From the NCBI RefSeq assembly GCF_014879935.1, contig NZ_JACSRD010000204.1, forward strand, positions 1-60,475: DNA of 60,475 bases, given 5' to 3'. The stretch's first letter is position 1, and each line of letters opens with the position of its first letter. The notes under the pieces are model-generated. The model was not told the origin of the DNA. It saw only the letters and a list, made by a program, of their open reading frames with translations, and searched no databases. Below, in pieces: positions 1-60,475 of this stretch. The DNA is from Prosthecobacter sp. GTDB taxonomy: Bacteria > Verrucomicrobiota > Verrucomicrobiia > Verrucomicrobiales > Verrucomicrobiaceae. Both the position numbers and the translations under genes were made by a program.

Positions 1-71
1 GGCCATGCACCTCTTTTACCACCACAACACCGCTTTTCACCCCTCGACTTGGCCGTTCCGAACCACTAGGC

Positions 72-347
72 ATGGTCGAAAAAAGCCGCCCGGTACTCGT
101 TCTGTCGATGCCTCAACCTGCGGATGCCCGGGCGCTCTGCGTCGTTGCACCGCTGACGTCCCAGTTGCGGCACATGCGTGGTGAGGTGCACCTCGGGAAG
201 CCGTCGTGGCTGCCGAAGGAGTCTGCGGTGAACGTGCAAGGCCTGGCGAGTTTTGATCATTCAAAGCTCCAGCGTCGGATGGGGACTCTGACACCCGTGC
301 AAATGTCGGAGGTGCGTGCGGCCTTGCGTGATCTGCTGGCCCTCTGA
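72..347 (+). CDS. MazF/PemK-like toxin (endoribonuclease family), 5' end uncertain
   Basis: The 91-residue product has the PemK/MazF signature: a KSRPVLVLS segment, a CVVAPLTSQ strand, a GEVHLG strand and a closing VNVQGLASFDHSKL...GTLTPVQMSEVRAALRDLLAL helix. MazF-family toxins are mRNA-cleaving ribonucleases normally paired with a small antitoxin. The usual N-terminal strand (roughly RGDIWWVDLG before the KxRPV motif) is absent from this start. The frame stays open upstream to the window edge, but the residues there (PLFTPRLGRSEPLG) do not resemble that strand, and there is no ATG, GTG or TTG in frame before 72. The gene is therefore 5'-truncated, frameshifted, or starts at 72 as a degenerate copy. 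No antitoxin lies within the window. The family call is reasonably secure; intactness is doubtful. Confidence 0.6.
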   Translation: MVEKSRPVLVLSMPQPADARALCVVAPLTSQLRHMRGEVHLGKPSWLPKESAVNVQGLASFDHSKLQRRMGTLTPVQMSEVRAALRDLLAL

Positions 348-369
348 CAGGCAGATGGCCTGTGCAACG

Positions 370-418
370 GGCCGGTTTTGTTGGTTGACGCCGTGCGGCC
401 GCTGCGGCTAAACCGGCC
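370..418. promoter_or_regulatory. Perfect inverted repeat overlapping a putative leaderless promoter of the GH25 gene
   Basis: GGCCGGTTT at 370-378 and AAACCGGCC at 410-418 form a perfect 9-bp inverted repeat with a 31-nt spacer, ending two bases before the ATG at 421. Inside it TTGACG (385-390) and TAAACC (409-414) are separated by 18 nt and would place transcription initiation at about the start codon. The repeat could be an operator or a stem-loop masking the start; this is inference from position. Confidence 0.4.
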
Positions 419-420
419 GC

Positions 421-1299
421 ATGAACTGGACGCGTTTGTGTTGCTGGGTGAACGGCACCGTGCTGCTGCTGAGTGCCTGCTCGCCGATCCGCACGGAGAC
501 GATGACGCTGGGGGCGGCTCGTGGCTGCCTCAATAACACGGTGGATTTCGGCTGGGATGGCGGGACGATCCGCCCCGATCTGCTGCGGGCGATGGGTGTG
601 CGGCTCATGATTCACCGGGCGACACGGGGCCGGAGCGGAACGGACGAGGATTACGCCCGGCGGGAGCGTCCGGCACGTGCCGCCGGGCTGCACTGGGGCG
701 CTTATCATTATCTCAAACGTCGTGAAAACGTGCCGGCGCAGCTCCAGCGCTTCATGAACGTGGTGGAGGCGGTGGCACGACGGAACGGCACCTCCGCTCA
801 CCGCGTGATGCTGGTGCTGGACAACGAGGGGGCGGACCGTGTGTCGTGGGGAGAGCTGGCGCGGGCGGCGCAGATGGTGCAGGCCCGGACCCAGGTGTGG
901 CCGCTGCTGTATTGCAGTGTGCCTTTGCACGGAACGGCGGCCTTTCTCCAGCAATGCCAGGAACTGAACGCCTTGACCGCCGGTCAACGCCAGGTGCTGC
1001 GTGCCTGCGGGCTGTGGGTGCCGCGTTACGGCGAGCAGCCCGGCCACTCGGTCAGGTTCAGCGTGCCACGGGTGTTCGGAGACTGGACATTCTGGCAGTA
1101 TTGCGGGGACGTGGCCGGACGTCCAAAGACCGCGCTGGCGGCCCAGGAGTTCTCCGGCCAGGTGGGGGCGGCCTACACACGCAACGGCGGGCGGCCTGCT
1201 CTGCGGCATTTCTGCGACCGCGACCTGTTCAATGGCTCGTCGGCGAAGTTTGAGCGCTTTTATCACGATCACTCATCGGCCGTGGCGCTGTGGCGATGA
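421..1299 (+). CDS. GH25-family lysozyme-like lipoprotein
   Basis: The 292-residue protein starts with a hydrophobic signal ending in a lipobox (LSAC, Cys20), so it is probably lipid-anchored after export. The rest matches glycoside hydrolase family 25 (1,4-beta-N-acetylmuramidase). An early VDFG contains Asp42. It is followed by GVRLMIHRATRG, HWGAYHYLK, the VLDNEG strand carrying the Asp134-x-Glu136 pair typical of the GH25 active site, and a WTFWQYCGD...CDRDLFNG end corresponding to the family's WQY...vDxxxF.G. The expected role is cleavage of peptidoglycan glycan strands in the envelope. No Shine-Dalgarno precedes the ATG, consistent with a leaderless message. Its stop overlaps the next gene's start in an ATGA. 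Confidence 0.85.
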   Translation: MNWTRLCCWVNGTVLLLSACSPIRTETMTLGAARGCLNNTVDFGWDGGTIRPDLLRAMGVRLMIHRATRGRSGTDEDYARRERPARAAGLHWGAYHYLKRRENVPAQLQRFMNVVEAVARRNGTSAHRVMLVLDNEGADRVSWGELARAAQMVQARTQVWPLLYCSVPLHGTAAFLQQCQELNALTAGQRQVLRACGLWVPRYGEQPGHSVRFSVPRVFGDWTFWQYCGDVAGRPKTALAAQEFSGQVGAAYTRNGGRPALRHFCDRDLFNGSSAKFERFYHDHSSAVALWR

Positions 1300-2021
1300 A
1301 AACGGCCCCGGGCATGACCTTCGCATCGTTCCGCCGGCACTTCCGCGCTCTTGGCAGCCCCGACCGGGCGGCCGGGGCGGCCCGATTCTTCAAAACCGGC
1401 CCCGGCGAGTATGGCGAGGGCGACCTGTTCCTCGGCATCACCGTGCCGCAAGTCCGCGCCCTCCTGCCGCAGACGGACGGTCTGGCGGAGTCGGAAGTTC
1501 TCGAGCTGCTGCACTCGAACTGGCATGAGGAACGCCTGCTGGCGCTGCTGATCCTGGTGCGTCGTTTTGAAAAGGCCCGCAAGGACGAGGCTGCGCGTGA
1601 GAAGATCGTGAGCCTGTATCTGGCGAACACCGCGTGGATCAACAACTGGGACCTCGTGGACACAAGTGCGCCACTGATCCTCGGCATCTGGCTGCTGAAG
1701 CGGGACCGCACCATTCTGGGCACGCTGGCGCAGTCGAAGAGCCTGTGGGAGCAGCGGATCGCCGTGCTGGCGACGCTGGCCTTCATCCGCAAGGGTGATT
1801 TCGCTGACACGCTGGACCTGTGCGTTCACTTCCTGTCTCATCCGCATGACCTGATGCACAAGGCCTGCGGCTGGATGCTGCGGGAGGCGGGAAAGCGCGA
1901 CATCCAGGTGCTCCGCACCTTCCTGGACGCTCATGCTTCCCGAATGCCACGCACCATGTTGCGCTACGCCATCGAGAAACTGCCGGAGCCGGAACGGCGG
2001 AGCTATCTGGCGAGGCGGTGA
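1296..2021 (+). CDS. DNA alkylation repair protein (AlkD-like)
   Basis: The 241-residue all-helical HEAT-like protein belongs to the DNA alkylation repair family (AlkC/AlkD), monofunctional glycosylases that excise alkylated bases without base flipping. Visible signatures are YGEGDLFLGITVPQVR near the N-terminus, LLHSNWHEERLLALLILV, and WINNWDLVDTSAP, where Asp122 is placed like the catalytic Asp of the family's WDxVD motif. The C-terminal MPRTMLRYAIEKLPEPERRSYL is also typical. An in-frame GTG lies at 1290, but ATG 1296 forms an ATGA overlap with the GH25 stop and is preferred, implying translational coupling. The pairing with a lysozyme is not functionally obvious. Confidence 0.88.
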   Translation: MKTAPGMTFASFRRHFRALGSPDRAAGAARFFKTGPGEYGEGDLFLGITVPQVRALLPQTDGLAESEVLELLHSNWHEERLLALLILVRRFEKARKDEAAREKIVSLYLANTAWINNWDLVDTSAPLILGIWLLKRDRTILGTLAQSKSLWEQRIAVLATLAFIRKGDFADTLDLCVHFLSHPHDLMHKACGWMLREAGKRDIQVLRTFLDAHASRMPRTMLRYAIEKLPEPERRSYLARR

Positions 2022-2046
2022 AGCGCTGGATTTCAGGAGAGAATGC

Positions 2047-2077
2047 TTGCCAAAAAGGCAGGGCGGGGGCGTAATCT
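2047..2077 (+). promoter_or_regulatory. Putative promoter of the PVC-type haem-binding protein gene
   Basis: TTGCCA (2047-2052) and TAATCT (2072-2077) are spaced by 19 nt. Initiation about 7 nt later would give a 5' leader of fewer than ten bases before the ATG at 2092. Confidence 0.45.
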
Positions 2078-2091
2078 GCCCTCCTCGTTTT

Positions 2092-5000
2092 ATGACCTCC
2101 CGCCTAGCCCTGTTTTTTGTCTGTTCGATTGGTTGTGTGTGTGCTTCGCAGCCGACCTCGCTGGCCGACCTGCCTGACGCCAATCCCGAGGCCGAATTGA
2201 AGTCCTTCGTGGTGCCGGAAGGCTTCGAGGTGAACCTTTTCGCGGCGGAGCCGATGATCCAGAAGCCGGTGCAGATGAACTGGGACGCCCAGGGCCGCCT
2301 GTGGGTCGTCTCCAGCACGACTTATCCGCACATCAAACCGGGAGAGGAGGCCAAGGATCAGGTCGTGGTGCTCGAAGATACCGATGGCGATGGCAAAGCC
2401 GATAAATCGACGCCTTTTGCCGACGGACTGCACATTCCGACCGCTCTGGCCCCGGGGGACGGCGGTCTGTATGTGGCGAATTCGACCGAAGTGCTGTTTT
2501 TGAAGGACACCAACGGCGACCTGAAGGCGGACGAGCGCACGATCATGCTGAGCGGTTTCGGCACGGAAGACACGCACCATCTGCTGCACACTTTCCGTTG
2601 GGGGCCGGAGGGCATGCTTTACTTCCTCCAGTCCATCTACATCCACACGCACATGGAGACGCCGCATGGCATCCGCCGCCTCATGGGCGGTGGCGTGTGG
2701 GAGTTCCGGCCGGAGACGCGGCGGGCGGAGATTCTGAGCAAGGGGCTGATCAACCCGTGGGGTTTTGAGTTCGACCGCTGGGGGCAAAGCTTTGCCTGCG
2801 ACGGCGCAGGCGGGGAAGGGATCAATTTCATCTTTCCGGGCAGTGTTTTCGCCACTTCGCCAGGAGCCAAGCGCATCCTGCACGGCCTCAGCCCCGGCCA
2901 GCCGAAGCAGTGCGGGCTGGAAATCGTCGAGGACCCGCATTTTCCGGAGGACTGGCAGGGTTCCTTCGTGCTGAACGACTTCCGCGGCAATCGCGTGAAC
3001 CGTTTCAAGCTGACTCCCAGCGGCAGCAGCTACATCGCCAAGCAGATGCCGGACGTGCTGGCGAGCACGCATCGCGCCTTCCGTCCGATCGATGTCAAAG
3101 TGGGCCCCGACGGCGCTCTGTACATTGCGGATTGGTACAACCCAATCATCCAGCACGGCGAAGTCGATTTCCGTGACCCACGGCGTGACCACCAGCACGG
3201 CCGCATCTGGCGCGTAACCGCGAAAGGCCGCCCCCTGAGCCCGAAGCCGAAAATCGCCGGTGCCAGCACCGGTGAGCTGCTGGAGATGCTGAAGAGCGAC
3301 CGGGCCTACGTGCGTCGTTTCGCCAAGCGGGAACTGCGGGATCAGGGCGCTGCCAAGGTCACGTCAAGCCTCGACACTTGGGCAGCGAAGCTCGATCCGG
3401 CGAAGGAAGCCGACGCGCACGCACTTCTGGAGGCCGCCTGGGCACGTGAGGGCGTGAATGCGTTTTCGCCCACGATCTGGCGGAAGCTGTGGGAAAACAG
3501 CGATGCCCGCATCCGTGCCGCCGCGTTGCGCATTCTGAGCCACCGCTGGAAGGAGTTTCCCGACGCGATGAAGGTCCTGGCTGCGGCCGTCGCCGACGAA
3601 AACGCCCAGGTCCGCCTCTGGGCCGTGGCGGTCTTGGCTGAAATGCGCAAGCCAGCGGCGATCAGCCTGGCTTTGAAGACGCTGGACCAGCCGATGGATG
3701 AATCCCTGGACTTCCTACTGGAGCTGACCTGTCGTGAACAGGCGGACGTGTGGATGCCTGCGGTGGTGAGCGGCAAAATGACAATGGACGACCGTCCAAA
3801 GCACCTGGTCTATGCCATGAAGAGCACCGGCCGCAGCGATGCCCTGCCCCCGCTGTTTACGTCGCTGAAAGAAGGCAAACTGAGCAAGGAGGACGCCGCC
3901 GCCGTGCTGGCGATGGCAGGAGACGCTGCAGACATGGCCCAGGCAAGGGTGATGGCCGACATGGTGAACGATGCAGCCATGGCTCCGCATTACATCGGGC
4001 TGCAGGACGCCCTCGTAAAGGCTGCCACCGACCGGAAGATCATTCCGGAAGGGGCGCAGGACACGGTGATGGCCTGGTTTGACCGTCCTGAACCCCATGT
4101 GGTGCATCGCGCGGCCATTTTGGCCGGCCTTTGGAAGATCGAAGCGGCTCGAGACAAGCTGGTGGCGCTCCTGACCGATGCCAAAACGATCCCGGCCATC
4201 CGGGATGGAGCCATGCGAGGCCTGACTGCGCTCGGTGGCGTGAAAACCCGTGATTTGTTCGACAAACTGTTCGCCGAATCGACCGATCTGGGGCTCAAGG
4301 GCCTCATGATTGACGGTCTGACCTCTGTGGGGCCGCAGATGGCAGCCAGACGAGCCGTGGATTTCCTCGCGACCGCCGATGTTCAGGCCGCGAAGCCGGT
4401 TCTGACGGCGTTTTTGAAGAACAAGCAGCTCCCTGGTGTGCTGGCGAAGGAGCTGGCGGGCAAGACGATTCCTGACCTCGTGGCGGTCGAAGGCATCCGC
4501 ATGGTGACCAGCCGCGGCATCCAGGGACCGCTGGCCGAGGCGCTCAAAAAAGCGGGCAATGTGAAGCAGATGGACAAACCTCTGACGGCCGACGAAATGG
4601 CCGCGATGGTCGCCAAAGTGAAATCCCAGGGTGATCCTGCCCGTGGCGAGGCGGTTTATCGTCGCCAGCAGCTTCTCTGCACGACGTGTCATGCCATTGG
4701 CGAGAGCGGCGGCGTGCTGGGACCGAATCTGGTCAGCATCGGAGCCTCGGCACCGGTCGATTATCTGATCGAAAGCCTGCTGGAGCCGAGCAAGAAGATC
4801 AAAGAGGGCTACCACATGGTCATTGTGACCAAAAAAGACGGCGGAGTCGTCTCCGGCGGGCTTGTGAACGACGGTGCGGAAGAGTTGACGATTCGTGACC
4901 CTGCCAATCAGATTGTGAAGGTGGCCAAATCGGCCGTCGCCAGCCGCCAAATGAGTCCGGTGAGCATGATGCCTCCCGGTTTGACCGCCAGCCTGCGGGA

Positions 5001-5505
5001 GGATGAGTTCGTCGATCTGGTGCGCTTCCTGAGCGAACTGGGCCGGGAAGGGGCCTACAAGACCCAGCCAAACCGCTACGTCCGCACCTGGAAGGCGATG
5101 GGCAAGATGGAGCAGAAGGACGTGGACCACGTTCGTCACGTGGGCAGCTTTGCCTTGAACGACGAAAAATACCCCTATCCGTGGCAGATCGCGATCAGCC
5201 AGGTGAATGGCGACTTGCCGCTGGCTGACCTCCCGGCCGCGCAGCGGATGTACCCATGGTTCCCGAAAATCGTGCAATTTGGCCTCAAACTGGACTCCGC
5301 TGGCAAGGTGAAACTCGGCTTCAGCGCCGTGAAGGGGATTGTTGTGGCGGTGGATGGGACTGAACTGAAGGAACTGGCTCCTCAGCAAGACCTGGAACTC
5401 ACGGCGGGAACCCACCGAATTAGCGTGCTCATCACTCGGGATTCCGGCGATTTAGCCGCCTTCCGGGTGGAAATCTTAGACGGCGCTGCGGTGGTGGTGC
5501 CCTGA
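2092..5505 (+). CDS. PVC-type membrane-bound dehydrogenase / HEAT / haem-binding cytochrome c protein
   Basis: The 1,137-residue exported protein has an N-terminal signal (MTSRLALFFVCSIGCVCAS). Next comes a six-bladed-propeller-like PVC membrane-bound dehydrogenase domain (about residues 35-390) with VPEGFEVNLFAAEPMIQKPVQ, DTDGDGKAD, FRWGPEGMLYF and VGPDGALYIADWYNPIIQHGE. A long HEAT-like helical region follows (about 400-840). Then comes a PVC-type haem-binding domain with a CTTCH haem c motif at Cys863-His867, LGPNLVSIG, and the downstream Met-rich VSMMPPGL that may supply the axial ligand. The architecture is hallmark Planctomycetes/Verrucomicrobia and is presumed to be a periplasmic sugar or alcohol dehydrogenase coupled to c-type haem; the substrate is unknown. 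The frame is open back to 1933, but ATG 2092 is chosen because the signal peptide starts there and the upstream part lies inside the AlkD gene. Confidence 0.9.
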   Translation: MTSRLALFFVCSIGCVCASQPTSLADLPDANPEAELKSFVVPEGFEVNLFAAEPMIQKPVQMNWDAQGRLWVVSSTTYPHIKPGEEAKDQVVVLEDTDGDGKADKSTPFADGLHIPTALAPGDGGLYVANSTEVLFLKDTNGDLKADERTIMLSGFGTEDTHHLLHTFRWGPEGMLYFLQSIYIHTHMETPHGIRRLMGGGVWEFRPETRRAEILSKGLINPWGFEFDRWGQSFACDGAGGEGINFIFPGSVFATSPGAKRILHGLSPGQPKQCGLEIVEDPHFPEDWQGSFVLNDFRGNRVNRFKLTPSGSSYIAKQMPDVLASTHRAFRPIDVKVGPDGALYIADWYNPIIQHGEVDFRDPRRDHQHGRIWRVTAKGRPLSPKPKIAGASTGELLEMLKSDRAYVRRFAKRELRDQGAAKVTSSLDTWAAKLDPAKEADAHALLEAAWAREGVNAFSPTIWRKLWENSDARIRAAALRILSHRWKEFPDAMKVLAAAVADENAQVRLWAVAVLAEMRKPAAISLALKTLDQPMDESLDFLLELTCREQADVWMPAVVSGKMTMDDRPKHLVYAMKSTGRSDALPPLFTSLKEGKLSKEDAAAVLAMAGDAADMAQARVMADMVNDAAMAPHYIGLQDALVKAATDRKIIPEGAQDTVMAWFDRPEPHVVHRAAILAGLWKIEAARDKLVALLTDAKTIPAIRDGAMRGLTALGGVKTRDLFDKLFAESTDLGLKGLMIDGLTSVGPQMAARRAVDFLATADVQAAKPVLTAFLKNKQLPGVLAKELAGKTIPDLVAVEGIRMVTSRGIQGPLAEALKKAGNVKQMDKPLTADEMAAMVAKVKSQGDPARGEAVYRRQQLLCTTCHAIGESGGVLGPNLVSIGASAPVDYLIESLLEPSKKIKEGYHMVIVTKKDGGVVSGGLVNDGAEELTIRDPANQIVKVAKSAVASRQMSPVSMMPPGLTASLREDEFVDLVRFLSELGREGAYKTQPNRYVRTWKAMGKMEQKDVDHVRHVGSFALNDEKYPYPWQIAISQVNGDLPLADLPAAQRMYPWFPKIVQFGLKLDSAGKVKLGFSAVKGIVVAVDGTELKELAPQQDLELTAGTHRISVLITRDSGDLAAFRVEILDGAAVVVP

Positions 5506-5547
5506 GGCTTGGGAAATCCAGAAATTGGTATGGTCCATGTATTTGCG

Positions 5548-5577
5548 TTGACGTAACGCGGCCCGCTTCGCTATTCT
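5548..5577 (+). promoter_or_regulatory. Candidate distal promoter of the giant gene
   Basis: TTGACG (5548-5553) and TATTCT (5572-5577) are separated by 18 nt. The region between the PVC gene stop and the giant gene start is 292 nt and contains no supported gene; this is one of two promoter-like signals in it. Confidence 0.4.
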
Positions 5578-5597
5578 GAACGCAATGCCCGGAAAAA

Positions 5598-5638
5598 GTG
5601 TCATACGCGGACACCTTTCGTAGCATTGTCTAAAGTCA
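5598..5638 (+). promoter_or_regulatory. Promoter-like element shared with cassette gene A
   Basis: GTGTCA (5598-5603), a 17-nt spacer and TAGCAT (5621-5626) form a second promoter-like signal. The block 5616-5638 starts with TTTCGTAGCAT and continues through TAAA and TCA. It matches 19 of 23 positions of the block at 38135-38157 upstream of cassette gene A. Both copies have TAGCAT in the -10 position with a 17-nt spacing to a -35-like hexamer. The leader from here to the giant gene ATG is about 160 nt. Confidence 0.5.
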
Positions 5639-5797
5639 TAGTTCATGAGACCACCCAACGCCGCTGCAAGACACGATCCTACCCCGATTTGGACGGTGAT
5701 AATCAGCGCCTTGTCACGATGAAACGCCAGAGGGCTTTCCCTTTGCGTCCTCACTTTCGATTTTCCCCTTTTTCTCCCGCTTTCTTTCCCTAATTCG

Positions 5798-8700
5798 ATG
5801 AAAACACTCCGCCGAAACCGCCTCTTCCTCGGATGGTGCATGACCCTGCTCGTCGCCACGCTGCAGATCGCCACGCCTCTGCGAGCCGCGACTTTCTACT
5901 GGGCACCTGATATTGGTTTTGGCCCTGATCCCCAGGAAGGGGGAGACTGGAACACCACCGGCACCAATTGGTGGACCAGCACCAGCTACAACGTGCCCAT
6001 GAGCACCACGTGGACGAGCCCCGGCAATCACACAGCTGTGTTTGGCAGCTTCGGCAGCGGGCCGACGCTGGTGAACCTGCCCGACAGCGTCACTGTGGGA
6101 GCATTGGTGTTCGATGCGGCGGGCGTGAATCTGCAGACATTCTCGGAATTCAACACGCTTACGTTCGCTGGCGCGTCGCCTACGATCACCATCAAGGGGG
6201 ATTCTTTCGCCTTCGACACTGAAGTAGCCATCAACGCTCCGCTCGCCGGAACCAATGGGATCTCGGTTCAGTTTGATGACACTTCATCGTTTGCAGGGCC
6301 AGGTTATGCCGTCCTCAAACTTGGCTCGCTTGGCGCTGGATTTGCCAGCACGCTTGAGGGTGGCATCACGGTGGGGGAGAGGGTGAAACTCGCGGTCGAA
6401 GTGGCTTCCAGTGACCTGAGCAGCAACAAGAATCCACTGGGCACCAATCAAATCACACTTCAGGCCGGGTCGGTTTTCGACATCCGGGGGCTTTCATCCA
6501 CGCCGGATGGACTTTCTGGACGCGTATTCGACACGAGCGGCACTGGTGACAGCAGCCGGGTTGATTTCAGCGGAATTGCCACCGGGGCTTCCCTGCCAGC
6601 AGGTGCATTCTCCGCAGGACTCCCTAACGATCCCACCCATGTGGTGGCGAGTTTGAACGGGAATGCGGCTGCCACCTCCATTCAATACGTGCTGAATGGT
6701 GCCACGAGCACGGCAAGCAGTTACGGCGTGCAGTGGCTGGGCAAGGTAAGCATCGGAACCGCTGGAGCCTATACCTTTTTTGCCAGTGTGGATGATGGGG
6801 CCAGAATCTACATCGATGGCGTCCTTGTGGTGAACAATGATGGTGGCAAGGGAGCCACGGATCTCTCAAGCTCTCCTGTTTTTCTTTCGTCAGGCATGCA
6901 TGACATCCGGATTGATTATGTGCAGGGCTCGGGAGGCGGAAATATCAACCTGGGATACGCGGGTCCGGACACCGACGAAGGCAACGGGCAGATCCGCAAG
7001 GTCATCCCTACCAGCAGTCTCAGCCAGGCAGAAGTCAACACGGCAGCGGGGTCGAGCAACGCTCTGCAATTGAATAACGCGGTTCACATCACAGGTGACG
7101 CGCAGATCAATCTGACGAACACTGAATTCACCTCGGCACAGCTCGGTAGGCTGTTACTCAACACTGGAACGACTCTCTCAGTCGGTGCATACGACCTTGT
7201 CGGCGCACAGATCGTTGGAAACGGAGCAGGATTTGGGAAGACCTTGCGGTTCGGCGGCACGGCTGGCCAACCCACGATCTTTGGCACTCCGGGCTCGGGA
7301 TCGGCAGGAACGGTGACGATCAGTTCGGACGTGAACGTTGCCTTTGACGGCGCGGTTTCTGATGAAGGACGTGCGATGACCATTCAGAAAACCGGCGCAG
7401 GCTGGATGTATTTCAACAACACGACCAGCCTGAACAACCTCAATGCGGGCACAAGCATTGAAATGGTCGGCGTCAATGAGAGCACAGCGGCGCAATTCCT
7501 GTACTTTGAGCCGAATGATTTCGAGATCCAACAGTCAGGGATCGTCATGACTGGCGATACGACGAACCTGGCGGTGGGAATGACTGTGAGCGGCTCTGGT
7601 ATCAAACAGGGTTCAGTTGTCACCAAGATCATTGATGGCACCACGTTCATGGTCTCTGGCAATGCGTCGGCGGCCAATGCATTTGAACAGGTGAACTCTG
7701 CGACGTTGACCTTCAGCAAGACACCAACGCTGGTCCTGACCGGCAGCACAGCAACCGGGGCATTCAACCCAATCGGGTCGGCCCAGATCGTTTTGAATGG
7801 TGGCAACTTGGTCCTGGACTCAAAAGGGGCTACTTCGTCAGGAGGCGGGCCTGTGTTCGCAAATCAGGTGACCGTCAATGAGAACGCAGTGATCCAGTCA
7901 GTCGCGAATGCCTCCACGCTGACATTAGGGGACAGCCTCCATGGGATTGCCATTGCGAGTGGAAAGACCTTGGTGTTGGACGCCATCGCTGGCGGCCGTC
8001 CAAACACGGACCCTGGTGCAAACCTTGTCATCGCGGGAGGAATCACGGGTGATAACACAACCACCCTGATCATTCGTTCCACGCAAAAGAATGCCGGGAC
8101 GACCATCACGGCGGTGAACGCTCTGGCGGATGGCGTGACGCAGCAAATTGGTTTTGCCTCCCAAAGTGGCACGGTGACACTCGCTGGTGATAATGCAGGC
8201 TTCAACGGGACGTTAAGCTTTGAACCGGGCTCCAATCTCCGCCTTGAGGGAGTGGGATCGCTGTCTGGGAAGACCTTCGTGATGGCTGGCGGCACATTGC
8301 AGATGCTCGATGACGGTGATGGCAGCGGAGGCACGCAGAATTTCAATTTCAATCATGCCATCACAGTCACTGGCAATGCCACGCTCGCGGTGGGACGCAC
8401 GGCGAGTTCACAGGCTCCGTATTACATCCAGGCGGCCAACAAGCGGATGCAAATCGCAAGTCTGGCGTCAGGGCGGCAGATTTTGGCCATTGCGAACAAT
8501 AACGGCTACGGGTTGCAGGTCACAGGCGGCACCGCGCTCAGTGGTGCGACCACTTTCACGGTCAACACAGCTACAAATTCCAATGTCCTGCCGGGACTTG
8601 AACTGGCGGGGCAGGTCACTGGTGCCACGAGCATTCTGAAAAACGGCAATGGCACGCTTCTATTGAGCAATGGCTCGAATAGTTTTGGAGGTGCGGTGAA

Positions 8701-11700
8701 CTTCTCCGCGTTGGCTGCAAACATCGCTGGCAATGGAACACTGACTGTCGAAAGCGTGTCCAACTTGGTGGCGGGACAACGAGTCAGTGCCACCAGCCTT
8801 AATGCCGGCACGGTTGTGAACAGCATTAACGTGCAGAACTTCGCAGCCAGCGTCGGAAATGGCGGCACCGTGCTGACCTTGGGAGTCGATCTCAACAACG
8901 TCTTCGTCGTGAACATGCCAGTGTCGGGGACTGGTATCCCAGGAGGGGCCACGGTCACTGCAGTGAACAATAACGTGACGACTCCCACGACAGGTTCTGC
9001 CATTTTCAGTCCGAACTTGGTGACAGTTTCAGACACCAGCAGCTTCCGCGTGGGCATGGCTGTTTCCGGTAATGGGATTCCGGCCGGCACCTACGTAGCG
9101 GAGGTGGTTGATGGAGTCACGCTTCGTCTGAGCCAGAATATCACAGTGGATAATCCGACCTTGGTGAGGAGGCAGGTCACTCTCAGTGCGCCGGTTACGG
9201 TCGATGATCCGACGCTGGTGCTCTCCCAACTGGTGCTGAACCAGGCGGTGGCGTCCTCGGGCACCACTGCCACCACCAGCGCCAACTCGATGATCAACGT
9301 TTCGCAGGGAGTTTTGGCGTTCACCAGTGATGGAGCGCTTGGAAACTCGACCAACCAGATTCTCTCAAACACGAATTCCGCGACAGCCGGGCTTCGTGCA
9401 GACGGGACGTTCGGCACCAGCAGGACATTCATCATGAACCAGGGGAACAATTCCCTTGAGGTCACGGATGGCAACACGCTGACCATGAATGCCGCATTCA
9501 CCTTCACGTCCAGCACTTACAACCTGCAGAAGAATAACCTGGGCACACTTCTTCTTACCCAATCGCAAGGCTCCTGGGGAGGGAATATGACGGTGGGCCA
9601 GGGGGTGTTGCGGATTAGCAATGGAAGCGCCCTTGGCAGCGGCGGTTCCTTCAACCTGTCCAGCGGCGTGGCTTCTGGAGCCACATTGATTGCCAATGTG
9701 GCTGCCGCGCTCGAACTGGCCGGCGGCATCACGGTGTCGGAGGCGTTGGTCTTCCAGCCAGGAAACAACAACACCTCGAATGGCATCAGTGGTGGTGGTG
9801 CGCTGCGCAGCGTGTCTGGCGTCAACGATTGGACTGGCACGATCACTTTCTCGGGTGCTAGTGGTACCGACAGTCAGATGCGTGCCGCGACCATCGGCGT
9901 CGATTCAGGATCGACTCTCAACATCAGTGGGGTGATTACTGGGAGAGTGGGCACGAGTGGCAGCAATCGCGGGGCTTGGTTTGGGCTGGTCGGTGCTGGC
10001 AACGGCACCATTACCACCCCGATGGCCTACACGGGTGATCTCGCTTCTGGCGCCTACTCGTTGGTCAAGGCGGGCACGGGGACATGGACGCTTACATCTG
10101 CCAATGCGTTTCCCGGTCAGAGCATCTACGTTCATCAGGGGAATCTCAAATTGAGCGGAAACGGGACAATTGGTGTGCCTGGAACCAACGGAGGAGCCGG
10201 CATTGTTTACATCATGCCGAGCGGCACGTTAACCCTGGACAACGCGTCAGCTGCGAACGCCAACAATCGCTTCAGCAACCGTGCGCTGACTCTGTATGGA
10301 GGCCGTCTTGACATCACCGGGAACAGTGCCGCCAACACCACGGAGACCACCACTGGTGCTCTGACCTTCAACCCAGGACAGGCTGTCATCACATTGACCG
10401 CGAACGCTTCCAGACAATTAGACATCACCACCGGGCCGGTGACTAGAAACTCTGGTAGCACAGTGTTGATCCGCGGCAGCAATTTGGGCTCAGCTGCAGG
10501 TAACGGAGTCGCCACCATCCAGGCCACGGGCGGAGGTTATGCTTTCATCGGTCAGGCTGGTGCGGCAGGATCGACCAACAAAGCCATTCTCCCCTATGCT
10601 ATCGTCGATCCTTCTGCCACAGGCTTGGGAACCTCATTCGCAACTGCAGACACGGCGAACGGGTTGCTCCGCCCCTTGAATCCAGCCACCGAAATGGTGA
10701 CGACGCTGAGCAACAACCTGGGTGGAGTTGCAACCCCTCTCAATGTCTCATTGTCGGGCGTCGGCTCCGTGAGCAATGCGCTGACCTTGAACACCATTAC
10801 CGTGAATTCGCTGACTTTGAAAAGCGGTGGCGGAACTTCGGCTCAATCGGCCCAGTCTTTGATCCTCGACAGCGGTGGCGTGCTCGCATTCTCCGGCAAT
10901 GTCGGAATTAACGGGGGCCGCCTCTCCACTTTGAGCAATCGTCAGTTCATTTTCCACACTCTGGGTGATTTGAATGTGACGGCGACGATGCATGGTGCCT
11001 CTGGAGGCCTCGCGAAGGCCGGGGCAGGGACGATGACACTCTCGACTCCCCAGTTCTATTCCGGCGTCACTGTGGTCAATGAAGGCACGCTGAAACTCGC
11101 CGGTGGGTCCAACACATTGTTCTACAACAACGATTTTATTCTTCAGGGAGGAATGCTCGACCTCAATGGCACGGCGCAAGTGCTCAGCCGCCTGCGCATT
11201 GATGGAGCTTTTGCTCAGAATGCCAATCTCGTTCCCGGTGCCGGAGGAGGAACGGTCATCAACTCATCTGGAACGGAAGCGACGCTCGGTCTCGTCAATG
11301 CTGGTGTCAACTTCTCAGGCTCAATCTCGGGCGATATCGCATTAGTGCGGTCCACAGCTGCCGACAGCTTCACTGACTGGAACATTTACTCGGCCAACAA
11401 TTTCACCGGCAAGACCATTCTCAATGGTGGACGCACCCAGTTGCTGGGAGAGGCGACTTTTGAAAACACCAGTTCTCTGGAGATCAGTCACGCGACGTTG
11501 TTGATCACCAACAATAACGCCGTGAGCATTCTGGACCAGCAGGTGGACAACCGGATCAATGACACCGCGCCCATCTTGATGCGTGGCGGCATGCTTCAAT
11601 ATCGCGCTCGCAATGGATTCGAAGGCACGGAAGTATTCGGAGCTCTGACTTTGGCGGAAGGTAACAGTATCATTGATGTGGCTGAGCCAGGCACTGGCAT

Positions 11701-14700
11701 CAATAGCTCCACAGCTATCTTCGTCGGCCTGAACCGGCAGGCTGGATCGCACGCCACGCTCCGGTTTTTCAACGTGGATGGCGCCCAGGGCAGTCTGGCT
11801 CGTGTTTTCACCTCCAACCTCAATGGCGTGCCCACAACAAACGTCGGTGACGGCCTCACCAACCACCTCATCGGAGGATGGGCCGTGTTTGAGCGTGAGT
11901 TCGCCAGCTATACGCCAGGAACCGGCGTTGGCGCCCTTAACGGGGTCGGTTATGCAGGCTACTCTCCAAATCTCCTGACTGGCAGGGCAACGGTTCTGTC
12001 GAGTTCCACTTCAACCAACACAGCCCAGGTTTCCACTGTGCCGGCCGGACTTGTTGTCGGCAGTGCATTCCTGGGTTCCACGGTGACGTCGATCAATGGC
12101 ACCACTGTCACACTTGCGGGCAATGCCAATGCGGACATCAGCGCTCCGACAAGTCTCTTTTTCAACAACGGTTCGGATTCGGAGAACATGCGGATCACTT
12201 TCCCTGGTGTGGCTTCGGTGGGAGCGGTCGGGGAGAACCTGCTCACCATTGCCAGCACCGCTGGTCTGACAGTGGGTGATTCTGTTCTTGGCACCGGCAT
12301 TCCTGCCAACGCCAAGGTGGCGTCGATCATCAGCGACACCCAGTTCACTATCACGCAGACCCTTGGGACCGCGAATCCGACGCTGACTCTGCCCCAAACG
12401 ATGGCGCTGACGGGGGACCGCACGATCAACAGTCTCGCGATGGTGGTTTCAGGCAATTCAACGCTGGACCTGGGTGGTTTCACCCTGAATCTGACCAGCG
12501 GCGGCTTGATAGCCTCACAGGGCTTCAGCACCACCAATACGCAGGTCACGGTGGTGAACAGTTCCACAAGCAGCAACGTCATCACTCTTGCGAGCGTTCC
12601 GCAGAACTTCGTCGTGGGATCCACTGTGCTGGGCAGAACGGTCACGGCTATCAACGGACTCGAGGCTACTCTTGACGGCAATGCCAACGCCACCAGCAGC
12701 TCGCCGACTGGGCGAGATTACGTCAGCGCCCTCTACATGCCGATCACCATTCAGAACGGGAATCTAACCGCCGGAGGCACCCCGAACGCTGCGGCGGATC
12801 TCTATTTGCATGCGATTGGATATGTGAACGGAAACACCAATGTGCAGAATCGTGACGTCTTTGTGGGTGCCAACATCGTGGACAATGGTGCGGGGGCAGT
12901 GACCCTTGTCATCAATGGCACGGAAGGTCGTGGCAGCTTCGCTGGCATCAGTGATTTCCGCACCAACGAACTGGTGCTCAGCGGCAACAACACTTATTCG
13001 GGCGGAACGTTCGTGAACTCCGGCTTTGTCGTTCTCAATTCCCCGGGGCAGGCATTCGGCACAGGAAATGTCACGATCACAGGTGGGGCGAGCACGAACG
13101 GAGCGACTTTCCAGGAACGCACGACCACGGTCGTTTTGGGAGCATCAAACCAGATCGCCAGCACAGCCACTCTGACGATGCTGGGGGGCTCCGCCCTCGA
13201 GTTGAACGGGTTCAATCAAACCTTGGGCAACCTGGTCTTTGACAACACTGGCGGCAACACACCGATCCTGCATGTCGGTCCGGGTAAGCTGACCTTGGGG
13301 ACGGTGCCATTGAATGGCAACATCACGGCGACATCCTCCAGTCTTGGCGGTGTGTCACTCATCAGCACTGGTTCAATGTATTCCCGTGTGGTCACGGGTT
13401 CAAGCACAGTGACCGTGGGAAGCACGGCTGGCTTGGCGGTGGGAACAGCAGTGACGGGCAGTGGAATCGCTGCTGGAACGGTGATCACGGCAATCAATGA
13501 CGGAACGACCATCACATTGTCGGCACCTGCGACCGCCAATGGAAACAACCTCCTTTCATTCGGTGGACTGGGTGCGATCGACCTGGGTGGCTCCACGCGC
13601 ACGTTCAACGTCTCGGCGGTCACAGCCAATGGGGTCAACATCGCCCCCTTGCAGCCGACACTTAACATCACAGGGGTGATGATTGGTGCGGCTGGAATCA
13701 ACAAGACGGGCGATGGATTGCTTCAACTCGGCGGAGCAAGCACCTACTCGGGCGGATTGAATGTGCAGGCCGGCGGCATTGTTTTTGGCGGCAGCAGCAG
13801 TTTCAACAATGGGACCCTTGGTGGCGTCTCCGCCGGTCCAGCCGGCACTGGCGTTTTGACACTGGCCGCGAACACCCGCCTGCTTTCGAGCGGCAATTTC
13901 GTTGTTGGCAACGATGCCATCGCGGCTGGCAATCTGTCGTTCGACAGCACGGTTGCTGCTGGCACAAACCTCACGCTGAGCGGAACCGTCACCCTGCCCG
14001 GGACACTGACGATCGATGTGGTCAATCCCGGAATGACCGCTGCACTGGGCACAGTTACCAAGCAGGGAGGGCCCGGAGCGATCTCCATCACCAAAACAGG
14101 GCTGGGAACATTGGCCTTGGGCGCTTTGGATTCGGGCAATACTGTGGCAGTGAACCTTAACGCAGGTAATATCGCCCTGTTGCACGACGGCAACGGCACG
14201 GGTGCCATGGAGACGATTGCAACCGGCATCACATTGAATCCAAGTGGTGCTGTCAATCTGACCATTGGACGGCTGGGAAGCACCTACGCGCCATTGTTCA
14301 CCACTGCTTCGAACAAGACGCTCCAGATGGCGGCTTTCGCCCTGAACGGGCCGCTGGCAATCACCAATAACCATGGTCACGGGCTCGAACTGACGGGTCC
14401 GGCTACTTTGGGCAGCAATCAGATCATCAGCGTCTCAACTGCCACCACTTCGAATGCGGTGCAGGGCCTGACCTTCTCCGGCCCGCTGGGTGGCAGCTCG
14501 TCCATCACAAAGATGGGAAATGGCACCCTCGCACTCAACGGAACCAACACCTTCACCGGAAACATTGACATCCAGGGCGGGGTGCTTGCAGTGGACAGTG
14601 ATGCTGCATTGGGTAATGCGGCCAATCAGGTGATCTTGAACGTGAATGCGGCGACGGGAGTCGGCCTCCGCGCCACCGGGACTTTTGCCACGAGCCGCAC

Positions 14701-17700
14701 GATCCAGTTGAACCGAGCCAGCAACGCCATTGAAGTGGTCGCAGGGGAAGTGCTCACTCTCAATTCATCGTTTGTCTTGGGAGCTGTGAACAATGCCCTG
14801 CGGAAAAATGACAACGGCACGTTGGTGATGGCTGCTGCCAACAGTTCCTGGACGGGGGGGCTCACCATCGGGGCTGGTGTCGTGAGAATCACAAACGCCA
14901 GTGCGCTTGGAACAACTGCGGGTAACACAGTGGTCAGCGGCACCGGAGCTGCCTTGCAACTGGGTGCTGTCACCACGGCCGAGCCGGTTACCTTGAACGG
15001 CGCAGGCATCAATGGTGCGGGCGCCCTCCAAGCCTTCTCGGGTAGCAGCACAGTCAGTGGCACGGTGACTCTTGGATCTGCCACCACCATCGGTGCCGAC
15101 GCCGGAACCACGCTGAATCTCACTGGAACGCTCAGCAGCGGTCAGGCGCTGACCTTTACCGGCGCCGGCGCGATCAACAAAACCACCACGGGATTTGGCG
15201 CGGTGGCCTCAATAACCAAGCAAGGGAGTGGCACTTTCACACTCGGGGTGAACAGCACATCGTTCACCGGAGCTCTTGTGGTCAATGAAGGTGTGTTTGC
15301 CATGAACGCTGGTGCCACGATCGGAGGAACCAGCACGATCTCGGTGCAGGGACCTTCCGGGGCGCTTAACTGGCTTGGCGGCCTGGATCACACGACGAGT
15401 GCACGACCGCTGACATTAACCGGCGGCACATTCAATATCTCTGGCGGCACCGGTTCCAGTGAAAACCTTGGCATTCTGACCCTTAACCGAAGCCGGACGA
15501 ATATCATCGACTTCAGTCCTGGCGGAACAACGAACACCCTGACATTCGCGAGTTTGACCCTTAATGGCGATGCTTCGATCATCTTCTCCGGCTCGAATAT
15601 CGGCAACGCCAGCAGCAGAATCGTGTTCACGACAGCTCCAGGGCTCACGAACAATCTGCTGCAACGGGCGACGTTCAACGGCACCGATTTCGTCTCCTAT
15701 AATCACAACGGCACGGCATCGAACACGAATGGCATTCAGGCGTTCACTGGTTATAATACCTCCAACAGCATTGACAGCCTTGCCGCGACCACGAACGCGA
15801 CGATGAACATCACCGCGACACCTGTGTTCGCAGGCACAACCAATCGCACAGCCAACGCCATCAAGATCAACGGCACCGGAATCAACATCGGCAACGGCAT
15901 CACCACACAAGGCGCGACCCTCACACTGACCGCTGGAGCTGTCTTGAATGTCGGCGGCAACAATACAATCAGCGTGCCAAGACTTGCATTGGGTGCCGAG
16001 GGCTACATGGCGGTCGCCTCCAGCACCACTTTGACTGTTAACAGCCTCCTGAGCGGGGCATCTGGTTTTGTCAAGGATCTGCCCGGAACCTTGATCCTGA
16101 ACGCCCCTGGCAATCGTGCGGGACTGGCCAACATCAGCGGCCAGATATTGACCGGCAATTTTGCCATCAATGCAGGAACCGTGAAGCTGGGAGGTGGAAA
16201 CAACACTTTGACTCCCAACCAGTTCATGCTGATTGCCCCAGGTGCCACCCTTGACCTCAACGGCACCACACAATTTGTTTTGGGCACCCGAGGCGACGGC
16301 GGCGCGTTGGCTGGCAATGCAGGCACGATCACCAGCTCAGGAGGAGCAGCCTCCATCATTTTGGGTAACGAGGGGACGACGATCAGTTGGGGCGGCAAGA
16401 TCACCGGCAACGTGGCATTTTTGAAGAGCAGTTCAGGTCTTATCAATTTCCTGGCAGACAGTGATCATACGGGGCCGACAGTATTCACAGGAGGCAACAA
16501 TTACCTAGTGGACGGCGGCAGGCTCTCGCAGACAAGCTCCATCGCGGTGAATTATGCCCTCTTCCGCCTGGATGACAGTCTCAATTACGTGACTTCCGAT
16601 CGCGTAAACATTAATGCAGACATCACATTGCGCGGCGGCAGCTTGGTCTATCAAGGGCGACTCCAAAGTGATGTGAGTCAAAGCGTGGGCCATGTTTCGC
16701 TGAACGAAGGTTACAATATGATCCAGACGGCGATGTCGTTTTTTAGCACCACCAGTGGTGGCACCACGACCCTTAACAGTCCTGCAAGTATCGCCAGCAC
16801 GACCTTGAACCTAGCCTCTCTAAGTCGTTCAGCGGGGTCAACAGCGACAGTTCGTTTCCCAGACAATCGCCAGGATCTCGTCGGATTGACCGCAGCTATT
16901 CGTATAGCCACTTTGAACGGTGTTGATACAACGACTGGCACTGTCGGGGCGGGTCTCACCAACAACCTCATAGGGCCATGGGCAGTGGTTGACCGTGAAT
17001 TCGCCAGCTACGTCCCAGACGTCGGCGTCGGCAGACTGAACCAAACAGGCTTCGCTGGCTATTCGGCTAACTCACTTACGGGTTTGGGGAGCTCCGCACC
17101 GCAGGCAACAGACAATATCCGTGCCACGGGTAATGTGGGTCCCCTGTTCAACAACACCACCGTAAACACCTTTGCGCTTGTAAATCCTGGAGCGGCACAG
17201 ACAACTGTGAATCTGGGCGGCTTCCAGCTCACCCTTCAAGGGGGAGGTTTGCTCCTCGCGCACAGCGGCGACAACCGCAACATCACTGTCACCAATGGTG
17301 CCATCACCAGTGGTGTTGTTAACAGTGCCAGCGACCTTTATGTACATGCCTTGCCTTACGGTGGAGTGAACCGCACTGCGATTATCGATGCATCAATCGT
17401 CAACAATGGCACGGGCCCTGTGCGTCTGGTGTTCTCCGGCAGCGATGGCGCGGCCAATCTCACGCTGAATGGTACTAACACTTACAGCGGAGGAACAGTG
17501 GTCAACGGCGGGGTGCTGATCATCGGAGCTACTGGCAACGTTGGAGCCGGGAACATCACGATCAACGGTGGTTTCAACTCAGGCAGTGGCATTCTGGTCC
17601 AGCGGGCGGGTGGTGTCATTGACATCAGCAAGACCGGCTCGATCACTAATGGAAACACCATGGTGACCGGCATCGACACGTCGAATTTGGTGGTCGGACA

Positions 17701-20700
17701 GGTCGTGCGGGGTGATGGCGTCGTGGATGGCACCACCATCACCGCAATTGGGGCCAACAGCATCACCTTGAGCCACGCTGCCGCTCTCGACAACGCGTCT
17801 GCAAGCCTGTTCGTCGCGAATACGGTGACAGTCAACGGCACCGGGTTGCTGGTGCTCGCCGGCGAGCAGAATCTGCACGGCATTGTTCTCAACGGCACTG
17901 GCGGTGGCACGACACCTCCAACAGTCAGTTCTGGAGAAGGGTTGCTGACCATTGGAACTGGTGGAATTGTTGCCAACCCCTATAACCCAGCCTCGGCACC
18001 TTTGATTGTGGGGAGGATTGATCTTGGCTCCACAGCCAATTCGATCACGGTAAACACGTATGACTTCAATGGCGTGACCAACTTTGCGCCTACCACACCT
18101 GGGTTTATTCTCGGCGGGCTTCTTGGCTCGTCGGGTGGTTTTACAAAGAATGGCAACGGAGTCTTACAGATCAACCAGTCGATCTTCACCGGAGCGGTCA
18201 ATGTGGCAGCCGGCACCATACTGTCAGGTGCGGCCAACAGCGGATCGAGGTTTTCCACGCTCACACTGCAGTCAGGAACCTTCCTCAATCTCAACGGACA
18301 GAACACCAACTGGGGTGCCCTGGCAGGCAGCGGCACGGTGTTTAACAGTGTGGCGAACGCCCCGACGTTGACCGTGGGCTTCAATAATGACGACACCACC
18401 TTCTCCGGTCTGATCAGTCGTTTTAATGATGCCACTCCGAATGCGGTCAACATCATTAAAACTGGAGCTGGTGTGATGACCATCACCGGGGCACAGAACG
18501 CTCTGAGTGGCTCCTCCGGCGTTCTTACCATCGCGGGTGGCGGGGTAACTTATAGCGGCGGGACTGGCAAGGCTCTCCTGGCAAACCACACGGTGCTCGA
18601 AGGCGGCGTCCTCACGCTCGACAACAGTGGCGCGGCCGTCAACAATCGTCTCGCCTCACCGTTGACCGGCCTTCCCTCATCGACGCTGAACATGAGTGGC
18701 GGTTTGCTCACCATTCTGCCGAACAATGGAGCAAGCGTCACCGAAACCATCACGGCGCTTACTGTGGGCGCCGGGGCCGGTGAAATGGTTTTGGATGCCG
18801 ATCCAGCCACAGGCATCACATTAACCATGACCACGCTTAACGGGATTCAGACGGGAGGCACGCTATGGATTCGTGGCGATTTCAATGCCGCTGGAGCCAA
18901 CACGATCAATGGGTTCTCTCGTGTGGCCGTCACGACAAATTTCAACACCGTTAGTGGCCAGGGAAATGGGGCCAACGGCACCACCACGATGACGATTCGT
19001 CCCGACATGATTGGTTCCGCCATTGATGGCAGCGGCCTGTCATTCATCACACGTGATTCAGCGACGACCTTGCTGCGTCCTCTCGCGTCCAATGAGGTCA
19101 GCACCTCTCTGATCAACGGTTCCACGACTAACATCTCCTTGAACACAAACGCGACGATGACTGCCAGCCAGAGCATCAACAGCCTGATGCTCAACAGTGG
19201 CGGTGGCATTAGCAATGCCAACGTGGCGGCCTTTGGCAAGTTCACCACTGGGGCTGGCATCCTTACCGAAACCATCCGCACCGGCGGTGTCATCGCTTTC
19301 GAGGGCAACGCTGGCCTGAACCTGCCCGCCCTCAACTCCTCTAGCGGTTTCTTCGTGTTTCACACCATCGGCGATGCAACTACTCTTGCCGTCAATGGCC
19401 ATTTGGGCAATGCAAACGGCTCAGGCCTGTGGAAGTCCGGCACTGGTGCGCTCAGCCTCAATGCCCGCGCCTTCTACACCGGACAGACCACCGTCAATGA
19501 AGGCAAACTGATTCTCAACGGCGGGGACAACACGATCGTGGTGACTCCGACCGCAACGTTGGGCAGCTTCCAGAACCTGGCAATGAACGGCGGCACGCTC
19601 GACCTCAGCGGCTTCAACCAGATGGTGGGCACGATGTTCACCACCAACCCGCTGGCCCTCGGCGGCACGGTGACAAATTCGTCTGTGACGTCTGTCGTCC
19701 TCAGAGCTGTCAGCCCTGGCAACGCCACCAATATATTTGCCGGAGTTCTGGCTGGGAACCTCGCATTTGAACATTCCAGCACTTTGGTCAACAACGTTGC
19801 CGGGACTCTTGTTTTGAGCAATGCCAGCACCCACACGGGCACCACCGTGGTGCGTGGAGGAACCCTCGTGCTGCGTGACAATGGCGCTTTCACTGCCACC
19901 AGTGCAGTCAACGTGAACTTCGCCACGCTGGACTGGGACAACACTGGACTCAACCCACTGGGTTCAGACAATCCGGCGCGTCTTGTTGCGGCAACTCCGG
20001 TCAGTCTGCAGGGCGGCTCCCTGATTATTCGTGGCGGTGGTTCCGCGGACACGGTGGTGACACTGGACAGTCTTTCGATTCTGCGTGGCGACAGCATCGT
20101 GAGCCTCCTTCCCACGGTCAATGCAGGCAGCGCCGTGCAATTGACTATCGGTAATCTGCAACGGGATGTCGCCAATCACGGTGTGGTCAATTTCACCACC
20201 AATGTAGGCATGGGTGGTTCTGGGAACAATAACAACGCTCGCGCTCTGGTTTCTTCTGTCAATGGCGCGGGTTTCTCTGCCAGCCAGTTGGTGAATGGTT
20301 TGATCGGCGGATGGGCTGTGGTGAACGGCAACAGCTTTGCCACCTATCTCGATGGTGTTGGCATCGGTGAGCTTGGCTCCACGGTGGGCGGCAATGTGTT
20401 TGCCGGCGGCAATGTATTCCCCGGCTACAATGGCACTGACCTCACCGCGGCTGCCACGCAGATCACCTGGAACATCAACGATAGCAGCAACCGCACGTTG
20501 TCCTTATCCAAGACCATCAATTCCCTGCGCATGGCCCCGACGGCGGCGCAGACCATCACGCTCGGCAACAACTCCATCCTGACCTTGGGAGTCGGCATTC
20601 TCACCAATTCCGCCCAAGCGATGGCCATCACAGCAAGCAACGCTGGTTCGGCGCTCACTGCGGCTGCGGGCGAGCTGGTGGTCTTTACCAATCAAGGAAC

Positions 20701-23700
20701 GACCACGTTTAACACGAAGATCACAGGTGCCATCAGTGTCATCAAAAGCGGAGCTGGAGCACTCACCTTGAATCCCGGCCAGGTCGCAGGTGTGTCGAAT
20801 GACTATACTGGCGGAACTTATGTCAATGGGGGCACGCTCAACCTGAGCAGCGCCGCGAACACCATTGCGATTCCGGGCGATCTCACCATCAGCAATGCGA
20901 CGGTGACCTTCGCCAACGCCAACAAGTTCAACGCTACCACCAGCCAGATCGCCGCCACGAGCAACGTGACGCTGAACGGCGGAGCCACGCTGAACTTCTT
21001 CAACTACACCGGCGCCACCACCACCACGTTGAACAGCCTAACCTTCAACAACGATGGCGGTACAACCCAGGCCGGCGTGCGGTTCAACACCCCCACGGCG
21101 TTGCACACCTTGGTGCTTTCCGGTGCGAGCGCCATCACAGTGGTGAACAACAATCTAGGAACCACGCCGATCATCGCGCCCGCGGCCACCGCCACCAATT
21201 CGGCTTTGCAGTTCTCCAACGCCGCGCCCGTGATCCATGTGTCCGGCGTTTCTCCCACCGGCTTCATCATCCAGGCTCCGATTGTCACCGGTGGAGGCAC
21301 CATCACGAAGACTGGCAACGGCTCGCTCGTGCTTAGCGGCGCGAACACCTTCAACAACGGTTTCAACCTCAATGAGGGGGCTCTCATTGTTGGCACGGGC
21401 ACCACGGCCACCACGGCTGGGACAACAGCCATCGCGAACGGTGCGCCGGGCTTGGGTGTATTGAGTATCGGACAAGGAACCACCGTGATGGCAGCGGGAT
21501 ATACCGTGATCAGTTCCACCACGACCGGTGGTTCGGCGGCAGTGACCATGACCAGCCCCAACGGACGGTTGCTCACTGTGGGCCAGCCGGTGAACGGTAC
21601 GAATGTGCCGGGAGCTTTTGTTCTGTCTGGAATTACAGACACGGGATACACTCTCTCCGCGAACGCAGGTGGTACTGGAGCGGCAACTAACAACCTGAAT
21701 TACACCACATGGCTGGCCAACAACATCAATGTGAACGGTGACTTCACCTTTGGTGGTACCAACTTCTCACACAGCCTGTTCCTGACGGGCACTGTGAATC
21801 TTGGCACGGGGGGGGTGCGCACAATCAACGTTGATAGTCCTTACGTGACGACATACCTGAACGGTGTCATTAGCGGCAGCGGTGGCGGATTAGGGAAATC
21901 CGGCTTGGGCACACTGATCATCTACAACACCGGCAACAGTTATGCTGGTGCTACCACCATAAACAACGGCGTGCTTCGACTCGGTGCCAATGAGGTCATT
22001 CCAAATGGCTCGGCTCTAACTGTCGCTCAAGGTGGTGTTCTGGACTTGGCGGGACGTAGCGAAACCGTGGGATCGGTTGCTGGCGCAGGATTGATAACTA
22101 ATTCCACCACAAGTGTGAAGTCCACGCTGACCGTTGGTGGTGATAACAGTAGCACTGTCTTCTCAGGTGTGATCACGGCTGCAAATGTCTCCGGTCTTGA
22201 TCTGGTCAAAAACGGCAGCGGCATTTTGACGCTCAGCGGAGTGAACAACTACTCCGGAACCACAACCATCAACGGCGTGGACCTCGGGGGCGGAGTTTGG
22301 AGCGGAGGGATAAGCGTCAGTTCTCTCGGCAACGGTGGCACGAGCAGTGGCATCGGCGCAGCAGCGAGTGACTCCGGCAATATCGTTCTCAATGGCGGCA
22401 CGCTGCGTTACACCGGTGTCACTGCCACGACCAACCGATCCCTTACCATTGGTGCCAATGGGGCAATTCTAGATGCCTCTGGGAGCGGTGCGCTTTCGTT
22501 CACCGCTGCATCACTTTCCTATTCTGGCACAACCGCTCGTACCATCACGTTCACCGGATCTTCGGCCGCAGGGTTGGTCAACTCTTTTGGCTCGGTGATT
22601 GCCAACAACACGGGTGTCACCAGCGTCGTCAAGAACGGTTCCAACACCTGGGCGCTGGGCGGTGCGAACAGCTATACAGGCAGCACCAACGTGAACGCAG
22701 GGACCTTGGTCCTCTCCGGTGGTTCCCTCGCAAACACCGCGGTCACGGCCGCATCAGGCGCGGTGCTTTCTGTGACGGCGGCTGGCTCTTACACCGCAGG
22801 GTCTGTTGCCACGGCGGGACAGGGGGCCACATTGACGCTCAACCCAGGCTCAACCTTCAATGCCTCGAATGATGCCATTGGCACTTTCAATCTGCTTCAG
22901 AATGCCAGCGGTCCAGCGACTGGGCTGAGCATCGGCAGTGGCACTGGTTCGGGTCAGGTGAAAATGTTCTTTGACATTAACACGGGTGGCTCCGGAGGTG
23001 CGCTTCCGAGTGACCGGATAGCTGTGAGTCGTGGCGTTGCATTCACTGGAGCCGGGGCGGAATTCACCATCAATCCGTTGACCAGTGTCACGACATCCAT
23101 CCAGCAAACAGTGAACATCACCATGGCGGCCGGAACGGTAAATGGGTCCGCCACGGACGTCAGCAGTTTCTACGTTGGCATGCCAATCGTGAGCAGCGCG
23201 AACTCCAGTATCGTGGGGCGCACCGTGGCTTCCGTGGACTATGTGGCCAATACATTTACTTTGAACGGAAGTGGCTCCGGGGTGACGGGGGGAACGTCGT
23301 CCACGACGTTTGATGGCGGCATTTTCAACCTCATCACGGGAAGCAGCATCACTGGGGTGAGTGGTTCGACTGCCACGCTGGATTCCAATGGTCTTGTGTT
23401 TGACCCCGACAATGACCCATTGACCGCCAATCTGGGCTACAAGTTGACTCTCGCGGCCAACGCGACCAATACGGCGCTTCAACTCATTGTCGCCACGGCC
23501 ACCGTCAGCAATCGTTATTGGGATGGCTCTGTGAGTTCGTTCTGGAACGTCAATGACAACTGGAGTTCGGCAGCCACGGGAAGCCCGACTGGAGCCGTGC
23601 CTGATGTCGTGGACAACGTGTTCCTCACGGCAAACTCGGCCGGGAACCTTAGCACAAATCTCGGGGCCAATTTCCAGATTGGCAGCCTGACATTCACCGG

Positions 23701-26700
23701 AACAGGAACTTCTGCGACAGGTTCCGTGTCCATTAACGGCACTGAAAGGCTCAGCGTTGGAGCTGGGGGCATCACCGTTCAGGCTGGCTCCGGGGTGCAT
23801 ACCATTGGCTCCGGTGTTTCCCTTCGATTGACGGCCAATCAAACGTGGAACATTGCCAATGCAGTCACCAACGGACTTAACGTGGATGCGTTGGTCAGTG
23901 ACATTGGCGCGGGAATGTCCATCACCAAATCGGGAGTCGGAACACTGAAGCTTAATAACACGGCCAACACTTACCGCGGCGCCACTCGCATCACAGCTGG
24001 AGTGCTGGAAGCAGTGCGCCTTGCAGGTGGTGTGACAGCCAGCAGCATCGGCGCTGCCACTGCGGATGCCACGAACCTGGTGATCACCAACAACGCCAGC
24101 CTCCGGTACACGGGTTCCGGGGACATCACCAACCGTCTTTTCTCGATCGGAACAGGGGGCGGGACCATTGATGCCGATGGCACGGGAGCCCTGGTGTTCA
24201 ATGGCATTGGAGCCATGCGCTTTGATGGCGTGACAACTGCACGAACACTTACGCTGCGAGGTGACAGCACGGCTGATAACACCATGATGGTGGCGGTTGG
24301 AAACAATACAGGCGCAACTTCTGTCACGAAAGCTGATGGTGGAACATGGATTCTCTCCCCTGGCAATGGTCTTGCCTCAGTGAATGGCATCATCAATGGA
24401 ACGACGACTGTGGTGGCAGATGCCAGTGGTCTCGTGGTCAACCAGCTTCTCACAGGGGAAGGCATCAAGCCGGGTTCATACGTGGTTTCGATCGCCGGAG
24501 ACGGACTGAGCTTCACCATGAACCAAACCAGCGAGGCGATGGCTCCTGCGGACACGGCCCTTCTCAACCTGCCCGGACACTCGCTTACGGTGGGGGCCAC
24601 AACAGACTTTCAGGGCAATCCGGATCCCAATGGTGAGTACACCGTGACAGTTGTCGCCGGTGACAATGTCACCATTTTCAAACCTGCGGAATCAAGCCGC
24701 AACATCGCATTTGATGCCGCTGCCGGAAATGGTTACACTGGTGCAACCACCATCACGGGAGGTGTTCTGAGCATCACAGATATCAAGAATGGCGGCATTG
24801 CCAGTGCGATTGGAGCCTCCACAAACGCCGCAGCCAATCTGGTTATCAATGGCGGCACGCTGCGTTACACTGGTGAAGGTTCCAGCACCAACCGTCAGTT
24901 CAACCTCGGAACGACTGGCGCGATTGACGCATCTGGCACGGGGGCGCTGGTGTTTTCCAATAGTGCTGGTTCAATGGGCTTTACGAGCACCGCAGCCCGA
25001 ACACTGACGCTGACCGGGACAAGCGACTCGTCGCTCATCAACACCATGTCCTTGTTGATCGCGAACAGCGGCACCAGTCCGAATCTGACGTCTTTGACCA
25101 AGGCTGGCAGCAATACGTGGGCGCTGACCCGACTCAACACCTACACTGGTCCCACCACAATCACGGGCGGTGTGTTGCAGGTGGCCAATCTCGCGAACAT
25201 CGGAGCCAACAGCAATATTGGCGCCGGGATCTCGACCAACAATACGACGAATGCGGCCAGCCTCGTCCTCAATGGAGGGACGTTGCGCTACACAGGTGCC
25301 AACGTGACATCGAATCGTCTTTTCACTCTGGGAGTGGGGGGCGGCACAATCGAAGTCACTGGTACCGGAACGCTGACTCTGAATAATTCAGGCAGTATGG
25401 CATTCACCGGGTCGGGCGTCCGTGCGCTGACGCTTGCCGGCACGCAGACTGGAAACAACACGCTGGCAACCATAGTTGGTGACAGCGGTGGTGCGACCAG
25501 CCTCATCAAAAACGGCACTGGCAACTGGATCATCACTGGCGTCAACACCTACTCTGGAACCACCACAGTGAATGGAGGCATCCTACAGGTGGGAACGTCA
25601 GCCACTCACCGCACAGGTTCGGGAGGCCTGGTGGTGAACAGCGGAGGCAGTCTTGCGGGCACTGGTATCATCAATGGAACCTCCGGGACCGTCGGCAACA
25701 ACTTCCTCGACGGCACCAACCACGTTATCAACAGTGGTGCTTTGCTCACTCCTGGCACCAACTTCGGGGCAGATCGAAGCACGCTGACTTTCAATGGCAA
25801 CCTCGCGTTGAACGACGGTTCGTCATCCATATTCCAAATCAACCAGTCCACTCTGAACGGTGGTTCTGGGCTCCTTTCGGCGCTGGCCACGGGGACGTAT
25901 GACACCACAGGCGGCTATCGTGAGTTGAATGTCGCTGCATGGGATGCGGCTGCGGTCACCGCTGGCCGGCACGACTATCTTCAGGTGAATGGCATGCTGA
26001 CACTCGGTCAGCACACTTTCACCGTGTTGGACATCAACAACTACCTCACCCAGGCTACGGCGTCAGGCAAGGCGCAGAGTGGAGACATCTTCAATCTCGG
26101 CAAATGGCTCGACCTCAGCGCACTGTCCACATTCGATGTGGGTGAAAACTACCGCACCGGTGGTTCGGGTGGCGGGAATTTGATCCTACCCACCTTGGGA
26201 GGGGGGTTGGTCTATGACGTCAGTCAATTCAGCCAGTATGGAATCATTCTGACCATCACCAAGCCAGGGGTGATTCCTGTGTTGATGAACTCTTTCAACA
26301 CCGACCGTAACGCCTCATGGAATCTTGCCGCCAACTGGAGGCCTTCTTCCATTCCAAATTCGATCGGGGCGATCGTCAGCATGACCAACAATGTGTCTGC
26401 CTTCACATCTGCCACAGGTGGTGCGCACGCAACGATCACGCTGGATGGTAACAAAAAGGTGGGCATCCTCACCATTGGCGACCAAAATAACACCCATCAT
26501 TTTGAGATCGTCAGAGGGGCTGGAACAGGCAGTCTGTTCTTCAATAATGGCGACTATGGCCGTGCCTTGCTCAGCAAGGTTCAATCCAACAGCACTACTG
26601 TGGCCGTGGACATGATCAGTGCTCCGGTTGTTCTCGAGAGCAATTTGCGGGTGAATGTGAACTCGGGCGGCGCGACAGCCCGCATGGACATCAGCGGCGT

Positions 26701-29700
26701 CATTTCGCAGGTCACAGGTTCCAGCCTGGGCATTGACTTCATGGGGGGAGGGCGAGTGACGCTGAGCGGCCAGACCGCCAATAGCTACACCGGGCTGACA
26801 ACAGTGTTCAACAGGGGCTTTGGTGATGCCGGCAACCCGCAGCTTGTTCTTGCCAAGACCACCAGCGTGATCAGCACAACGCCGATAGGCACTTCCCAGC
26901 AGGTTTCTAATGCCACCACGTCCGCCAACAGCACCACAGTCACACTCACCAGTGGTAACACCAACAACTTCTACGTGGGCATGCCAATCTCCGGCAACGC
27001 CAATATTCCACCCGGCGCTGTGGTCACGCAAATCAACAGCACCACTCAGTTCGTCATCTCTGTGGCTGCCTCGACGGCGGGAACCAGCGTCTCGACGACA
27101 TTTGATACGCGGCGAACGGTGAATGTGACCAGTTCCACTGGCATGTATGCCGGAATGGTGATCAATGGTCACCCCAGTATCCCGGATGGAACAGTCATCC
27201 AGGCAGTCAAGAACCAGACCCAGATCGTCATTTCTGCTGATGCCACTGGCAATGCGGCGAGCAATGCAACATACGGTAGCTATGTCGCAAATGGTGCCAT
27301 CCTGGGTGACCTCAAGATCGGTAACGTCAGCATGGGAGGCACAGGAAGCGCGGTTGTCCAGCTTGGTGCCAGCGAGCAGATAGCAGATACCTCGCTGATT
27401 CGGTTCGACGCCGGGTTCGGTGGTAATTCCACCGGCAACAACGGCAACAACACTTATTTCAAGTTAATGGGCTTCACGGAGACTGTGCGCGGGTTGTCGG
27501 ATTTTACGGCCAGTGCGGTCGTTGAAAACCTCGAAGGCGAAAACCAATCCGCCAACGGCACGCTTATTCTTAACTCCAGTGGCACGAACTACTACAACGG
27601 CTTCCTTCGCGATCGCGCCAATAACACCGGCACGGGCGTGCTGAGCCTGGTGATCGGAGGGGACGGCACCCAGGTGCTTGCTCTTGGCAATATCAGTTAC
27701 AGCGGCAGTACTCTCGTCAATCCGGGGGCCACGTTGGTGCTTGAAAGCGCCACGAGTTTTGGAAACGGAGTCGGCAGCGCAGCGAACACAGCCATTGGTT
27801 CACGCACGATCGGCAACAACGGCACGCTCGGCTTCCGCATCAACAATGGAGGCACGTGGAATTTCAACCGCATCGTGTCGGGATCCGGCGGAATGTTCCG
27901 CGACGGAGGAAACGGCACTCTGAATCTGAATTTCAACGGATCGGCTATCTCTACGTATGTCTCAGGCAATACCACGGTGACTGTTGCGAGCACCGTTGGA
28001 TTGACGCCCGGAATGAGCGTTGCAGGAACAGGCATTCCCGCCGGCTCGGCAATCAAGCAGATACTTAGCGACACGACGTTTGAACTGTCTGCTGCTCCGA
28101 CAGCCGACGGCACAAACACGGGATTGACCTATGGAGCAGGAACAATTGCCACGAGCACATTCAACACCAGCGGGACGACCGTCACGGTCGGTTCGACCGG
28201 CAATTTGAAGGTTGGGCTGAGTGTTGCTGGTGATGGAATTCCAGCGGGGGCCTACATCGAGCAGATTCTCAGTGGCACGACGTACCGCTTGTCTGCCACG
28301 CCGACTGGCAATAAAACAAACGTCTCTTTGGTTTACGGAAGTTCACAGATTGGCGGTGGATTCTCCGTGGTGAACGGCGGTGCCACCAACTTCAACTCGA
28401 CCACGGTGGTCTCCAGCGGTTTCTCCGTGCTGGGTATCGAAAACCTCACAACAGTAAATTGGGGATCACCGGTTTATGTTGTCTCAGGCGGATTGAGACT
28501 TCAGGGTACTGGTGATAACATCACCAACGGGGCCATTCTCAACGTGAATTCTGCCAGCACGGTGGCTGGAACAATCGACGTCCTCGCCGCCGACCTGCGT
28601 CTTGCCAATGGTGGTTCTATTGCTGGTGCCACGACTGTGACGATCGCTGGCAGCGGCAGCACAGCCGGTGGAAACGCTGCGACACAGCAAGGGCTTAACA
28701 TCACCAACACAGTTGATGCAAACAATGGCAACCGTCTCAACGACTCAGCAGCCATTGTGCTAAATGCCGGGCGCATGACTTTGGTGGGCAATGGCACGGG
28801 TGGCGCTGGGACATTCTCCGAGACTGTGGGGCAATTGTCCCTCGCCGGCGGGTCTAATCTTGTTTACAGCCTGGACAACAACGCAGCATCCAACACAATG
28901 ACTTTTGCAAGCTTCGGCACGCGGGCGGCAGGGTCGATGGTTGTCTTTGACACTGTCACCGGATCGACGACCACAGGCACCATTGCCTTCAGCAGTTCGC
29001 CCACGCTTGTGAACAACATCATTGGTGGTTGGGCGGTGAGAAACACAGTGAATTCAAATGTCGTTGAACGTGAGTGGGCAACGATGTCAGGGGGGCTTGT
29101 TGTGCCGCTCCCGGATTCCAGCTATAGCATCACGTCGAGCACGACCTCGTCGGACTCCTGGGTATCCAGCCAGAATGTCAAAGTGACAGGTTTCAATCAG
29201 GTGCTCACTTCCAGTCGCACCATTCATTCATTGAACCTGCAGGATACTGGTGGGCGCACAATCACCCTCAATCCGGTGACATCGGGTGCGGAACGCAGCC
29301 TCACGATCAACAGCGGTGGTATCATATCGGCTCTCAATACTCACACTATTGCTGGTGGAAAGCTGATCGCGGGCACTCATGCCGGCTCGTTGAACCCTTA
29401 TGAGTTGGTTGTTTATACTCCGAGCAACACCCTGAACATCACCAGCGTGATTGCTGACACCACCACACGGCTGACGGGCACTTCAAGCGGAACAGAGGTG
29501 GTCACCGGCCTGTCCAACACCGCAGGGTTGATCGTTGGGATGCGTGTTGTGTCACCGGGCGGTTTCCAAGGTGCCGCAACGATCGTGTCGATTGACTCGG
29601 CCAGTCAGATAACCCTCGATCAGGCGGTCATTGCTGGGACTGGACTGGCCTTTGATTTCATCCAGCAGTCCACGAAGTTGGTGAAGGCTGGTGCGGCTAC

Positions 29701-32700
29701 ACTCGTGCTCAATCCAACTTTGAGCATTGGTACAAACGGTCTCCTGAATCCAAACAGCTTCGACGTGACTTTGGCGTCGGGTTCCTTCAACACAGGGGTC
29801 GTCGTGGGAGCGGCGGTCACCGGTTCAGGCATCGCTCCTGGCACTACGGTGGTCGCGCTCATAGGCAACAATGGCGTCCGGCTCTCGCAACAGCCGAATG
29901 CCGCTGTGTCGAGCACCCTTGCATTTACGCTGCCGAACAACTACACAGGCCGGACGTACATCAATGAAGGTGTGTTGCAGATCGCCCGGGAAAGCGATCT
30001 TGGTTTGAATCCCGGAACGTTTGTGTCAGACCAGTTGACCGTGAATGGCGGGATTCTGCGCGCCAGCACAGACTTGGTGTTCAATGATTCCAACCGCGGC
30101 ATCACAATCGGTGTGGCCGATGGTCTGTTCCGAGTGGCAGATAATCGGACTCTGACCCTCGGTTCAGTTAACACAATCACCGGCACTGATGGCAGGCTGA
30201 TCTTTGCTGCTGATGGCAGCAGCCGTGGGGTGTTGGTTATCGCAGGAAACAACAACTTGACGGGTGGCCTGGAAACAAGTGGCGACCAGCCTGCCACGAC
30301 GGGAACTCTTTCATCGACGTTCCTGAACGGCAGCACTCTGGTTACAGTGTCAAATACTGCCGGACTCGAGGTCGGGGCAACAGTGTCCGGTGAAGGCATT
30401 GCAGAAGGCTCCACCGTTGCAAGCATCATTGATGGCACGTCCTTTACCCTGTCCACTGCAGCCGTTGGCAATGGAACCAACGAGGGGCTTGTTTACAGCG
30501 GTTTCAACACCATGAAGCTGACGGGCAACAACACCATTGGCTTCATCCGGCTGCTGGGTTCGAACATCGCGCTTTTGGGAAATAATACTCTCACAAGCAA
30601 CATCCTGATAGCCAACGGCACGCTGCGCCTCGGTGGAGATAACGAATTTGGTGGCACACTGACCGTGAACAGCGGCAGCGCCAGGTTTGAGAGCAATACC
30701 GGGCTTCGTAGCGACTCAGGCTACAGCATGCGGAACAACGGGACGATTGATCTTAATGGTTTCTCCACCACCGTGGCGAGTGTGACTGGTAGCGGCACGA
30801 TTACCAACAATGCCGCCTTCGGCACTGTTTCCGTCCTCACTGTCAATTCCTCCGACAGCTTCACCTACGATGGTGTGCTTTCCAATGGTGACAACACGGG
30901 CGGCATGCTGGCACTTACAAAGTCGGGGAATGGCATCCTGACGCTTGCTTCAGTGAACAGCAGTTACAGTGGTCCGACCGTCATCAATGGTGGGGGGATC
31001 CGTGTGGCCCAACTTGGGTTTGGTGGTAACGTCAGCAGCCTTGGCGCAGCATCTAATGCAGCGGCTAATCTTGTGTTGAATGGAGGATCTCTGAGGTTCT
31101 TTGAGAACACTTCATCATTTACAGATCGCTCGTTCACTCTTGGGACTGGCGACAGTGCGGGGGCAATCATTGCCGATGGCTCCGTCATTGGTGCGGTGCT
31201 CACGTTTGGTTTCAATGGATTGTCGCCTGCCGTTGAATTCATCGGTTCTGGAAGCCGCACACTAACTCTGGGCGGTGCCAATCGCGGCAATAACTTGTTC
31301 AACCTTGCACTGGGAGATGGAGAAGGCGGATACACTTCGCTCAACAAGATTGGCAACGGCACCTGGGTGCTTGGAACGGCCAGTTCTTACAAAGGTGAAA
31401 CCTTGGTGACCGCAGGGATTCTCGCAGCCACGGTGGACGGTGCATTCGGGGCGGCCGGGGGGGCAGGTGTCATCGTGGCCGGCGGTACCGACGGGATTGT
31501 ATCTTTGGGCACTCGCAATGCCACGGTTGATCTTCGAAATGTCGCCTACAACACGGTGCAGACCATGTACCTCTCTGGAGGCACGCTTGCAACGACCACG
31601 GGCACGAGTTCTTGGGCTGGTCCAGTGTTCGCCACCGCCAACTCCATCATTTCGGTGCAGCAGGGCGCCAGCCTGGAGATCAAAGGAACGTTCGGCGGCG
31701 CCGCAGCGATCAACCAGTTAGGCGAAGGCACTCTGATCCTGTCGGGTCAGGCTGATCCAACAACGCGCAACAGCCTCACGAGTGCAGTGGTGCCTAATCA
31801 CACTGTCCAAGCAGGCACGTTGAAGCTGGATTATTCCACCAATAACCAAAGCAAGCTGTCAGACACCGGTGCGCTAGTTCTTGGTGGCGGACGCTTGGGT
31901 GGGATTTTGGAACTCGCATCCTCACTCGATGCAAACAACCACGTGGAGATTGTTTCAGGCGTCTCCCTGGGTGCTGGTGCGAACAAAATCATCCGAACAA
32001 GCGGCCTCAACAAACTTCGCATGAATGGTATCAGTCGCAGCACAGGCGCGACTCTCGATTTTAGCGCCAATGACATTGCGAGCACCGATACCAACAACAC
32101 CAATGGCATCATCGGTGGCTGGGCGACTGTTGCCGGCTCGACTTGGGCGGTGAAAAGCACATTCAATGAAGCAGGTGCTGACACGGGAAGTTCAACTGGT
32201 GCTGATCTTCTGATTCGTGGACTGACTGCATACACAAACACAGGGGCGCTGCCTGGTCCTCTTTCAAATGACTGGGCTGTGAATGCAAATATGGATGTGA
32301 TCGGGAACAGTATTCAGGATACACGCACGGCGAATACGATCCGCTTCAACAACACTCCATCTGTTTCAGGCAACAGCCTATACAATGTGACATTGACGGG
32401 AGCCAATGTGATCCAGGCAAGTGGCATGCTCGTCACGGCCAACATGGGGGCTCATTCCGCTTACCTCGGAGGCACAGGATCTCTCAGCGGTGGCGCTGGT
32501 TCTAACGCCGACCTCCTTATCATCCAGAACAACACGGGCAGCGGAGTGCTGGACATTGGGGTCACGATAGCGAATCTGGCCCCGACAGGGCGGAATGGCA
32601 CGGTAACTAGCGGCACGAACACAATCACGGGAGTCAGTTTGGTTGGACTTGCTCCTGGTGTTGTGGTCACCGGTTCGGGGGTGAATGCCACAATCAACAC

Positions 32701-35700
32701 GATCACAGTCACTGATGCGGTTAATCAGATCGGCACGCTTACGATGAGTGCCAATTCTTCAGCCGGAAGCGGCACGTTGACGGCGCTCAGTTTCAATCCA
32801 GTGGTGAATGGTCTTGATAAGACGGGCCTGGGGAATTTGATGCTCTCCGGTATGAACACCTATACGGGTGTCACCACACTCAATGCGGGCACAACCACCA
32901 TCAAGACGTTTGCGGTGCAAGGCTTCGCGGCGAATCAGCAGTTGATATCGTTTGCTCCGTCCCTTGGACGAAGTCTGAACGTTGACACCACTGGATTGAC
33001 CATCGGGCAGAGCGTGACCGGAGCCGAGCTTCCAGCCGGGGTCACGATCACGGCGATCAGTGCCATAACCCCCGCCGGGGTCAGCACCGTTACTTTGTCC
33101 AATGGTGCGTTAGTCACGGTTGACGGAGCCAGTCTGACCTTTGGCAGCAACATCACGGGCAGGACGGGTGCCATCTCCGCGACAACCACCAACGGTAGCG
33201 CGACGGTCACTGTTCCTAGTGGCACAGCAGGACTCAGCATCGGCCAGGTTGTTTCTGGCACCGGTATTCCAACAGGGTCAACAGTGACAATTCTCTCGAT
33301 TGTCAACGGCACCCAAATCACCATAGGCGTGAGCGGTACTCCCATCAACGCGAACCAGTCAGTGACGAGCAATCTCACCTTTGGTGATCCTGCCCTGTTT
33401 TCTGGCACTCGTGCTGCGAACACTCAGAGCGGTGCTGTCATTGTTGTCGGCAGCACACTTGGAATGACGGTTGGACAAGGCATCTCGGGGAATGGCATAC
33501 CTTCCGGTTCCACTATTCTGCGCATTCTCGATGGATCCAGAATTGAGATTTCGAACCCCGTCACGGCCACTGGGCAGAACAATCTGACCTATGCACTGGT
33601 CTCCGGAAGCATTGGTGCGACACTGCTTTCCACAACAAGCAGTGGCAGCACCACCGTGAATATTCCGTCTGGAAATAGCAATAAGCTCAGTGTTGGTCAG
33701 GCGGTCTCCGGCCCGGGCATTCCCGAAGGCGCGGTCGTGACTGCGATTCTTAGCGATACTCAGATCGAGATTTCTGTGCCTGCGATTTACTCCGGTGCCA
33801 ACAACTTGGTTTTTGCTGGAACCGCCAGTGGACTCGGCGCTTCTGGGAACGCCACTGGCAACCTGGTGTTCAACGGGGGCATCCTCCAACACAACGGCAC
33901 CAATGCCAGCACCGACCGTGGATTTACCATCAACCAGCCAGCCATTCTGGACATAGGCAATGCTTTCACTGTGCTCACCTGGGGCGGCAATTACGCAACA
34001 CCGGCCACCGAGGAGTTTTACACGATCACAAAACGCGGTGAAGGAACCTTGGACATGCGAGGAACGGCTTTCGGGGGCTACGGTCTTGAGGGGATGACAG
34101 TGGAAGACGGGACCTTGCGTCTGTCGCCAGCTTTCAACGACCAATACGTGCGCAACGATGTCGGAGGGCTGATTCTGGCCGGTGGGGTGCTGGAGCTTCA
34201 GAGTGTGACCGGACGGACCACAACTCAGAACATGATCGGCACTCTTCAGGTGCTCGAAGGAGCGTCAGTTGTGCGCGTGATCGGCAGTATCGCGGACAAC
34301 ACATTCTCCTTCCTTAACCTGCAAGACGTCAATAACCCGTCAGCCGTGACGATGGAAAAAGCAGGCACGGTTCTTTTTGATGTTCAGGGTGGATCCGCGA
34401 ATGCCCGTGTGGCGCTGGCTGGACGTGCTCTCATCGATGTGGGCGTGATCATTCCTCGTTTCACATTCACCTTCCGGGATCCACTGAATCCAGGCGTCAA
34501 CGACTTCGGTTTTGTTGACCCCTCAACTTCTTTGATCACTGGATCAGACATCAAGGGTGCGCATGACTTCATTTCTGACATTGCCTCCTGGAACGCAGTA
34601 AATAACGTTCATGACGGCGCCCTGCTTGAAGAGTCTTTCGTAGGTGCAACAATTGCGAATGCGGCTGTGAACACCATCTTGTTCTTCAACAGCGACTTCT
34701 CGACTGCTGGAGATACGGTTGCTTCCAACACATTGGTGACACGAGTTCCAGGTGTCGATCGCCTGCAGATCGGTCAGTTGGTGCGGGGAAGCGGTGTGCC
34801 GACCGGAGCAGTTATCACCGCCGTGGACACGAACGCCGCGACCATCAACTTGAGCAAGGCGCCCACCGTCACGGATAATACAGCGCCAACACTTTACGCC
34901 TTCGACAATGCGTTCCTGACCGGCAACATTGTGCAAGGCAGCAACATGGTGACCAATGTGACAGACTCGCGTCTTCGTGCAGGTCAGGTCGTCACTGGCA
35001 ATGGCATTCCGGACGCCATCGTGGCCACCAGTGGAACGACGACTGGAAGCAATTCAGTCACGCTCGCCGCTCCGAATCCAAATCTGACGGTGGGAATGCC
35101 GGTTGTCGGCGTGGGCATCCCATCGGGAACGGTGATTTCGGCAATTTCGGGAACCACCATCACGCTGTCTGCCAGCGCATCGGTCACTGATCCTTCGGCC
35201 ACTTTGACTTACGGAGGGGCACGTATTGTTTTCGTCGATACGTTCAACAACACCATTTATCTGAGCGAAAACGCAACTGCGACTGCTTCCAACGTCACAC
35301 TGTATTCCGAGTACCTGGCAGAGGTGCCGGCCGCTATGAACTCCAGTGTCGTCACCGTCACAGATCTCCTGACACTCAACGGTGGCGCGATCCTCCAGAC
35401 GACACATGTCGGCAATCATCGCAATTCGATCGTGGGCGGCATGCTCACCACCGGCCTGGTCAATACTGATGGAGTGAGTGCCGATCTCATCATTCACAAT
35501 TGGAACCCCAAGGCACCGCTCGTGATCTCCTCCAGCATCGTTAACAATGCTGCGTTGAACAGGATCGTGAACTTGGTGCAGACAGGGGATGGAACGACCG
35601 CGCTGTCTGGCAGCAACAGCTACACAGGAGCCACCTACGTCCAAGGCGGTGTCTTGCGCCTGGATTCGATTGGGGCGCTTCCTTCGAACAGCCATCTGCG

Positions 35701-38059
35701 GATCGATGGTGGTGTGGTAGGACTCAATTCCGCAAACTTCACCAGAAGCCTGGGCACTGGTGCGAATCAAGTTGACTGGACGAGCAGTGGGGGATTTGCG
35801 GCCTACACCATTGATCGCACGGTGAATCTCGGCAACAGCGGCGCGACGGTCACCTGGGGGGCTGGTGGCTTTGTCCCTGACAATACCTCGTTGATTCTGG
35901 GTGCGCAGGATGCCGACAAGACGGTCGTCTTTGTCAACGGAATCGACTTAGGGCGGAAATCGCGCATGTTTGAGGTCATCAGCGGAAACTCCAGCACCTA
36001 CGTTGACGCGCGAGTCAATGGTGTTCTGGAGGCTGAGGGCGGGCGTGTTGTAAAGGCGGGTAACGGGGTGTTGGAACTCAACGCCGTCAATACCTTCACC
36101 GGGGGAACATCCTTGGCAGAAGGGACGCTTGTGGCTGTGAATGATGGCTCTCTTGGAACGGGTCTGGTTGAGATCGGAACAACGACTGACACCAGGTCTC
36201 CAGATGCGGCGCTTAATCTCGTCTTCCAAGGGAGCGTCATGAGCAACGCCATGAAATACGGCAATGTCAATGGTGAGGGCATTTCTGTGTTCACCACAAG
36301 TGGGTTTGCGACCACCGTGACTGGGTCGATCGAAGTGGGTCGAGTTTCTGGAGGGAATATTCTCCTCGTGACACCTGATTCGAGCAGCACCGACTATCAA
36401 GGCGTGATCTCTGGAACAGGTGGCATCACTCTTCTTGGGGGTGGCACCGTGACGCTTTCGGGCGCGAATACTTATGGATCACACACTGGCACCACGGGTT
36501 CTGCTGCAACGGGCGGAACGATCATTCGCAATGGCACTCTGGTTGTCTCGAACCCAGGATCCTTGGGAGTTGGTTCAACACTGGAGCTTGGCGATGCGAC
36601 CACTGTTGTTGCGAATGTCGACTACGCGACGGCTGGCAGTTCCGTTCTCGGTATTGAGCGCACTGTTGATCCTGGCGCAGGAAATATTGGGGCTTATGGA
36701 GGCGCATTCGACCCAAATGGAGGTGGATTGATTGTTGCTGAAACTAGAAATGCGGGTCCTGGTGCCTTTTACAGTGTGAGCAGGGTTATCGATGGCACCA
36801 CATTTGGTTCCGCAGATATCGGCAAAACGATCTTGGTGAAGGATGAGATCGACAACCCCGAACGCAACGGCATCTACTCCATCATCGCCATCAATGACGA
36901 CCTCACCATGAACCTCGTCCGCGTGACGGAGTTCAGCACAGCTTCCAACATGCGTTATGGAACCCAGGTGACTGTGAGCAACGGGACTTACGCAGGCCAG
37001 ACTTATTTTATGGCGGCCCCTGATGTTGGAGTTGTGAATGGCGTGGACACGGCCCCTGTTCACTGGGTCAGAGATGAGTCAAATCCCGATGTGAGACTTC
37101 AGATCGACAATGCCGCACTCACAACGGTGTCGCAGAATATCGATGTCAATGCCAACGGCTTTGGCAGCACCATCATTGCATCTGCCAATCCGGTGACCTT
37201 TACGGGTTCTGTCACATTGCAAGACGTGCGCTCCGGTGTCCAGGAGACCAAGACTGTCACAGTGGACTCCAGCACCACTACAGGCTTGGGCGTGGCGTTT
37301 AGCGGCGTGCTTCGTGAAGCTGATGGTGGCTCAACGGCCCAAGACGATATCCTTTCGCTGCTCAAGGTTGGAACGGGAGTCGTCACCATGACTGGAGCCA
37401 ATACTTATCACGGATCTACCACCATCTCGGCCGGGACACTCCTTGTCAATAACCTGACAGGGTCTGGTACAGGGTCTGGAGCTGTGTTGGTTAATTCTGG
37501 AGCCACTTTGGGCGGTACCGGAAGGCTGGCACCTTCCAATGGCAGTGACATCACCATTGCGACCGGTGCTAACCTGACTGTCGGAACCCCGGGAAGCAAT
37601 CTCGCCCAAACGTTGACTGTCAGCTTGGAAACTGGTAGCGATCTCATTCTGGGAGGCACTTTGCGCCTGGACCTGTTGCTGAATGAAAGCCTCACGACAT
37701 CCAGTGAAGCAGACCGTCTGGTTTTCAGCAAAACGGGCACTCCTGCAGTCAATTTGACGGGCTCAACCCTTGTTGTTTCAGCCATCAACGGCCTTGATCC
37801 GGCGTCATTCGGCGTGGGCGACACGTGGAAGTTGATCGACTGGGCTGGCATCGTCCCAACAAGCACTTTCTCGAACCTTACGGGCACCTACAGCTCCAAT
37901 TTCACGGACCTGCCTGATCTGGGATTGGGCAAGTTCTGGGATATCAGCCAACTTTACACGGCTGGCACGATCATTGTTGCTGTTCCAGAGCCGAGTCGTC
38001 TGCTTCTCCTTGCCTTTGGGGCCTTCGCATTGGGGTGGCGCCGTCGCCGTCGCTGCTAA
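5798..38059 (+). CDS. Giant autotransporter-associated beta-strand repeat protein with PA14 domain and PEP-CTERM signal
   Basis: A single uninterrupted frame encodes 10,753 residues (about 1 MDa). The N-terminus is a signal peptide (MKTLRRNRLFLGWCMTLLVA... ending LRA). A PA14-like domain lies near residues 305-390 (SVDDGARIYIDGVLVVNNDGG). The bulk consists of several dozen autotransporter-associated beta-strand repeats of the form KxGxGTLxLSGxNTYSGGTTVNxGTL, interleaved with about 25 SGxGIPxGT modules and five 'IGGWA' segments. Near residues 10,310-10,425 there is a module resembling phage tail-fibre filler domains. The C-terminus is a PEP-CTERM sorting signal (Pro10730-Glu-Pro, hydrophobic stretch, RRRRR). 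There is no type V beta-barrel. Expected fate: Sec export, exosortase processing and surface display as a very long parallel beta-helix fibre or adhesin. It lies directly upstream of the cassette genes and shares a promoter element with gene A. Ser/Thr/Asn/Gly-rich composition is as expected for such fibres. The biological role is unknown. Confidence 0.93.
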   Translation: MKTLRRNRLFLGWCMTLLVATLQIATPLRAATFYWAPDIGFGPDPQEGGDWNTTGTNWWTSTSYNVPMSTTWTSPGNHTAVFGSFGSGPTLVNLPDSVTVGALVFDAAGVNLQTFSEFNTLTFAGASPTITIKGDSFAFDTEVAINAPLAGTNGISVQFDDTSSFAGPGYAVLKLGSLGAGFASTLEGGITVGERVKLAVEVASSDLSSNKNPLGTNQITLQAGSVFDIRGLSSTPDGLSGRVFDTSGTGDSSRVDFSGIATGASLPAGAFSAGLPNDPTHVVASLNGNAAATSIQYVLNGATSTASSYGVQWLGKVSIGTAGAYTFFASVDDGARIYIDGVLVVNNDGGKGATDLSSSPVFLSSGMHDIRIDYVQGSGGGNINLGYAGPDTDEGNGQIRKVIPTSSLSQAEVNTAAGSSNALQLNNAVHITGDAQINLTNTEFTSAQLGRLLLNTGTTLSVGAYDLVGAQIVGNGAGFGKTLRFGGTAGQPTIFGTPGSGSAGTVTISSDVNVAFDGAVSDEGRAMTIQKTGAGWMYFNNTTSLNNLNAGTSIEMVGVNESTAAQFLYFEPNDFEIQQSGIVMTGDTTNLAVGMTVSGSGIKQGSVVTKIIDGTTFMVSGNASAANAFEQVNSATLTFSKTPTLVLTGSTATGAFNPIGSAQIVLNGGNLVLDSKGATSSGGGPVFANQVTVNENAVIQSVANASTLTLGDSLHGIAIASGKTLVLDAIAGGRPNTDPGANLVIAGGITGDNTTTLIIRSTQKNAGTTITAVNALADGVTQQIGFASQSGTVTLAGDNAGFNGTLSFEPGSNLRLEGVGSLSGKTFVMAGGTLQMLDDGDGSGGTQNFNFNHAITVTGNATLAVGRTASSQAPYYIQAANKRMQIASLASGRQILAIANNNGYGLQVTGGTALSGATTFTVNTATNSNVLPGLELAGQVTGATSILKNGNGTLLLSNGSNSFGGAVNFSALAANIAGNGTLTVESVSNLVAGQRVSATSLNAGTVVNSINVQNFAASVGNGGTVLTLGVDLNNVFVVNMPVSGTGIPGGATVTAVNNNVTTPTTGSAIFSPNLVTVSDTSSFRVGMAVSGNGIPAGTYVAEVVDGVTLRLSQNITVDNPTLVRRQVTLSAPVTVDDPTLVLSQLVLNQAVASSGTTATTSANSMINVSQGVLAFTSDGALGNSTNQILSNTNSATAGLRADGTFGTSRTFIMNQGNNSLEVTDGNTLTMNAAFTFTSSTYNLQKNNLGTLLLTQSQGSWGGNMTVGQGVLRISNGSALGSGGSFNLSSGVASGATLIANVAAALELAGGITVSEALVFQPGNNNTSNGISGGGALRSVSGVNDWTGTITFSGASGTDSQMRAATIGVDSGSTLNISGVITGRVGTSGSNRGAWFGLVGAGNGTITTPMAYTGDLASGAYSLVKAGTGTWTLTSANAFPGQSIYVHQGNLKLSGNGTIGVPGTNGGAGIVYIMPSGTLTLDNASAANANNRFSNRALTLYGGRLDITGNSAANTTETTTGALTFNPGQAVITLTANASRQLDITTGPVTRNSGSTVLIRGSNLGSAAGNGVATIQATGGGYAFIGQAGAAGSTNKAILPYAIVDPSATGLGTSFATADTANGLLRPLNPATEMVTTLSNNLGGVATPLNVSLSGVGSVSNALTLNTITVNSLTLKSGGGTSAQSAQSLILDSGGVLAFSGNVGINGGRLSTLSNRQFIFHTLGDLNVTATMHGASGGLAKAGAGTMTLSTPQFYSGVTVVNEGTLKLAGGSNTLFYNNDFILQGGMLDLNGTAQVLSRLRIDGAFAQNANLVPGAGGGTVINSSGTEATLGLVNAGVNFSGSISGDIALVRSTAADSFTDWNIYSANNFTGKTILNGGRTQLLGEATFENTSSLEISHATLLITNNNAVSILDQQVDNRINDTAPILMRGGMLQYRARNGFEGTEVFGALTLAEGNSIIDVAEPGTGINSSTAIFVGLNRQAGSHATLRFFNVDGAQGSLARVFTSNLNGVPTTNVGDGLTNHLIGGWAVFEREFASYTPGTGVGALNGVGYAGYSPNLLTGRATVLSSSTSTNTAQVSTVPAGLVVGSAFLGSTVTSINGTTVTLAGNANADISAPTSLFFNNGSDSENMRITFPGVASVGAVGENLLTIASTAGLTVGDSVLGTGIPANAKVASIISDTQFTITQTLGTANPTLTLPQTMALTGDRTINSLAMVVSGNSTLDLGGFTLNLTSGGLIASQGFSTTNTQVTVVNSSTSSNVITLASVPQNFVVGSTVLGRTVTAINGLEATLDGNANATSSSPTGRDYVSALYMPITIQNGNLTAGGTPNAAADLYLHAIGYVNGNTNVQNRDVFVGANIVDNGAGAVTLVINGTEGRGSFAGISDFRTNELVLSGNNTYSGGTFVNSGFVVLNSPGQAFGTGNVTITGGASTNGATFQERTTTVVLGASNQIASTATLTMLGGSALELNGFNQTLGNLVFDNTGGNTPILHVGPGKLTLGTVPLNGNITATSSSLGGVSLISTGSMYSRVVTGSSTVTVGSTAGLAVGTAVTGSGIAAGTVITAINDGTTITLSAPATANGNNLLSFGGLGAIDLGGSTRTFNVSAVTANGVNIAPLQPTLNITGVMIGAAGINKTGDGLLQLGGASTYSGGLNVQAGGIVFGGSSSFNNGTLGGVSAGPAGTGVLTLAANTRLLSSGNFVVGNDAIAAGNLSFDSTVAAGTNLTLSGTVTLPGTLTIDVVNPGMTAALGTVTKQGGPGAISITKTGLGTLALGALDSGNTVAVNLNAGNIALLHDGNGTGAMETIATGITLNPSGAVNLTIGRLGSTYAPLFTTASNKTLQMAAFALNGPLAITNNHGHGLELTGPATLGSNQIISVSTATTSNAVQGLTFSGPLGGSSSITKMGNGTLALNGTNTFTGNIDIQGGVLAVDSDAALGNAANQVILNVNAATGVGLRATGTFATSRTIQLNRASNAIEVVAGEVLTLNSSFVLGAVNNALRKNDNGTLVMAAANSSWTGGLTIGAGVVRITNASALGTTAGNTVVSGTGAALQLGAVTTAEPVTLNGAGINGAGALQAFSGSSTVSGTVTLGSATTIGADAGTTLNLTGTLSSGQALTFTGAGAINKTTTGFGAVASITKQGSGTFTLGVNSTSFTGALVVNEGVFAMNAGATIGGTSTISVQGPSGALNWLGGLDHTTSARPLTLTGGTFNISGGTGSSENLGILTLNRSRTNIIDFSPGGTTNTLTFASLTLNGDASIIFSGSNIGNASSRIVFTTAPGLTNNLLQRATFNGTDFVSYNHNGTASNTNGIQAFTGYNTSNSIDSLAATTNATMNITATPVFAGTTNRTANAIKINGTGINIGNGITTQGATLTLTAGAVLNVGGNNTISVPRLALGAEGYMAVASSTTLTVNSLLSGASGFVKDLPGTLILNAPGNRAGLANISGQILTGNFAINAGTVKLGGGNNTLTPNQFMLIAPGATLDLNGTTQFVLGTRGDGGALAGNAGTITSSGGAASIILGNEGTTISWGGKITGNVAFLKSSSGLINFLADSDHTGPTVFTGGNNYLVDGGRLSQTSSIAVNYALFRLDDSLNYVTSDRVNINADITLRGGSLVYQGRLQSDVSQSVGHVSLNEGYNMIQTAMSFFSTTSGGTTTLNSPASIASTTLNLASLSRSAGSTATVRFPDNRQDLVGLTAAIRIATLNGVDTTTGTVGAGLTNNLIGPWAVVDREFASYVPDVGVGRLNQTGFAGYSANSLTGLGSSAPQATDNIRATGNVGPLFNNTTVNTFALVNPGAAQTTVNLGGFQLTLQGGGLLLAHSGDNRNITVTNGAITSGVVNSASDLYVHALPYGGVNRTAIIDASIVNNGTGPVRLVFSGSDGAANLTLNGTNTYSGGTVVNGGVLIIGATGNVGAGNITINGGFNSGSGILVQRAGGVIDISKTGSITNGNTMVTGIDTSNLVVGQVVRGDGVVDGTTITAIGANSITLSHAAALDNASASLFVANTVTVNGTGLLVLAGEQNLHGIVLNGTGGGTTPPTVSSGEGLLTIGTGGIVANPYNPASAPLIVGRIDLGSTANSITVNTYDFNGVTNFAPTTPGFILGGLLGSSGGFTKNGNGVLQINQSIFTGAVNVAAGTILSGAANSGSRFSTLTLQSGTFLNLNGQNTNWGALAGSGTVFNSVANAPTLTVGFNNDDTTFSGLISRFNDATPNAVNIIKTGAGVMTITGAQNALSGSSGVLTIAGGGVTYSGGTGKALLANHTVLEGGVLTLDNSGAAVNNRLASPLTGLPSSTLNMSGGLLTILPNNGASVTETITALTVGAGAGEMVLDADPATGITLTMTTLNGIQTGGTLWIRGDFNAAGANTINGFSRVAVTTNFNTVSGQGNGANGTTTMTIRPDMIGSAIDGSGLSFITRDSATTLLRPLASNEVSTSLINGSTTNISLNTNATMTASQSINSLMLNSGGGISNANVAAFGKFTTGAGILTETIRTGGVIAFEGNAGLNLPALNSSSGFFVFHTIGDATTLAVNGHLGNANGSGLWKSGTGALSLNARAFYTGQTTVNEGKLILNGGDNTIVVTPTATLGSFQNLAMNGGTLDLSGFNQMVGTMFTTNPLALGGTVTNSSVTSVVLRAVSPGNATNIFAGVLAGNLAFEHSSTLVNNVAGTLVLSNASTHTGTTVVRGGTLVLRDNGAFTATSAVNVNFATLDWDNTGLNPLGSDNPARLVAATPVSLQGGSLIIRGGGSADTVVTLDSLSILRGDSIVSLLPTVNAGSAVQLTIGNLQRDVANHGVVNFTTNVGMGGSGNNNNARALVSSVNGAGFSASQLVNGLIGGWAVVNGNSFATYLDGVGIGELGSTVGGNVFAGGNVFPGYNGTDLTAAATQITWNINDSSNRTLSLSKTINSLRMAPTAAQTITLGNNSILTLGVGILTNSAQAMAITASNAGSALTAAAGELVVFTNQGTTTFNTKITGAISVIKSGAGALTLNPGQVAGVSNDYTGGTYVNGGTLNLSSAANTIAIPGDLTISNATVTFANANKFNATTSQIAATSNVTLNGGATLNFFNYTGATTTTLNSLTFNNDGGTTQAGVRFNTPTALHTLVLSGASAITVVNNNLGTTPIIAPAATATNSALQFSNAAPVIHVSGVSPTGFIIQAPIVTGGGTITKTGNGSLVLSGANTFNNGFNLNEGALIVGTGTTATTAGTTAIANGAPGLGVLSIGQGTTVMAAGYTVISSTTTGGSAAVTMTSPNGRLLTVGQPVNGTNVPGAFVLSGITDTGYTLSANAGGTGAATNNLNYTTWLANNINVNGDFTFGGTNFSHSLFLTGTVNLGTGGVRTINVDSPYVTTYLNGVISGSGGGLGKSGLGTLIIYNTGNSYAGATTINNGVLRLGANEVIPNGSALTVAQGGVLDLAGRSETVGSVAGAGLITNSTTSVKSTLTVGGDNSSTVFSGVITAANVSGLDLVKNGSGILTLSGVNNYSGTTTINGVDLGGGVWSGGISVSSLGNGGTSSGIGAAASDSGNIVLNGGTLRYTGVTATTNRSLTIGANGAILDASGSGALSFTAASLSYSGTTARTITFTGSSAAGLVNSFGSVIANNTGVTSVVKNGSNTWALGGANSYTGSTNVNAGTLVLSGGSLANTAVTAASGAVLSVTAAGSYTAGSVATAGQGATLTLNPGSTFNASNDAIGTFNLLQNASGPATGLSIGSGTGSGQVKMFFDINTGGSGGALPSDRIAVSRGVAFTGAGAEFTINPLTSVTTSIQQTVNITMAAGTVNGSATDVSSFYVGMPIVSSANSSIVGRTVASVDYVANTFTLNGSGSGVTGGTSSTTFDGGIFNLITGSSITGVSGSTATLDSNGLVFDPDNDPLTANLGYKLTLAANATNTALQLIVATATVSNRYWDGSVSSFWNVNDNWSSAATGSPTGAVPDVVDNVFLTANSAGNLSTNLGANFQIGSLTFTGTGTSATGSVSINGTERLSVGAGGITVQAGSGVHTIGSGVSLRLTANQTWNIANAVTNGLNVDALVSDIGAGMSITKSGVGTLKLNNTANTYRGATRITAGVLEAVRLAGGVTASSIGAATADATNLVITNNASLRYTGSGDITNRLFSIGTGGGTIDADGTGALVFNGIGAMRFDGVTTARTLTLRGDSTADNTMMVAVGNNTGATSVTKADGGTWILSPGNGLASVNGIINGTTTVVADASGLVVNQLLTGEGIKPGSYVVSIAGDGLSFTMNQTSEAMAPADTALLNLPGHSLTVGATTDFQGNPDPNGEYTVTVVAGDNVTIFKPAESSRNIAFDAAAGNGYTGATTITGGVLSITDIKNGGIASAIGASTNAAANLVINGGTLRYTGEGSSTNRQFNLGTTGAIDASGTGALVFSNSAGSMGFTSTAARTLTLTGTSDSSLINTMSLLIANSGTSPNLTSLTKAGSNTWALTRLNTYTGPTTITGGVLQVANLANIGANSNIGAGISTNNTTNAASLVLNGGTLRYTGANVTSNRLFTLGVGGGTIEVTGTGTLTLNNSGSMAFTGSGVRALTLAGTQTGNNTLATIVGDSGGATSLIKNGTGNWIITGVNTYSGTTTVNGGILQVGTSATHRTGSGGLVVNSGGSLAGTGIINGTSGTVGNNFLDGTNHVINSGALLTPGTNFGADRSTLTFNGNLALNDGSSSIFQINQSTLNGGSGLLSALATGTYDTTGGYRELNVAAWDAAAVTAGRHDYLQVNGMLTLGQHTFTVLDINNYLTQATASGKAQSGDIFNLGKWLDLSALSTFDVGENYRTGGSGGGNLILPTLGGGLVYDVSQFSQYGIILTITKPGVIPVLMNSFNTDRNASWNLAANWRPSSIPNSIGAIVSMTNNVSAFTSATGGAHATITLDGNKKVGILTIGDQNNTHHFEIVRGAGTGSLFFNNGDYGRALLSKVQSNSTTVAVDMISAPVVLESNLRVNVNSGGATARMDISGVISQVTGSSLGIDFMGGGRVTLSGQTANSYTGLTTVFNRGFGDAGNPQLVLAKTTSVISTTPIGTSQQVSNATTSANSTTVTLTSGNTNNFYVGMPISGNANIPPGAVVTQINSTTQFVISVAASTAGTSVSTTFDTRRTVNVTSSTGMYAGMVINGHPSIPDGTVIQAVKNQTQIVISADATGNAASNATYGSYVANGAILGDLKIGNVSMGGTGSAVVQLGASEQIADTSLIRFDAGFGGNSTGNNGNNTYFKLMGFTETVRGLSDFTASAVVENLEGENQSANGTLILNSSGTNYYNGFLRDRANNTGTGVLSLVIGGDGTQVLALGNISYSGSTLVNPGATLVLESATSFGNGVGSAANTAIGSRTIGNNGTLGFRINNGGTWNFNRIVSGSGGMFRDGGNGTLNLNFNGSAISTYVSGNTTVTVASTVGLTPGMSVAGTGIPAGSAIKQILSDTTFELSAAPTADGTNTGLTYGAGTIATSTFNTSGTTVTVGSTGNLKVGLSVAGDGIPAGAYIEQILSGTTYRLSATPTGNKTNVSLVYGSSQIGGGFSVVNGGATNFNSTTVVSSGFSVLGIENLTTVNWGSPVYVVSGGLRLQGTGDNITNGAILNVNSASTVAGTIDVLAADLRLANGGSIAGATTVTIAGSGSTAGGNAATQQGLNITNTVDANNGNRLNDSAAIVLNAGRMTLVGNGTGGAGTFSETVGQLSLAGGSNLVYSLDNNAASNTMTFASFGTRAAGSMVVFDTVTGSTTTGTIAFSSSPTLVNNIIGGWAVRNTVNSNVVEREWATMSGGLVVPLPDSSYSITSSTTSSDSWVSSQNVKVTGFNQVLTSSRTIHSLNLQDTGGRTITLNPVTSGAERSLTINSGGIISALNTHTIAGGKLIAGTHAGSLNPYELVVYTPSNTLNITSVIADTTTRLTGTSSGTEVVTGLSNTAGLIVGMRVVSPGGFQGAATIVSIDSASQITLDQAVIAGTGLAFDFIQQSTKLVKAGAATLVLNPTLSIGTNGLLNPNSFDVTLASGSFNTGVVVGAAVTGSGIAPGTTVVALIGNNGVRLSQQPNAAVSSTLAFTLPNNYTGRTYINEGVLQIARESDLGLNPGTFVSDQLTVNGGILRASTDLVFNDSNRGITIGVADGLFRVADNRTLTLGSVNTITGTDGRLIFAADGSSRGVLVIAGNNNLTGGLETSGDQPATTGTLSSTFLNGSTLVTVSNTAGLEVGATVSGEGIAEGSTVASIIDGTSFTLSTAAVGNGTNEGLVYSGFNTMKLTGNNTIGFIRLLGSNIALLGNNTLTSNILIANGTLRLGGDNEFGGTLTVNSGSARFESNTGLRSDSGYSMRNNGTIDLNGFSTTVASVTGSGTITNNAAFGTVSVLTVNSSDSFTYDGVLSNGDNTGGMLALTKSGNGILTLASVNSSYSGPTVINGGGIRVAQLGFGGNVSSLGAASNAAANLVLNGGSLRFFENTSSFTDRSFTLGTGDSAGAIIADGSVIGAVLTFGFNGLSPAVEFIGSGSRTLTLGGANRGNNLFNLALGDGEGGYTSLNKIGNGTWVLGTASSYKGETLVTAGILAATVDGAFGAAGGAGVIVAGGTDGIVSLGTRNATVDLRNVAYNTVQTMYLSGGTLATTTGTSSWAGPVFATANSIISVQQGASLEIKGTFGGAAAINQLGEGTLILSGQADPTTRNSLTSAVVPNHTVQAGTLKLDYSTNNQSKLSDTGALVLGGGRLGGILELASSLDANNHVEIVSGVSLGAGANKIIRTSGLNKLRMNGISRSTGATLDFSANDIASTDTNNTNGIIGGWATVAGSTWAVKSTFNEAGADTGSSTGADLLIRGLTAYTNTGALPGPLSNDWAVNANMDVIGNSIQDTRTANTIRFNNTPSVSGNSLYNVTLTGANVIQASGMLVTANMGAHSAYLGGTGSLSGGAGSNADLLIIQNNTGSGVLDIGVTIANLAPTGRNGTVTSGTNTITGVSLVGLAPGVVVTGSGVNATINTITVTDAVNQIGTLTMSANSSAGSGTLTALSFNPVVNGLDKTGLGNLMLSGMNTYTGVTTLNAGTTTIKTFAVQGFAANQQLISFAPSLGRSLNVDTTGLTIGQSVTGAELPAGVTITAISAITPAGVSTVTLSNGALVTVDGASLTFGSNITGRTGAISATTTNGSATVTVPSGTAGLSIGQVVSGTGIPTGSTVTILSIVNGTQITIGVSGTPINANQSVTSNLTFGDPALFSGTRAANTQSGAVIVVGSTLGMTVGQGISGNGIPSGSTILRILDGSRIEISNPVTATGQNNLTYALVSGSIGATLLSTTSSGSTTVNIPSGNSNKLSVGQAVSGPGIPEGAVVTAILSDTQIEISVPAIYSGANNLVFAGTASGLGASGNATGNLVFNGGILQHNGTNASTDRGFTINQPAILDIGNAFTVLTWGGNYATPATEEFYTITKRGEGTLDMRGTAFGGYGLEGMTVEDGTLRLSPAFNDQYVRNDVGGLILAGGVLELQSVTGRTTTQNMIGTLQVLEGASVVRVIGSIADNTFSFLNLQDVNNPSAVTMEKAGTVLFDVQGGSANARVALAGRALIDVGVIIPRFTFTFRDPLNPGVNDFGFVDPSTSLITGSDIKGAHDFISDIASWNAVNNVHDGALLEESFVGATIANAAVNTILFFNSDFSTAGDTVASNTLVTRVPGVDRLQIGQLVRGSGVPTGAVITAVDTNAATINLSKAPTVTDNTAPTLYAFDNAFLTGNIVQGSNMVTNVTDSRLRAGQVVTGNGIPDAIVATSGTTTGSNSVTLAAPNPNLTVGMPVVGVGIPSGTVISAISGTTITLSASASVTDPSATLTYGGARIVFVDTFNNTIYLSENATATASNVTLYSEYLAEVPAAMNSSVVTVTDLLTLNGGAILQTTHVGNHRNSIVGGMLTTGLVNTDGVSADLIIHNWNPKAPLVISSSIVNNAALNRIVNLVQTGDGTTALSGSNSYTGATYVQGGVLRLDSIGALPSNSHLRIDGGVVGLNSANFTRSLGTGANQVDWTSSGGFAAYTIDRTVNLGNSGATVTWGAGGFVPDNTSLILGAQDADKTVVFVNGIDLGRKSRMFEVISGNSSTYVDARVNGVLEAEGGRVVKAGNGVLELNAVNTFTGGTSLAEGTLVAVNDGSLGTGLVEIGTTTDTRSPDAALNLVFQGSVMSNAMKYGNVNGEGISVFTTSGFATTVTGSIEVGRVSGGNILLVTPDSSSTDYQGVISGTGGITLLGGGTVTLSGANTYGSHTGTTGSAATGGTIIRNGTLVVSNPGSLGVGSTLELGDATTVVANVDYATAGSSVLGIERTVDPGAGNIGAYGGAFDPNGGGLIVAETRNAGPGAFYSVSRVIDGTTFGSADIGKTILVKDEIDNPERNGIYSIIAINDDLTMNLVRVTEFSTASNMRYGTQVTVSNGTYAGQTYFMAAPDVGVVNGVDTAPVHWVRDESNPDVRLQIDNAALTTVSQNIDVNANGFGSTIIASANPVTFTGSVTLQDVRSGVQETKTVTVDSSTTTGLGVAFSGVLREADGGSTAQDDILSLLKVGTGVVTMTGANTYHGSTTISAGTLLVNNLTGSGTGSGAVLVNSGATLGGTGRLAPSNGSDITIATGANLTVGTPGSNLAQTLTVSLETGSDLILGGTLRLDLLLNESLTTSSEADRLVFSKTGTPAVNLTGSTLVVSAINGLDPASFGVGDTWKLIDWAGIVPTSTFSNLTGTYSSNFTDLPDLGLGKFWDISQLYTAGTIIVAVPEPSRLLLLAFGAFALGWRRRRRC
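6710..6970 (+). other. PA14-like domain within the giant protein
   Basis: About residues 305-390 read SYGVQWLGKVSIGTAGAYTF, then SVDDGARIYIDGVLVV and SSGMHDIRIDYVQG. These are the lead strand, the SDDGxxLxIDG core and the GxHxIxIxY strand of PA14 domains, which are usually carbohydrate-binding modules. It is the only such domain seen in the protein and sits at its distal N-terminal end. Confidence 0.75.
10740..20450 (+). repeat. Three long super-repeats ending in a conserved 'LIGGWAV...FASY...GVG' segment
   Basis: Blocks at about 10740-11985, 15780-17090 and 19090-20450 share one order of elements: a GGxL...FHTxGD strand or its equivalent, a KxGxGTLxL beta repeat, a GGNNTL strand, a GxLDLNGxxQ strand, a GGSL segment, and the closing NxLIGxWAVxxxEFASYxxGVGxLxxxGxxGY. 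Shorter versions of the closing segment (NNIIGGWAV, NGIIGGWAT) occur near 29010 and 32100. The repeat unit of this part of the protein is thus roughly 400 residues, not only the short beta repeat. Confidence 0.65.
22370..25450 (+). repeat. Cluster of 'GGTLRYTG...TNR' modules in the giant protein
   Basis: Four modules of about 60 residues occur near 22385-22560, 24090-24265, 24845-25020 and 25265-25445. Each reads (N)GGTLRYTG..., TNRxFxLG, GxIDAxGTGALxF, SMxFT and RTLTLTG. Each follows an IGA(A/S)T-type segment and precedes a K-x-GS-TWAL beta repeat. A diverged fifth copy lies near 31075-31275. Confidence 0.65.
36737..37073 (+). other. Tail-fibre-like module near the C-terminus of the giant protein
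   Basis: The encoded segment contains VSRVIDGTTF, IGKTILVKDEIDNPERNGIYSI, LVRVTEFST and MRYGTQVTVSNGTYAGQTYF. This follows the layout of a module common in phage tail and fibre proteins (DGvxLxxGDRVLVKxQxxxxxNGIYxV...RxxD...GxxVxVxxGTxxG). It is unlike the flanking beta-strand repeats. The assignment is by pattern, not by profile. Confidence 0.5.
37982..38056 (+). other. PEP-CTERM sorting signal of the giant protein
   Basis: The last 25 residues (10,729-10,753) comprise VPEPSR, a short hydrophobic helix (LLLLAFGAFALGW) and RRRRR, ending in Cys. This is the tripartite PEP-CTERM signal recognised by exosortase/EpsH systems. No exosortase gene lies in the window. Confidence 0.85.
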
Positions 38060-38093
38060 TAGCGCTTGGTAGATTCTGCCGTTTTGATGGCGG

Positions 38094-38107
38094 TTTGTAA
38101 TTACAAA
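38094..38107. promoter_or_regulatory. Perfect 14-bp palindrome upstream of cassette gene A promoter
   Basis: TTTGTAATTACAAA is fully self-complementary. It lies 9 nt upstream of the -35-like TTGAGC in the 119-nt gap between the giant gene and cassette gene A. Its position suits a dimeric regulator site. No copy is seen upstream of the giant gene. Confidence 0.4.
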
Positions 38108-38116
38108 ATAAATACC

Positions 38117-38157
38117 TTGAGCTTTGCAAAGAGATTTCGTAGCATCGCTTAAATTCA
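38117..38157 (+). promoter_or_regulatory. Promoter-like element of cassette gene A, shared with the giant gene
   Basis: TTGAGC (38117-38122), a 17-nt spacer and TAGCAT (38140-38145) read as a promoter. Positions 38135-38157 (TTTCGTAGCAT, then TAAA and TCA) match 19 of 23 positions of 5616-5638. The predicted start is about 25 nt before the gene A ATG. It suggests that the giant gene and the A-D operon are transcribed separately but under common control. Confidence 0.55.
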
Positions 38158-38178
38158 CGAAATTGAAGTTCTGACATT

Positions 38179-41100
38179 ATGAAAGCCATTCAACTCACTT
38201 CGACAGGCTCAAAACGTCGCAAAGCGATGGCTCTGGTGATGGTTGTGACAACCGTCGCCCTCATCTCGATGTTGATCGTAGCAATTTTTTCGCTGACGCG
38301 AACGGAGTACAAAGCCACCCAGAATTTTGTTGCTGCGCGTTCAGCCAAACAGTTGGCGGATTTCGCGGTCGCCATCACCCAAGCGCAGTTGCAGAATGCA
38401 CAGAACACCGCGACCACAGCTGCCTCGCGAACGATCCATGCGACGCAACCCGGGATGGCTCGAGTTTATAACGCAATTGGTAATTTCGTCCGCGCCCACA
38501 AGCTTTACTCGAGTTCTCAAATGGTCGTTACCAGTGGCAGCGAAGCGGAAATTTTCAGCTCCGCCCATCAGGTGCCATCGGATTGGAATGCCCCCAACAA
38601 CAAAGCTAGATATGTTGACCTCAATGAGCCTGTCATTCGTCCGGCGCTGACTGGGGGAACGACGGCGCTCTTTTTCCCGATCATCGATCCCAGGGCTGCT
38701 TACACCGGAAACTCGCCTGTATCCGGTGAAAAGCTGGTAGCAGTAGAGGGTTTTGAATATGATAATAAAACACCGTCCGTGGGTGGCGCTTCCGTCACCT
38801 ATAATGAGGTCGTCACACCGTCGGCTGCAGGCAGTGACCCTGACAAGATGAGGCTGCCCATGCCTGTGGAGTGGATCTACATTCTGCAAGATGGCACCAC
38901 GGGTGCTTTGGATGGCAGCAATAATTTTATCAGCTCCCAACCCAGCAAACAACCTTCGTCAGCAAATCCCATCGTTGGGCGTGTCGCGTTCTGGACTGAT
39001 GATGAGTCCTGCAAGGTCAACATCAACACAGCTTCGGAGCCCACTTTCTTCTCCCCTCCATACTTTTACCATCAGCGTGATTCCAAGTGGGCCAACTTCC
39101 CTCCAGCATCAGCAGAATACCAACGTTACCCAGGTCATCCCGCCACCGTGGCATTGAGCGCCGTTCTTGCTCCTGGAATCAGCCTCGACCCTTTTGCTCC
39201 AGGATTGGCCAAGTCAGCGATCAACAACATAGTCCAGACCAAGGAGTTGATTTACCGCTTGATGCCTAAAGTGGCTTCAGGTGGGTCCATGTCTGGTACA
39301 CGCCCGTTCATGACAGACGAGTTCTCATCTTCGAATGGTGAGGAGCAGCCGGCCACCAATGGTGATGCGGTTAACGCTAGGAAGGAGCGTCTGTTTGCCA
39401 GTGTGGATGAAATGTTGTTCCAAGATGATCTGGACGGCGGCAACTACAGCGGTTCCCAAGGTCGTATTGCCGCTCGGGTCGCGATTCCAGGCGACACTAC
39501 TCGATATCTGATGGGGCGTGACACACTTGAAAGGTCTCGCTTCTTTCTCACGGCGCACAGCCGGGCACCCGAGTTCAGCATTTATGGGCTTCCTCGGGTG
39601 GCCATGTGGCCAGTGGCTGACGAGGGACAGGGGGCGACCAAGCGCACCAGCTTTGATAACATGATTGCACTCTGCGCCACCATCGGCGGAGGCAAAACTG
39701 GGGCTACCATTGCGAATAGTTACATCTTCCGCCGGGCGGAGCCGCACAGCGGAAGTTACGACGTCAGCGGCTCGGCCAGTGGCTATGGAACATCTCAGGG
39801 TTTGGCCCGTAACTCCAATTTGCTGAATTATCTCTATGCGCAAATGACCGGCCTGCAGTTTCCGCGGACATCGTCGTTGGGCAGCAGTGGAGACTTTGGT
39901 GCGAAGTATGGAACTGCTAACGCCGCACAGCTAGCCGTACAGTTTTTTGACTACATCCGTTGCACCAACCTTTACGATGGCCTTTTGGCCCGTGACAATG
40001 ATGCCTCCAGCATTCTCGATGTTAATGGCAACATTTCGCCGACGGGCACGGCCTTGTATGACAAACGGGACGATCTCACCAGCAGCCGCTACACCTACAC
40101 TGAACAGCGGGGCACGACAAAGGCCAGCGGCGGCACGAGGTCGGGCTCCAGCTACAGGCAGGGCAATAACGTCCTGTCGGACAGTACTGGAGTGCTACCG
40201 GGTCATGGCCAAGTAACTCCTGCTCGCTGGCAAAAGGGCAGTCAAGTGTATCAGGGGCTTGGCCGGATGTTCACCATTTCCGAGGTTGGTTTTCAGATCA
40301 TCTGCACCGCTGATGGAAAGAACGATGAACGATATCCGGTCAACTGCGGAGGCATCCTTAGTGGTGGTGGGAGTGCTCCCATGGCAACGTCTCCCAGGGC
40401 CTCGAATGAGGGGGATGGGAATGCAGCACCAGAGTTCTTAACCGCGTCGTATCCGCCAGGCACCAACACGCTTGGATTTAGGCGGTGGTACTCCAATTTC
40501 CCCCCTCTCACCCCCCCGTATAAAGACAGTGCGGGCAAATATTACTACGGCTGCGATCCAGACGATCCGACAAGCCAGAAGCACCCGTCACGTCACCCAG
40601 GCTACAATCCGAAGAATTGGAATCTTACGTTGCTTCCCAACACGCCACTTACAACGAACCAGAAACGCATTCAAGTGATGCTCATGCTGGAAACATTCTG
40701 TCCTATGTTAGGATGGACCAAGTTTCACCCGGAATGGGCCATTGAACTCGATGATCAGTTCATTCGTTCGATCAAAGTTCGCGACGTTGCGGGCAATGAT
40801 GTGCCTCTTTTCCCAACCACACGACCCGTCATCATAAAATCGAACACAAACCTCTACGAATTCAGCAATGTTTATTCTTTGGGGGGGCATGCTGGACCCA
40901 GCTCCATGTCGGGTGGCCGCTCGGTTCCCGGTTGGGGAAGCTCGCAAATTGGTGATGACACTGATCCATATTTGGATGGCAACGCTCGAAACTCTACGGG
41001 AAACAGGTACATGCAGCCCGACAATCCCGGGCATACCGGATTGAATAATTATGGTTTGGTCAGTCAGTTTGTGACCGTTCCTCGTTCCGGCCCCATAGTA

Positions 41101-43254
41101 CTCACTTTCGGTTCTCGTGACCTAAAAATTAAGATTTATGACAAGCATGAGAGAGCCGGTCGCAGCGGTGAGGAAGTTCAGACCATCAATTTATCCTTTG
41201 ACAATATGTCGCTTCCAGCTCCTGCATTGGTCTACTCGGGTGAGCGTCGCCGTGGTGGGCAACCTCAGAGCGACCCTGTCAATCGTAACGAAATCAATCA
41301 CTGGTGGACGACCAACGCGGCCGGCCAACTTACTTGGAGACGCTCCCTCCAGGGACCACACTGGTGGTGCTTTAATCGCATGGGCTGCCTCGGCAGAATG
41401 CAAGGCAACGTCAATCCAGGTTATCGGACTTCGGATCCTCCAAGTTCACTATACGCCACAACTCCGTCGTTTGATCAGACTTTCGACGGCGCAGATGACC
41501 AACTACTGCATGGTCGGCTTGATACTGCGACGAGTTTCGGCGGCCCCGGTAACGGCGGCGGGAATGTTGGAATTGGAGTCATACCGATTGAAGCAACAGA
41601 GCAGTTGACAGACGAGCAAGGCCGTCCCTGGAGTGGAAGCGATGTCATCCGCACGTATGTCCCTGCGGTTGGAGATTATCGTCTGATTGCAGCTCGACGT
41701 GATGTTCCTAACTCGATGTGGATGAAACATCCTGTCTGGCAAGCGATTGACAATCTCTCCCCCGCCAACCAGCCTCGCAACATTCACACATTCACCACGC
41801 ATTCGGCTGGTGGTGAAGCTGGCTGCGTCCTTCCCACATCATCGATGCGGGTAACGACATCGGCCTTCTATAACTACGTCAAGAACAGCCCTTTCCTGGT
41901 TAAAGACGTGCCGTATGGCGATGATCGCATCCCTGATCTTCCCCCGTCGGACGCTTGGGCTGCGGTAGCGAACAGTTACGGCGACTTTGACAATGGCATT
42001 GGCAACTCGCGGGACGGCGCCTACATTAACAAACCAGATGAAGGCAATTTCCATGCCGCAGAATTTACCCGTCATGGTGTGAAAAAGTTCTACCGTTCCG
42101 GCTATTTCTATGAGCCTTGGCGAAACAGTGATGACTGGCGCAGCGGTGTTTACATGACACCCAATCGCATGGTGTCGTCACCGGTCATGTTTGGTTCTCT
42201 GCCGACTGGAATTTGGGGGGGAGGAAGTGTCAACACCAATGCGGTGAGCGGCAGTGGTGTTGCATACAATACCAACACGGATGGTAAACCTTGGCAGACA
42301 TTGCTGTTTCGTCCATACGCTCGTTCTCATTCGACGCTGGGAAAACCAGTTTCCACTGGCCATCCAGGCGACAACAATCCGCGTGATCACTACCTCCTGG
42401 ACATGTTTTGCATGCCGGTGGTTGAGCCTTATGCCATCAGCGAACCGCTGTCGGTCGCTGGGCGCCTCAACCTCAATTACCAGATCATGCCCTTTACCCA
42501 CATCACCCGCGCCACTGGCATGCATGCGCTGATGAAAGGGGAATTCATGACCGCCATACCTACTAACGATGTCAACAACGCCAAATCCCACCAGACTGCG
42601 GCCACGGCAGCCATGTGGGGCAGCACGGGAGATCGTTTTTGGGATGAGAGTTCAAATCGCAAGTTCTGGCATCGTCCTATTGATGTCACACGGACACTTT
42701 ACCAATTTGAACAGAAGTTTCTTCACAAAGCCACGGGGGCCAACCATGCGGCGGGTCGCTATAATGGCTTGTTCCGGAGTGCCAGTCAAATTTGCGAGAT
42801 CCACCTGATCCCAGACGTCAAGGCAGGGGCATCTTCTAACGGAGAGAATATCAGCGGTATTTCCAACATTAGTGAAAACACGGCTACCACGACGATTCAG
42901 ACCATTATGGATCAGTTCTGGCAGAACCACTCTTCCACAGGTGACAATACGCGTGAACGGCCCTATTCGAACCTTTACAACCGTGTGACTACGCGCGGGA
43001 ATACCTTCCGCGTTCACATGCGTGCCCAGGTGGTTCGCAAAGCTCGCTCCACTCCCTCCAATACTTTCGATCCGGTCAAGGATGCTGTGTTGGGTGAGTA
43101 CCGCGGTTCAACTCTTATCGAGCGCTACATCGATCCGACGGATGTCACCACTCCGATTCCCGATTATGCAGCCTCCACGAACCCGCTTGGGCAAGCTCCG
43201 CTCGACACGTTCTACCGGTTCCGCACGCTTGAGAGCAAGCGTTTCAGCCCTTGA
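38179..43254 (+). CDS. Verru_Chthon cassette protein A (GspK-like large minor pseudopilin)
   Basis: The 1,691-residue protein has a basic N-terminus and a single hydrophobic helix (KAMALVMVVTTVALISMLIVAIFSL, about residues 15-40) without a Glu at mature position 5. This is the pattern of GspK-type pseudopilins. Residues 271-285 (FWTDDESCKVNINTAS) echo the 'vNiNtA' segment of GspK. By size, N-terminus and gene order it is cassette protein A (TIGR02600), a family restricted to Verrucomicrobia-type genomes with no assigned biochemistry. The rest is a large extracytoplasmic domain rich in Ser, Asn, Tyr and Trp, with many polar loops. It is the first gene of an A-B-C-D operon; gene B follows at once and may even overlap (TGATG). 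Family membership is recalled from memory; the GspK analogy is my inference. Confidence 0.85.
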   Translation: MKAIQLTSTGSKRRKAMALVMVVTTVALISMLIVAIFSLTRTEYKATQNFVAARSAKQLADFAVAITQAQLQNAQNTATTAASRTIHATQPGMARVYNAIGNFVRAHKLYSSSQMVVTSGSEAEIFSSAHQVPSDWNAPNNKARYVDLNEPVIRPALTGGTTALFFPIIDPRAAYTGNSPVSGEKLVAVEGFEYDNKTPSVGGASVTYNEVVTPSAAGSDPDKMRLPMPVEWIYILQDGTTGALDGSNNFISSQPSKQPSSANPIVGRVAFWTDDESCKVNINTASEPTFFSPPYFYHQRDSKWANFPPASAEYQRYPGHPATVALSAVLAPGISLDPFAPGLAKSAINNIVQTKELIYRLMPKVASGGSMSGTRPFMTDEFSSSNGEEQPATNGDAVNARKERLFASVDEMLFQDDLDGGNYSGSQGRIAARVAIPGDTTRYLMGRDTLERSRFFLTAHSRAPEFSIYGLPRVAMWPVADEGQGATKRTSFDNMIALCATIGGGKTGATIANSYIFRRAEPHSGSYDVSGSASGYGTSQGLARNSNLLNYLYAQMTGLQFPRTSSLGSSGDFGAKYGTANAAQLAVQFFDYIRCTNLYDGLLARDNDASSILDVNGNISPTGTALYDKRDDLTSSRYTYTEQRGTTKASGGTRSGSSYRQGNNVLSDSTGVLPGHGQVTPARWQKGSQVYQGLGRMFTISEVGFQIICTADGKNDERYPVNCGGILSGGGSAPMATSPRASNEGDGNAAPEFLTASYPPGTNTLGFRRWYSNFPPLTPPYKDSAGKYYYGCDPDDPTSQKHPSRHPGYNPKNWNLTLLPNTPLTTNQKRIQVMLMLETFCPMLGWTKFHPEWAIELDDQFIRSIKVRDVAGNDVPLFPTTRPVIIKSNTNLYEFSNVYSLGGHAGPSSMSGGRSVPGWGSSQIGDDTDPYLDGNARNSTGNRYMQPDNPGHTGLNNYGLVSQFVTVPRSGPIVLTFGSRDLKIKIYDKHERAGRSGEEVQTINLSFDNMSLPAPALVYSGERRRGGQPQSDPVNRNEINHWWTTNAAGQLTWRRSLQGPHWWCFNRMGCLGRMQGNVNPGYRTSDPPSSLYATTPSFDQTFDGADDQLLHGRLDTATSFGGPGNGGGNVGIGVIPIEATEQLTDEQGRPWSGSDVIRTYVPAVGDYRLIAARRDVPNSMWMKHPVWQAIDNLSPANQPRNIHTFTTHSAGGEAGCVLPTSSMRVTTSAFYNYVKNSPFLVKDVPYGDDRIPDLPPSDAWAAVANSYGDFDNGIGNSRDGAYINKPDEGNFHAAEFTRHGVKKFYRSGYFYEPWRNSDDWRSGVYMTPNRMVSSPVMFGSLPTGIWGGGSVNTNAVSGSGVAYNTNTDGKPWQTLLFRPYARSHSTLGKPVSTGHPGDNNPRDHYLLDMFCMPVVEPYAISEPLSVAGRLNLNYQIMPFTHITRATGMHALMKGEFMTAIPTNDVNNAKSHQTAATAAMWGSTGDRFWDESSNRKFWHRPIDVTRTLYQFEQKFLHKATGANHAAGRYNGLFRSASQICEIHLIPDVKAGASSNGENISGISNISENTATTTIQTIMDQFWQNHSSTGDNTRERPYSNLYNRVTTRGNTFRVHMRAQVVRKARSTPSNTFDPVKDAVLGEYRGSTLIERYIDPTDVTTPIPDYAASTNPLGQAPLDTFYRFRTLESKRFSP

Positions 43255-43286
43255 TGACCTGCCTACTAACTCCAACAGGGAATGGA

Positions 43287-43766
43287 ATGATCATGAAACA
43301 GCCAAGACTGGTATCATCACAATCGGGTGGTTTCTCGCTTGTGGAAGTCACCCTCGCGGTGGCGATTGCAGCGCTAGCCATAATCACGCTTCTTGGCCTG
43401 CTTCCTCAGGGCCTGGAAATGTCTCGAAAAACCGCGCTGATCACCACAAACAGCAACATATTGGAGCAGATTTCTCGTGATTTGGACAATGCCCGCTTCT
43501 CCTTGCTGCCCACATCAGCTGTTAAAAAGTATTATAATGATCAGGGGGCTGAGGTGTCTGCGGACTCCACAGAGATCGTATATGTCGTTGAGATTGATCC
43601 TGAGACAGCAACTCCGGCGTCATTGCCTCAAGCTGAGAAAGATCAGCCGTATCTCAAAAAATATGTCATCAGGATTGCCAATTCGAGCAGTTCGGACTTC
43701 GACTTCGACTCCGGAAGTCCTCTTCGATACACCACTTTCAACCACTTGGTCGCCAAAACTCGCTGA
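43287..43766 (+). CDS. Verru_Chthon cassette protein B (GspI-like prepilin-type protein)
   Basis: This short protein (159 residues) has a class III prepilin leader ending in Gly15, then FSLVE with Glu at mature position 5. A hydrophobic helix (VTLAVAIAALAIITLLGLLP) and a small extracytoplasmic domain follow. It fits cassette protein B (TIGR02598) and resembles the minor pseudopilin GspI in length and sequence style. The frame is open back to 43251, and an ATG at 43254 overlaps the gene A stop (TGATG). ATG 43287 is preferred because AGGGA sits 5 nt upstream and the leader is then of normal length; ATG 43293 is also possible. Expected processing is by a prepilin peptidase, with the helix packing into a pseudopilus. 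Confidence 0.85.
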   Translation: MIMKQPRLVSSQSGGFSLVEVTLAVAIAALAIITLLGLLPQGLEMSRKTALITTNSNILEQISRDLDNARFSLLPTSAVKKYYNDQGAEVSADSTEIVYVVEIDPETATPASLPQAEKDQPYLKKYVIRIANSSSSDFDFDSGSPLRYTTFNHLVAKTR

Positions 43767-43775
43767 TACTCTGCC

Positions 43776-44987
43776 ATGATTTGCCGACTTGCCATCCGCC
43801 GTCGCTCCCGCCTCGATCTGTCTGAGGAGGGATTTACGCTTATCGAGTTACTCGTCTCGATGACCTTTTTGGTGATCTTGATGCTTGTGGTTACCCAGGT
43901 TGTCGGAATTGTTCAGCGCACTTGGGTGCGTTCGAATTCTCGTGTGTCCCAATTCCGGGAAGCCCGAACAGCATTTGATGTTCTGACGCGTAATCTGTCG
44001 CAGGCCACGTTGAACACTTACTGGGACAACGAATTTGATCCTTTGCGTACTGACGCAGCCGGGCAGGCCGTTACCCGCGCCAAGAACTATGTTCGGCAAT
44101 CTGAGTTACAATTCATTTGCGGCCCCACAACGGAGGTTTTGGACGCTGCGGCAGGCCAGGTTTCCAATTTTCCAGGTCACGCCGTTTTTTTCCAGGCACC
44201 ATTGGGAGTGACTCGCCTGACGCCCGTTGGGGCCTCTACTGCCAGCACTGTTGCCAACACGGAGAACATGGTGAATTTGTTGTGTGGTCGAGGATACTTT
44301 GTCGAATGGGGAGACGATGCTCCGTATCGACCTGCATTCTTGAACCAACTGAGTTCGGTGCCGACGAGAAGTCGCCTTCGATTGATGGAGTACAGCCCTA
44401 CAGCGGAGATGAATCGCATCTATGACTCTACGTTGAGGCCCCTCGTAGATTCATCGGTTAATAACGGGGGGCGGTGGTTTAACGAAGGTACTTCTGCCGC
44501 GCTGAGTAGCCGGGTGACAACCTCAGAAACGACCGCAACCCGTGCCTTCACCCGGCCGATTGCAGAAAATATTCTGGCTTTAGTGATTTCCCCCCAGACC
44601 GAAACGATAGGCAGCACGACTCCAGCCTATTCGATTGCGCCAAATTACTTGTATGATTCGACGTTGACGGTGAACCCTGGTGCGACCGCTAATTCAGTCA
44701 ATCCGCAAGGCACACAACATTTGCTGCCACCTCTTCTCAAAGTAACGATGATTGCATTGGATGAGAGGTCAGGTGAGTTTCTGTCGCGGCAGGAGAACGA
44801 GTCGATGCGTAGTAGCGTGCTCTCCTCCACTGGAGGGTTTTTCCGAAGCGCAGCGAGTTTCAATCAAGAAGTGCTAGGAACCAGCGACCAGCCAGCGGCG
44901 TTGACCTCGCTTCTTCAGGCGCAAAAACTTAACTTCAGGGTTTTTACGACCACAATCGCTCTCAAGCAAGCCCGCTGGAGCTACTGA
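43776..44987 (+). CDS. Verru_Chthon cassette protein C (GspJ-like prepilin-type protein)
   Basis: The 403-residue product has a basic leader ending in Gly19, then FTLIELLVSMTFLVILMLVV with Glu at mature position 5, followed by QRTWVRSNSRVSQFREARTAFDVLTRNLSQATL. This is the N-terminal arrangement of GspJ-type minor pseudopilins (helix, then an R-x-A-F-xxLxxxLxQA segment). It fits cassette protein C (TIGR02599). It starts 9 nt after gene B. The large C-terminal domain has no catalytic motif I can recognise. It presumably joins A, B and D in a pseudopilus tip-like assembly in the periplasm. Confidence 0.87.
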   Translation: MICRLAIRRRSRLDLSEEGFTLIELLVSMTFLVILMLVVTQVVGIVQRTWVRSNSRVSQFREARTAFDVLTRNLSQATLNTYWDNEFDPLRTDAAGQAVTRAKNYVRQSELQFICGPTTEVLDAAAGQVSNFPGHAVFFQAPLGVTRLTPVGASTASTVANTENMVNLLCGRGYFVEWGDDAPYRPAFLNQLSSVPTRSRLRLMEYSPTAEMNRIYDSTLRPLVDSSVNNGGRWFNEGTSAALSSRVTTSETTATRAFTRPIAENILALVISPQTETIGSTTPAYSIAPNYLYDSTLTVNPGATANSVNPQGTQHLLPPLLKVTMIALDERSGEFLSRQENESMRSSVLSSTGGFFRSAASFNQEVLGTSDQPAALTSLLQAQKLNFRVFTTTIALKQARWSY

Positions 44988-45023
44988 ACGGTTGGACTTT
45001 ACATTTAGCACGAAGCACCTCTC

Positions 45024-45746
45024 ATGACTCGTTTGTCGTTCATTCGCAAAAAGAGCCGGCTGGCATTTACCCTGATCGAAATGCTTGTTGTGGTCACAAT
45101 CATTGTGCTCCTGCTGGCCTTCTCCACACCTGCTCTGATGAAGACATTGCAATCCAGTAGGCTGTCATCGACAGGGGACACCTTGCTCGGTGCAATCTCG
45201 GAAGCCCAGCAACTCGCATTTGCTCAGGGTGTCCCGGTCGAACTGCGTTTTTTCAGCTACAGTGGGGATTTCGCCGATGATTCGCCAATGTTTAGATCTT
45301 ACCAAATGCTCAAGGTTGAGACAAAAGTAGAGGGAACTGGCACGGCCCTGAAAATCAGTGAATCAATGGTCCCCGCCGGGAACCTGACGAAGTTTGCTGA
45401 AGGAATTGTCATTCCAGTGGACGACGAGTTGTCGAAGGCATTATCTGGCGATCAACTGGAAGATACCAAGAATGGGGCTACTCCTGGGTATTCCGGGGTT
45501 TCCGGGGCAAAGTTCTGTGCCATTCGATTCATGCCTGACGGGACTTGCCGGAAAGTTGGCGCAACGACTAGTTCGGATGGCGTGACCCAGGCTGTATTGA
45601 CCTTTCAGACGCTTTCGGAGAGTTTTTTCACGATCACTTACGATATCGGTGCGACAATTAATGTGGGCAACCTCCCCAAAAACTTCTACACGATCCAGAT
45701 CGACCCGTTCACCGGGAAGGCGCGGAACTACAAACCGGGTTTCTGA
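45024..45746 (+). CDS. Verru_Chthon cassette protein D (GspH-like prepilin-type protein)
   Basis: The 240-residue product has a basic leader, then FTLIEMLVVVTIIVLLLAFSTPALMKTL. The downstream stretch (GDTLLGAISEAQQLAFAQGVPVELRFF) parallels the GspH pattern of a helix followed by an ARxxAIxxgxpVxL strand. It fits cassette protein D (TIGR02596) and ends the operon, 36 nt after gene C. The residue before the cleavage site is Ala14 where almost all type IV prepilin-like proteins have Gly; Glu19 (mature +5) is present. The following 97 nt before guaB contain no clear terminator. Confidence 0.87.
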   Translation: MTRLSFIRKKSRLAFTLIEMLVVVTIIVLLLAFSTPALMKTLQSSRLSSTGDTLLGAISEAQQLAFAQGVPVELRFFSYSGDFADDSPMFRSYQMLKVETKVEGTGTALKISESMVPAGNLTKFAEGIVIPVDDELSKALSGDQLEDTKNGATPGYSGVSGAKFCAIRFMPDGTCRKVGATTSSDGVTQAVLTFQTLSESFFTITYDIGATINVGNLPKNFYTIQIDPFTGKARNYKPGF

Positions 45747-45843
45747 GTGCTGGTTTGAAGCCAATTCGCTGCTGCGGATCCCGGAGGCCGCACATCAAAC
45801 AACTTTCCGCATGACAGTCGCCTGATCGCCGCTTACCTGCGAC

Positions 45844-47301
45844 ATGGGTGATCTGCCTTCTCTTGCTTTAAGTTTCGACGACGTTCTTCTCCTTCCGGCG
45901 CACAGCGCTGTTTTGCCTGGGGAAGTCAATGTGGGCACCAAACTGGCCTCCATAGGCCTGAATGTGCCTGTTCTATCCTCAGCCATGGACACCGTGACGG
46001 AGTCCGAACTCGCCATTGCTCTCGCTCGCGAGGGCGGACTTGGTGTCGTGCATCGGAACATGCCCATCGACCAGCAGGCCGATCAGGTCGCGCGGGTGAA
46101 GCGCAGCGAAAACACGGTCATTCAAAATCCGCACACGGTCACGCCGGACACACGTCTTGGGGAACTCCATCGCCTCATGCACGAAAAGGGCGTCAGCGGT
46201 TTCCCCGTCGTGGACAAGGACGGCAAACTCGTCGGCATGGTCACCAGCCGTGACCTTTGGTACATTGAGGATGAAAACACGCCGGTCTCCGCCGTGATGA
46301 CCCCGGGCACCCGCCTCGCCACCGGCACGCCGCAGACCAACTTCGAGGACGCGCTCAAAATCATCTACACCCACCGCATCGAAAAGCTGCCGCTGATCGA
46401 TTCCAGTGGCAAACTCGCCGGTCTCATCACCAAGCAGGACATCATCAAGCGCCAGACCTTCAAGAATGCTGCCAAGGACGCAAATGGACAGCTTCGCGTC
46501 GGCGCTGCTGTCGGGGTCGGTGATGATTGCATCGATCGTGGCAAAGCGCTGCTTGCCGCAGGTGCGGATGCCATCTTCATCGACGCTGCCACCGGCCATA
46601 CCAGCCGTGTGATGAGCGTCATCGCCCGCCTTCGCGAAAATCTGGGCGCTGGCGTGCCGATCGTCGCCGGAAACGTCGTCACGGCCGATGGAGCCCGCGA
46701 TCTGATGTCCGCAGGCGTGTCGGCCATCAAGGTAGGTGTCGGCCCCGGCTCCATCTGCACCACGCGCATCATCTCCGGCGTCGGAATGGCCCAGTTCAGC
46801 GCCATTCAGGAAGTCGCCGAGGTTTGCAGGCCTGCGGGCGTCACCGTCATCGCCGACGGTGGTATCCGTTATTCGGGCGATATCGTCAAAGCGCTCGCTG
46901 GTGGTGCGGACGTCGTCATGCTCGGCTCCTTGCTCGCCGGCACCTCCGAAAGTCCGGGAAACATGGTCAAGTGGCAGGGCCGCACCTTCAAGGAATACCG
47001 CGGCATGGGCAGCCTCAAAGCCATGCGCAAAGGGGCAGGGGACCGCTACGGCCAAAACAGCTCCGGCAAACTCGTTCCTGAAGGCGTCGAGGCCCGCGTG
47101 CCTTACAAAGGCCCGCTCGCCGATGTCGTCTTCCAGCTCATCGGTGGCCTGCGCAGTGGCATGGGCTACGTCGGTGCCAACACGCTCGACGAACTGCGCG
47201 CCAAGGCCCGCTTCGTCCGCATCACGGCTGGCGGTCTCAAGGAAAGCCATCCGCATGATGTCGTCATCACCGAGGAACCGGTGAACTACGAGCCGCATTG
47301 A
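45844..47301 (+). CDS. guaB: Inosine-5'-monophosphate dehydrogenase
   Basis: IMP dehydrogenase oxidises IMP to XMP with NAD+, the committed step of GMP synthesis. The 485-residue protein has the TIM-barrel start ([24 protein letters not shown]), an inserted pair of CBS domains (about residues 95-215, with [20 protein letters not shown] and [20 protein letters not shown]), the catalytic loop GPGSICTTR with nucleophile Cys305, the phosphate-binding [11 protein letters not shown], and the YRGMGS flap region. Length and motifs are those of an intact bacterial enzyme. guaA follows 41 nt downstream, so the two GMP-pathway genes probably form an operon. No strong Shine-Dalgarno precedes the ATG. Confidence 0.97.
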
Positions 47302-47308
47302 TCGGTCT

Positions 47309-47336
47309 CGTTCGCTATTCTGCATTCGTCATTTCA
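47309..47336 (+). repeat. Tandem heptamers upstream of guaA
   Basis: Four adjacent 7-mers (CGTTCGC, TATTCTG, CATTCGT, CATTTCA) fit a CATTCGT consensus and end 6 nt before the guaA ATG. A clearer array of the same heptamer precedes holB at 59504-59538. Confidence 0.4.
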
Positions 47337-47342
47337 TCCCTC

Positions 47343-48863
47343 ATGACCGCCCAAGAAGTCGCCGTCCTCGATTACGGCTCCCAGTATTCCCAGCTCATCG
47401 TTCGCCGCGTGCGCGAGCTCGGCTTTGCCTCGCACCTGTATCCGCCCGCCGAGCTGGCGAATCTGCAATCGCCAGGTGTCATCATCCTTTCCGGTGGACC
47501 TCGCAGCACTTCGGAGAAAGACGCGCCGGATGTCGATTACGCCAAACTCATGTCCTTCGGCGTTCCCGTGCTCGGCGTGTGCTACGGCATGCAACTCCTC
47601 AACATCAAGCACGGCGGCACCGTGAAGCCCGGCGTCACCCGCGAGTATGGTCCGGCCAAACTCGTCGTCACCGACCACGAGGACCTCTTCAGCGGCATCT
47701 CGCACGAATCGCAGGTCTGGATGAGCCACAGTGACACCTGCGCGAACCTCGCCGACACGACAAAAGTCATCGCCACGAATGAAGACGCCGTTCCGGTGGC
47801 CTTGAAGTGGTCCGATCGCTGCTGGGGCATCCAGTTCCACCCGGAGGTCACGCATTCGCACGAAGGCACCGCCATCCTCAAAAACTTCCTCACGAAAAGC
47901 GGCGCTCAGCTCGCCAAGTTCGACATCAACGCGTTCAAGGCGCAGATGCTCGAGAGCATCAAGGCCGAGGTCGGCAACCGCGAGGTCATCTGCGGCGTCT
48001 CCGGCGGCGTGGACAGCACGGTGCTCGCTGTGTTGCTCGCCAAGGCCGGCGTGAAGGTGCGCTGCATCTTCATCGACACCGGCATGATGCGTCTCAACGA
48101 GGCCGCAGAGGTCAAAACGCTCTTTGATGAAGTCGGTGTGCCCATCGAGCAAATCGACGCCAGCGCCATCTTCCTCGGCGCCCTCAAAGGCGTCACCGAT
48201 CCCGAGCAAAAGCGCCGCATCATCGGCACGCTGTTCGTCGAGGAGTTCTGGAAAGTGGCCGACAACGTCGAATTGCTCGCGCAGGGCACCTTGTATCCCG
48301 ACGTGATCGAGAGCGCCACCAGCGGCAGCATCGCCAGCAAGATCAAAACGCATCACAACCGCGTCGATAAGATCATGGAGCTCAAAGAGCAGGGCAAAGT
48401 GCTCGAACCGCTCGCCGAGCTCTTCAAAGACGAAGTCCGTGCCCTCGGTGCCAGCCTTGGCATCCCACACCGCGCCCTGTGGCGTCATCCCTTCCCCGGC
48501 CCCGGCCTCGCCGTGCGCATCCCGGGCGAAATCACGCCCGAGCGCGTCGCCATCACCCAGCAGGCCGATGCCATCTTCATCGGCGAACTCCGCCGCAGCG
48601 GTTGGTATGAGCAGACCTGGCAGGCCTACGCCGCGCTGCTCCCCGTGAAGACCGTCGGCGTCAAAGGCGACGAACGCAGCTACGAGCAGGCCATCAGCCT
48701 CCGCGCCGTCATCAGCGAAGACGCCATGACCGCCGAATGGGTCCGCCTGCCCTACGAAGTGCTCGCCAGCACCTCCAACCAGATCCTCAACCGCGTCAAA
48801 GGCGTGAACCGCGTGCTGTATGACATCAGCACCAAGCCGCCCGCGAGCATCGAGTGGGAGTGA
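47343..48863 (+). CDS. guaA: GMP synthase (glutamine-hydrolysing)
   Basis: GuaA amidates XMP to GMP using glutamine and ATP. The 506-residue protein has an N-terminal class I amidotransferase domain with nucleophile Cys80 in GVCYGMQ and the His166-Pro-Glu168 dyad (HPEVTHS). The ATP-pyrophosphatase domain follows, with its P-loop SGGVDS at 220-225. The C-terminal dimerisation domain ends in a canonical ...KPPASIEWE. The frame is open from 47298, but ATG 47343 is chosen because the conserved EVAVLDYGSQYSQLI strand begins just after it. It lies directly downstream of guaB. Confidence 0.97.
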   Translation: MTAQEVAVLDYGSQYSQLIVRRVRELGFASHLYPPAELANLQSPGVIILSGGPRSTSEKDAPDVDYAKLMSFGVPVLGVCYGMQLLNIKHGGTVKPGVTREYGPAKLVVTDHEDLFSGISHESQVWMSHSDTCANLADTTKVIATNEDAVPVALKWSDRCWGIQFHPEVTHSHEGTAILKNFLTKSGAQLAKFDINAFKAQMLESIKAEVGNREVICGVSGGVDSTVLAVLLAKAGVKVRCIFIDTGMMRLNEAAEVKTLFDEVGVPIEQIDASAIFLGALKGVTDPEQKRRIIGTLFVEEFWKVADNVELLAQGTLYPDVIESATSGSIASKIKTHHNRVDKIMELKEQGKVLEPLAELFKDEVRALGASLGIPHRALWRHPFPGPGLAVRIPGEITPERVAITQQADAIFIGELRRSGWYEQTWQAYAALLPVKTVGVKGDERSYEQAISLRAVISEDAMTAEWVRLPYEVLASTSNQILNRVKGVNRVLYDISTKPPASIEWE

Positions 48864-48908
48864 GACTGGCTTCTTGAATCGTGACAGCACATATGCCACC
48901 ATCGGTGC

Positions 48909-49343
48909 ATGCCTGCCCGAATCGTCGTGGACACGAATGTGATCACCGCCGCCATGCTCAGCCCGGCGGGCAGCAATCGTGATGTCCTGCGTGCTTGTCT
49001 CAAGGGGGCAGCCCTCCCGCTGGTCGGCGAGGCTTTGTTTCAGGAGTATGAGGACCTGATCCACCGTCCTGCCCTGATGGCTGCGAGCCCGCTTACGCCG
49101 AAAGAGAGGGAAACCCTGCTCGACGCCTTTTTGTCTGTCTGCGAGTGGGTTCGGGTCTATTATCTCTGGCGGCCGAATCTGCCCGATGAAGCGGACAATC
49201 ATCTCATTGAGCTTGCTGTGGCCGCAGGTGCCGACGCCATCGTGAGCAGCAACGTCCGCGATCTCCGACGCTCCGAACTCAGCTTTCCCAAGCTCCAGAT
49301 CCTCACCCCGTCCCAATTTCTGAAATCCATACGCATCCCATGA
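48909..49343 (+). CDS. PIN-domain toxin (putative ribonuclease VapC-like)
   Basis: The 144-residue protein is a PIN domain of the 'putative toxin-antitoxin' type. It has VVDTNV with Asp8, an EALFQEYEDLI helix with Glu46/Glu48, PDEADNHLIELA with Asp93/Asp96, and IVSSNVRDL with Asn115 and Asp118. These acidic residues would coordinate the metal for RNA cleavage. The stop overlaps the antitoxin start as ATGA, so toxin and antitoxin are translationally coupled. The toxin gene comes first, the reverse of most type II pairs. Target RNA is unknown. Confidence 0.85.
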   Translation: MPARIVVDTNVITAAMLSPAGSNRDVLRACLKGAALPLVGEALFQEYEDLIHRPALMAASPLTPKERETLLDAFLSVCEWVRVYYLWRPNLPDEADNHLIELAVAAGADAIVSSNVRDLRRSELSFPKLQILTPSQFLKSIRIP

Positions 49344-49561
49344 GCACGCTCACCATCCGTCTTCCTGACGACAAGCACCTGCGTCTGCGCAAACTGGCCG
49401 CGCATCGTTCCATGAGCATCAACAAGCTCATGGAGGAACTCGCCACCATCAGCATCACGGAGTTCGATGCCGAAACCCGTTTCCGTGCGCGTGCGAAGCG
49501 CGGCTCCGTCAAAAAGGGCCTCGCGGTTCTCGACAAGCTCGACGCTTCGTTTGGCTCTTGA
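49340..49561 (+). CDS. Ribbon-helix-helix antitoxin
   Basis: The 73-residue product begins STLTIRLPDDKHLRLRKLAAHRSMSINKLMEELATISITEF, a CopG/Arc-type ribbon-helix-helix DNA-binding fold (beta strand STLTIRLP, helices KHLRLRKLAAHR and SINKLMEELATISI). The short basic tail would wrap the PIN toxin. It overlaps the toxin stop by 4 nt. It would be expected to autoregulate the pair, though no obvious palindromic operator is seen in the 45 nt upstream of the toxin. Confidence 0.82.
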   Translation: MSTLTIRLPDDKHLRLRKLAAHRSMSINKLMEELATISITEFDAETRFRARAKRGSVKKGLAVLDKLDASFGS

Positions 49562-49621
49562 TCAGCCCGGTCATCTTCATCGTGCCCCTTTTGAGATTCG
49601 CGCCGTTGGATTCTGCTTGGC

Positions 49622-50317
49622 ATGTCTGCCGGGGCTGTTTATCGACGTAGAACGTCTCTTTCATCGCTGCCCGCTGTGTCCGCCTATTCTTCTCCTGGCT
49701 TCCTCCTCTCCTTCGAAGGCTCCGAAGGCTGCGGGAAATCCACGCAGATCCGGCTTCTGAAAGAGCGGCTCGAAAACGCTGGCCGCAAAGTCGAGGTCCT
49801 GCGCGAACCGGGCGGCACGGAGATCGGCGAAAGCATCCGTCATCTGCTCCAGCATGCCAAAGAAGGCCATTCCATGACGCCGGAGACCGAGCTGCTCCTC
49901 TTCGCCGCCAGCCGGGCGCAGATCGTGCGGGAGAAGATTCGTCCGCTGGTCGAAAGCGGCGTGTTTGTGATCCTCGACCGCTTTCTCGACTCCACCACGG
50001 TGTATCAAGGCCATGCCCGCGGCCTTCCGCTCGATGCGGTGAACGCCATCAACCGCTTCGCCATCGGCGGCACGCTGCCGCAGCTCACGTTGTTGCTCGA
50101 TCTCGATGTGCAAACCGCCTGGCAGCGCATCCACGCCACCGGTCGCGAACTCGACCGCATGGAAAGCCAGCCGCCCGAGTTCTTCGAAAAAGTCCGCCAA
50201 GGCTACCTCTCCCTCGCCAAGGCCGAGCCGGAGCGCATCCAGATCATTGATGCCAATGCGACGCCCGAAGTTGTGCATGAGGCCGTCTGGAAGCAAGTCG
50301 CGGCAAGGCTGGCCTGA
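49622..50317 (+). CDS. tmk: Thymidylate kinase
   Basis: dTMP kinase phosphorylates dTMP to dTDP for DNA synthesis. The protein has the P-loop FEGSEGCGKST (residues 31-41), REPGGTEIGESIR with the DRY-loop-equivalent region, LDRFLDSTTVYQGHARGL, and a lid segment TGRELDRME. The P-loop lacks a basic residue while the lid has Arg, as in type II (E. coli-like) enzymes. ATG 49622 gives 231 residues; GTG 49676 would remove 18 poorly conserved residues and is an alternative start. In many bacteria tmk adjoins holB, but here the two are about 9 kb apart, with the KAP, repeat and BlaI/M56 genes between them. Confidence 0.93.
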   Translation: MSAGAVYRRRTSLSSLPAVSAYSSPGFLLSFEGSEGCGKSTQIRLLKERLENAGRKVEVLREPGGTEIGESIRHLLQHAKEGHSMTPETELLLFAASRAQIVREKIRPLVESGVFVILDRFLDSTTVYQGHARGLPLDAVNAINRFAIGGTLPQLTLLLDLDVQTAWQRIHATGRELDRMESQPPEFFEKVRQGYLSLAKAEPERIQIIDANATPEVVHEAVWKQVAARLA

Positions 50318-50409
50318 GCCAGAAAGGGGTACAGATCGGAGCTGAAGGGACACAGGCAGGACAATGTGCTTGCGTGGGGAGCGGCAGAGGGATTTGATCC
50401 GGCTTCGTC

Positions 50410-53199
50410 ATGTCATCCGCACCTCCCGACACTGATTCACCACGCTTTGATCGCGAGGCCTATCGGCAGAGGGTGCAGGAGCAGTTGCATGGACTTCCAC
50501 GAGAGAAGCAGGTGGCCATAGCGGCTCGTGCAGCGTGGCGGGTGGTGCCCCTGATGTTCATTGGCTGGCGGAATCAGAAGGAGCATCGTGATTGGTGGGA
50601 GCAGTTCGGCACGGCGATATACAGCCAACTGGCACTGGGGCTATGCTATGAGCGATTCGGGACTGAGATCGAGCAAAGAGCCGCCGACGCCAGCGCCGCA
50701 GCTTCCACCTTCGCTGCCTCCGCCGCCGACACCGCCTCCGCTGCCGCCTTCGCTACAGCTGCCGTCGCCTCCGCTGTCTCCGCTTATGCCGCCTCCGCCC
50801 CCTCCGTCTACGTCGCCTTCACCTCCGACGCTGTTTCTCGTGCTGTTGCGGCTGATTTCTCCGTCTTGGGACGAGGATCTCACGAGTTTATGGTGGACGA
50901 AGTCCAGAGGGACTTGGAGAAGGCACTTGCCGGAAGCGAGCTTCTGGTTCTGACACCGCTTTGGTCACGGTCGATGTCCCGTGAGTTTCTTGCGACTTGG
51001 AGGTGGTCTGCGCAGGAAGCCTTGCGCGATGAGTTCCATGCGGGGCATTTGTTCGCCTGGCTCATGGCCTGTGTGGAGGGGAACCCACCGCTCGAAGACA
51101 TGCGGAGGTGGTTCAACGACTGGTGGCTGAATCATCCCGAGAACACAGAACGCGTTCCCGCCTTCAAAGACTTCGCCAAGACACCGCCGAGTTCCGAGCG
51201 ACCGAATCCGAAAGCAGCGCCTGCCAGCAGTCCCGCTCCTCCGCCGCCCGCCATCGAGAAGATCTACAAGGAACCGGCCTACAGCGTGGCGCTGGCATCC
51301 GACGGAGTGGCGCAGACGCTGACGGACACGGCGGAGAAGTGCAAGGAGGCCCTGCGCGCCTTTCTGGCCTGCCCGGATACCCAGGCGCCGATCACGGTGT
51401 CCGTGGAGGCACCGTGGGGAGCGGGGAAGACCTCTTTCCTGCATTGCCTGCGTGGATCGCTGGAAAAGCAGAACCTGATTCCCACGGTGTGGTTCAATCC
51501 GTGGAAGCATGAGGCGGGGAAGACGCTGTGGGCGGCCTTTGCCGTGGCCTACGAGCGGCAGATGGCGGAGAAGTTGTCGTGGCCCGGCCGCTGGCGGCGG
51601 CGGGCGATGCTGAGCTGGCAGCGGCTTTCCGGTGCGGAGCGCCTGCTGCTCGGGATGCGGCTGGGCCTGTGGCTCTTGGGCCTGGGGGCGCTGGCGTGGC
51701 TGTTCACGCATGGGGTGGCCACGGAGACGAAGGACGGCTCGGCGACCGACGTGAAAACGCTGCTGACGCAGCACCTGCCCGTGCTGGGCCTGCCCCTGCT
51801 GATCTGGGGCATGGTAAAGGATCTGGTGAGCAGCTTTGGCAGTCCGCTGAAGGTGGACATGGTGAGCGTCTTCACCCGGGATCATCATCAGGAGAGTGTG
51901 GACGACCTGCACCGGTTTCATGAGGACTTCGCACGTCTGATGCGTGCCTACACGCCGGGCACAGGACCCTTGGAGCGGTTCATGGCCGAGGTGCGGAGCC
52001 ACACGGATCCGCACTGGCCCGCGCAGTGGCGTTTTGTGAGCCGTGCGTTGCTGCTGGCGGTCTGTCGCTGGTTGCGAAAGATGTCCTACACCTTCCTACT
52101 CGATGCTCCGGAGCAGCTCCAAGCACCGGAAAAGCCGCGTTGGGCGATGAACCGCGTGGTGGTGTTCATCGACGATCTCGATCGCTGCGAGGCCCCGAAA
52201 GCCGCGGAGGTTTTGCAAAGCCTGCACCTCATGCTCAGCGTGGCCGGACACGAGCGACGTGCGAATGAACCCGCGCCGCCGGGAGTCATCTGCATCCTCG
52301 GCATGGACCGGGAAAAGGTGGCCGCCGCTGTGGCGGCGAAGCATGAGAAGCTGCTGCCGCTGCTGCTGGCGCCGGAGGCTGATGGCAAGGTGTCGCAGCA
52401 GAAGGCGCTGGGATTCGGCCATGAGTTCCTGGAGAAGTTCGTGCAGATCACGCTGCATCTGCCGGGGCTTGTGGGTCCAGACCAGGATCAGTTCCTGCGC
52501 ATGATCACCGGCTGGAAAGGCGAGGCGTCAGGCAAGGCTGCGGCTCTCGCTGGAAGTGATGCGCCTGCGGTTTCCCCACCCATCTCCCCGGGAGCACCGG
52601 TGCCACCGCTGCCTCAGCTTGGTTCGTCGCCGAAAAGCCCTTTTCAACCATCGGACGAGGCGGAGCAGCGTGCGCGCGAAGCCGCGCGCGTTCAGGCGGA
52701 CGTGCAGAAGGTGGAGACGCATCTCAATGACGGGCTCATGGCATTCCTCTGCGCCCGCTACGTGGCCGACGCGCTGGAACACAACCCACGGCGCTTGAAG
52801 CAGTTTGTGAATCTCTTCCGCCTGCGGCTCTATTTGGCCGCGGCCATGAAGCTGCTGGACATCCCCACGCTCGATCCAGAGCAGAAGGAACGCGTGAATG
52901 CCGGCAAGTTGAGCGCACATGATCTGGCGAAGCTCGTTGCGCTGGATTTGTCCTGTAAACAGACAATGAAGAAGATGCGGGAGAGGTCGTCGGTCACCCA
53001 TGACACGCTGACGAAGGAGATTGCGAGCGAGCACCAGGGTTCCCGCGCCGCGTCCATTTTGAAAATGATGGAGCACACGCCTTCGGCGGACATGCAGGCC
53101 AACGCCGTGCACGACCTGTCGAAGGCTCCCCTGGACAAGTACTTCCAGCACCTGGCCTCGGTGGCCTTGCCAGCCGAAAGCCCTCCTGCATCGATGTGA
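50410..53199 (+). CDS. KAP-family P-loop NTPase with alanine-rich N-terminal region
   Basis: The 929-residue protein belongs to the KAP NTPases (Kidins220/ARMS, PifA). It has Walker A APWGAGKTS (Lys340-Thr341), the WFNPWKHE segment typical of KAP, two hydrophobic stretches between Walker A and B (about residues 411-433 and 456-472) as expected for membrane-inserted KAP proteins, and Walker B VVVFIDDLDRC (Asp588-Asp589). The N-terminal 280 residues are a separate module. It contains a 45-residue Ala/Ser-rich stretch (about residues 95-145) between helical segments such as FIGWRNQKEHRDWWEQFGTAIY and HLFAWLMACVEGNPPLEDMRRWF, and is joined through a Pro-rich linker. Membrane association with the NTPase domain in the cytoplasm is likely. 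Bacterial KAP proteins have been linked to phage exclusion, but no partner gene is seen here. Confidence 0.85.
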   Translation: MSSAPPDTDSPRFDREAYRQRVQEQLHGLPREKQVAIAARAAWRVVPLMFIGWRNQKEHRDWWEQFGTAIYSQLALGLCYERFGTEIEQRAADASAAASTFAASAADTASAAAFATAAVASAVSAYAASAPSVYVAFTSDAVSRAVAADFSVLGRGSHEFMVDEVQRDLEKALAGSELLVLTPLWSRSMSREFLATWRWSAQEALRDEFHAGHLFAWLMACVEGNPPLEDMRRWFNDWWLNHPENTERVPAFKDFAKTPPSSERPNPKAAPASSPAPPPPAIEKIYKEPAYSVALASDGVAQTLTDTAEKCKEALRAFLACPDTQAPITVSVEAPWGAGKTSFLHCLRGSLEKQNLIPTVWFNPWKHEAGKTLWAAFAVAYERQMAEKLSWPGRWRRRAMLSWQRLSGAERLLLGMRLGLWLLGLGALAWLFTHGVATETKDGSATDVKTLLTQHLPVLGLPLLIWGMVKDLVSSFGSPLKVDMVSVFTRDHHQESVDDLHRFHEDFARLMRAYTPGTGPLERFMAEVRSHTDPHWPAQWRFVSRALLLAVCRWLRKMSYTFLLDAPEQLQAPEKPRWAMNRVVVFIDDLDRCEAPKAAEVLQSLHLMLSVAGHERRANEPAPPGVICILGMDREKVAAAVAAKHEKLLPLLLAPEADGKVSQQKALGFGHEFLEKFVQITLHLPGLVGPDQDQFLRMITGWKGEASGKAAALAGSDAPAVSPPISPGAPVPPLPQLGSSPKSPFQPSDEAEQRAREAARVQADVQKVETHLNDGLMAFLCARYVADALEHNPRRLKQFVNLFRLRLYLAAAMKLLDIPTLDPEQKERVNAGKLSAHDLAKLVALDLSCKQTMKKMRERSSVTHDTLTKEIASEHQGSRAASILKMMEHTPSADMQANAVHDLSKAPLDKYFQHLASVALPAESPPASM

Positions 53200-53249
53200 G
53201 GCGAAGCTGCCGCCCGAAAGATAGCGAGCCGCCATTTGCCGGTTTCGCG

Positions 53250-53280
53250 CCCTCACCCCGTCGCGCGGCACGGGGGAGGG
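53250..53280 (+). terminator. GC-rich hairpin after the KAP gene
   Basis: CCCTCACCCCG (53250-53260) pairs with CGGGGGAGGG (53271-53280) with one bulged A and a 10-nt loop. It lies 51 nt after the KAP stop and is followed by a T-rich stretch (TTGTTCATCGTCTTTT). It is a plausible intrinsic terminator. Confidence 0.5.
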
Positions 53281-53317
53281 TTGTTCATCGTCTTTTCCCG
53301 GCCCCCGGGTTTAATAG

Positions 53318-53846
53318 CTTGGGACAGGCGCTTGGTTCACGTGGCGCAGAGATTTGTTTCGATCGAGGGGAGCCTGATGGGTTGCGAAACGAGTTCCCGG
53401 CTGGGCGGGAGGCGGCTGGGCAGGGTGGCAGAAAGATTCAGCCGGGGGAAGGGAGGCTGGGGAAGGCTGGATGGACTGTTTTTTGGTCCGGGGACAGTCT
53501 CGGGTATTACTCAGCGACGGGCGGTTAGTGGGAAATGAAAGTGGGGAAGCCACGCTGGGAATCTGTGACGGGGCAGCCAAGGCTCGATGATCGCTCAACG
53601 ACCGGCGTTTTGCAGGCCATGAGATGGAGAAGGGGCGGCGGGAATCGCGAGGGTGGGAGGCGCATCTTCAATGGAAACTTAGCGACTGTCGTTTGCAGGA
53701 TCATGAAGCCCGAATGGCACAGAAAGTGGCTTCAGGTAGGGGTGGCGAGTCTCAGGAACGATTCAACGACGCTCGGTTGATGAGGCTTGAATCGGTTCTG
53801 GCAGAGGATTAGACTCTTGACGGGGTTTTTGAGGCTCCTTTGGGCT
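53318..53846. repeat. Degenerate 84-nt tandem repeat array
   Basis: Four gapless units start at 53511, 53595, 53679 and 53763, exactly 84 nt apart. Each opens with TCARCGAC-like sequence followed by a CGnTT core, and has a second conserved block (GGG at offset 60, A at 69, TC at 73-74). Two earlier, more diverged units start at 53318 and 53402, also 84 nt apart and offset by 25 nt from the later set. In one frame the later units read L/F-S/N-D-x-R-L/F..., but a TGA interrupts the first of the four and the earlier units are in another frame. The 724 nt between the KAP gene and the next start codon hold only this array and the hairpin; the short ORFs there are not convincing genes. Confidence 0.65.
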
Positions 53847-53923
53847 CCACAGGGAGCTTTTGGGGCCGTCCGGGGCCTCTCCACCGTTCACTGCGAAGCG
53901 AAAACCGTTCCCTGCATGCTGCC

Positions 53924-54838
53924 ATGGCCGCGAACCCGACTCCGACGAATGACGCCGTGTTGCTGGCACGTCTGACGGACATGGCCCGGGCCTGTGCGGA
54001 GCATGGGGAGGGGATCGGGCTGAAGATCAACACAGGCGCGGTGATGGTGGCGGCGCTGGAGAAAGCACGGCAGGCGCGGGCGGAGGTGGGCGGGCAGAAA
54101 CAGGACCGCGCAGCCCGGCGCAAGGCGTTGCGGGAGGCCGATGCGGCTGCGGAACGCACGCTGAGTCTCTGCCGGCTGCGGCTGGTGATGTTTTACGGGC
54201 CCACCGTCAACGCGCAGTGGGATGCGGCGGGTTTCCCGGACCGCAGCACGCAGGTGCCGGAGTCGCAGGCGAAACGCGCCGCGCTGCTGTCCCGTCTGGC
54301 GGGCTGGTTCCGGACGAATCCGGCCCTGGAAAGCGCGGACATGCAGGCCACGGCGGCGGCGTGCGAGGCGGCGCATGCGGGGTATCAGTCCGCGCGTTCG
54401 GCGGTGAACCAGCGCAAGAGCGCCTTGCGTGGCGGCGTGGTGTCCAAAGACCAGGCGATGCGTGAGCTGCGCAAGCGTTACCGCAGCGTGATCCGGGAGC
54501 TGAACATCGTGCTGTCCGAAGCTGATGCGCGGTGGCGGCTGTTCGGGCTGAATGTGCCCGCGCATCCCTCCGCGCCGTGTCCGGTGCGGTCGGCCACGGC
54601 GGAAAGGCTGCCGGATGGCGGCTGGTTCGTCACGTGGAAGCGCGGCACGCACGCGCGGCGCTATCGTCTGCGGCTCCAGCGCCCCGGTGGGACGGCCTTT
54701 GAGAATCTGGCGACGGTGCATGGCCTGGAAACCCGCCTGCCGCCCATGGATCTGCCGCCTGACAGCGTGTTGCACATCATCGCGGCGAATGATGTGGGCG
54801 AGGCGGCGTCGTGTGAGGTGAAGATGCCGGAGGACTAG
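53924..54838 (+). CDS. Conserved hypothetical protein with C-terminal fibronectin III-like domain
   Basis: The 304-residue protein has a helical N-terminal part: NDAVLLARLTDMARACAEHGEGIGLKINTGA, an Ala/Arg/Glu-rich helix, MFYGPTVNAQWDAAGFPDRS, and RTNPALESADMQATAAACEAAHAGYQSAR. A C-terminal beta sandwich follows (about residues 215-300), where WFVTWKRGTHARRYRLRLQR and DSVLHIIAANDVGEAASCEV fit a fibronectin type III fold. It resembles a family of Verrucomicrobia/Planctomycetes hypotheticals without known function. No signal peptide. The frame is open back to 53840, but ATG 53924 is preferred since the upstream residues overlap the repeat array and look non-conserved. Confidence 0.75.
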   Translation: MAANPTPTNDAVLLARLTDMARACAEHGEGIGLKINTGAVMVAALEKARQARAEVGGQKQDRAARRKALREADAAAERTLSLCRLRLVMFYGPTVNAQWDAAGFPDRSTQVPESQAKRAALLSRLAGWFRTNPALESADMQATAAACEAAHAGYQSARSAVNQRKSALRGGVVSKDQAMRELRKRYRSVIRELNIVLSEADARWRLFGLNVPAHPSAPCPVRSATAERLPDGGWFVTWKRGTHARRYRLRLQRPGGTAFENLATVHGLETRLPPMDLPPDSVLHIIAANDVGEAASCEVKMPED

Positions 54839-54845
54839 GCGTCGC

Positions 54846-55104
54846 GTTTGAAAACCTGTTCGGAAGTCGCGGAGCGACGAACGTGCCGTAGCCCGGCCGT
54901 TCAAGGCCGGGAATCGGAAACGGCGGGGTGGCCCAAGGCATCCTGTGTCGCAGAGCGACACGCGAACCTGCAGCGTCGAGAGGACGGGTTCGGGCGTCGC
55001 GCTGCGACGCGGGTCATGACTCAACGCAATTTCCCACATCGTCTCCCGGCCTTCAAAGGCCGGCCTACGAGACGGCTGCCGCTCTGCGGCAGAGGTTTTC
55101 AAAC
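54846..55104. repeat. 259-bp element with perfect 12-bp terminal inverted repeats and internal hairpins
   Basis: GTTTGAAAACCT (54846-54857) and AGGTTTTCAAAC (55093-55104) are perfect reverse complements. Between them lie six compact hairpins: 54866-54878, 54892-54911 (CCCGGCC/GGCCGGG), 54945-54961 (GTGTCGC/GCGACAC), 54994-55010 (GCGTCGC/GCGACGC), 55046-55063 (CCGGCCTT/AAGGCCGG) and 55078-55090. No credible ORF is present. The layout suggests a non-autonomous, REP/MITE-like element. It begins 8 nt after the stop of the hypothetical gene. Confidence 0.6.
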
Positions 55105-55115
55105 ACGGCCTGGGA

Positions 55116-55275
55116 CCAGGTGGTCCGCACACTGCGGGTGCGGGGAAGATCGTTGTGCCTTTCCATGCTGGCATCGACTCATGGTCCGTTCTGCTGAAGG
55201 GTCCTGAGGACGGATGGACTGACCTGGCGGAAGACGTCACGGAACACCGCACAGGGGACTGTGCGGACCACCTGG
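55116..55275. repeat. 160-bp element with perfect 16-bp inverted ends
   Basis: CCAGGTGGTCCGCACA (55116-55131) and TGTGCGGACCACCTGG (55260-55275) are exact reverse complements. Each end also overlaps a small hairpin (55125-55143 and 55247-55266). No gene is visible inside. Together with the preceding element it fills the 510 nt between the hypothetical gene and blaI. Confidence 0.55.
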
Positions 55276-55311
55276 AGAACGTGCCGCCGCAAACCAGGAA
55301 GAAGTTTTTTG

Positions 55312-55345
55312 TTTACAGATGTAGTCGAATCTGACTACAATCGTA
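55312..55345 (+). promoter_or_regulatory. Overlapping promoter and BlaI-type operator
   Basis: TTTACA (55312-55317) and TACAAT (55336-55341) are spaced by 18 nt. TACAGATGTA (55314-55323) and TACAATCGTA (55336-55345) resemble the TACAnnTGTA box bound by BlaI/MecI repressors. TGTAGTC (55320-55326) and GACTACA (55333-55339) form a further perfect inverted repeat around 6 nt. The -10 lies 7 nt before the ATG, predicting a leaderless, autorepressed transcript. Confidence 0.65.
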
Positions 55346-55348
55346 AAC

Positions 55349-55765
55349 ATGAGCAAAAAACGAGCTGCCAAGGCCGGACGATCCGCTCCCAAGTCCGTCG
55401 CCATCACCGAGGCTGAATGGGAGGTCATGGAACTGCTGTGGGAACGTGCGCCGCGAACGTCGCAGGAGATTGTGGGCCTGCTGGAGGAGCAGAAAGGCTG
55501 GAAGCGGGCCACGGTGGTCACGCTGCTGGCACGACTGACGGCGAAGGGGGCGCTGGGGACGGAGCCGCAGGGGAACCGCTTCCTCTACACGCCGGAGGTG
55601 GAGCGTTCCGCCTGTGTGGCGGAGGAGACACGCAGCTTTCTGAACCGCCTGTTTGGCGGTGCTTTGCAGCCGCTGGTGGCCCACGTGGCCGAGCATCATT
55701 CACTGACGAAGTCCGACATCGCGGAACTGAAGGCGCTGCTGGACGACATCCAACCCAAATCCTGA
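55349..55765 (+). CDS. BlaI/MecI/CopY family transcriptional repressor
   Basis: The 138-residue winged-helix protein reads ITEAEWEVMELLWERAPRTSQEIVGLLEEQKGWKRATVVTLLARLTAKGAL, the classic BlaI/MecI DNA-binding domain. A C-terminal dimerisation helix follows, including FGGALQPLVAHVAEH and DIAELKALLDD. Family members repress their own operon and are cleaved when a partner M56 membrane peptidase senses its signal. The next gene, 6 nt downstream, encodes such a peptidase, and the operator-like boxes lie in the promoter, so the pair is a self-contained regulatory unit. No beta-lactamase gene is nearby; the regulated targets are unknown. Confidence 0.92.
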   Translation: MSKKRAAKAGRSAPKSVAITEAEWEVMELLWERAPRTSQEIVGLLEEQKGWKRATVVTLLARLTAKGALGTEPQGNRFLYTPEVERSACVAEETRSFLNRLFGGALQPLVAHVAEHHSLTKSDIAELKALLDDIQPKS

Positions 55766-55771
55766 CTCCTC

Positions 55772-58700
55772 ATGAACGCGCTGTTTGATTGTGCTGAGAC
55801 GTGGCTGCTGTTGCTGGCCGGATTGTCGTGGAAGGGGGCGGTTTTCGCCCTCGCCGTGGCTTTGATCGTGGTGTCGCTGCGGCGGCAGTTGTCGCCGGGG
55901 TGGCGGCATGCGTTGTGGTTGCTGGTGCTGCTGCGTTTTGCCCTGCCAGACATGGGCGAGTCCCGCTGGTCGATGATGGGATGGCTTGGAAACGAACCGG
56001 CGCTGGCGGCTCCGAGCGTGCCCATGATCGATGGGAGCGCTGAGGTGGCTGAAGTGACGGAACCGGTGGAATCGCAGATGACTGAGGCGGTGGTGCCGGC
56101 TGTTTCGGTGATCGCCGAACCACTGACGCCGCCGTTGGAGTCAAATCCCTGGACGGTGGAGCAAAAGCTGGCCCTGGGCTGGCTCGTGGGAGTGATGGGC
56201 ATGCTGGGAACGATGCTGGCGCTGCATCTGCGTCTGCTGCGTCGTCTGCGTGCGGATGGCGAGCCCCCATCATCGCGAGTGGCGGGGATTTTGCGCGATG
56301 CGGCTTCGCTTGCCGGAGTGTCGCGGATGCCGCGTGTGAGGGTGACGGATGCGGTGCGGGCTCCGGCGCTGTTCGGGCTGTTCCGCCCCATGATCCTGCT
56401 GCCTCGTGATGTGGCGGAGTCTTGCGAGGCGTCGGCCTTGAGGCTGATCCTGCTGCATGAGATCGCCCATTTGCGGCGGCGTGATCTGTGGACGCAAGTC
56501 ATGGCCTCCCTGATCCTCGCGGTGCATTGGTTCAATCCGCTGGTGTGGTGGGCGGGACGTCGCCTGCGGGTGGAGGCGGAGATGGCGGCGGATGCGCTGG
56601 CGCTGCGATACACGGATGTGAAGGAGGCGCATCGCTTCGGCACGGTGCTGCTGGATTTCGCGAATCGTGCGGCGGCGGGGTGGCTGCTGTGGCTGTCCTC
56701 GGCCACGCTGCTGGGCATTTCGGAGAACAAGCACGACCTGAAACGCCGCATCGAGGCGCTGAAGGATGTGGCCAGCCGACGGCGCACGCGCTGGGGCATG
56801 GGCTTGCTGGTGTTTGCGCTGCTGTCGTTCACAGGACTGACCCGGACACCGGCGCAGACGGCACCGGCTTCTGCTCCACAGCCAGCCGGCACGGCTGCGA
56901 CCGCCGAACCTGGCGTGGTGATCGGTGTGGTGGTGGATGATCGCGGAAAGCCGGTCGTCGGTGCTTCGTGCTCGCTGCGCATCGGCAGCGATGAGGACCC
57001 CGAGGTGCGGAAGGCGGTGAGCGATGCGCAGGGCCGCTTCCGCTTTGAAGGCGTGCCGGACTCGACCGCGCTGCAATTGCGGGCGTTGCATCCGGATTAT
57101 GTCAGCCCACGGGAGTCGCAGCCCAAGTTTTCCAGCCAGGATCGCAATGAACATCGTCTGGTGCTGGTCACGGCGACGAGCTGGCTCACGGGCACGGTGA
57201 CGCGGAAGTCGGACGGGCAGCCGGTGGCAGATGCGGCGGTGTATGTCAGCGTGGCGTATGACAGCGGCCTCATTGGCTTGATTGGCGGCAGGGCCAAGGC
57301 CCGCACGAACGCGCAAGGCCAGTTCCGCGTGGTGAAGTCGTCCTTCGACAAGGAGAAGGGCCATTTCTGGGTGGATGCCCCCGGGATGGCGCTGAACGTG
57401 GTGCAGTTCGCCTGGAAGGAGGGCGGGCAGGCCATCGATGCGGTGCTTGAGCCGGAGAAGCTGCTCACCGGCAAGGTGGTGGATGCGGATGGCAGGCCGG
57501 TGAAGGACGCCACCTTGTCCCTCTGCGGCCGGCTTTACACCGACGGCATCAACCGCATCAGGAGCCCTGAGTCCGGCTACTACAGTGTGGGGTCGGGTTA
57601 CTGGATGGGAGAGCCGGTGACGGATGCGCAGGGGGCGTTCTCCACGCGCATGCTGGTCACCAGCACGGTGGGGGATCAGTGGCTCGTGGCGCAGCATCCG
57701 ACGGCCGGCATTCGTTACGTGAATGTGCGGGACTGGAAGCCCGGCGGCACGCTGACCTTGGACCGCTGGGCTTCCGCAGAGGGCCGGCTGCTGGATCAGA
57801 ATGATCAGCCGGTGGCCGATGCGGAGATCCGCTTCTCGGCCGGGACCTACGAGAAGAATGACAAAGGAGACATCGTGTTCTCCATCGACATCCGGGCCTC
57901 GGTCAGAACCGATGCGGAGGGCCACTACAAGCACGACCGCATCATGCCCGGCTCCACCGGCAGCTACGTGACGGTGAACGGCAAGATCGTGCAGTTCCGG
58001 CGCAGTGTATTCGAGCCAGGCGTGACGAAGACCGTGGACATCCGCCTGCCTGCTCCGAACACCTCCGCAGCCCCTGTTCCTGCTGAGAAGACACGTCAGG
58101 TGCAGGGACGTGTGGTGACGCCGGCAGGACGCCAGGTGGTGAGCCATGCCTGGACCACGCGCATGAGTGTCTCGGCGCTCACCGAGGGCGGTATGAATGA
58201 TCAGGCCGATCTCGAGAGCAGCGGCCGCTTTGAGACGCGGTCGCTGCCGGTTGGCGACTACCTGCTCTCGGTGTGGGTTTCGCCGAAGGACTCGAAGCTC
58301 CGGTCGGCTTCGAAAGGAGGCCTTTCCATGGCTTTCAAGGTGGAGGCCGATGCCGCCCGGAAGCCGCTCGATCTCGGCGAGTTCAAACTGGCGGAGTCTG
58401 ACTTCGCCTTCCGCCCGCTCGCGACGAAATCAGGCTCGTGGCCCAAGGGAAAGGTGAATGCGGAGGTGGAGGACGCGGCCTCCTTTGCCACCTGGACCTT
58501 CAGCCATGGCCGGGGCGCTGCTCCGGAGCAGAAGTTCACGGATGGACGGGCCGTGGGGGAGGGCTTCTTCGACATGAATCATCAATTCATCCTGCGTGCC
58601 ACGAAGCCGGATGGTTCCCGGCATTTCTCCCCGGCGCTGGTGGCGTCGGAGGATGCGGAGGTGGCCTTCGATCAAAAGGTGCGCCTCTCGCCAGCGATCG

Positions 58701-59377
58701 CGGTGAAGGGGCGGGTGCGGCCCCTGCCTGAGGATTACGATGGCCAGGGCTGGATCATCGCCGGCGTGGCGGTGCGGGCGGAGCTGAAGCCGGGCGTGGT
58801 CATGAAAGGGACGCCGCCGCTGACCTGGTGGTATGCCTGGGCTCCGGTGCCTCGCGATGGTACGTTTGCCTTTCCCGCTCTCCCCCGTGGCAGCGTGACG
58901 CTGGCCGGCTTTGGCAATGGTTGGAGCACCGCCACGACCTACAGCGCAGGCAGCGTCCAGGTGAAGACCGCAGGTCAGACCTCCTCCGTCGATGTGGTGA
59001 TCGACACCCTGCCGAGCATCGACCGTCGCGTGCGACTGCTGCTGCCCGATGGCAAACCGGCGGCCGGTGCCACGCTCACCCTCATGACCACCACGGACGC
59101 GCCGCTCGCCCTCACCACACGCGGCCATGAGGTGGAGGCCCGCGACGCGGCGGCCTACGCCAGCTACAAAAAGCGCAGCATCCCCGGTCACAAGGCCATG
59201 GCCGATGGCGAAGGCCTCGCCACCCTGCGCAACCAGCTCGATCAACCCTACGGTTCCACCACGTGCGAGGTCAAATGGACCGATCCCAAGACCCTCGCCG
59301 CCCGGACCGAACGCGTGAAGATCGATCACACCGCCCGTTCACCGCAGGAAATCCGGCTGGGTGGCGACCAACAGTAA
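55772..59377 (+). CDS. M56 family (BlaR1-type) membrane metallopeptidase with carboxypeptidase regulatory-like repeats
   Basis: The 1,201-residue protein has N-terminal membrane helices (about residues 10-38, 48-63 and 132-150), then the zinc site HEIAH (229-233) with a downstream VEAEMAADALAL supplying the third ligand. Another helix follows near 345-365. The part outside the membrane is not a penicillin-binding sensor. Instead it holds a series of carboxypeptidase regulatory-like beta-sandwich repeats: GVVIGVVVDDRGKPVVGAS, WLTGTVTRKSDGQPVADAA, LLTGKVVDADGRPVKDAT, ASAEGRLLDQNDQPVADAE, QVQGRVVTPAGRQ and a late RVRLLLPDGKPAAGATL. The expected role is to sense an envelope signal and cleave the adjacent BlaI-type repressor. 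A GC-rich hairpin directly follows the stop. Confidence 0.88.
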   Translation: MNALFDCAETWLLLLAGLSWKGAVFALAVALIVVSLRRQLSPGWRHALWLLVLLRFALPDMGESRWSMMGWLGNEPALAAPSVPMIDGSAEVAEVTEPVESQMTEAVVPAVSVIAEPLTPPLESNPWTVEQKLALGWLVGVMGMLGTMLALHLRLLRRLRADGEPPSSRVAGILRDAASLAGVSRMPRVRVTDAVRAPALFGLFRPMILLPRDVAESCEASALRLILLHEIAHLRRRDLWTQVMASLILAVHWFNPLVWWAGRRLRVEAEMAADALALRYTDVKEAHRFGTVLLDFANRAAAGWLLWLSSATLLGISENKHDLKRRIEALKDVASRRRTRWGMGLLVFALLSFTGLTRTPAQTAPASAPQPAGTAATAEPGVVIGVVVDDRGKPVVGASCSLRIGSDEDPEVRKAVSDAQGRFRFEGVPDSTALQLRALHPDYVSPRESQPKFSSQDRNEHRLVLVTATSWLTGTVTRKSDGQPVADAAVYVSVAYDSGLIGLIGGRAKARTNAQGQFRVVKSSFDKEKGHFWVDAPGMALNVVQFAWKEGGQAIDAVLEPEKLLTGKVVDADGRPVKDATLSLCGRLYTDGINRIRSPESGYYSVGSGYWMGEPVTDAQGAFSTRMLVTSTVGDQWLVAQHPTAGIRYVNVRDWKPGGTLTLDRWASAEGRLLDQNDQPVADAEIRFSAGTYEKNDKGDIVFSIDIRASVRTDAEGHYKHDRIMPGSTGSYVTVNGKIVQFRRSVFEPGVTKTVDIRLPAPNTSAAPVPAEKTRQVQGRVVTPAGRQVVSHAWTTRMSVSALTEGGMNDQADLESSGRFETRSLPVGDYLLSVWVSPKDSKLRSASKGGLSMAFKVEADAARKPLDLGEFKLAESDFAFRPLATKSGSWPKGKVNAEVEDAASFATWTFSHGRGAAPEQKFTDGRAVGEGFFDMNHQFILRATKPDGSRHFSPALVASEDAEVAFDQKVRLSPAIAVKGRVRPLPEDYDGQGWIIAGVAVRAELKPGVVMKGTPPLTWWYAWAPVPRDGTFAFPALPRGSVTLAGFGNGWSTATTYSAGSVQVKTAGQTSSVDVVIDTLPSIDRRVRLLLPDGKPAAGATLTLMTTTDAPLALTTRGHEVEARDAAAYASYKKRSIPGHKAMADGEGLATLRNQLDQPYGSTTCEVKWTDPKTLAARTERVKIDHTARSPQEIRLGGDQQ

Positions 59378-59378
59378 C

Positions 59379-59410
59379 CGGGGCATTCCTGCCCCGCAGG
59401 AATGGCCCCG
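59379..59410 (+). terminator. Strong hairpin after the M56 peptidase gene
   Basis: GGGGCATTCCTGC pairs with GCAGGAATGGCCCC around a CCC loop with one bulge, starting 2 nt after the stop codon. No T-run follows, so it may be a Rho-independent-like terminator or another palindromic repeat of the kind seen at 54.8-55.3 kb. Confidence 0.5.
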
Positions 59411-59503
59411 CCACGAGCTCCCGGTTGCACCGCCGCCGATGTCGAGTAGTTCACACGCGTCCAAGACGCATCACGAACTGTCCCGAGTCCCTGGAAGCCG
59501 GTC

Positions 59504-59538
59504 CATTCGTCATTCGCCATTCGGATTTCGTCATTCTC
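59504..59538 (+). repeat. Five tandem heptamers directly before holB
   Basis: CATTCGT, CATTCGC, CATTCGG, ATTTCGT and CATTCTC follow one another without gaps and end 3 nt before the holB ATG. The same heptamer is recognisable before guaA. Confidence 0.55.
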
Positions 59539-59541
59539 GAC

Positions 59542-60459
59542 ATGCCCTTCAAAGCCGACCACGCCCTGCAGCTCCTTGGACGCGCCCGTGACAACGGGCG
59601 GCTCGGGCATGCTTATCTGATCACCGGGCCGAAGGAAGCACGGCATGAGGAATTCGCGGCGAAGGTCCTCGATCTCGTCGTCGGCATGCCGCAGCGGACG
59701 CTGGAGGGCTGGGAAGGGCAGGGGGCCGTGGTTTTGCGCCCGCAGAGCAAGTCACGCCGCATCACCATCGGCGATGATGGCGATGATCCGGGCACCATCC
59801 GCTTCCTGGAGAAGATGATCCGCCGCACTGCGGCACCGAATGGCTGGAAGCTCGGCGTGATCGTGGATGCGGAGCGCATGAACGTGCAGGCACAGAACGC
59901 CTTCCTCAAAACCCTGGAAGAGCCGCCGCCGCGCACCTTGCTGCTGCTCCTCACCACGCAGCCGGAGCGGCTCCTGCCCACCATCCAGTCGCGTGTGATC
60001 GAAGTCGGCCTCATGCCGCCCGCAGGCGCCCGCATTTTCACCGAGCACGAGAACAAACTGCTCATCGTGCTCGGCAAGCACGCGTCCCGTGGCTCCGGCA
60101 CGCTCTCAGGGGCTCTCGCGTTGAAGGTGGAGTTTGAGGAGATTCTGGAGGAACTGCACGAGGACCTCAAAAAGAAGCACGAGGACGAGTTCGAGCGCGA
60201 GACCGAGCACTACGGCAAGACCACCGACGGAAGCTGGCTCAAACAGCGCGAGGACCAGGTCGAGGCCGCCATCGAGGCCGACTACATCCAGCAGCGCAGC
60301 GCCCTCATGGACCTGCTGCTCGCCTGGTTCGGCGATGTCGCGCGGCAGCAGGCCGGTGCGGAGCATCTCGACCTGCCAAAGCATCAGAGCCTCACCGCCA
60401 CGCTCGCCACCAAGTGGGAACCGGCCGATGTGGCCAAACGCGTGCGCATCCTCCGCCAG
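59542..60459 (+). CDS. holB: DNA polymerase III subunit delta' (3' end missing)
   Basis: The open frame runs from ATG 59542 to the end of genomic sequence (306 codons) without a stop. Features are those of the clamp-loader delta' subunit: GRLGHAYLITGP with a degenerate P-loop (GPKEARHEEFA, no Walker A Lys), VIVDAERMNVQAQNAFLKTLEEPPPRTLLLLLTTQPERLLPTIQSRV covering the LEEPP and sensor-1/SRx region, then a charged helical segment and the start of the C-terminal collar domain. Delta' has no ATPase activity and completes the clamp-loader ring. The last codons read into adapter sequence, so the true C-terminus is absent. A heptamer array abuts the start. Confidence 0.88.
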
Positions 60460-60475
60460 CTGTCTCTTATACACA
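60460..60475 (+). other. Tn5/Nextera mosaic-end adapter remnant (assembly artefact)
   Basis: CTGTCTCTTATACACA matches the first 16 bases of the standard Nextera transposase adapter (CTGTCTCTTATACACATCT) and sits exactly at the end of the window. It is untrimmed library sequence, not genomic DNA. Confidence 0.93.

Follow-up and report, generated by a model that had tools for sequence, protein, structure and literature searches.

The window, by which we mean the whole 60,475-nucleotide stretch of Prosthecobacter sp. DNA that was analysed, carries a giant gene (5798..38059, + strand, as are all features below) encoding a secreted β-strand-repeat (PATR) protein of 10,753 aa. Its N-terminus, judged by eye, resembles a signal peptide. 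When two 4,800-aa pieces of the protein were scanned, with the 1,153 aa between them outside the scan, TIGR02601 repeats appeared in 11 stretches of one piece and 10 of the other, and Pfam returned PATR, one PA14 domain and PEP-CTERM, in agreement with NCBIfam. The PEP-CTERM sorting motif (37982..38053, +) consists of VPEP, a hydrophobic stretch and RRRRR; it scores 24.5 bits against TIGR02595 (cut-off 16) and 21.3 against PF07589 (cut-off 20.7). Since the genome also encodes exosortases, the giant has both attributes of a PEP-CTERM protein. Its repeats are degenerate at the DNA level, where Tandem Repeats Finder reported two rows, one short array. We rejected the idea of a type V autotransporter because no barrel Pfam match occurs in the C-terminal 4,800 aa.

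As the original prediction held, the giant gene is followed at once by four genes, A–D. Each scores above the curated NCBIfam cut-off of its Verru_Chthon family. About 120 bp separate the giant from A, and a terminator-like hairpin lies in this gap (38076..38093, +); such sites number 9 across 37700-45900 against 8.3 ± 3.2 in shuffled sequence, which is not above chance. In the window the G+C content of giant and cassette (0.57 and 0.53) drops clearly, against 0.63–0.64. Recent transfer was considered as an explanation and dropped, because the drop is small or absent in several relatives.

Gene A (38179..43254, +; TIGR02600, 1121 bits, cut-off 332) encodes an enlarged GspK-like minor pseudopilin of 1,691 aa. 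The GspI-like B (TIGR02598, 88.5 bits, cut-off 51.4) more likely, in our judgement, starts at the ATG at 43293 (43293..43766, +) than at TTG 43251, where its ORF opens. It is followed by the GspJ-like C (43776..44987, +; 403 aa; TIGR02599, 357 bits, cut-off 256.5) and the GspH-like D (45024..45746, +; 240 aa; TIGR02596, 99 bits, cut-off 70). The names of the four models give no function, and literature searches for the cassette and the four accessions turned up no paper, though print may still hold one. In the window B, C and D each have Glu at +5 in a prepilin motif, while A has a pseudopilin N-terminal helix without it, the pattern expected of a GspK and the one that had been predicted. The same pattern runs through our survey: Glu+5 is present in 0 of 49 A proteins (one further A row is gapped there) and in all 54 B, 67 C and 60 D rows, which were chosen by a motif that requires Glu at this position; six rows excluded for other reasons (five B, one D) likewise show it. 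Two overlapping scans of the window, covering eight and nine proteins rather than every small ORF, recognised no gene resembling GspD, GspE, GspF or GspG, the four that a type II secretion system (T2SS) locus would be expected to include.

The correspondence of A, B, C and D to the minor pseudopilins K, I, J and H was likewise predicted, and it fared differently for the two halves of the set. A was folded through its homologue in locus L038, which has 1,178 aa and 38% identity to the window's A (pLDDT 82, pTM 0.86). The cassette that supplied this homologue has no giant neighbour. Against GspK (3ci0_K), VIA-align gave Z 9.9 and rmsd 3.1 over 246/280 residues, with the next row at Z 5.4; the first and last aligned residues of the model are 42 and 1178. 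Foldseek by itself found no significant match for A (prob 0.11) or C and thus leaves the GspK and GspJ matches unproven, so these matches rest on the second look with VIA-align. By predicted fold, A is GspK-like, and the folded homologue has about 900 residues in addition to that fold. It resembles GspK in its modelled structure, yet is not filed as GspK, scoring 16.5 bits against the 130 demanded by the curated model NF037980. A conserved motif, GRVAFWTDDESCKVNINTA (38977..39033, +), is mostly invariant in 10 A proteins and largely so in 50; we take it to resemble a GspK motif. The A profile found no match among the sequences of solved structures. Rows resembling C2 and YEATS domains for residues 411-867 (Z 3.8-5.4) were too weak to be counted as meaningful.

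For C, the model (pLDDT 90) returned ten top rows at Z 9.9-11.0, with the next at 2.4. These rows comprise EpsI:EpsJ, XcpVW(X), XcpW and GspK-I-J entries, an XcpGHIJK model and two entries of TTHA1219. In some of them the aligned chain is labelled J or W; the remaining aligned chains are presumably the J subunit as well. TTHA1219 is itself described as closest to XcpW/GspJ (PMC5131608). A GspJ-like fold for C is thus largely supported by modelling, while its sequence fails the GspJ model TIGR01711 (25.9 bits against 64.85). Weak, mostly N-terminal sequence matches suggest that B may be GspI-like and D GspH-like: B shows weak similarity to XpsI/GspI, and D, which fails the GspH model TIGR01708 (29.2 bits against 80), matches over 70 columns the H-position protein of a T2SS-type operon in the same genome. 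Profiles of C, D and B searched against solved-structure sequences met only pilin N-termini or chance rows.

The T2SS-type operon has its own pseudopilins and lies away from the cassette. The window's genome, to which the GspE search was confined, has 13 strong T2SSE matches, 10 secretin matches and 3 exosortases. The expected co-occurrence with core genes was borne out, with T2SSF in 30 and a secretin in all of the 31 cassette genomes tested. Cassettes occurring apart from any GspE or GspF homologue, which would have spoken against the prediction, were therefore not seen in 30 of these genomes; no T2SSF was found in G159, the assembly of L081, whose completeness is unstated. An exosortase was not found in two cassette genomes.

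Does the cassette go with the giant? We surveyed 90 loci: the window, nine others and 80 more, the best 80 of 261 relatives. Eight were dropped for want of a readable upstream flank, six of them A-first or A only (L073, L085, L086, L089, L127, L131) and two of other gene order (L104, L119). The A-first label also covers contigs that break off within A or shortly beyond it (L096, L101, L103, L107, L111, L118) and to L123 and L130, where no B–D were recognised. Among A-first cassettes with a readable flank, 45 of 55 touch a PATR/PEP-CTERM or giant-family gene, 37 scored by script and eight added by hand: L040 (giant upstream), L033 (a fusion), and L065, L077, L078, L079, L095 and L096, whose neighbour has a tail homologous to the other non-PEP giants. 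Since L065, L077, L079, L095 and L096 leave their contigs after 581-1,208 aa, they count for giant-family membership only, not for giant size; of most other giants the stretch takes in no more than the final 3,100-3,300 aa. In L066, A and the upstream PATR gene are each split over several frames. As a control, 20 of 528 other genes at the same loci are PATR/PEP and 3 of 528 reach 1,500 aa or longer, these genes being the longest open frames, some probably spurious and one the L040 giant itself. Fisher's test for the pairing gives p 3e-7 with relatedness ignored; the loci are related, with too few pairs for an independent-pair test. No such neighbour stands at 10 of the 55, and among other-order cassettes, whose neighbours are mixed, 6 of 27 have a PEP-CTERM/PATR neighbour, none of them giant.

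The window's genome has at least 10 PATR frames of 3,000 aa or more, a count drawn from the 150 candidates scored out of 392. A cassette accompanies two of them, one (C194) fills its contig, and at seven no homologue of A–D lies in the flanks read. The idea that each giant PATR protein has a dedicated exporter was therefore rejected. Accordingly, the predicted co-occurrence with giants stood for A-first cassettes and failed for the other-order cassettes and these seven giants, and part of the family does occur independently of giants.

The PATR gene lies upstream of the cassette in most of the paired loci and downstream in L069, L072, L076 and L090. In a quick tree of A, which carries a long-branch warning, a single clade of 47 rows contains most of the A-first ones; L032, L033 and L128 form a separate clade that is also paired, by an in-frame fusion in L033 and across short gaps in the other two. 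Of the 81 loci compared, window included, 22 have guaB. At this site 14 of the 15 ABCD cassettes have a PEP-CTERM giant, and 6 of the 7 ACD cassettes have a giant-family gene of the non-PEP kind; the remaining ACD cassette has no readable flank. Thus cassette type and giant type differ together. In L070 the guaB site has retained a cassette and has no giant. Divergent large-K loci in G045 tell a similar story: a PATR/PEP-CTERM gene is present at 12 of 17, against 2 of 17 control stretches placed by hand along the same genome (p 0.0013). The large-K gene of L190 was missed by the gene caller, so this locus was counted as lacking a PATR/PEP gene. The pairing is real but lineage-bound. That relatives so often keep giant and cassette side by side probably reflects a functional link, to judge from gene neighbourhoods.

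Our preferred explanation, held tentatively and at somewhat less than an even chance, is that A–D are a swappable pseudopilus tip of a shared machine and that the neighbouring giant is its cargo or partner, with a putative role in export. Together A–D would supply all four minor pseudopilins (K, I, J, H), the K being much enlarged. The cassette appears to encode no major pseudopilin, ATPase, platform or secretin, and its alternative tip would be built by a T2SS or type-IV-filament machine whose genes lie at another place in the genome. Once Sec had exported the giant β-strand-repeat fibre, the oversized K would engage it as its cognate cargo or as a partner of the tip, and the fibre would then be pushed to or through the outer membrane; a PEP-CTERM tail, if present, would let an exosortase process it. 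Against this explanation stand the hairpin in the giant–A gap, the ten unpaired A-first cassettes, the giant-free L070, the seven cassette-free giants and the few PEP-CTERM/PATR neighbours of other-order cassettes. The relatedness of the loci, the cassette genomes in which an exosortase (two) or T2SSF (one) was not found, the weak Foldseek result and the giant-free origin of the folded A also count against it. In Pseudomonas, GspK (XcpX) and GspH (XcpU) mutants are reported still to secrete and GspI and GspJ mutants not to (PMC6211770), which speaks against K alone choosing the cargo; ACD cassettes, moreover, lack an I, which would have to be supplied from elsewhere. A bolder generalization, which we regard as doubtful, is that Verrucomicrobiota have one or a few type II-like machines and many interchangeable tips in the form of multi-copy cassettes, the enlarged GspK carrying a cargo-specific domain of 900+ residues, and that each cassette co-evolves with its own giant (in other lineages, with secreted enzymes); which protein is secreted would then depend on the tip in use.

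Other explanations place the giant differently. The cassette could form an adhesin complex at the tip of a filament resembling a type IV pilus, with the oversized K as the adhesin and the giant as a separate surface adhesin; the cassette would then export nothing, and the genes would adjoin because both act in attachment. The 900 or so residues beyond the GspK fold are enough for an adhesin head, cassettes without giants exist, and type IVa pili, with their minor pilins and the tip adhesin PilY1, offer a precedent in which PilX also lacks Glu5, as described in PMC7541494. The predicted fold of A is nonetheless that of GspK, neither A nor the two giant pieces that were scanned showed a PilY1-family Pfam domain, and the joint change of giant and cassette type at the guaB site would go unexplained; we consider this account rather unlikely.

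Also rather unlikely, in our view, is that the cassette serves a shared T2SS as an alternative tip for general use, whose cargo is broad or unspecified and includes the giant as one of many. Cassette-free flanks at most listed giant frames of the window's genome fit it, as do the mixed neighbours of other-order cassettes and, in G045, carbohydrate-active enzymes among the neighbours of the divergent large-K genes (10 of 19, hand-picked and with no control). The neighbours of A-first cassettes, 45 of 55 from the giant family or PATR/PEP, are however more specific than it needs. Quite improbable, in our judgement, is adjacency as lineage-specific synteny without functional coupling, that is, vertical inheritance of a few ancestral loci that had both giant and cassette. 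Orthologues do make up many of the 45 paired loci, as the guaB site illustrates, most A-first rows fall in one clade, and the pairs are too few for an independent test; but the pairing recurs in the L032/L033/L128 clade, the PATR gene may lie on either side, and the divergent G045 family shows a similar enrichment.

The basis on which type II secretion selects substrates is, to our knowledge, not yet settled. A phylum with duplicated whole tips adjoining their presumed cargo would make tip–cargo specificity testable through the deletion of a single small cassette. Families that had names but no stated function gain a structural identity, and the locus hints at how fibres of more than 10,000 residues, in which an autotransporter barrel was not found, might pass the outer membrane.

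It is useful to set the swappable-tip reading beside known systems. The cassette shares with the T2SS tip GspH-I-J-K (XcpUVWX; PDB 3ci0, 5vtm) the predicted K and J folds, the Glu+5 pattern and the number of four subunits. It differs in the size of A, about 1,180-1,840 aa across the survey with fragments set aside, against 307 positions in the GspK model; in having no recognised G, E, F or D in cis; in occurring in several copies per genome; and in adjoining a giant fibre gene. The window's genes are members of the Verru_Chthon families, and new here are two predicted folds and the genomic context. Among PEP-CTERM/exosortase and PATR (autotransporter-associated) proteins, the giant is typical in its repeats, its tail and the exosortases of its genome, and stands apart in its 10,753 aa, in the autotransporter barrel not being found and in the adjoining pseudopilin genes. 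A parallel in organization, and a precedent for the swappable tip, is Myxococcus xanthus. According to PMC7541494, one pilus machine is common there to three minor-pilin/PilY1 clusters, and the authors suggest an analogy between PilY1 and the substrates of T2SS. Several tip clusters serve one machine, as is proposed here, and a large partner is encoded with the minor pilins, although the system described is a type IVa pilus with PilX and PilY1 instead of a giant K and a PATR fibre.

The window is contig C134 (60,475 bp) of a 7.74-Mb draft Verrucomicrobiota genome. It carries a giant open frame of 10,753 aa (5798-38059) in which profiles recognize a PA14 domain, many TIGR02601/PATR repeats, and a PEP-CTERM tail; its N-terminus, judged by eye, is signal-peptide-like. 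After ∼120 bp come A (TIGR02600, 38179-43254), B (TIGR02598, ending at 43766), C (TIGR02599, 43776-44987), and D (TIGR02596, 45024-45746). All four exceed their family cut-offs, and the presence of a giant PEP-CTERM repeat gene with the cassette directly after it is confirmed. A terminator-like hairpin separates the giant from A, and the number of such sites in the region is not above chance. IMP dehydrogenase and GMP-synthase-like genes lie downstream of the cassette. Also encoded in the window are a KAP NTPase (50410-53199; PF07693), weakly similar to QatA (62 bits; cut-off 600), and a protein whose N-terminal part resembles BlaR1 (55772-59377; 119.6 bits; cut-off 400). A profile search recognized no T2SS core genes among the scanned window proteins.

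By itself, the sequence evidence for the identity of A-D is thin. The matches of A to GspK (E = 0.0048), B to XpsI (E = 0.0028), C to GspJ (E = 7e-6), and D to GspH (E = 8e-7) all fall far under cut-off and lie mostly in the N-terminal helix. Predicted structure decides the matter for A and C, which appear GspK-like and GspJ-like, respectively. The A fold was modeled on a short homologue (L038; 1,178 aa, 38% identity to the window's A, alignment of 50) from a cassette without a giant neighbor. This model (pLDDT 82, pTM 0.86) found GspK (3ci0_K) as its top VIA-align match, at Z 9.9 with 246 of 280 residues aligned; the runner-up scored Z 5.4. Since the aligned model residues run from 42 to 1178, the GspK fold seems to be spread across the whole of A, with ∼900 residues inserted within it. 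The model of the window's C (pLDDT 90, pTM 0.85) matched EpsI:EpsJ, XcpVW(X), XcpW, GspK-I-J entries, a pseudopilus model, and Thermus TTHA1219 at Z 9.9-11.0, and no other structure above Z 2.4; Foldseek E-values taken alone were not significant for the A homologue or C. Glu+5 is absent from A (0/49) and present in B (54/54), C (67/67), and D (60/60), whose rows were selected with a motif requiring it; six omitted rows carry it too. Absence of Glu5 is described in PMC7541494 as common to GspK and PilX, so this trait cannot tell the two apart; the fold does. Thus, of the predicted correspondence of A-D to K, I, J, and H, predicted folds bear out A and C, while B is putatively GspI-like and D GspH-like on sequence matches. 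That the set comprises minor pseudopilins is, in our judgment, very likely.

The original prediction was also to be checked by surveying co-occurrence of the cassette with giant PATR/PEP-CTERM genes. In a survey with profile-derived gene labels and hand-corrected counts, such pairing was frequent for cassettes led by A, of which 45 of 55 with a readable flank adjoin a PATR/PEP-CTERM or giant-family gene; cassettes led by B, C, or D have a PEP-CTERM/PATR neighbor in only 6 of 27 cases and a giant in none. Among other genes of the same loci, PATR/PEP genes make up 20 of 528 and genes of ≥1,500 aa 3 of 528. The 45 comprise 28 with an upstream PEP-CTERM neighbor (one fused, in L033; no PATR found in L032 and L130), 4 with a downstream neighbor, and 13 with an upstream gene lacking PEP-CTERM and sharing a C-terminal region of ∼450 aa; five of these 13 end at a contig edge, at 581-1,208 aa. 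This region (L065, L068, L077, L078, L079, L082, L083, L095, L096, L099, L101, L102, and L111) is a possible alternative anchor. On the A tree (78 labeled rows), pairing was gained or lost a minimum of 12 times, and the finer states shifted 19 times or more, with too few gene-order contrasts for a relatedness-free test of pairing.

One recurrent site, with guaB downstream of D, accounts for 22 of the 81 loci compared (window included). Of the 15 loci with its ABCD version, 14 have a PEP-CTERM giant; of the seven with its ACD version, six have a giant-family gene without PEP-CTERM, and the remaining one (L089) has no flank. An A-C spacing of 15-38 bp in 8 of 8 ACD-type loci measured indicates that B is absent there. 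Cassettes lacking the GspI-like gene are L065, L068, L082, L083, L089, L095, L099, and L102. L078 and L079 retain B beside a non-PEP giant-family gene, so B loss does not strictly track giant type. L070 has guaB and the cassette with the giant absent; a gene starting MPKTLIIAEKPSVAADLARALAKAP lies directly upstream of its cassette, and a gene with a near-identical start occurs in the window's genome (L141) ∼2 kb before its T2SS-type operon. The giant's frame in L097 runs a few bases into that of A. In L033 (3957-10181), a PATR protein, its PEP-CTERM tail, and A form one frame of 2,074 aa from the first start codon. This fusion is known from one draft genome, so a sequencing error removing a stop is possible; if it is real, its topology is coherent, as the PEP-CTERM helix would terminate on the cytoplasmic side, and prepilin peptidase could split off A there.

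Giants also occur alone. Scoring 150 of 392 candidates in the window's genome yielded 10 PATR open frames of ≥3,000 aa, a lower bound (10,778, 9,075, 8,523, 6,282, 5,908, 5,460, 4,774, 4,418, 3,985, and 3,168 aa), and a cassette adjoins two. The other eight (3,168-9,075 aa) lie on contigs C21, C73, C182, C194, C200, and C284, and six of them have a PEP-CTERM ending. No A-D homologues were found in the flanks read of seven; the eighth fills its contig, C194. Thus, a giant PEP-CTERM fiber does not require an adjacent cassette, though a cassette could act in trans.

In 144 genomes of the phylum with ≥90% completeness, A exceeds its cut-off in three: the window's genome (two copies), G066, and G078 (at least four each, lower bounds because at most four candidates were scored). 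Matches at E ≤ 0.001 occur in 81 of the 144, beyond these three nearly all via the first ∼60 residues only. A further scan, covering named genomes, gave 80 loci (the best 80 of 261), from Verrucomicrobiota groups by record title. Among 31 genomes tested that carry a cassette (the 28 sources of 29 of the 80 loci, plus three others), T2SSF was found in 30, a secretin in 31, and an exosortase in 29. T2SSF was not found in the L081 assembly, of unstated completeness, nor exosortase in the L080 and L081 genomes, whose cassettes have no PEP-CTERM neighbor. In the window's genome, the T2SSE family has 13 strong matches and secretins have 10, nine of them over cut-off; three exosortases are also present. 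Its contig C75 carries a T2SS-type operon of GspE-like, GspF-like, GspG, GspH-like, GspI-like, J-position pseudopilin, and GspK-like genes, in which GspG alone exceeds its cut-off and the J-position pseudopilin has no family match.

A divergent family of large GspK-like proteins (roughly 950-1,470 aa) occupies ∼17 places (L176-L192) in G045, a 4.1-Mb genome from a different family of the same class. The first 72 columns of a profile from 15 members match A, and 11 of the 15 match the GspK model (best 4e-6). PATR/PEP-CTERM genes occur at 12 of 17 of these loci, whereas two of the 17 stretches taken as controls have them (p 0.0013; flanks ∼13 kb, controls 12 kb). Ten of 19 hand-picked neighbors, a selection without a control, match carbohydrate-active families (polysaccharide lyase, deacetylase, trehalase, GH5, GH16, GH31, GH125, and SASA esterase). 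For Verruconatronum, according to PMC13274419, a pulG-like pseudopilin from the alginate-gene region has at least 67 homologues.

The individual parts are of known kinds; in the literature searched, we found no description of a giant K combined with machine-less multi-copy tip cassettes and recurrent giant-fiber pairing. We consider it probable that A-D serve as a tip for a shared machine, and would be swappable on one encoded elsewhere. As candidate cargo or partner, the neighboring giant is the obvious choice; that it is truly cognate is a more tentative proposition, at slightly below even odds. These gradings are judgments. In the T2SS, as PMC6211770 describes, the GspH-I-J-K pseudopilus tip is critical for substrate recognition and I-J is its indispensable core, but GspK and GspH mutants remain secretion-competent. 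Additional tip sets that lack a machine of their own are consistent with a swappable tip for a shared machine, as in Myxococcus, where, according to PMC7541494, one pilus machine is served by three minor-pilin/PilY1 clusters.
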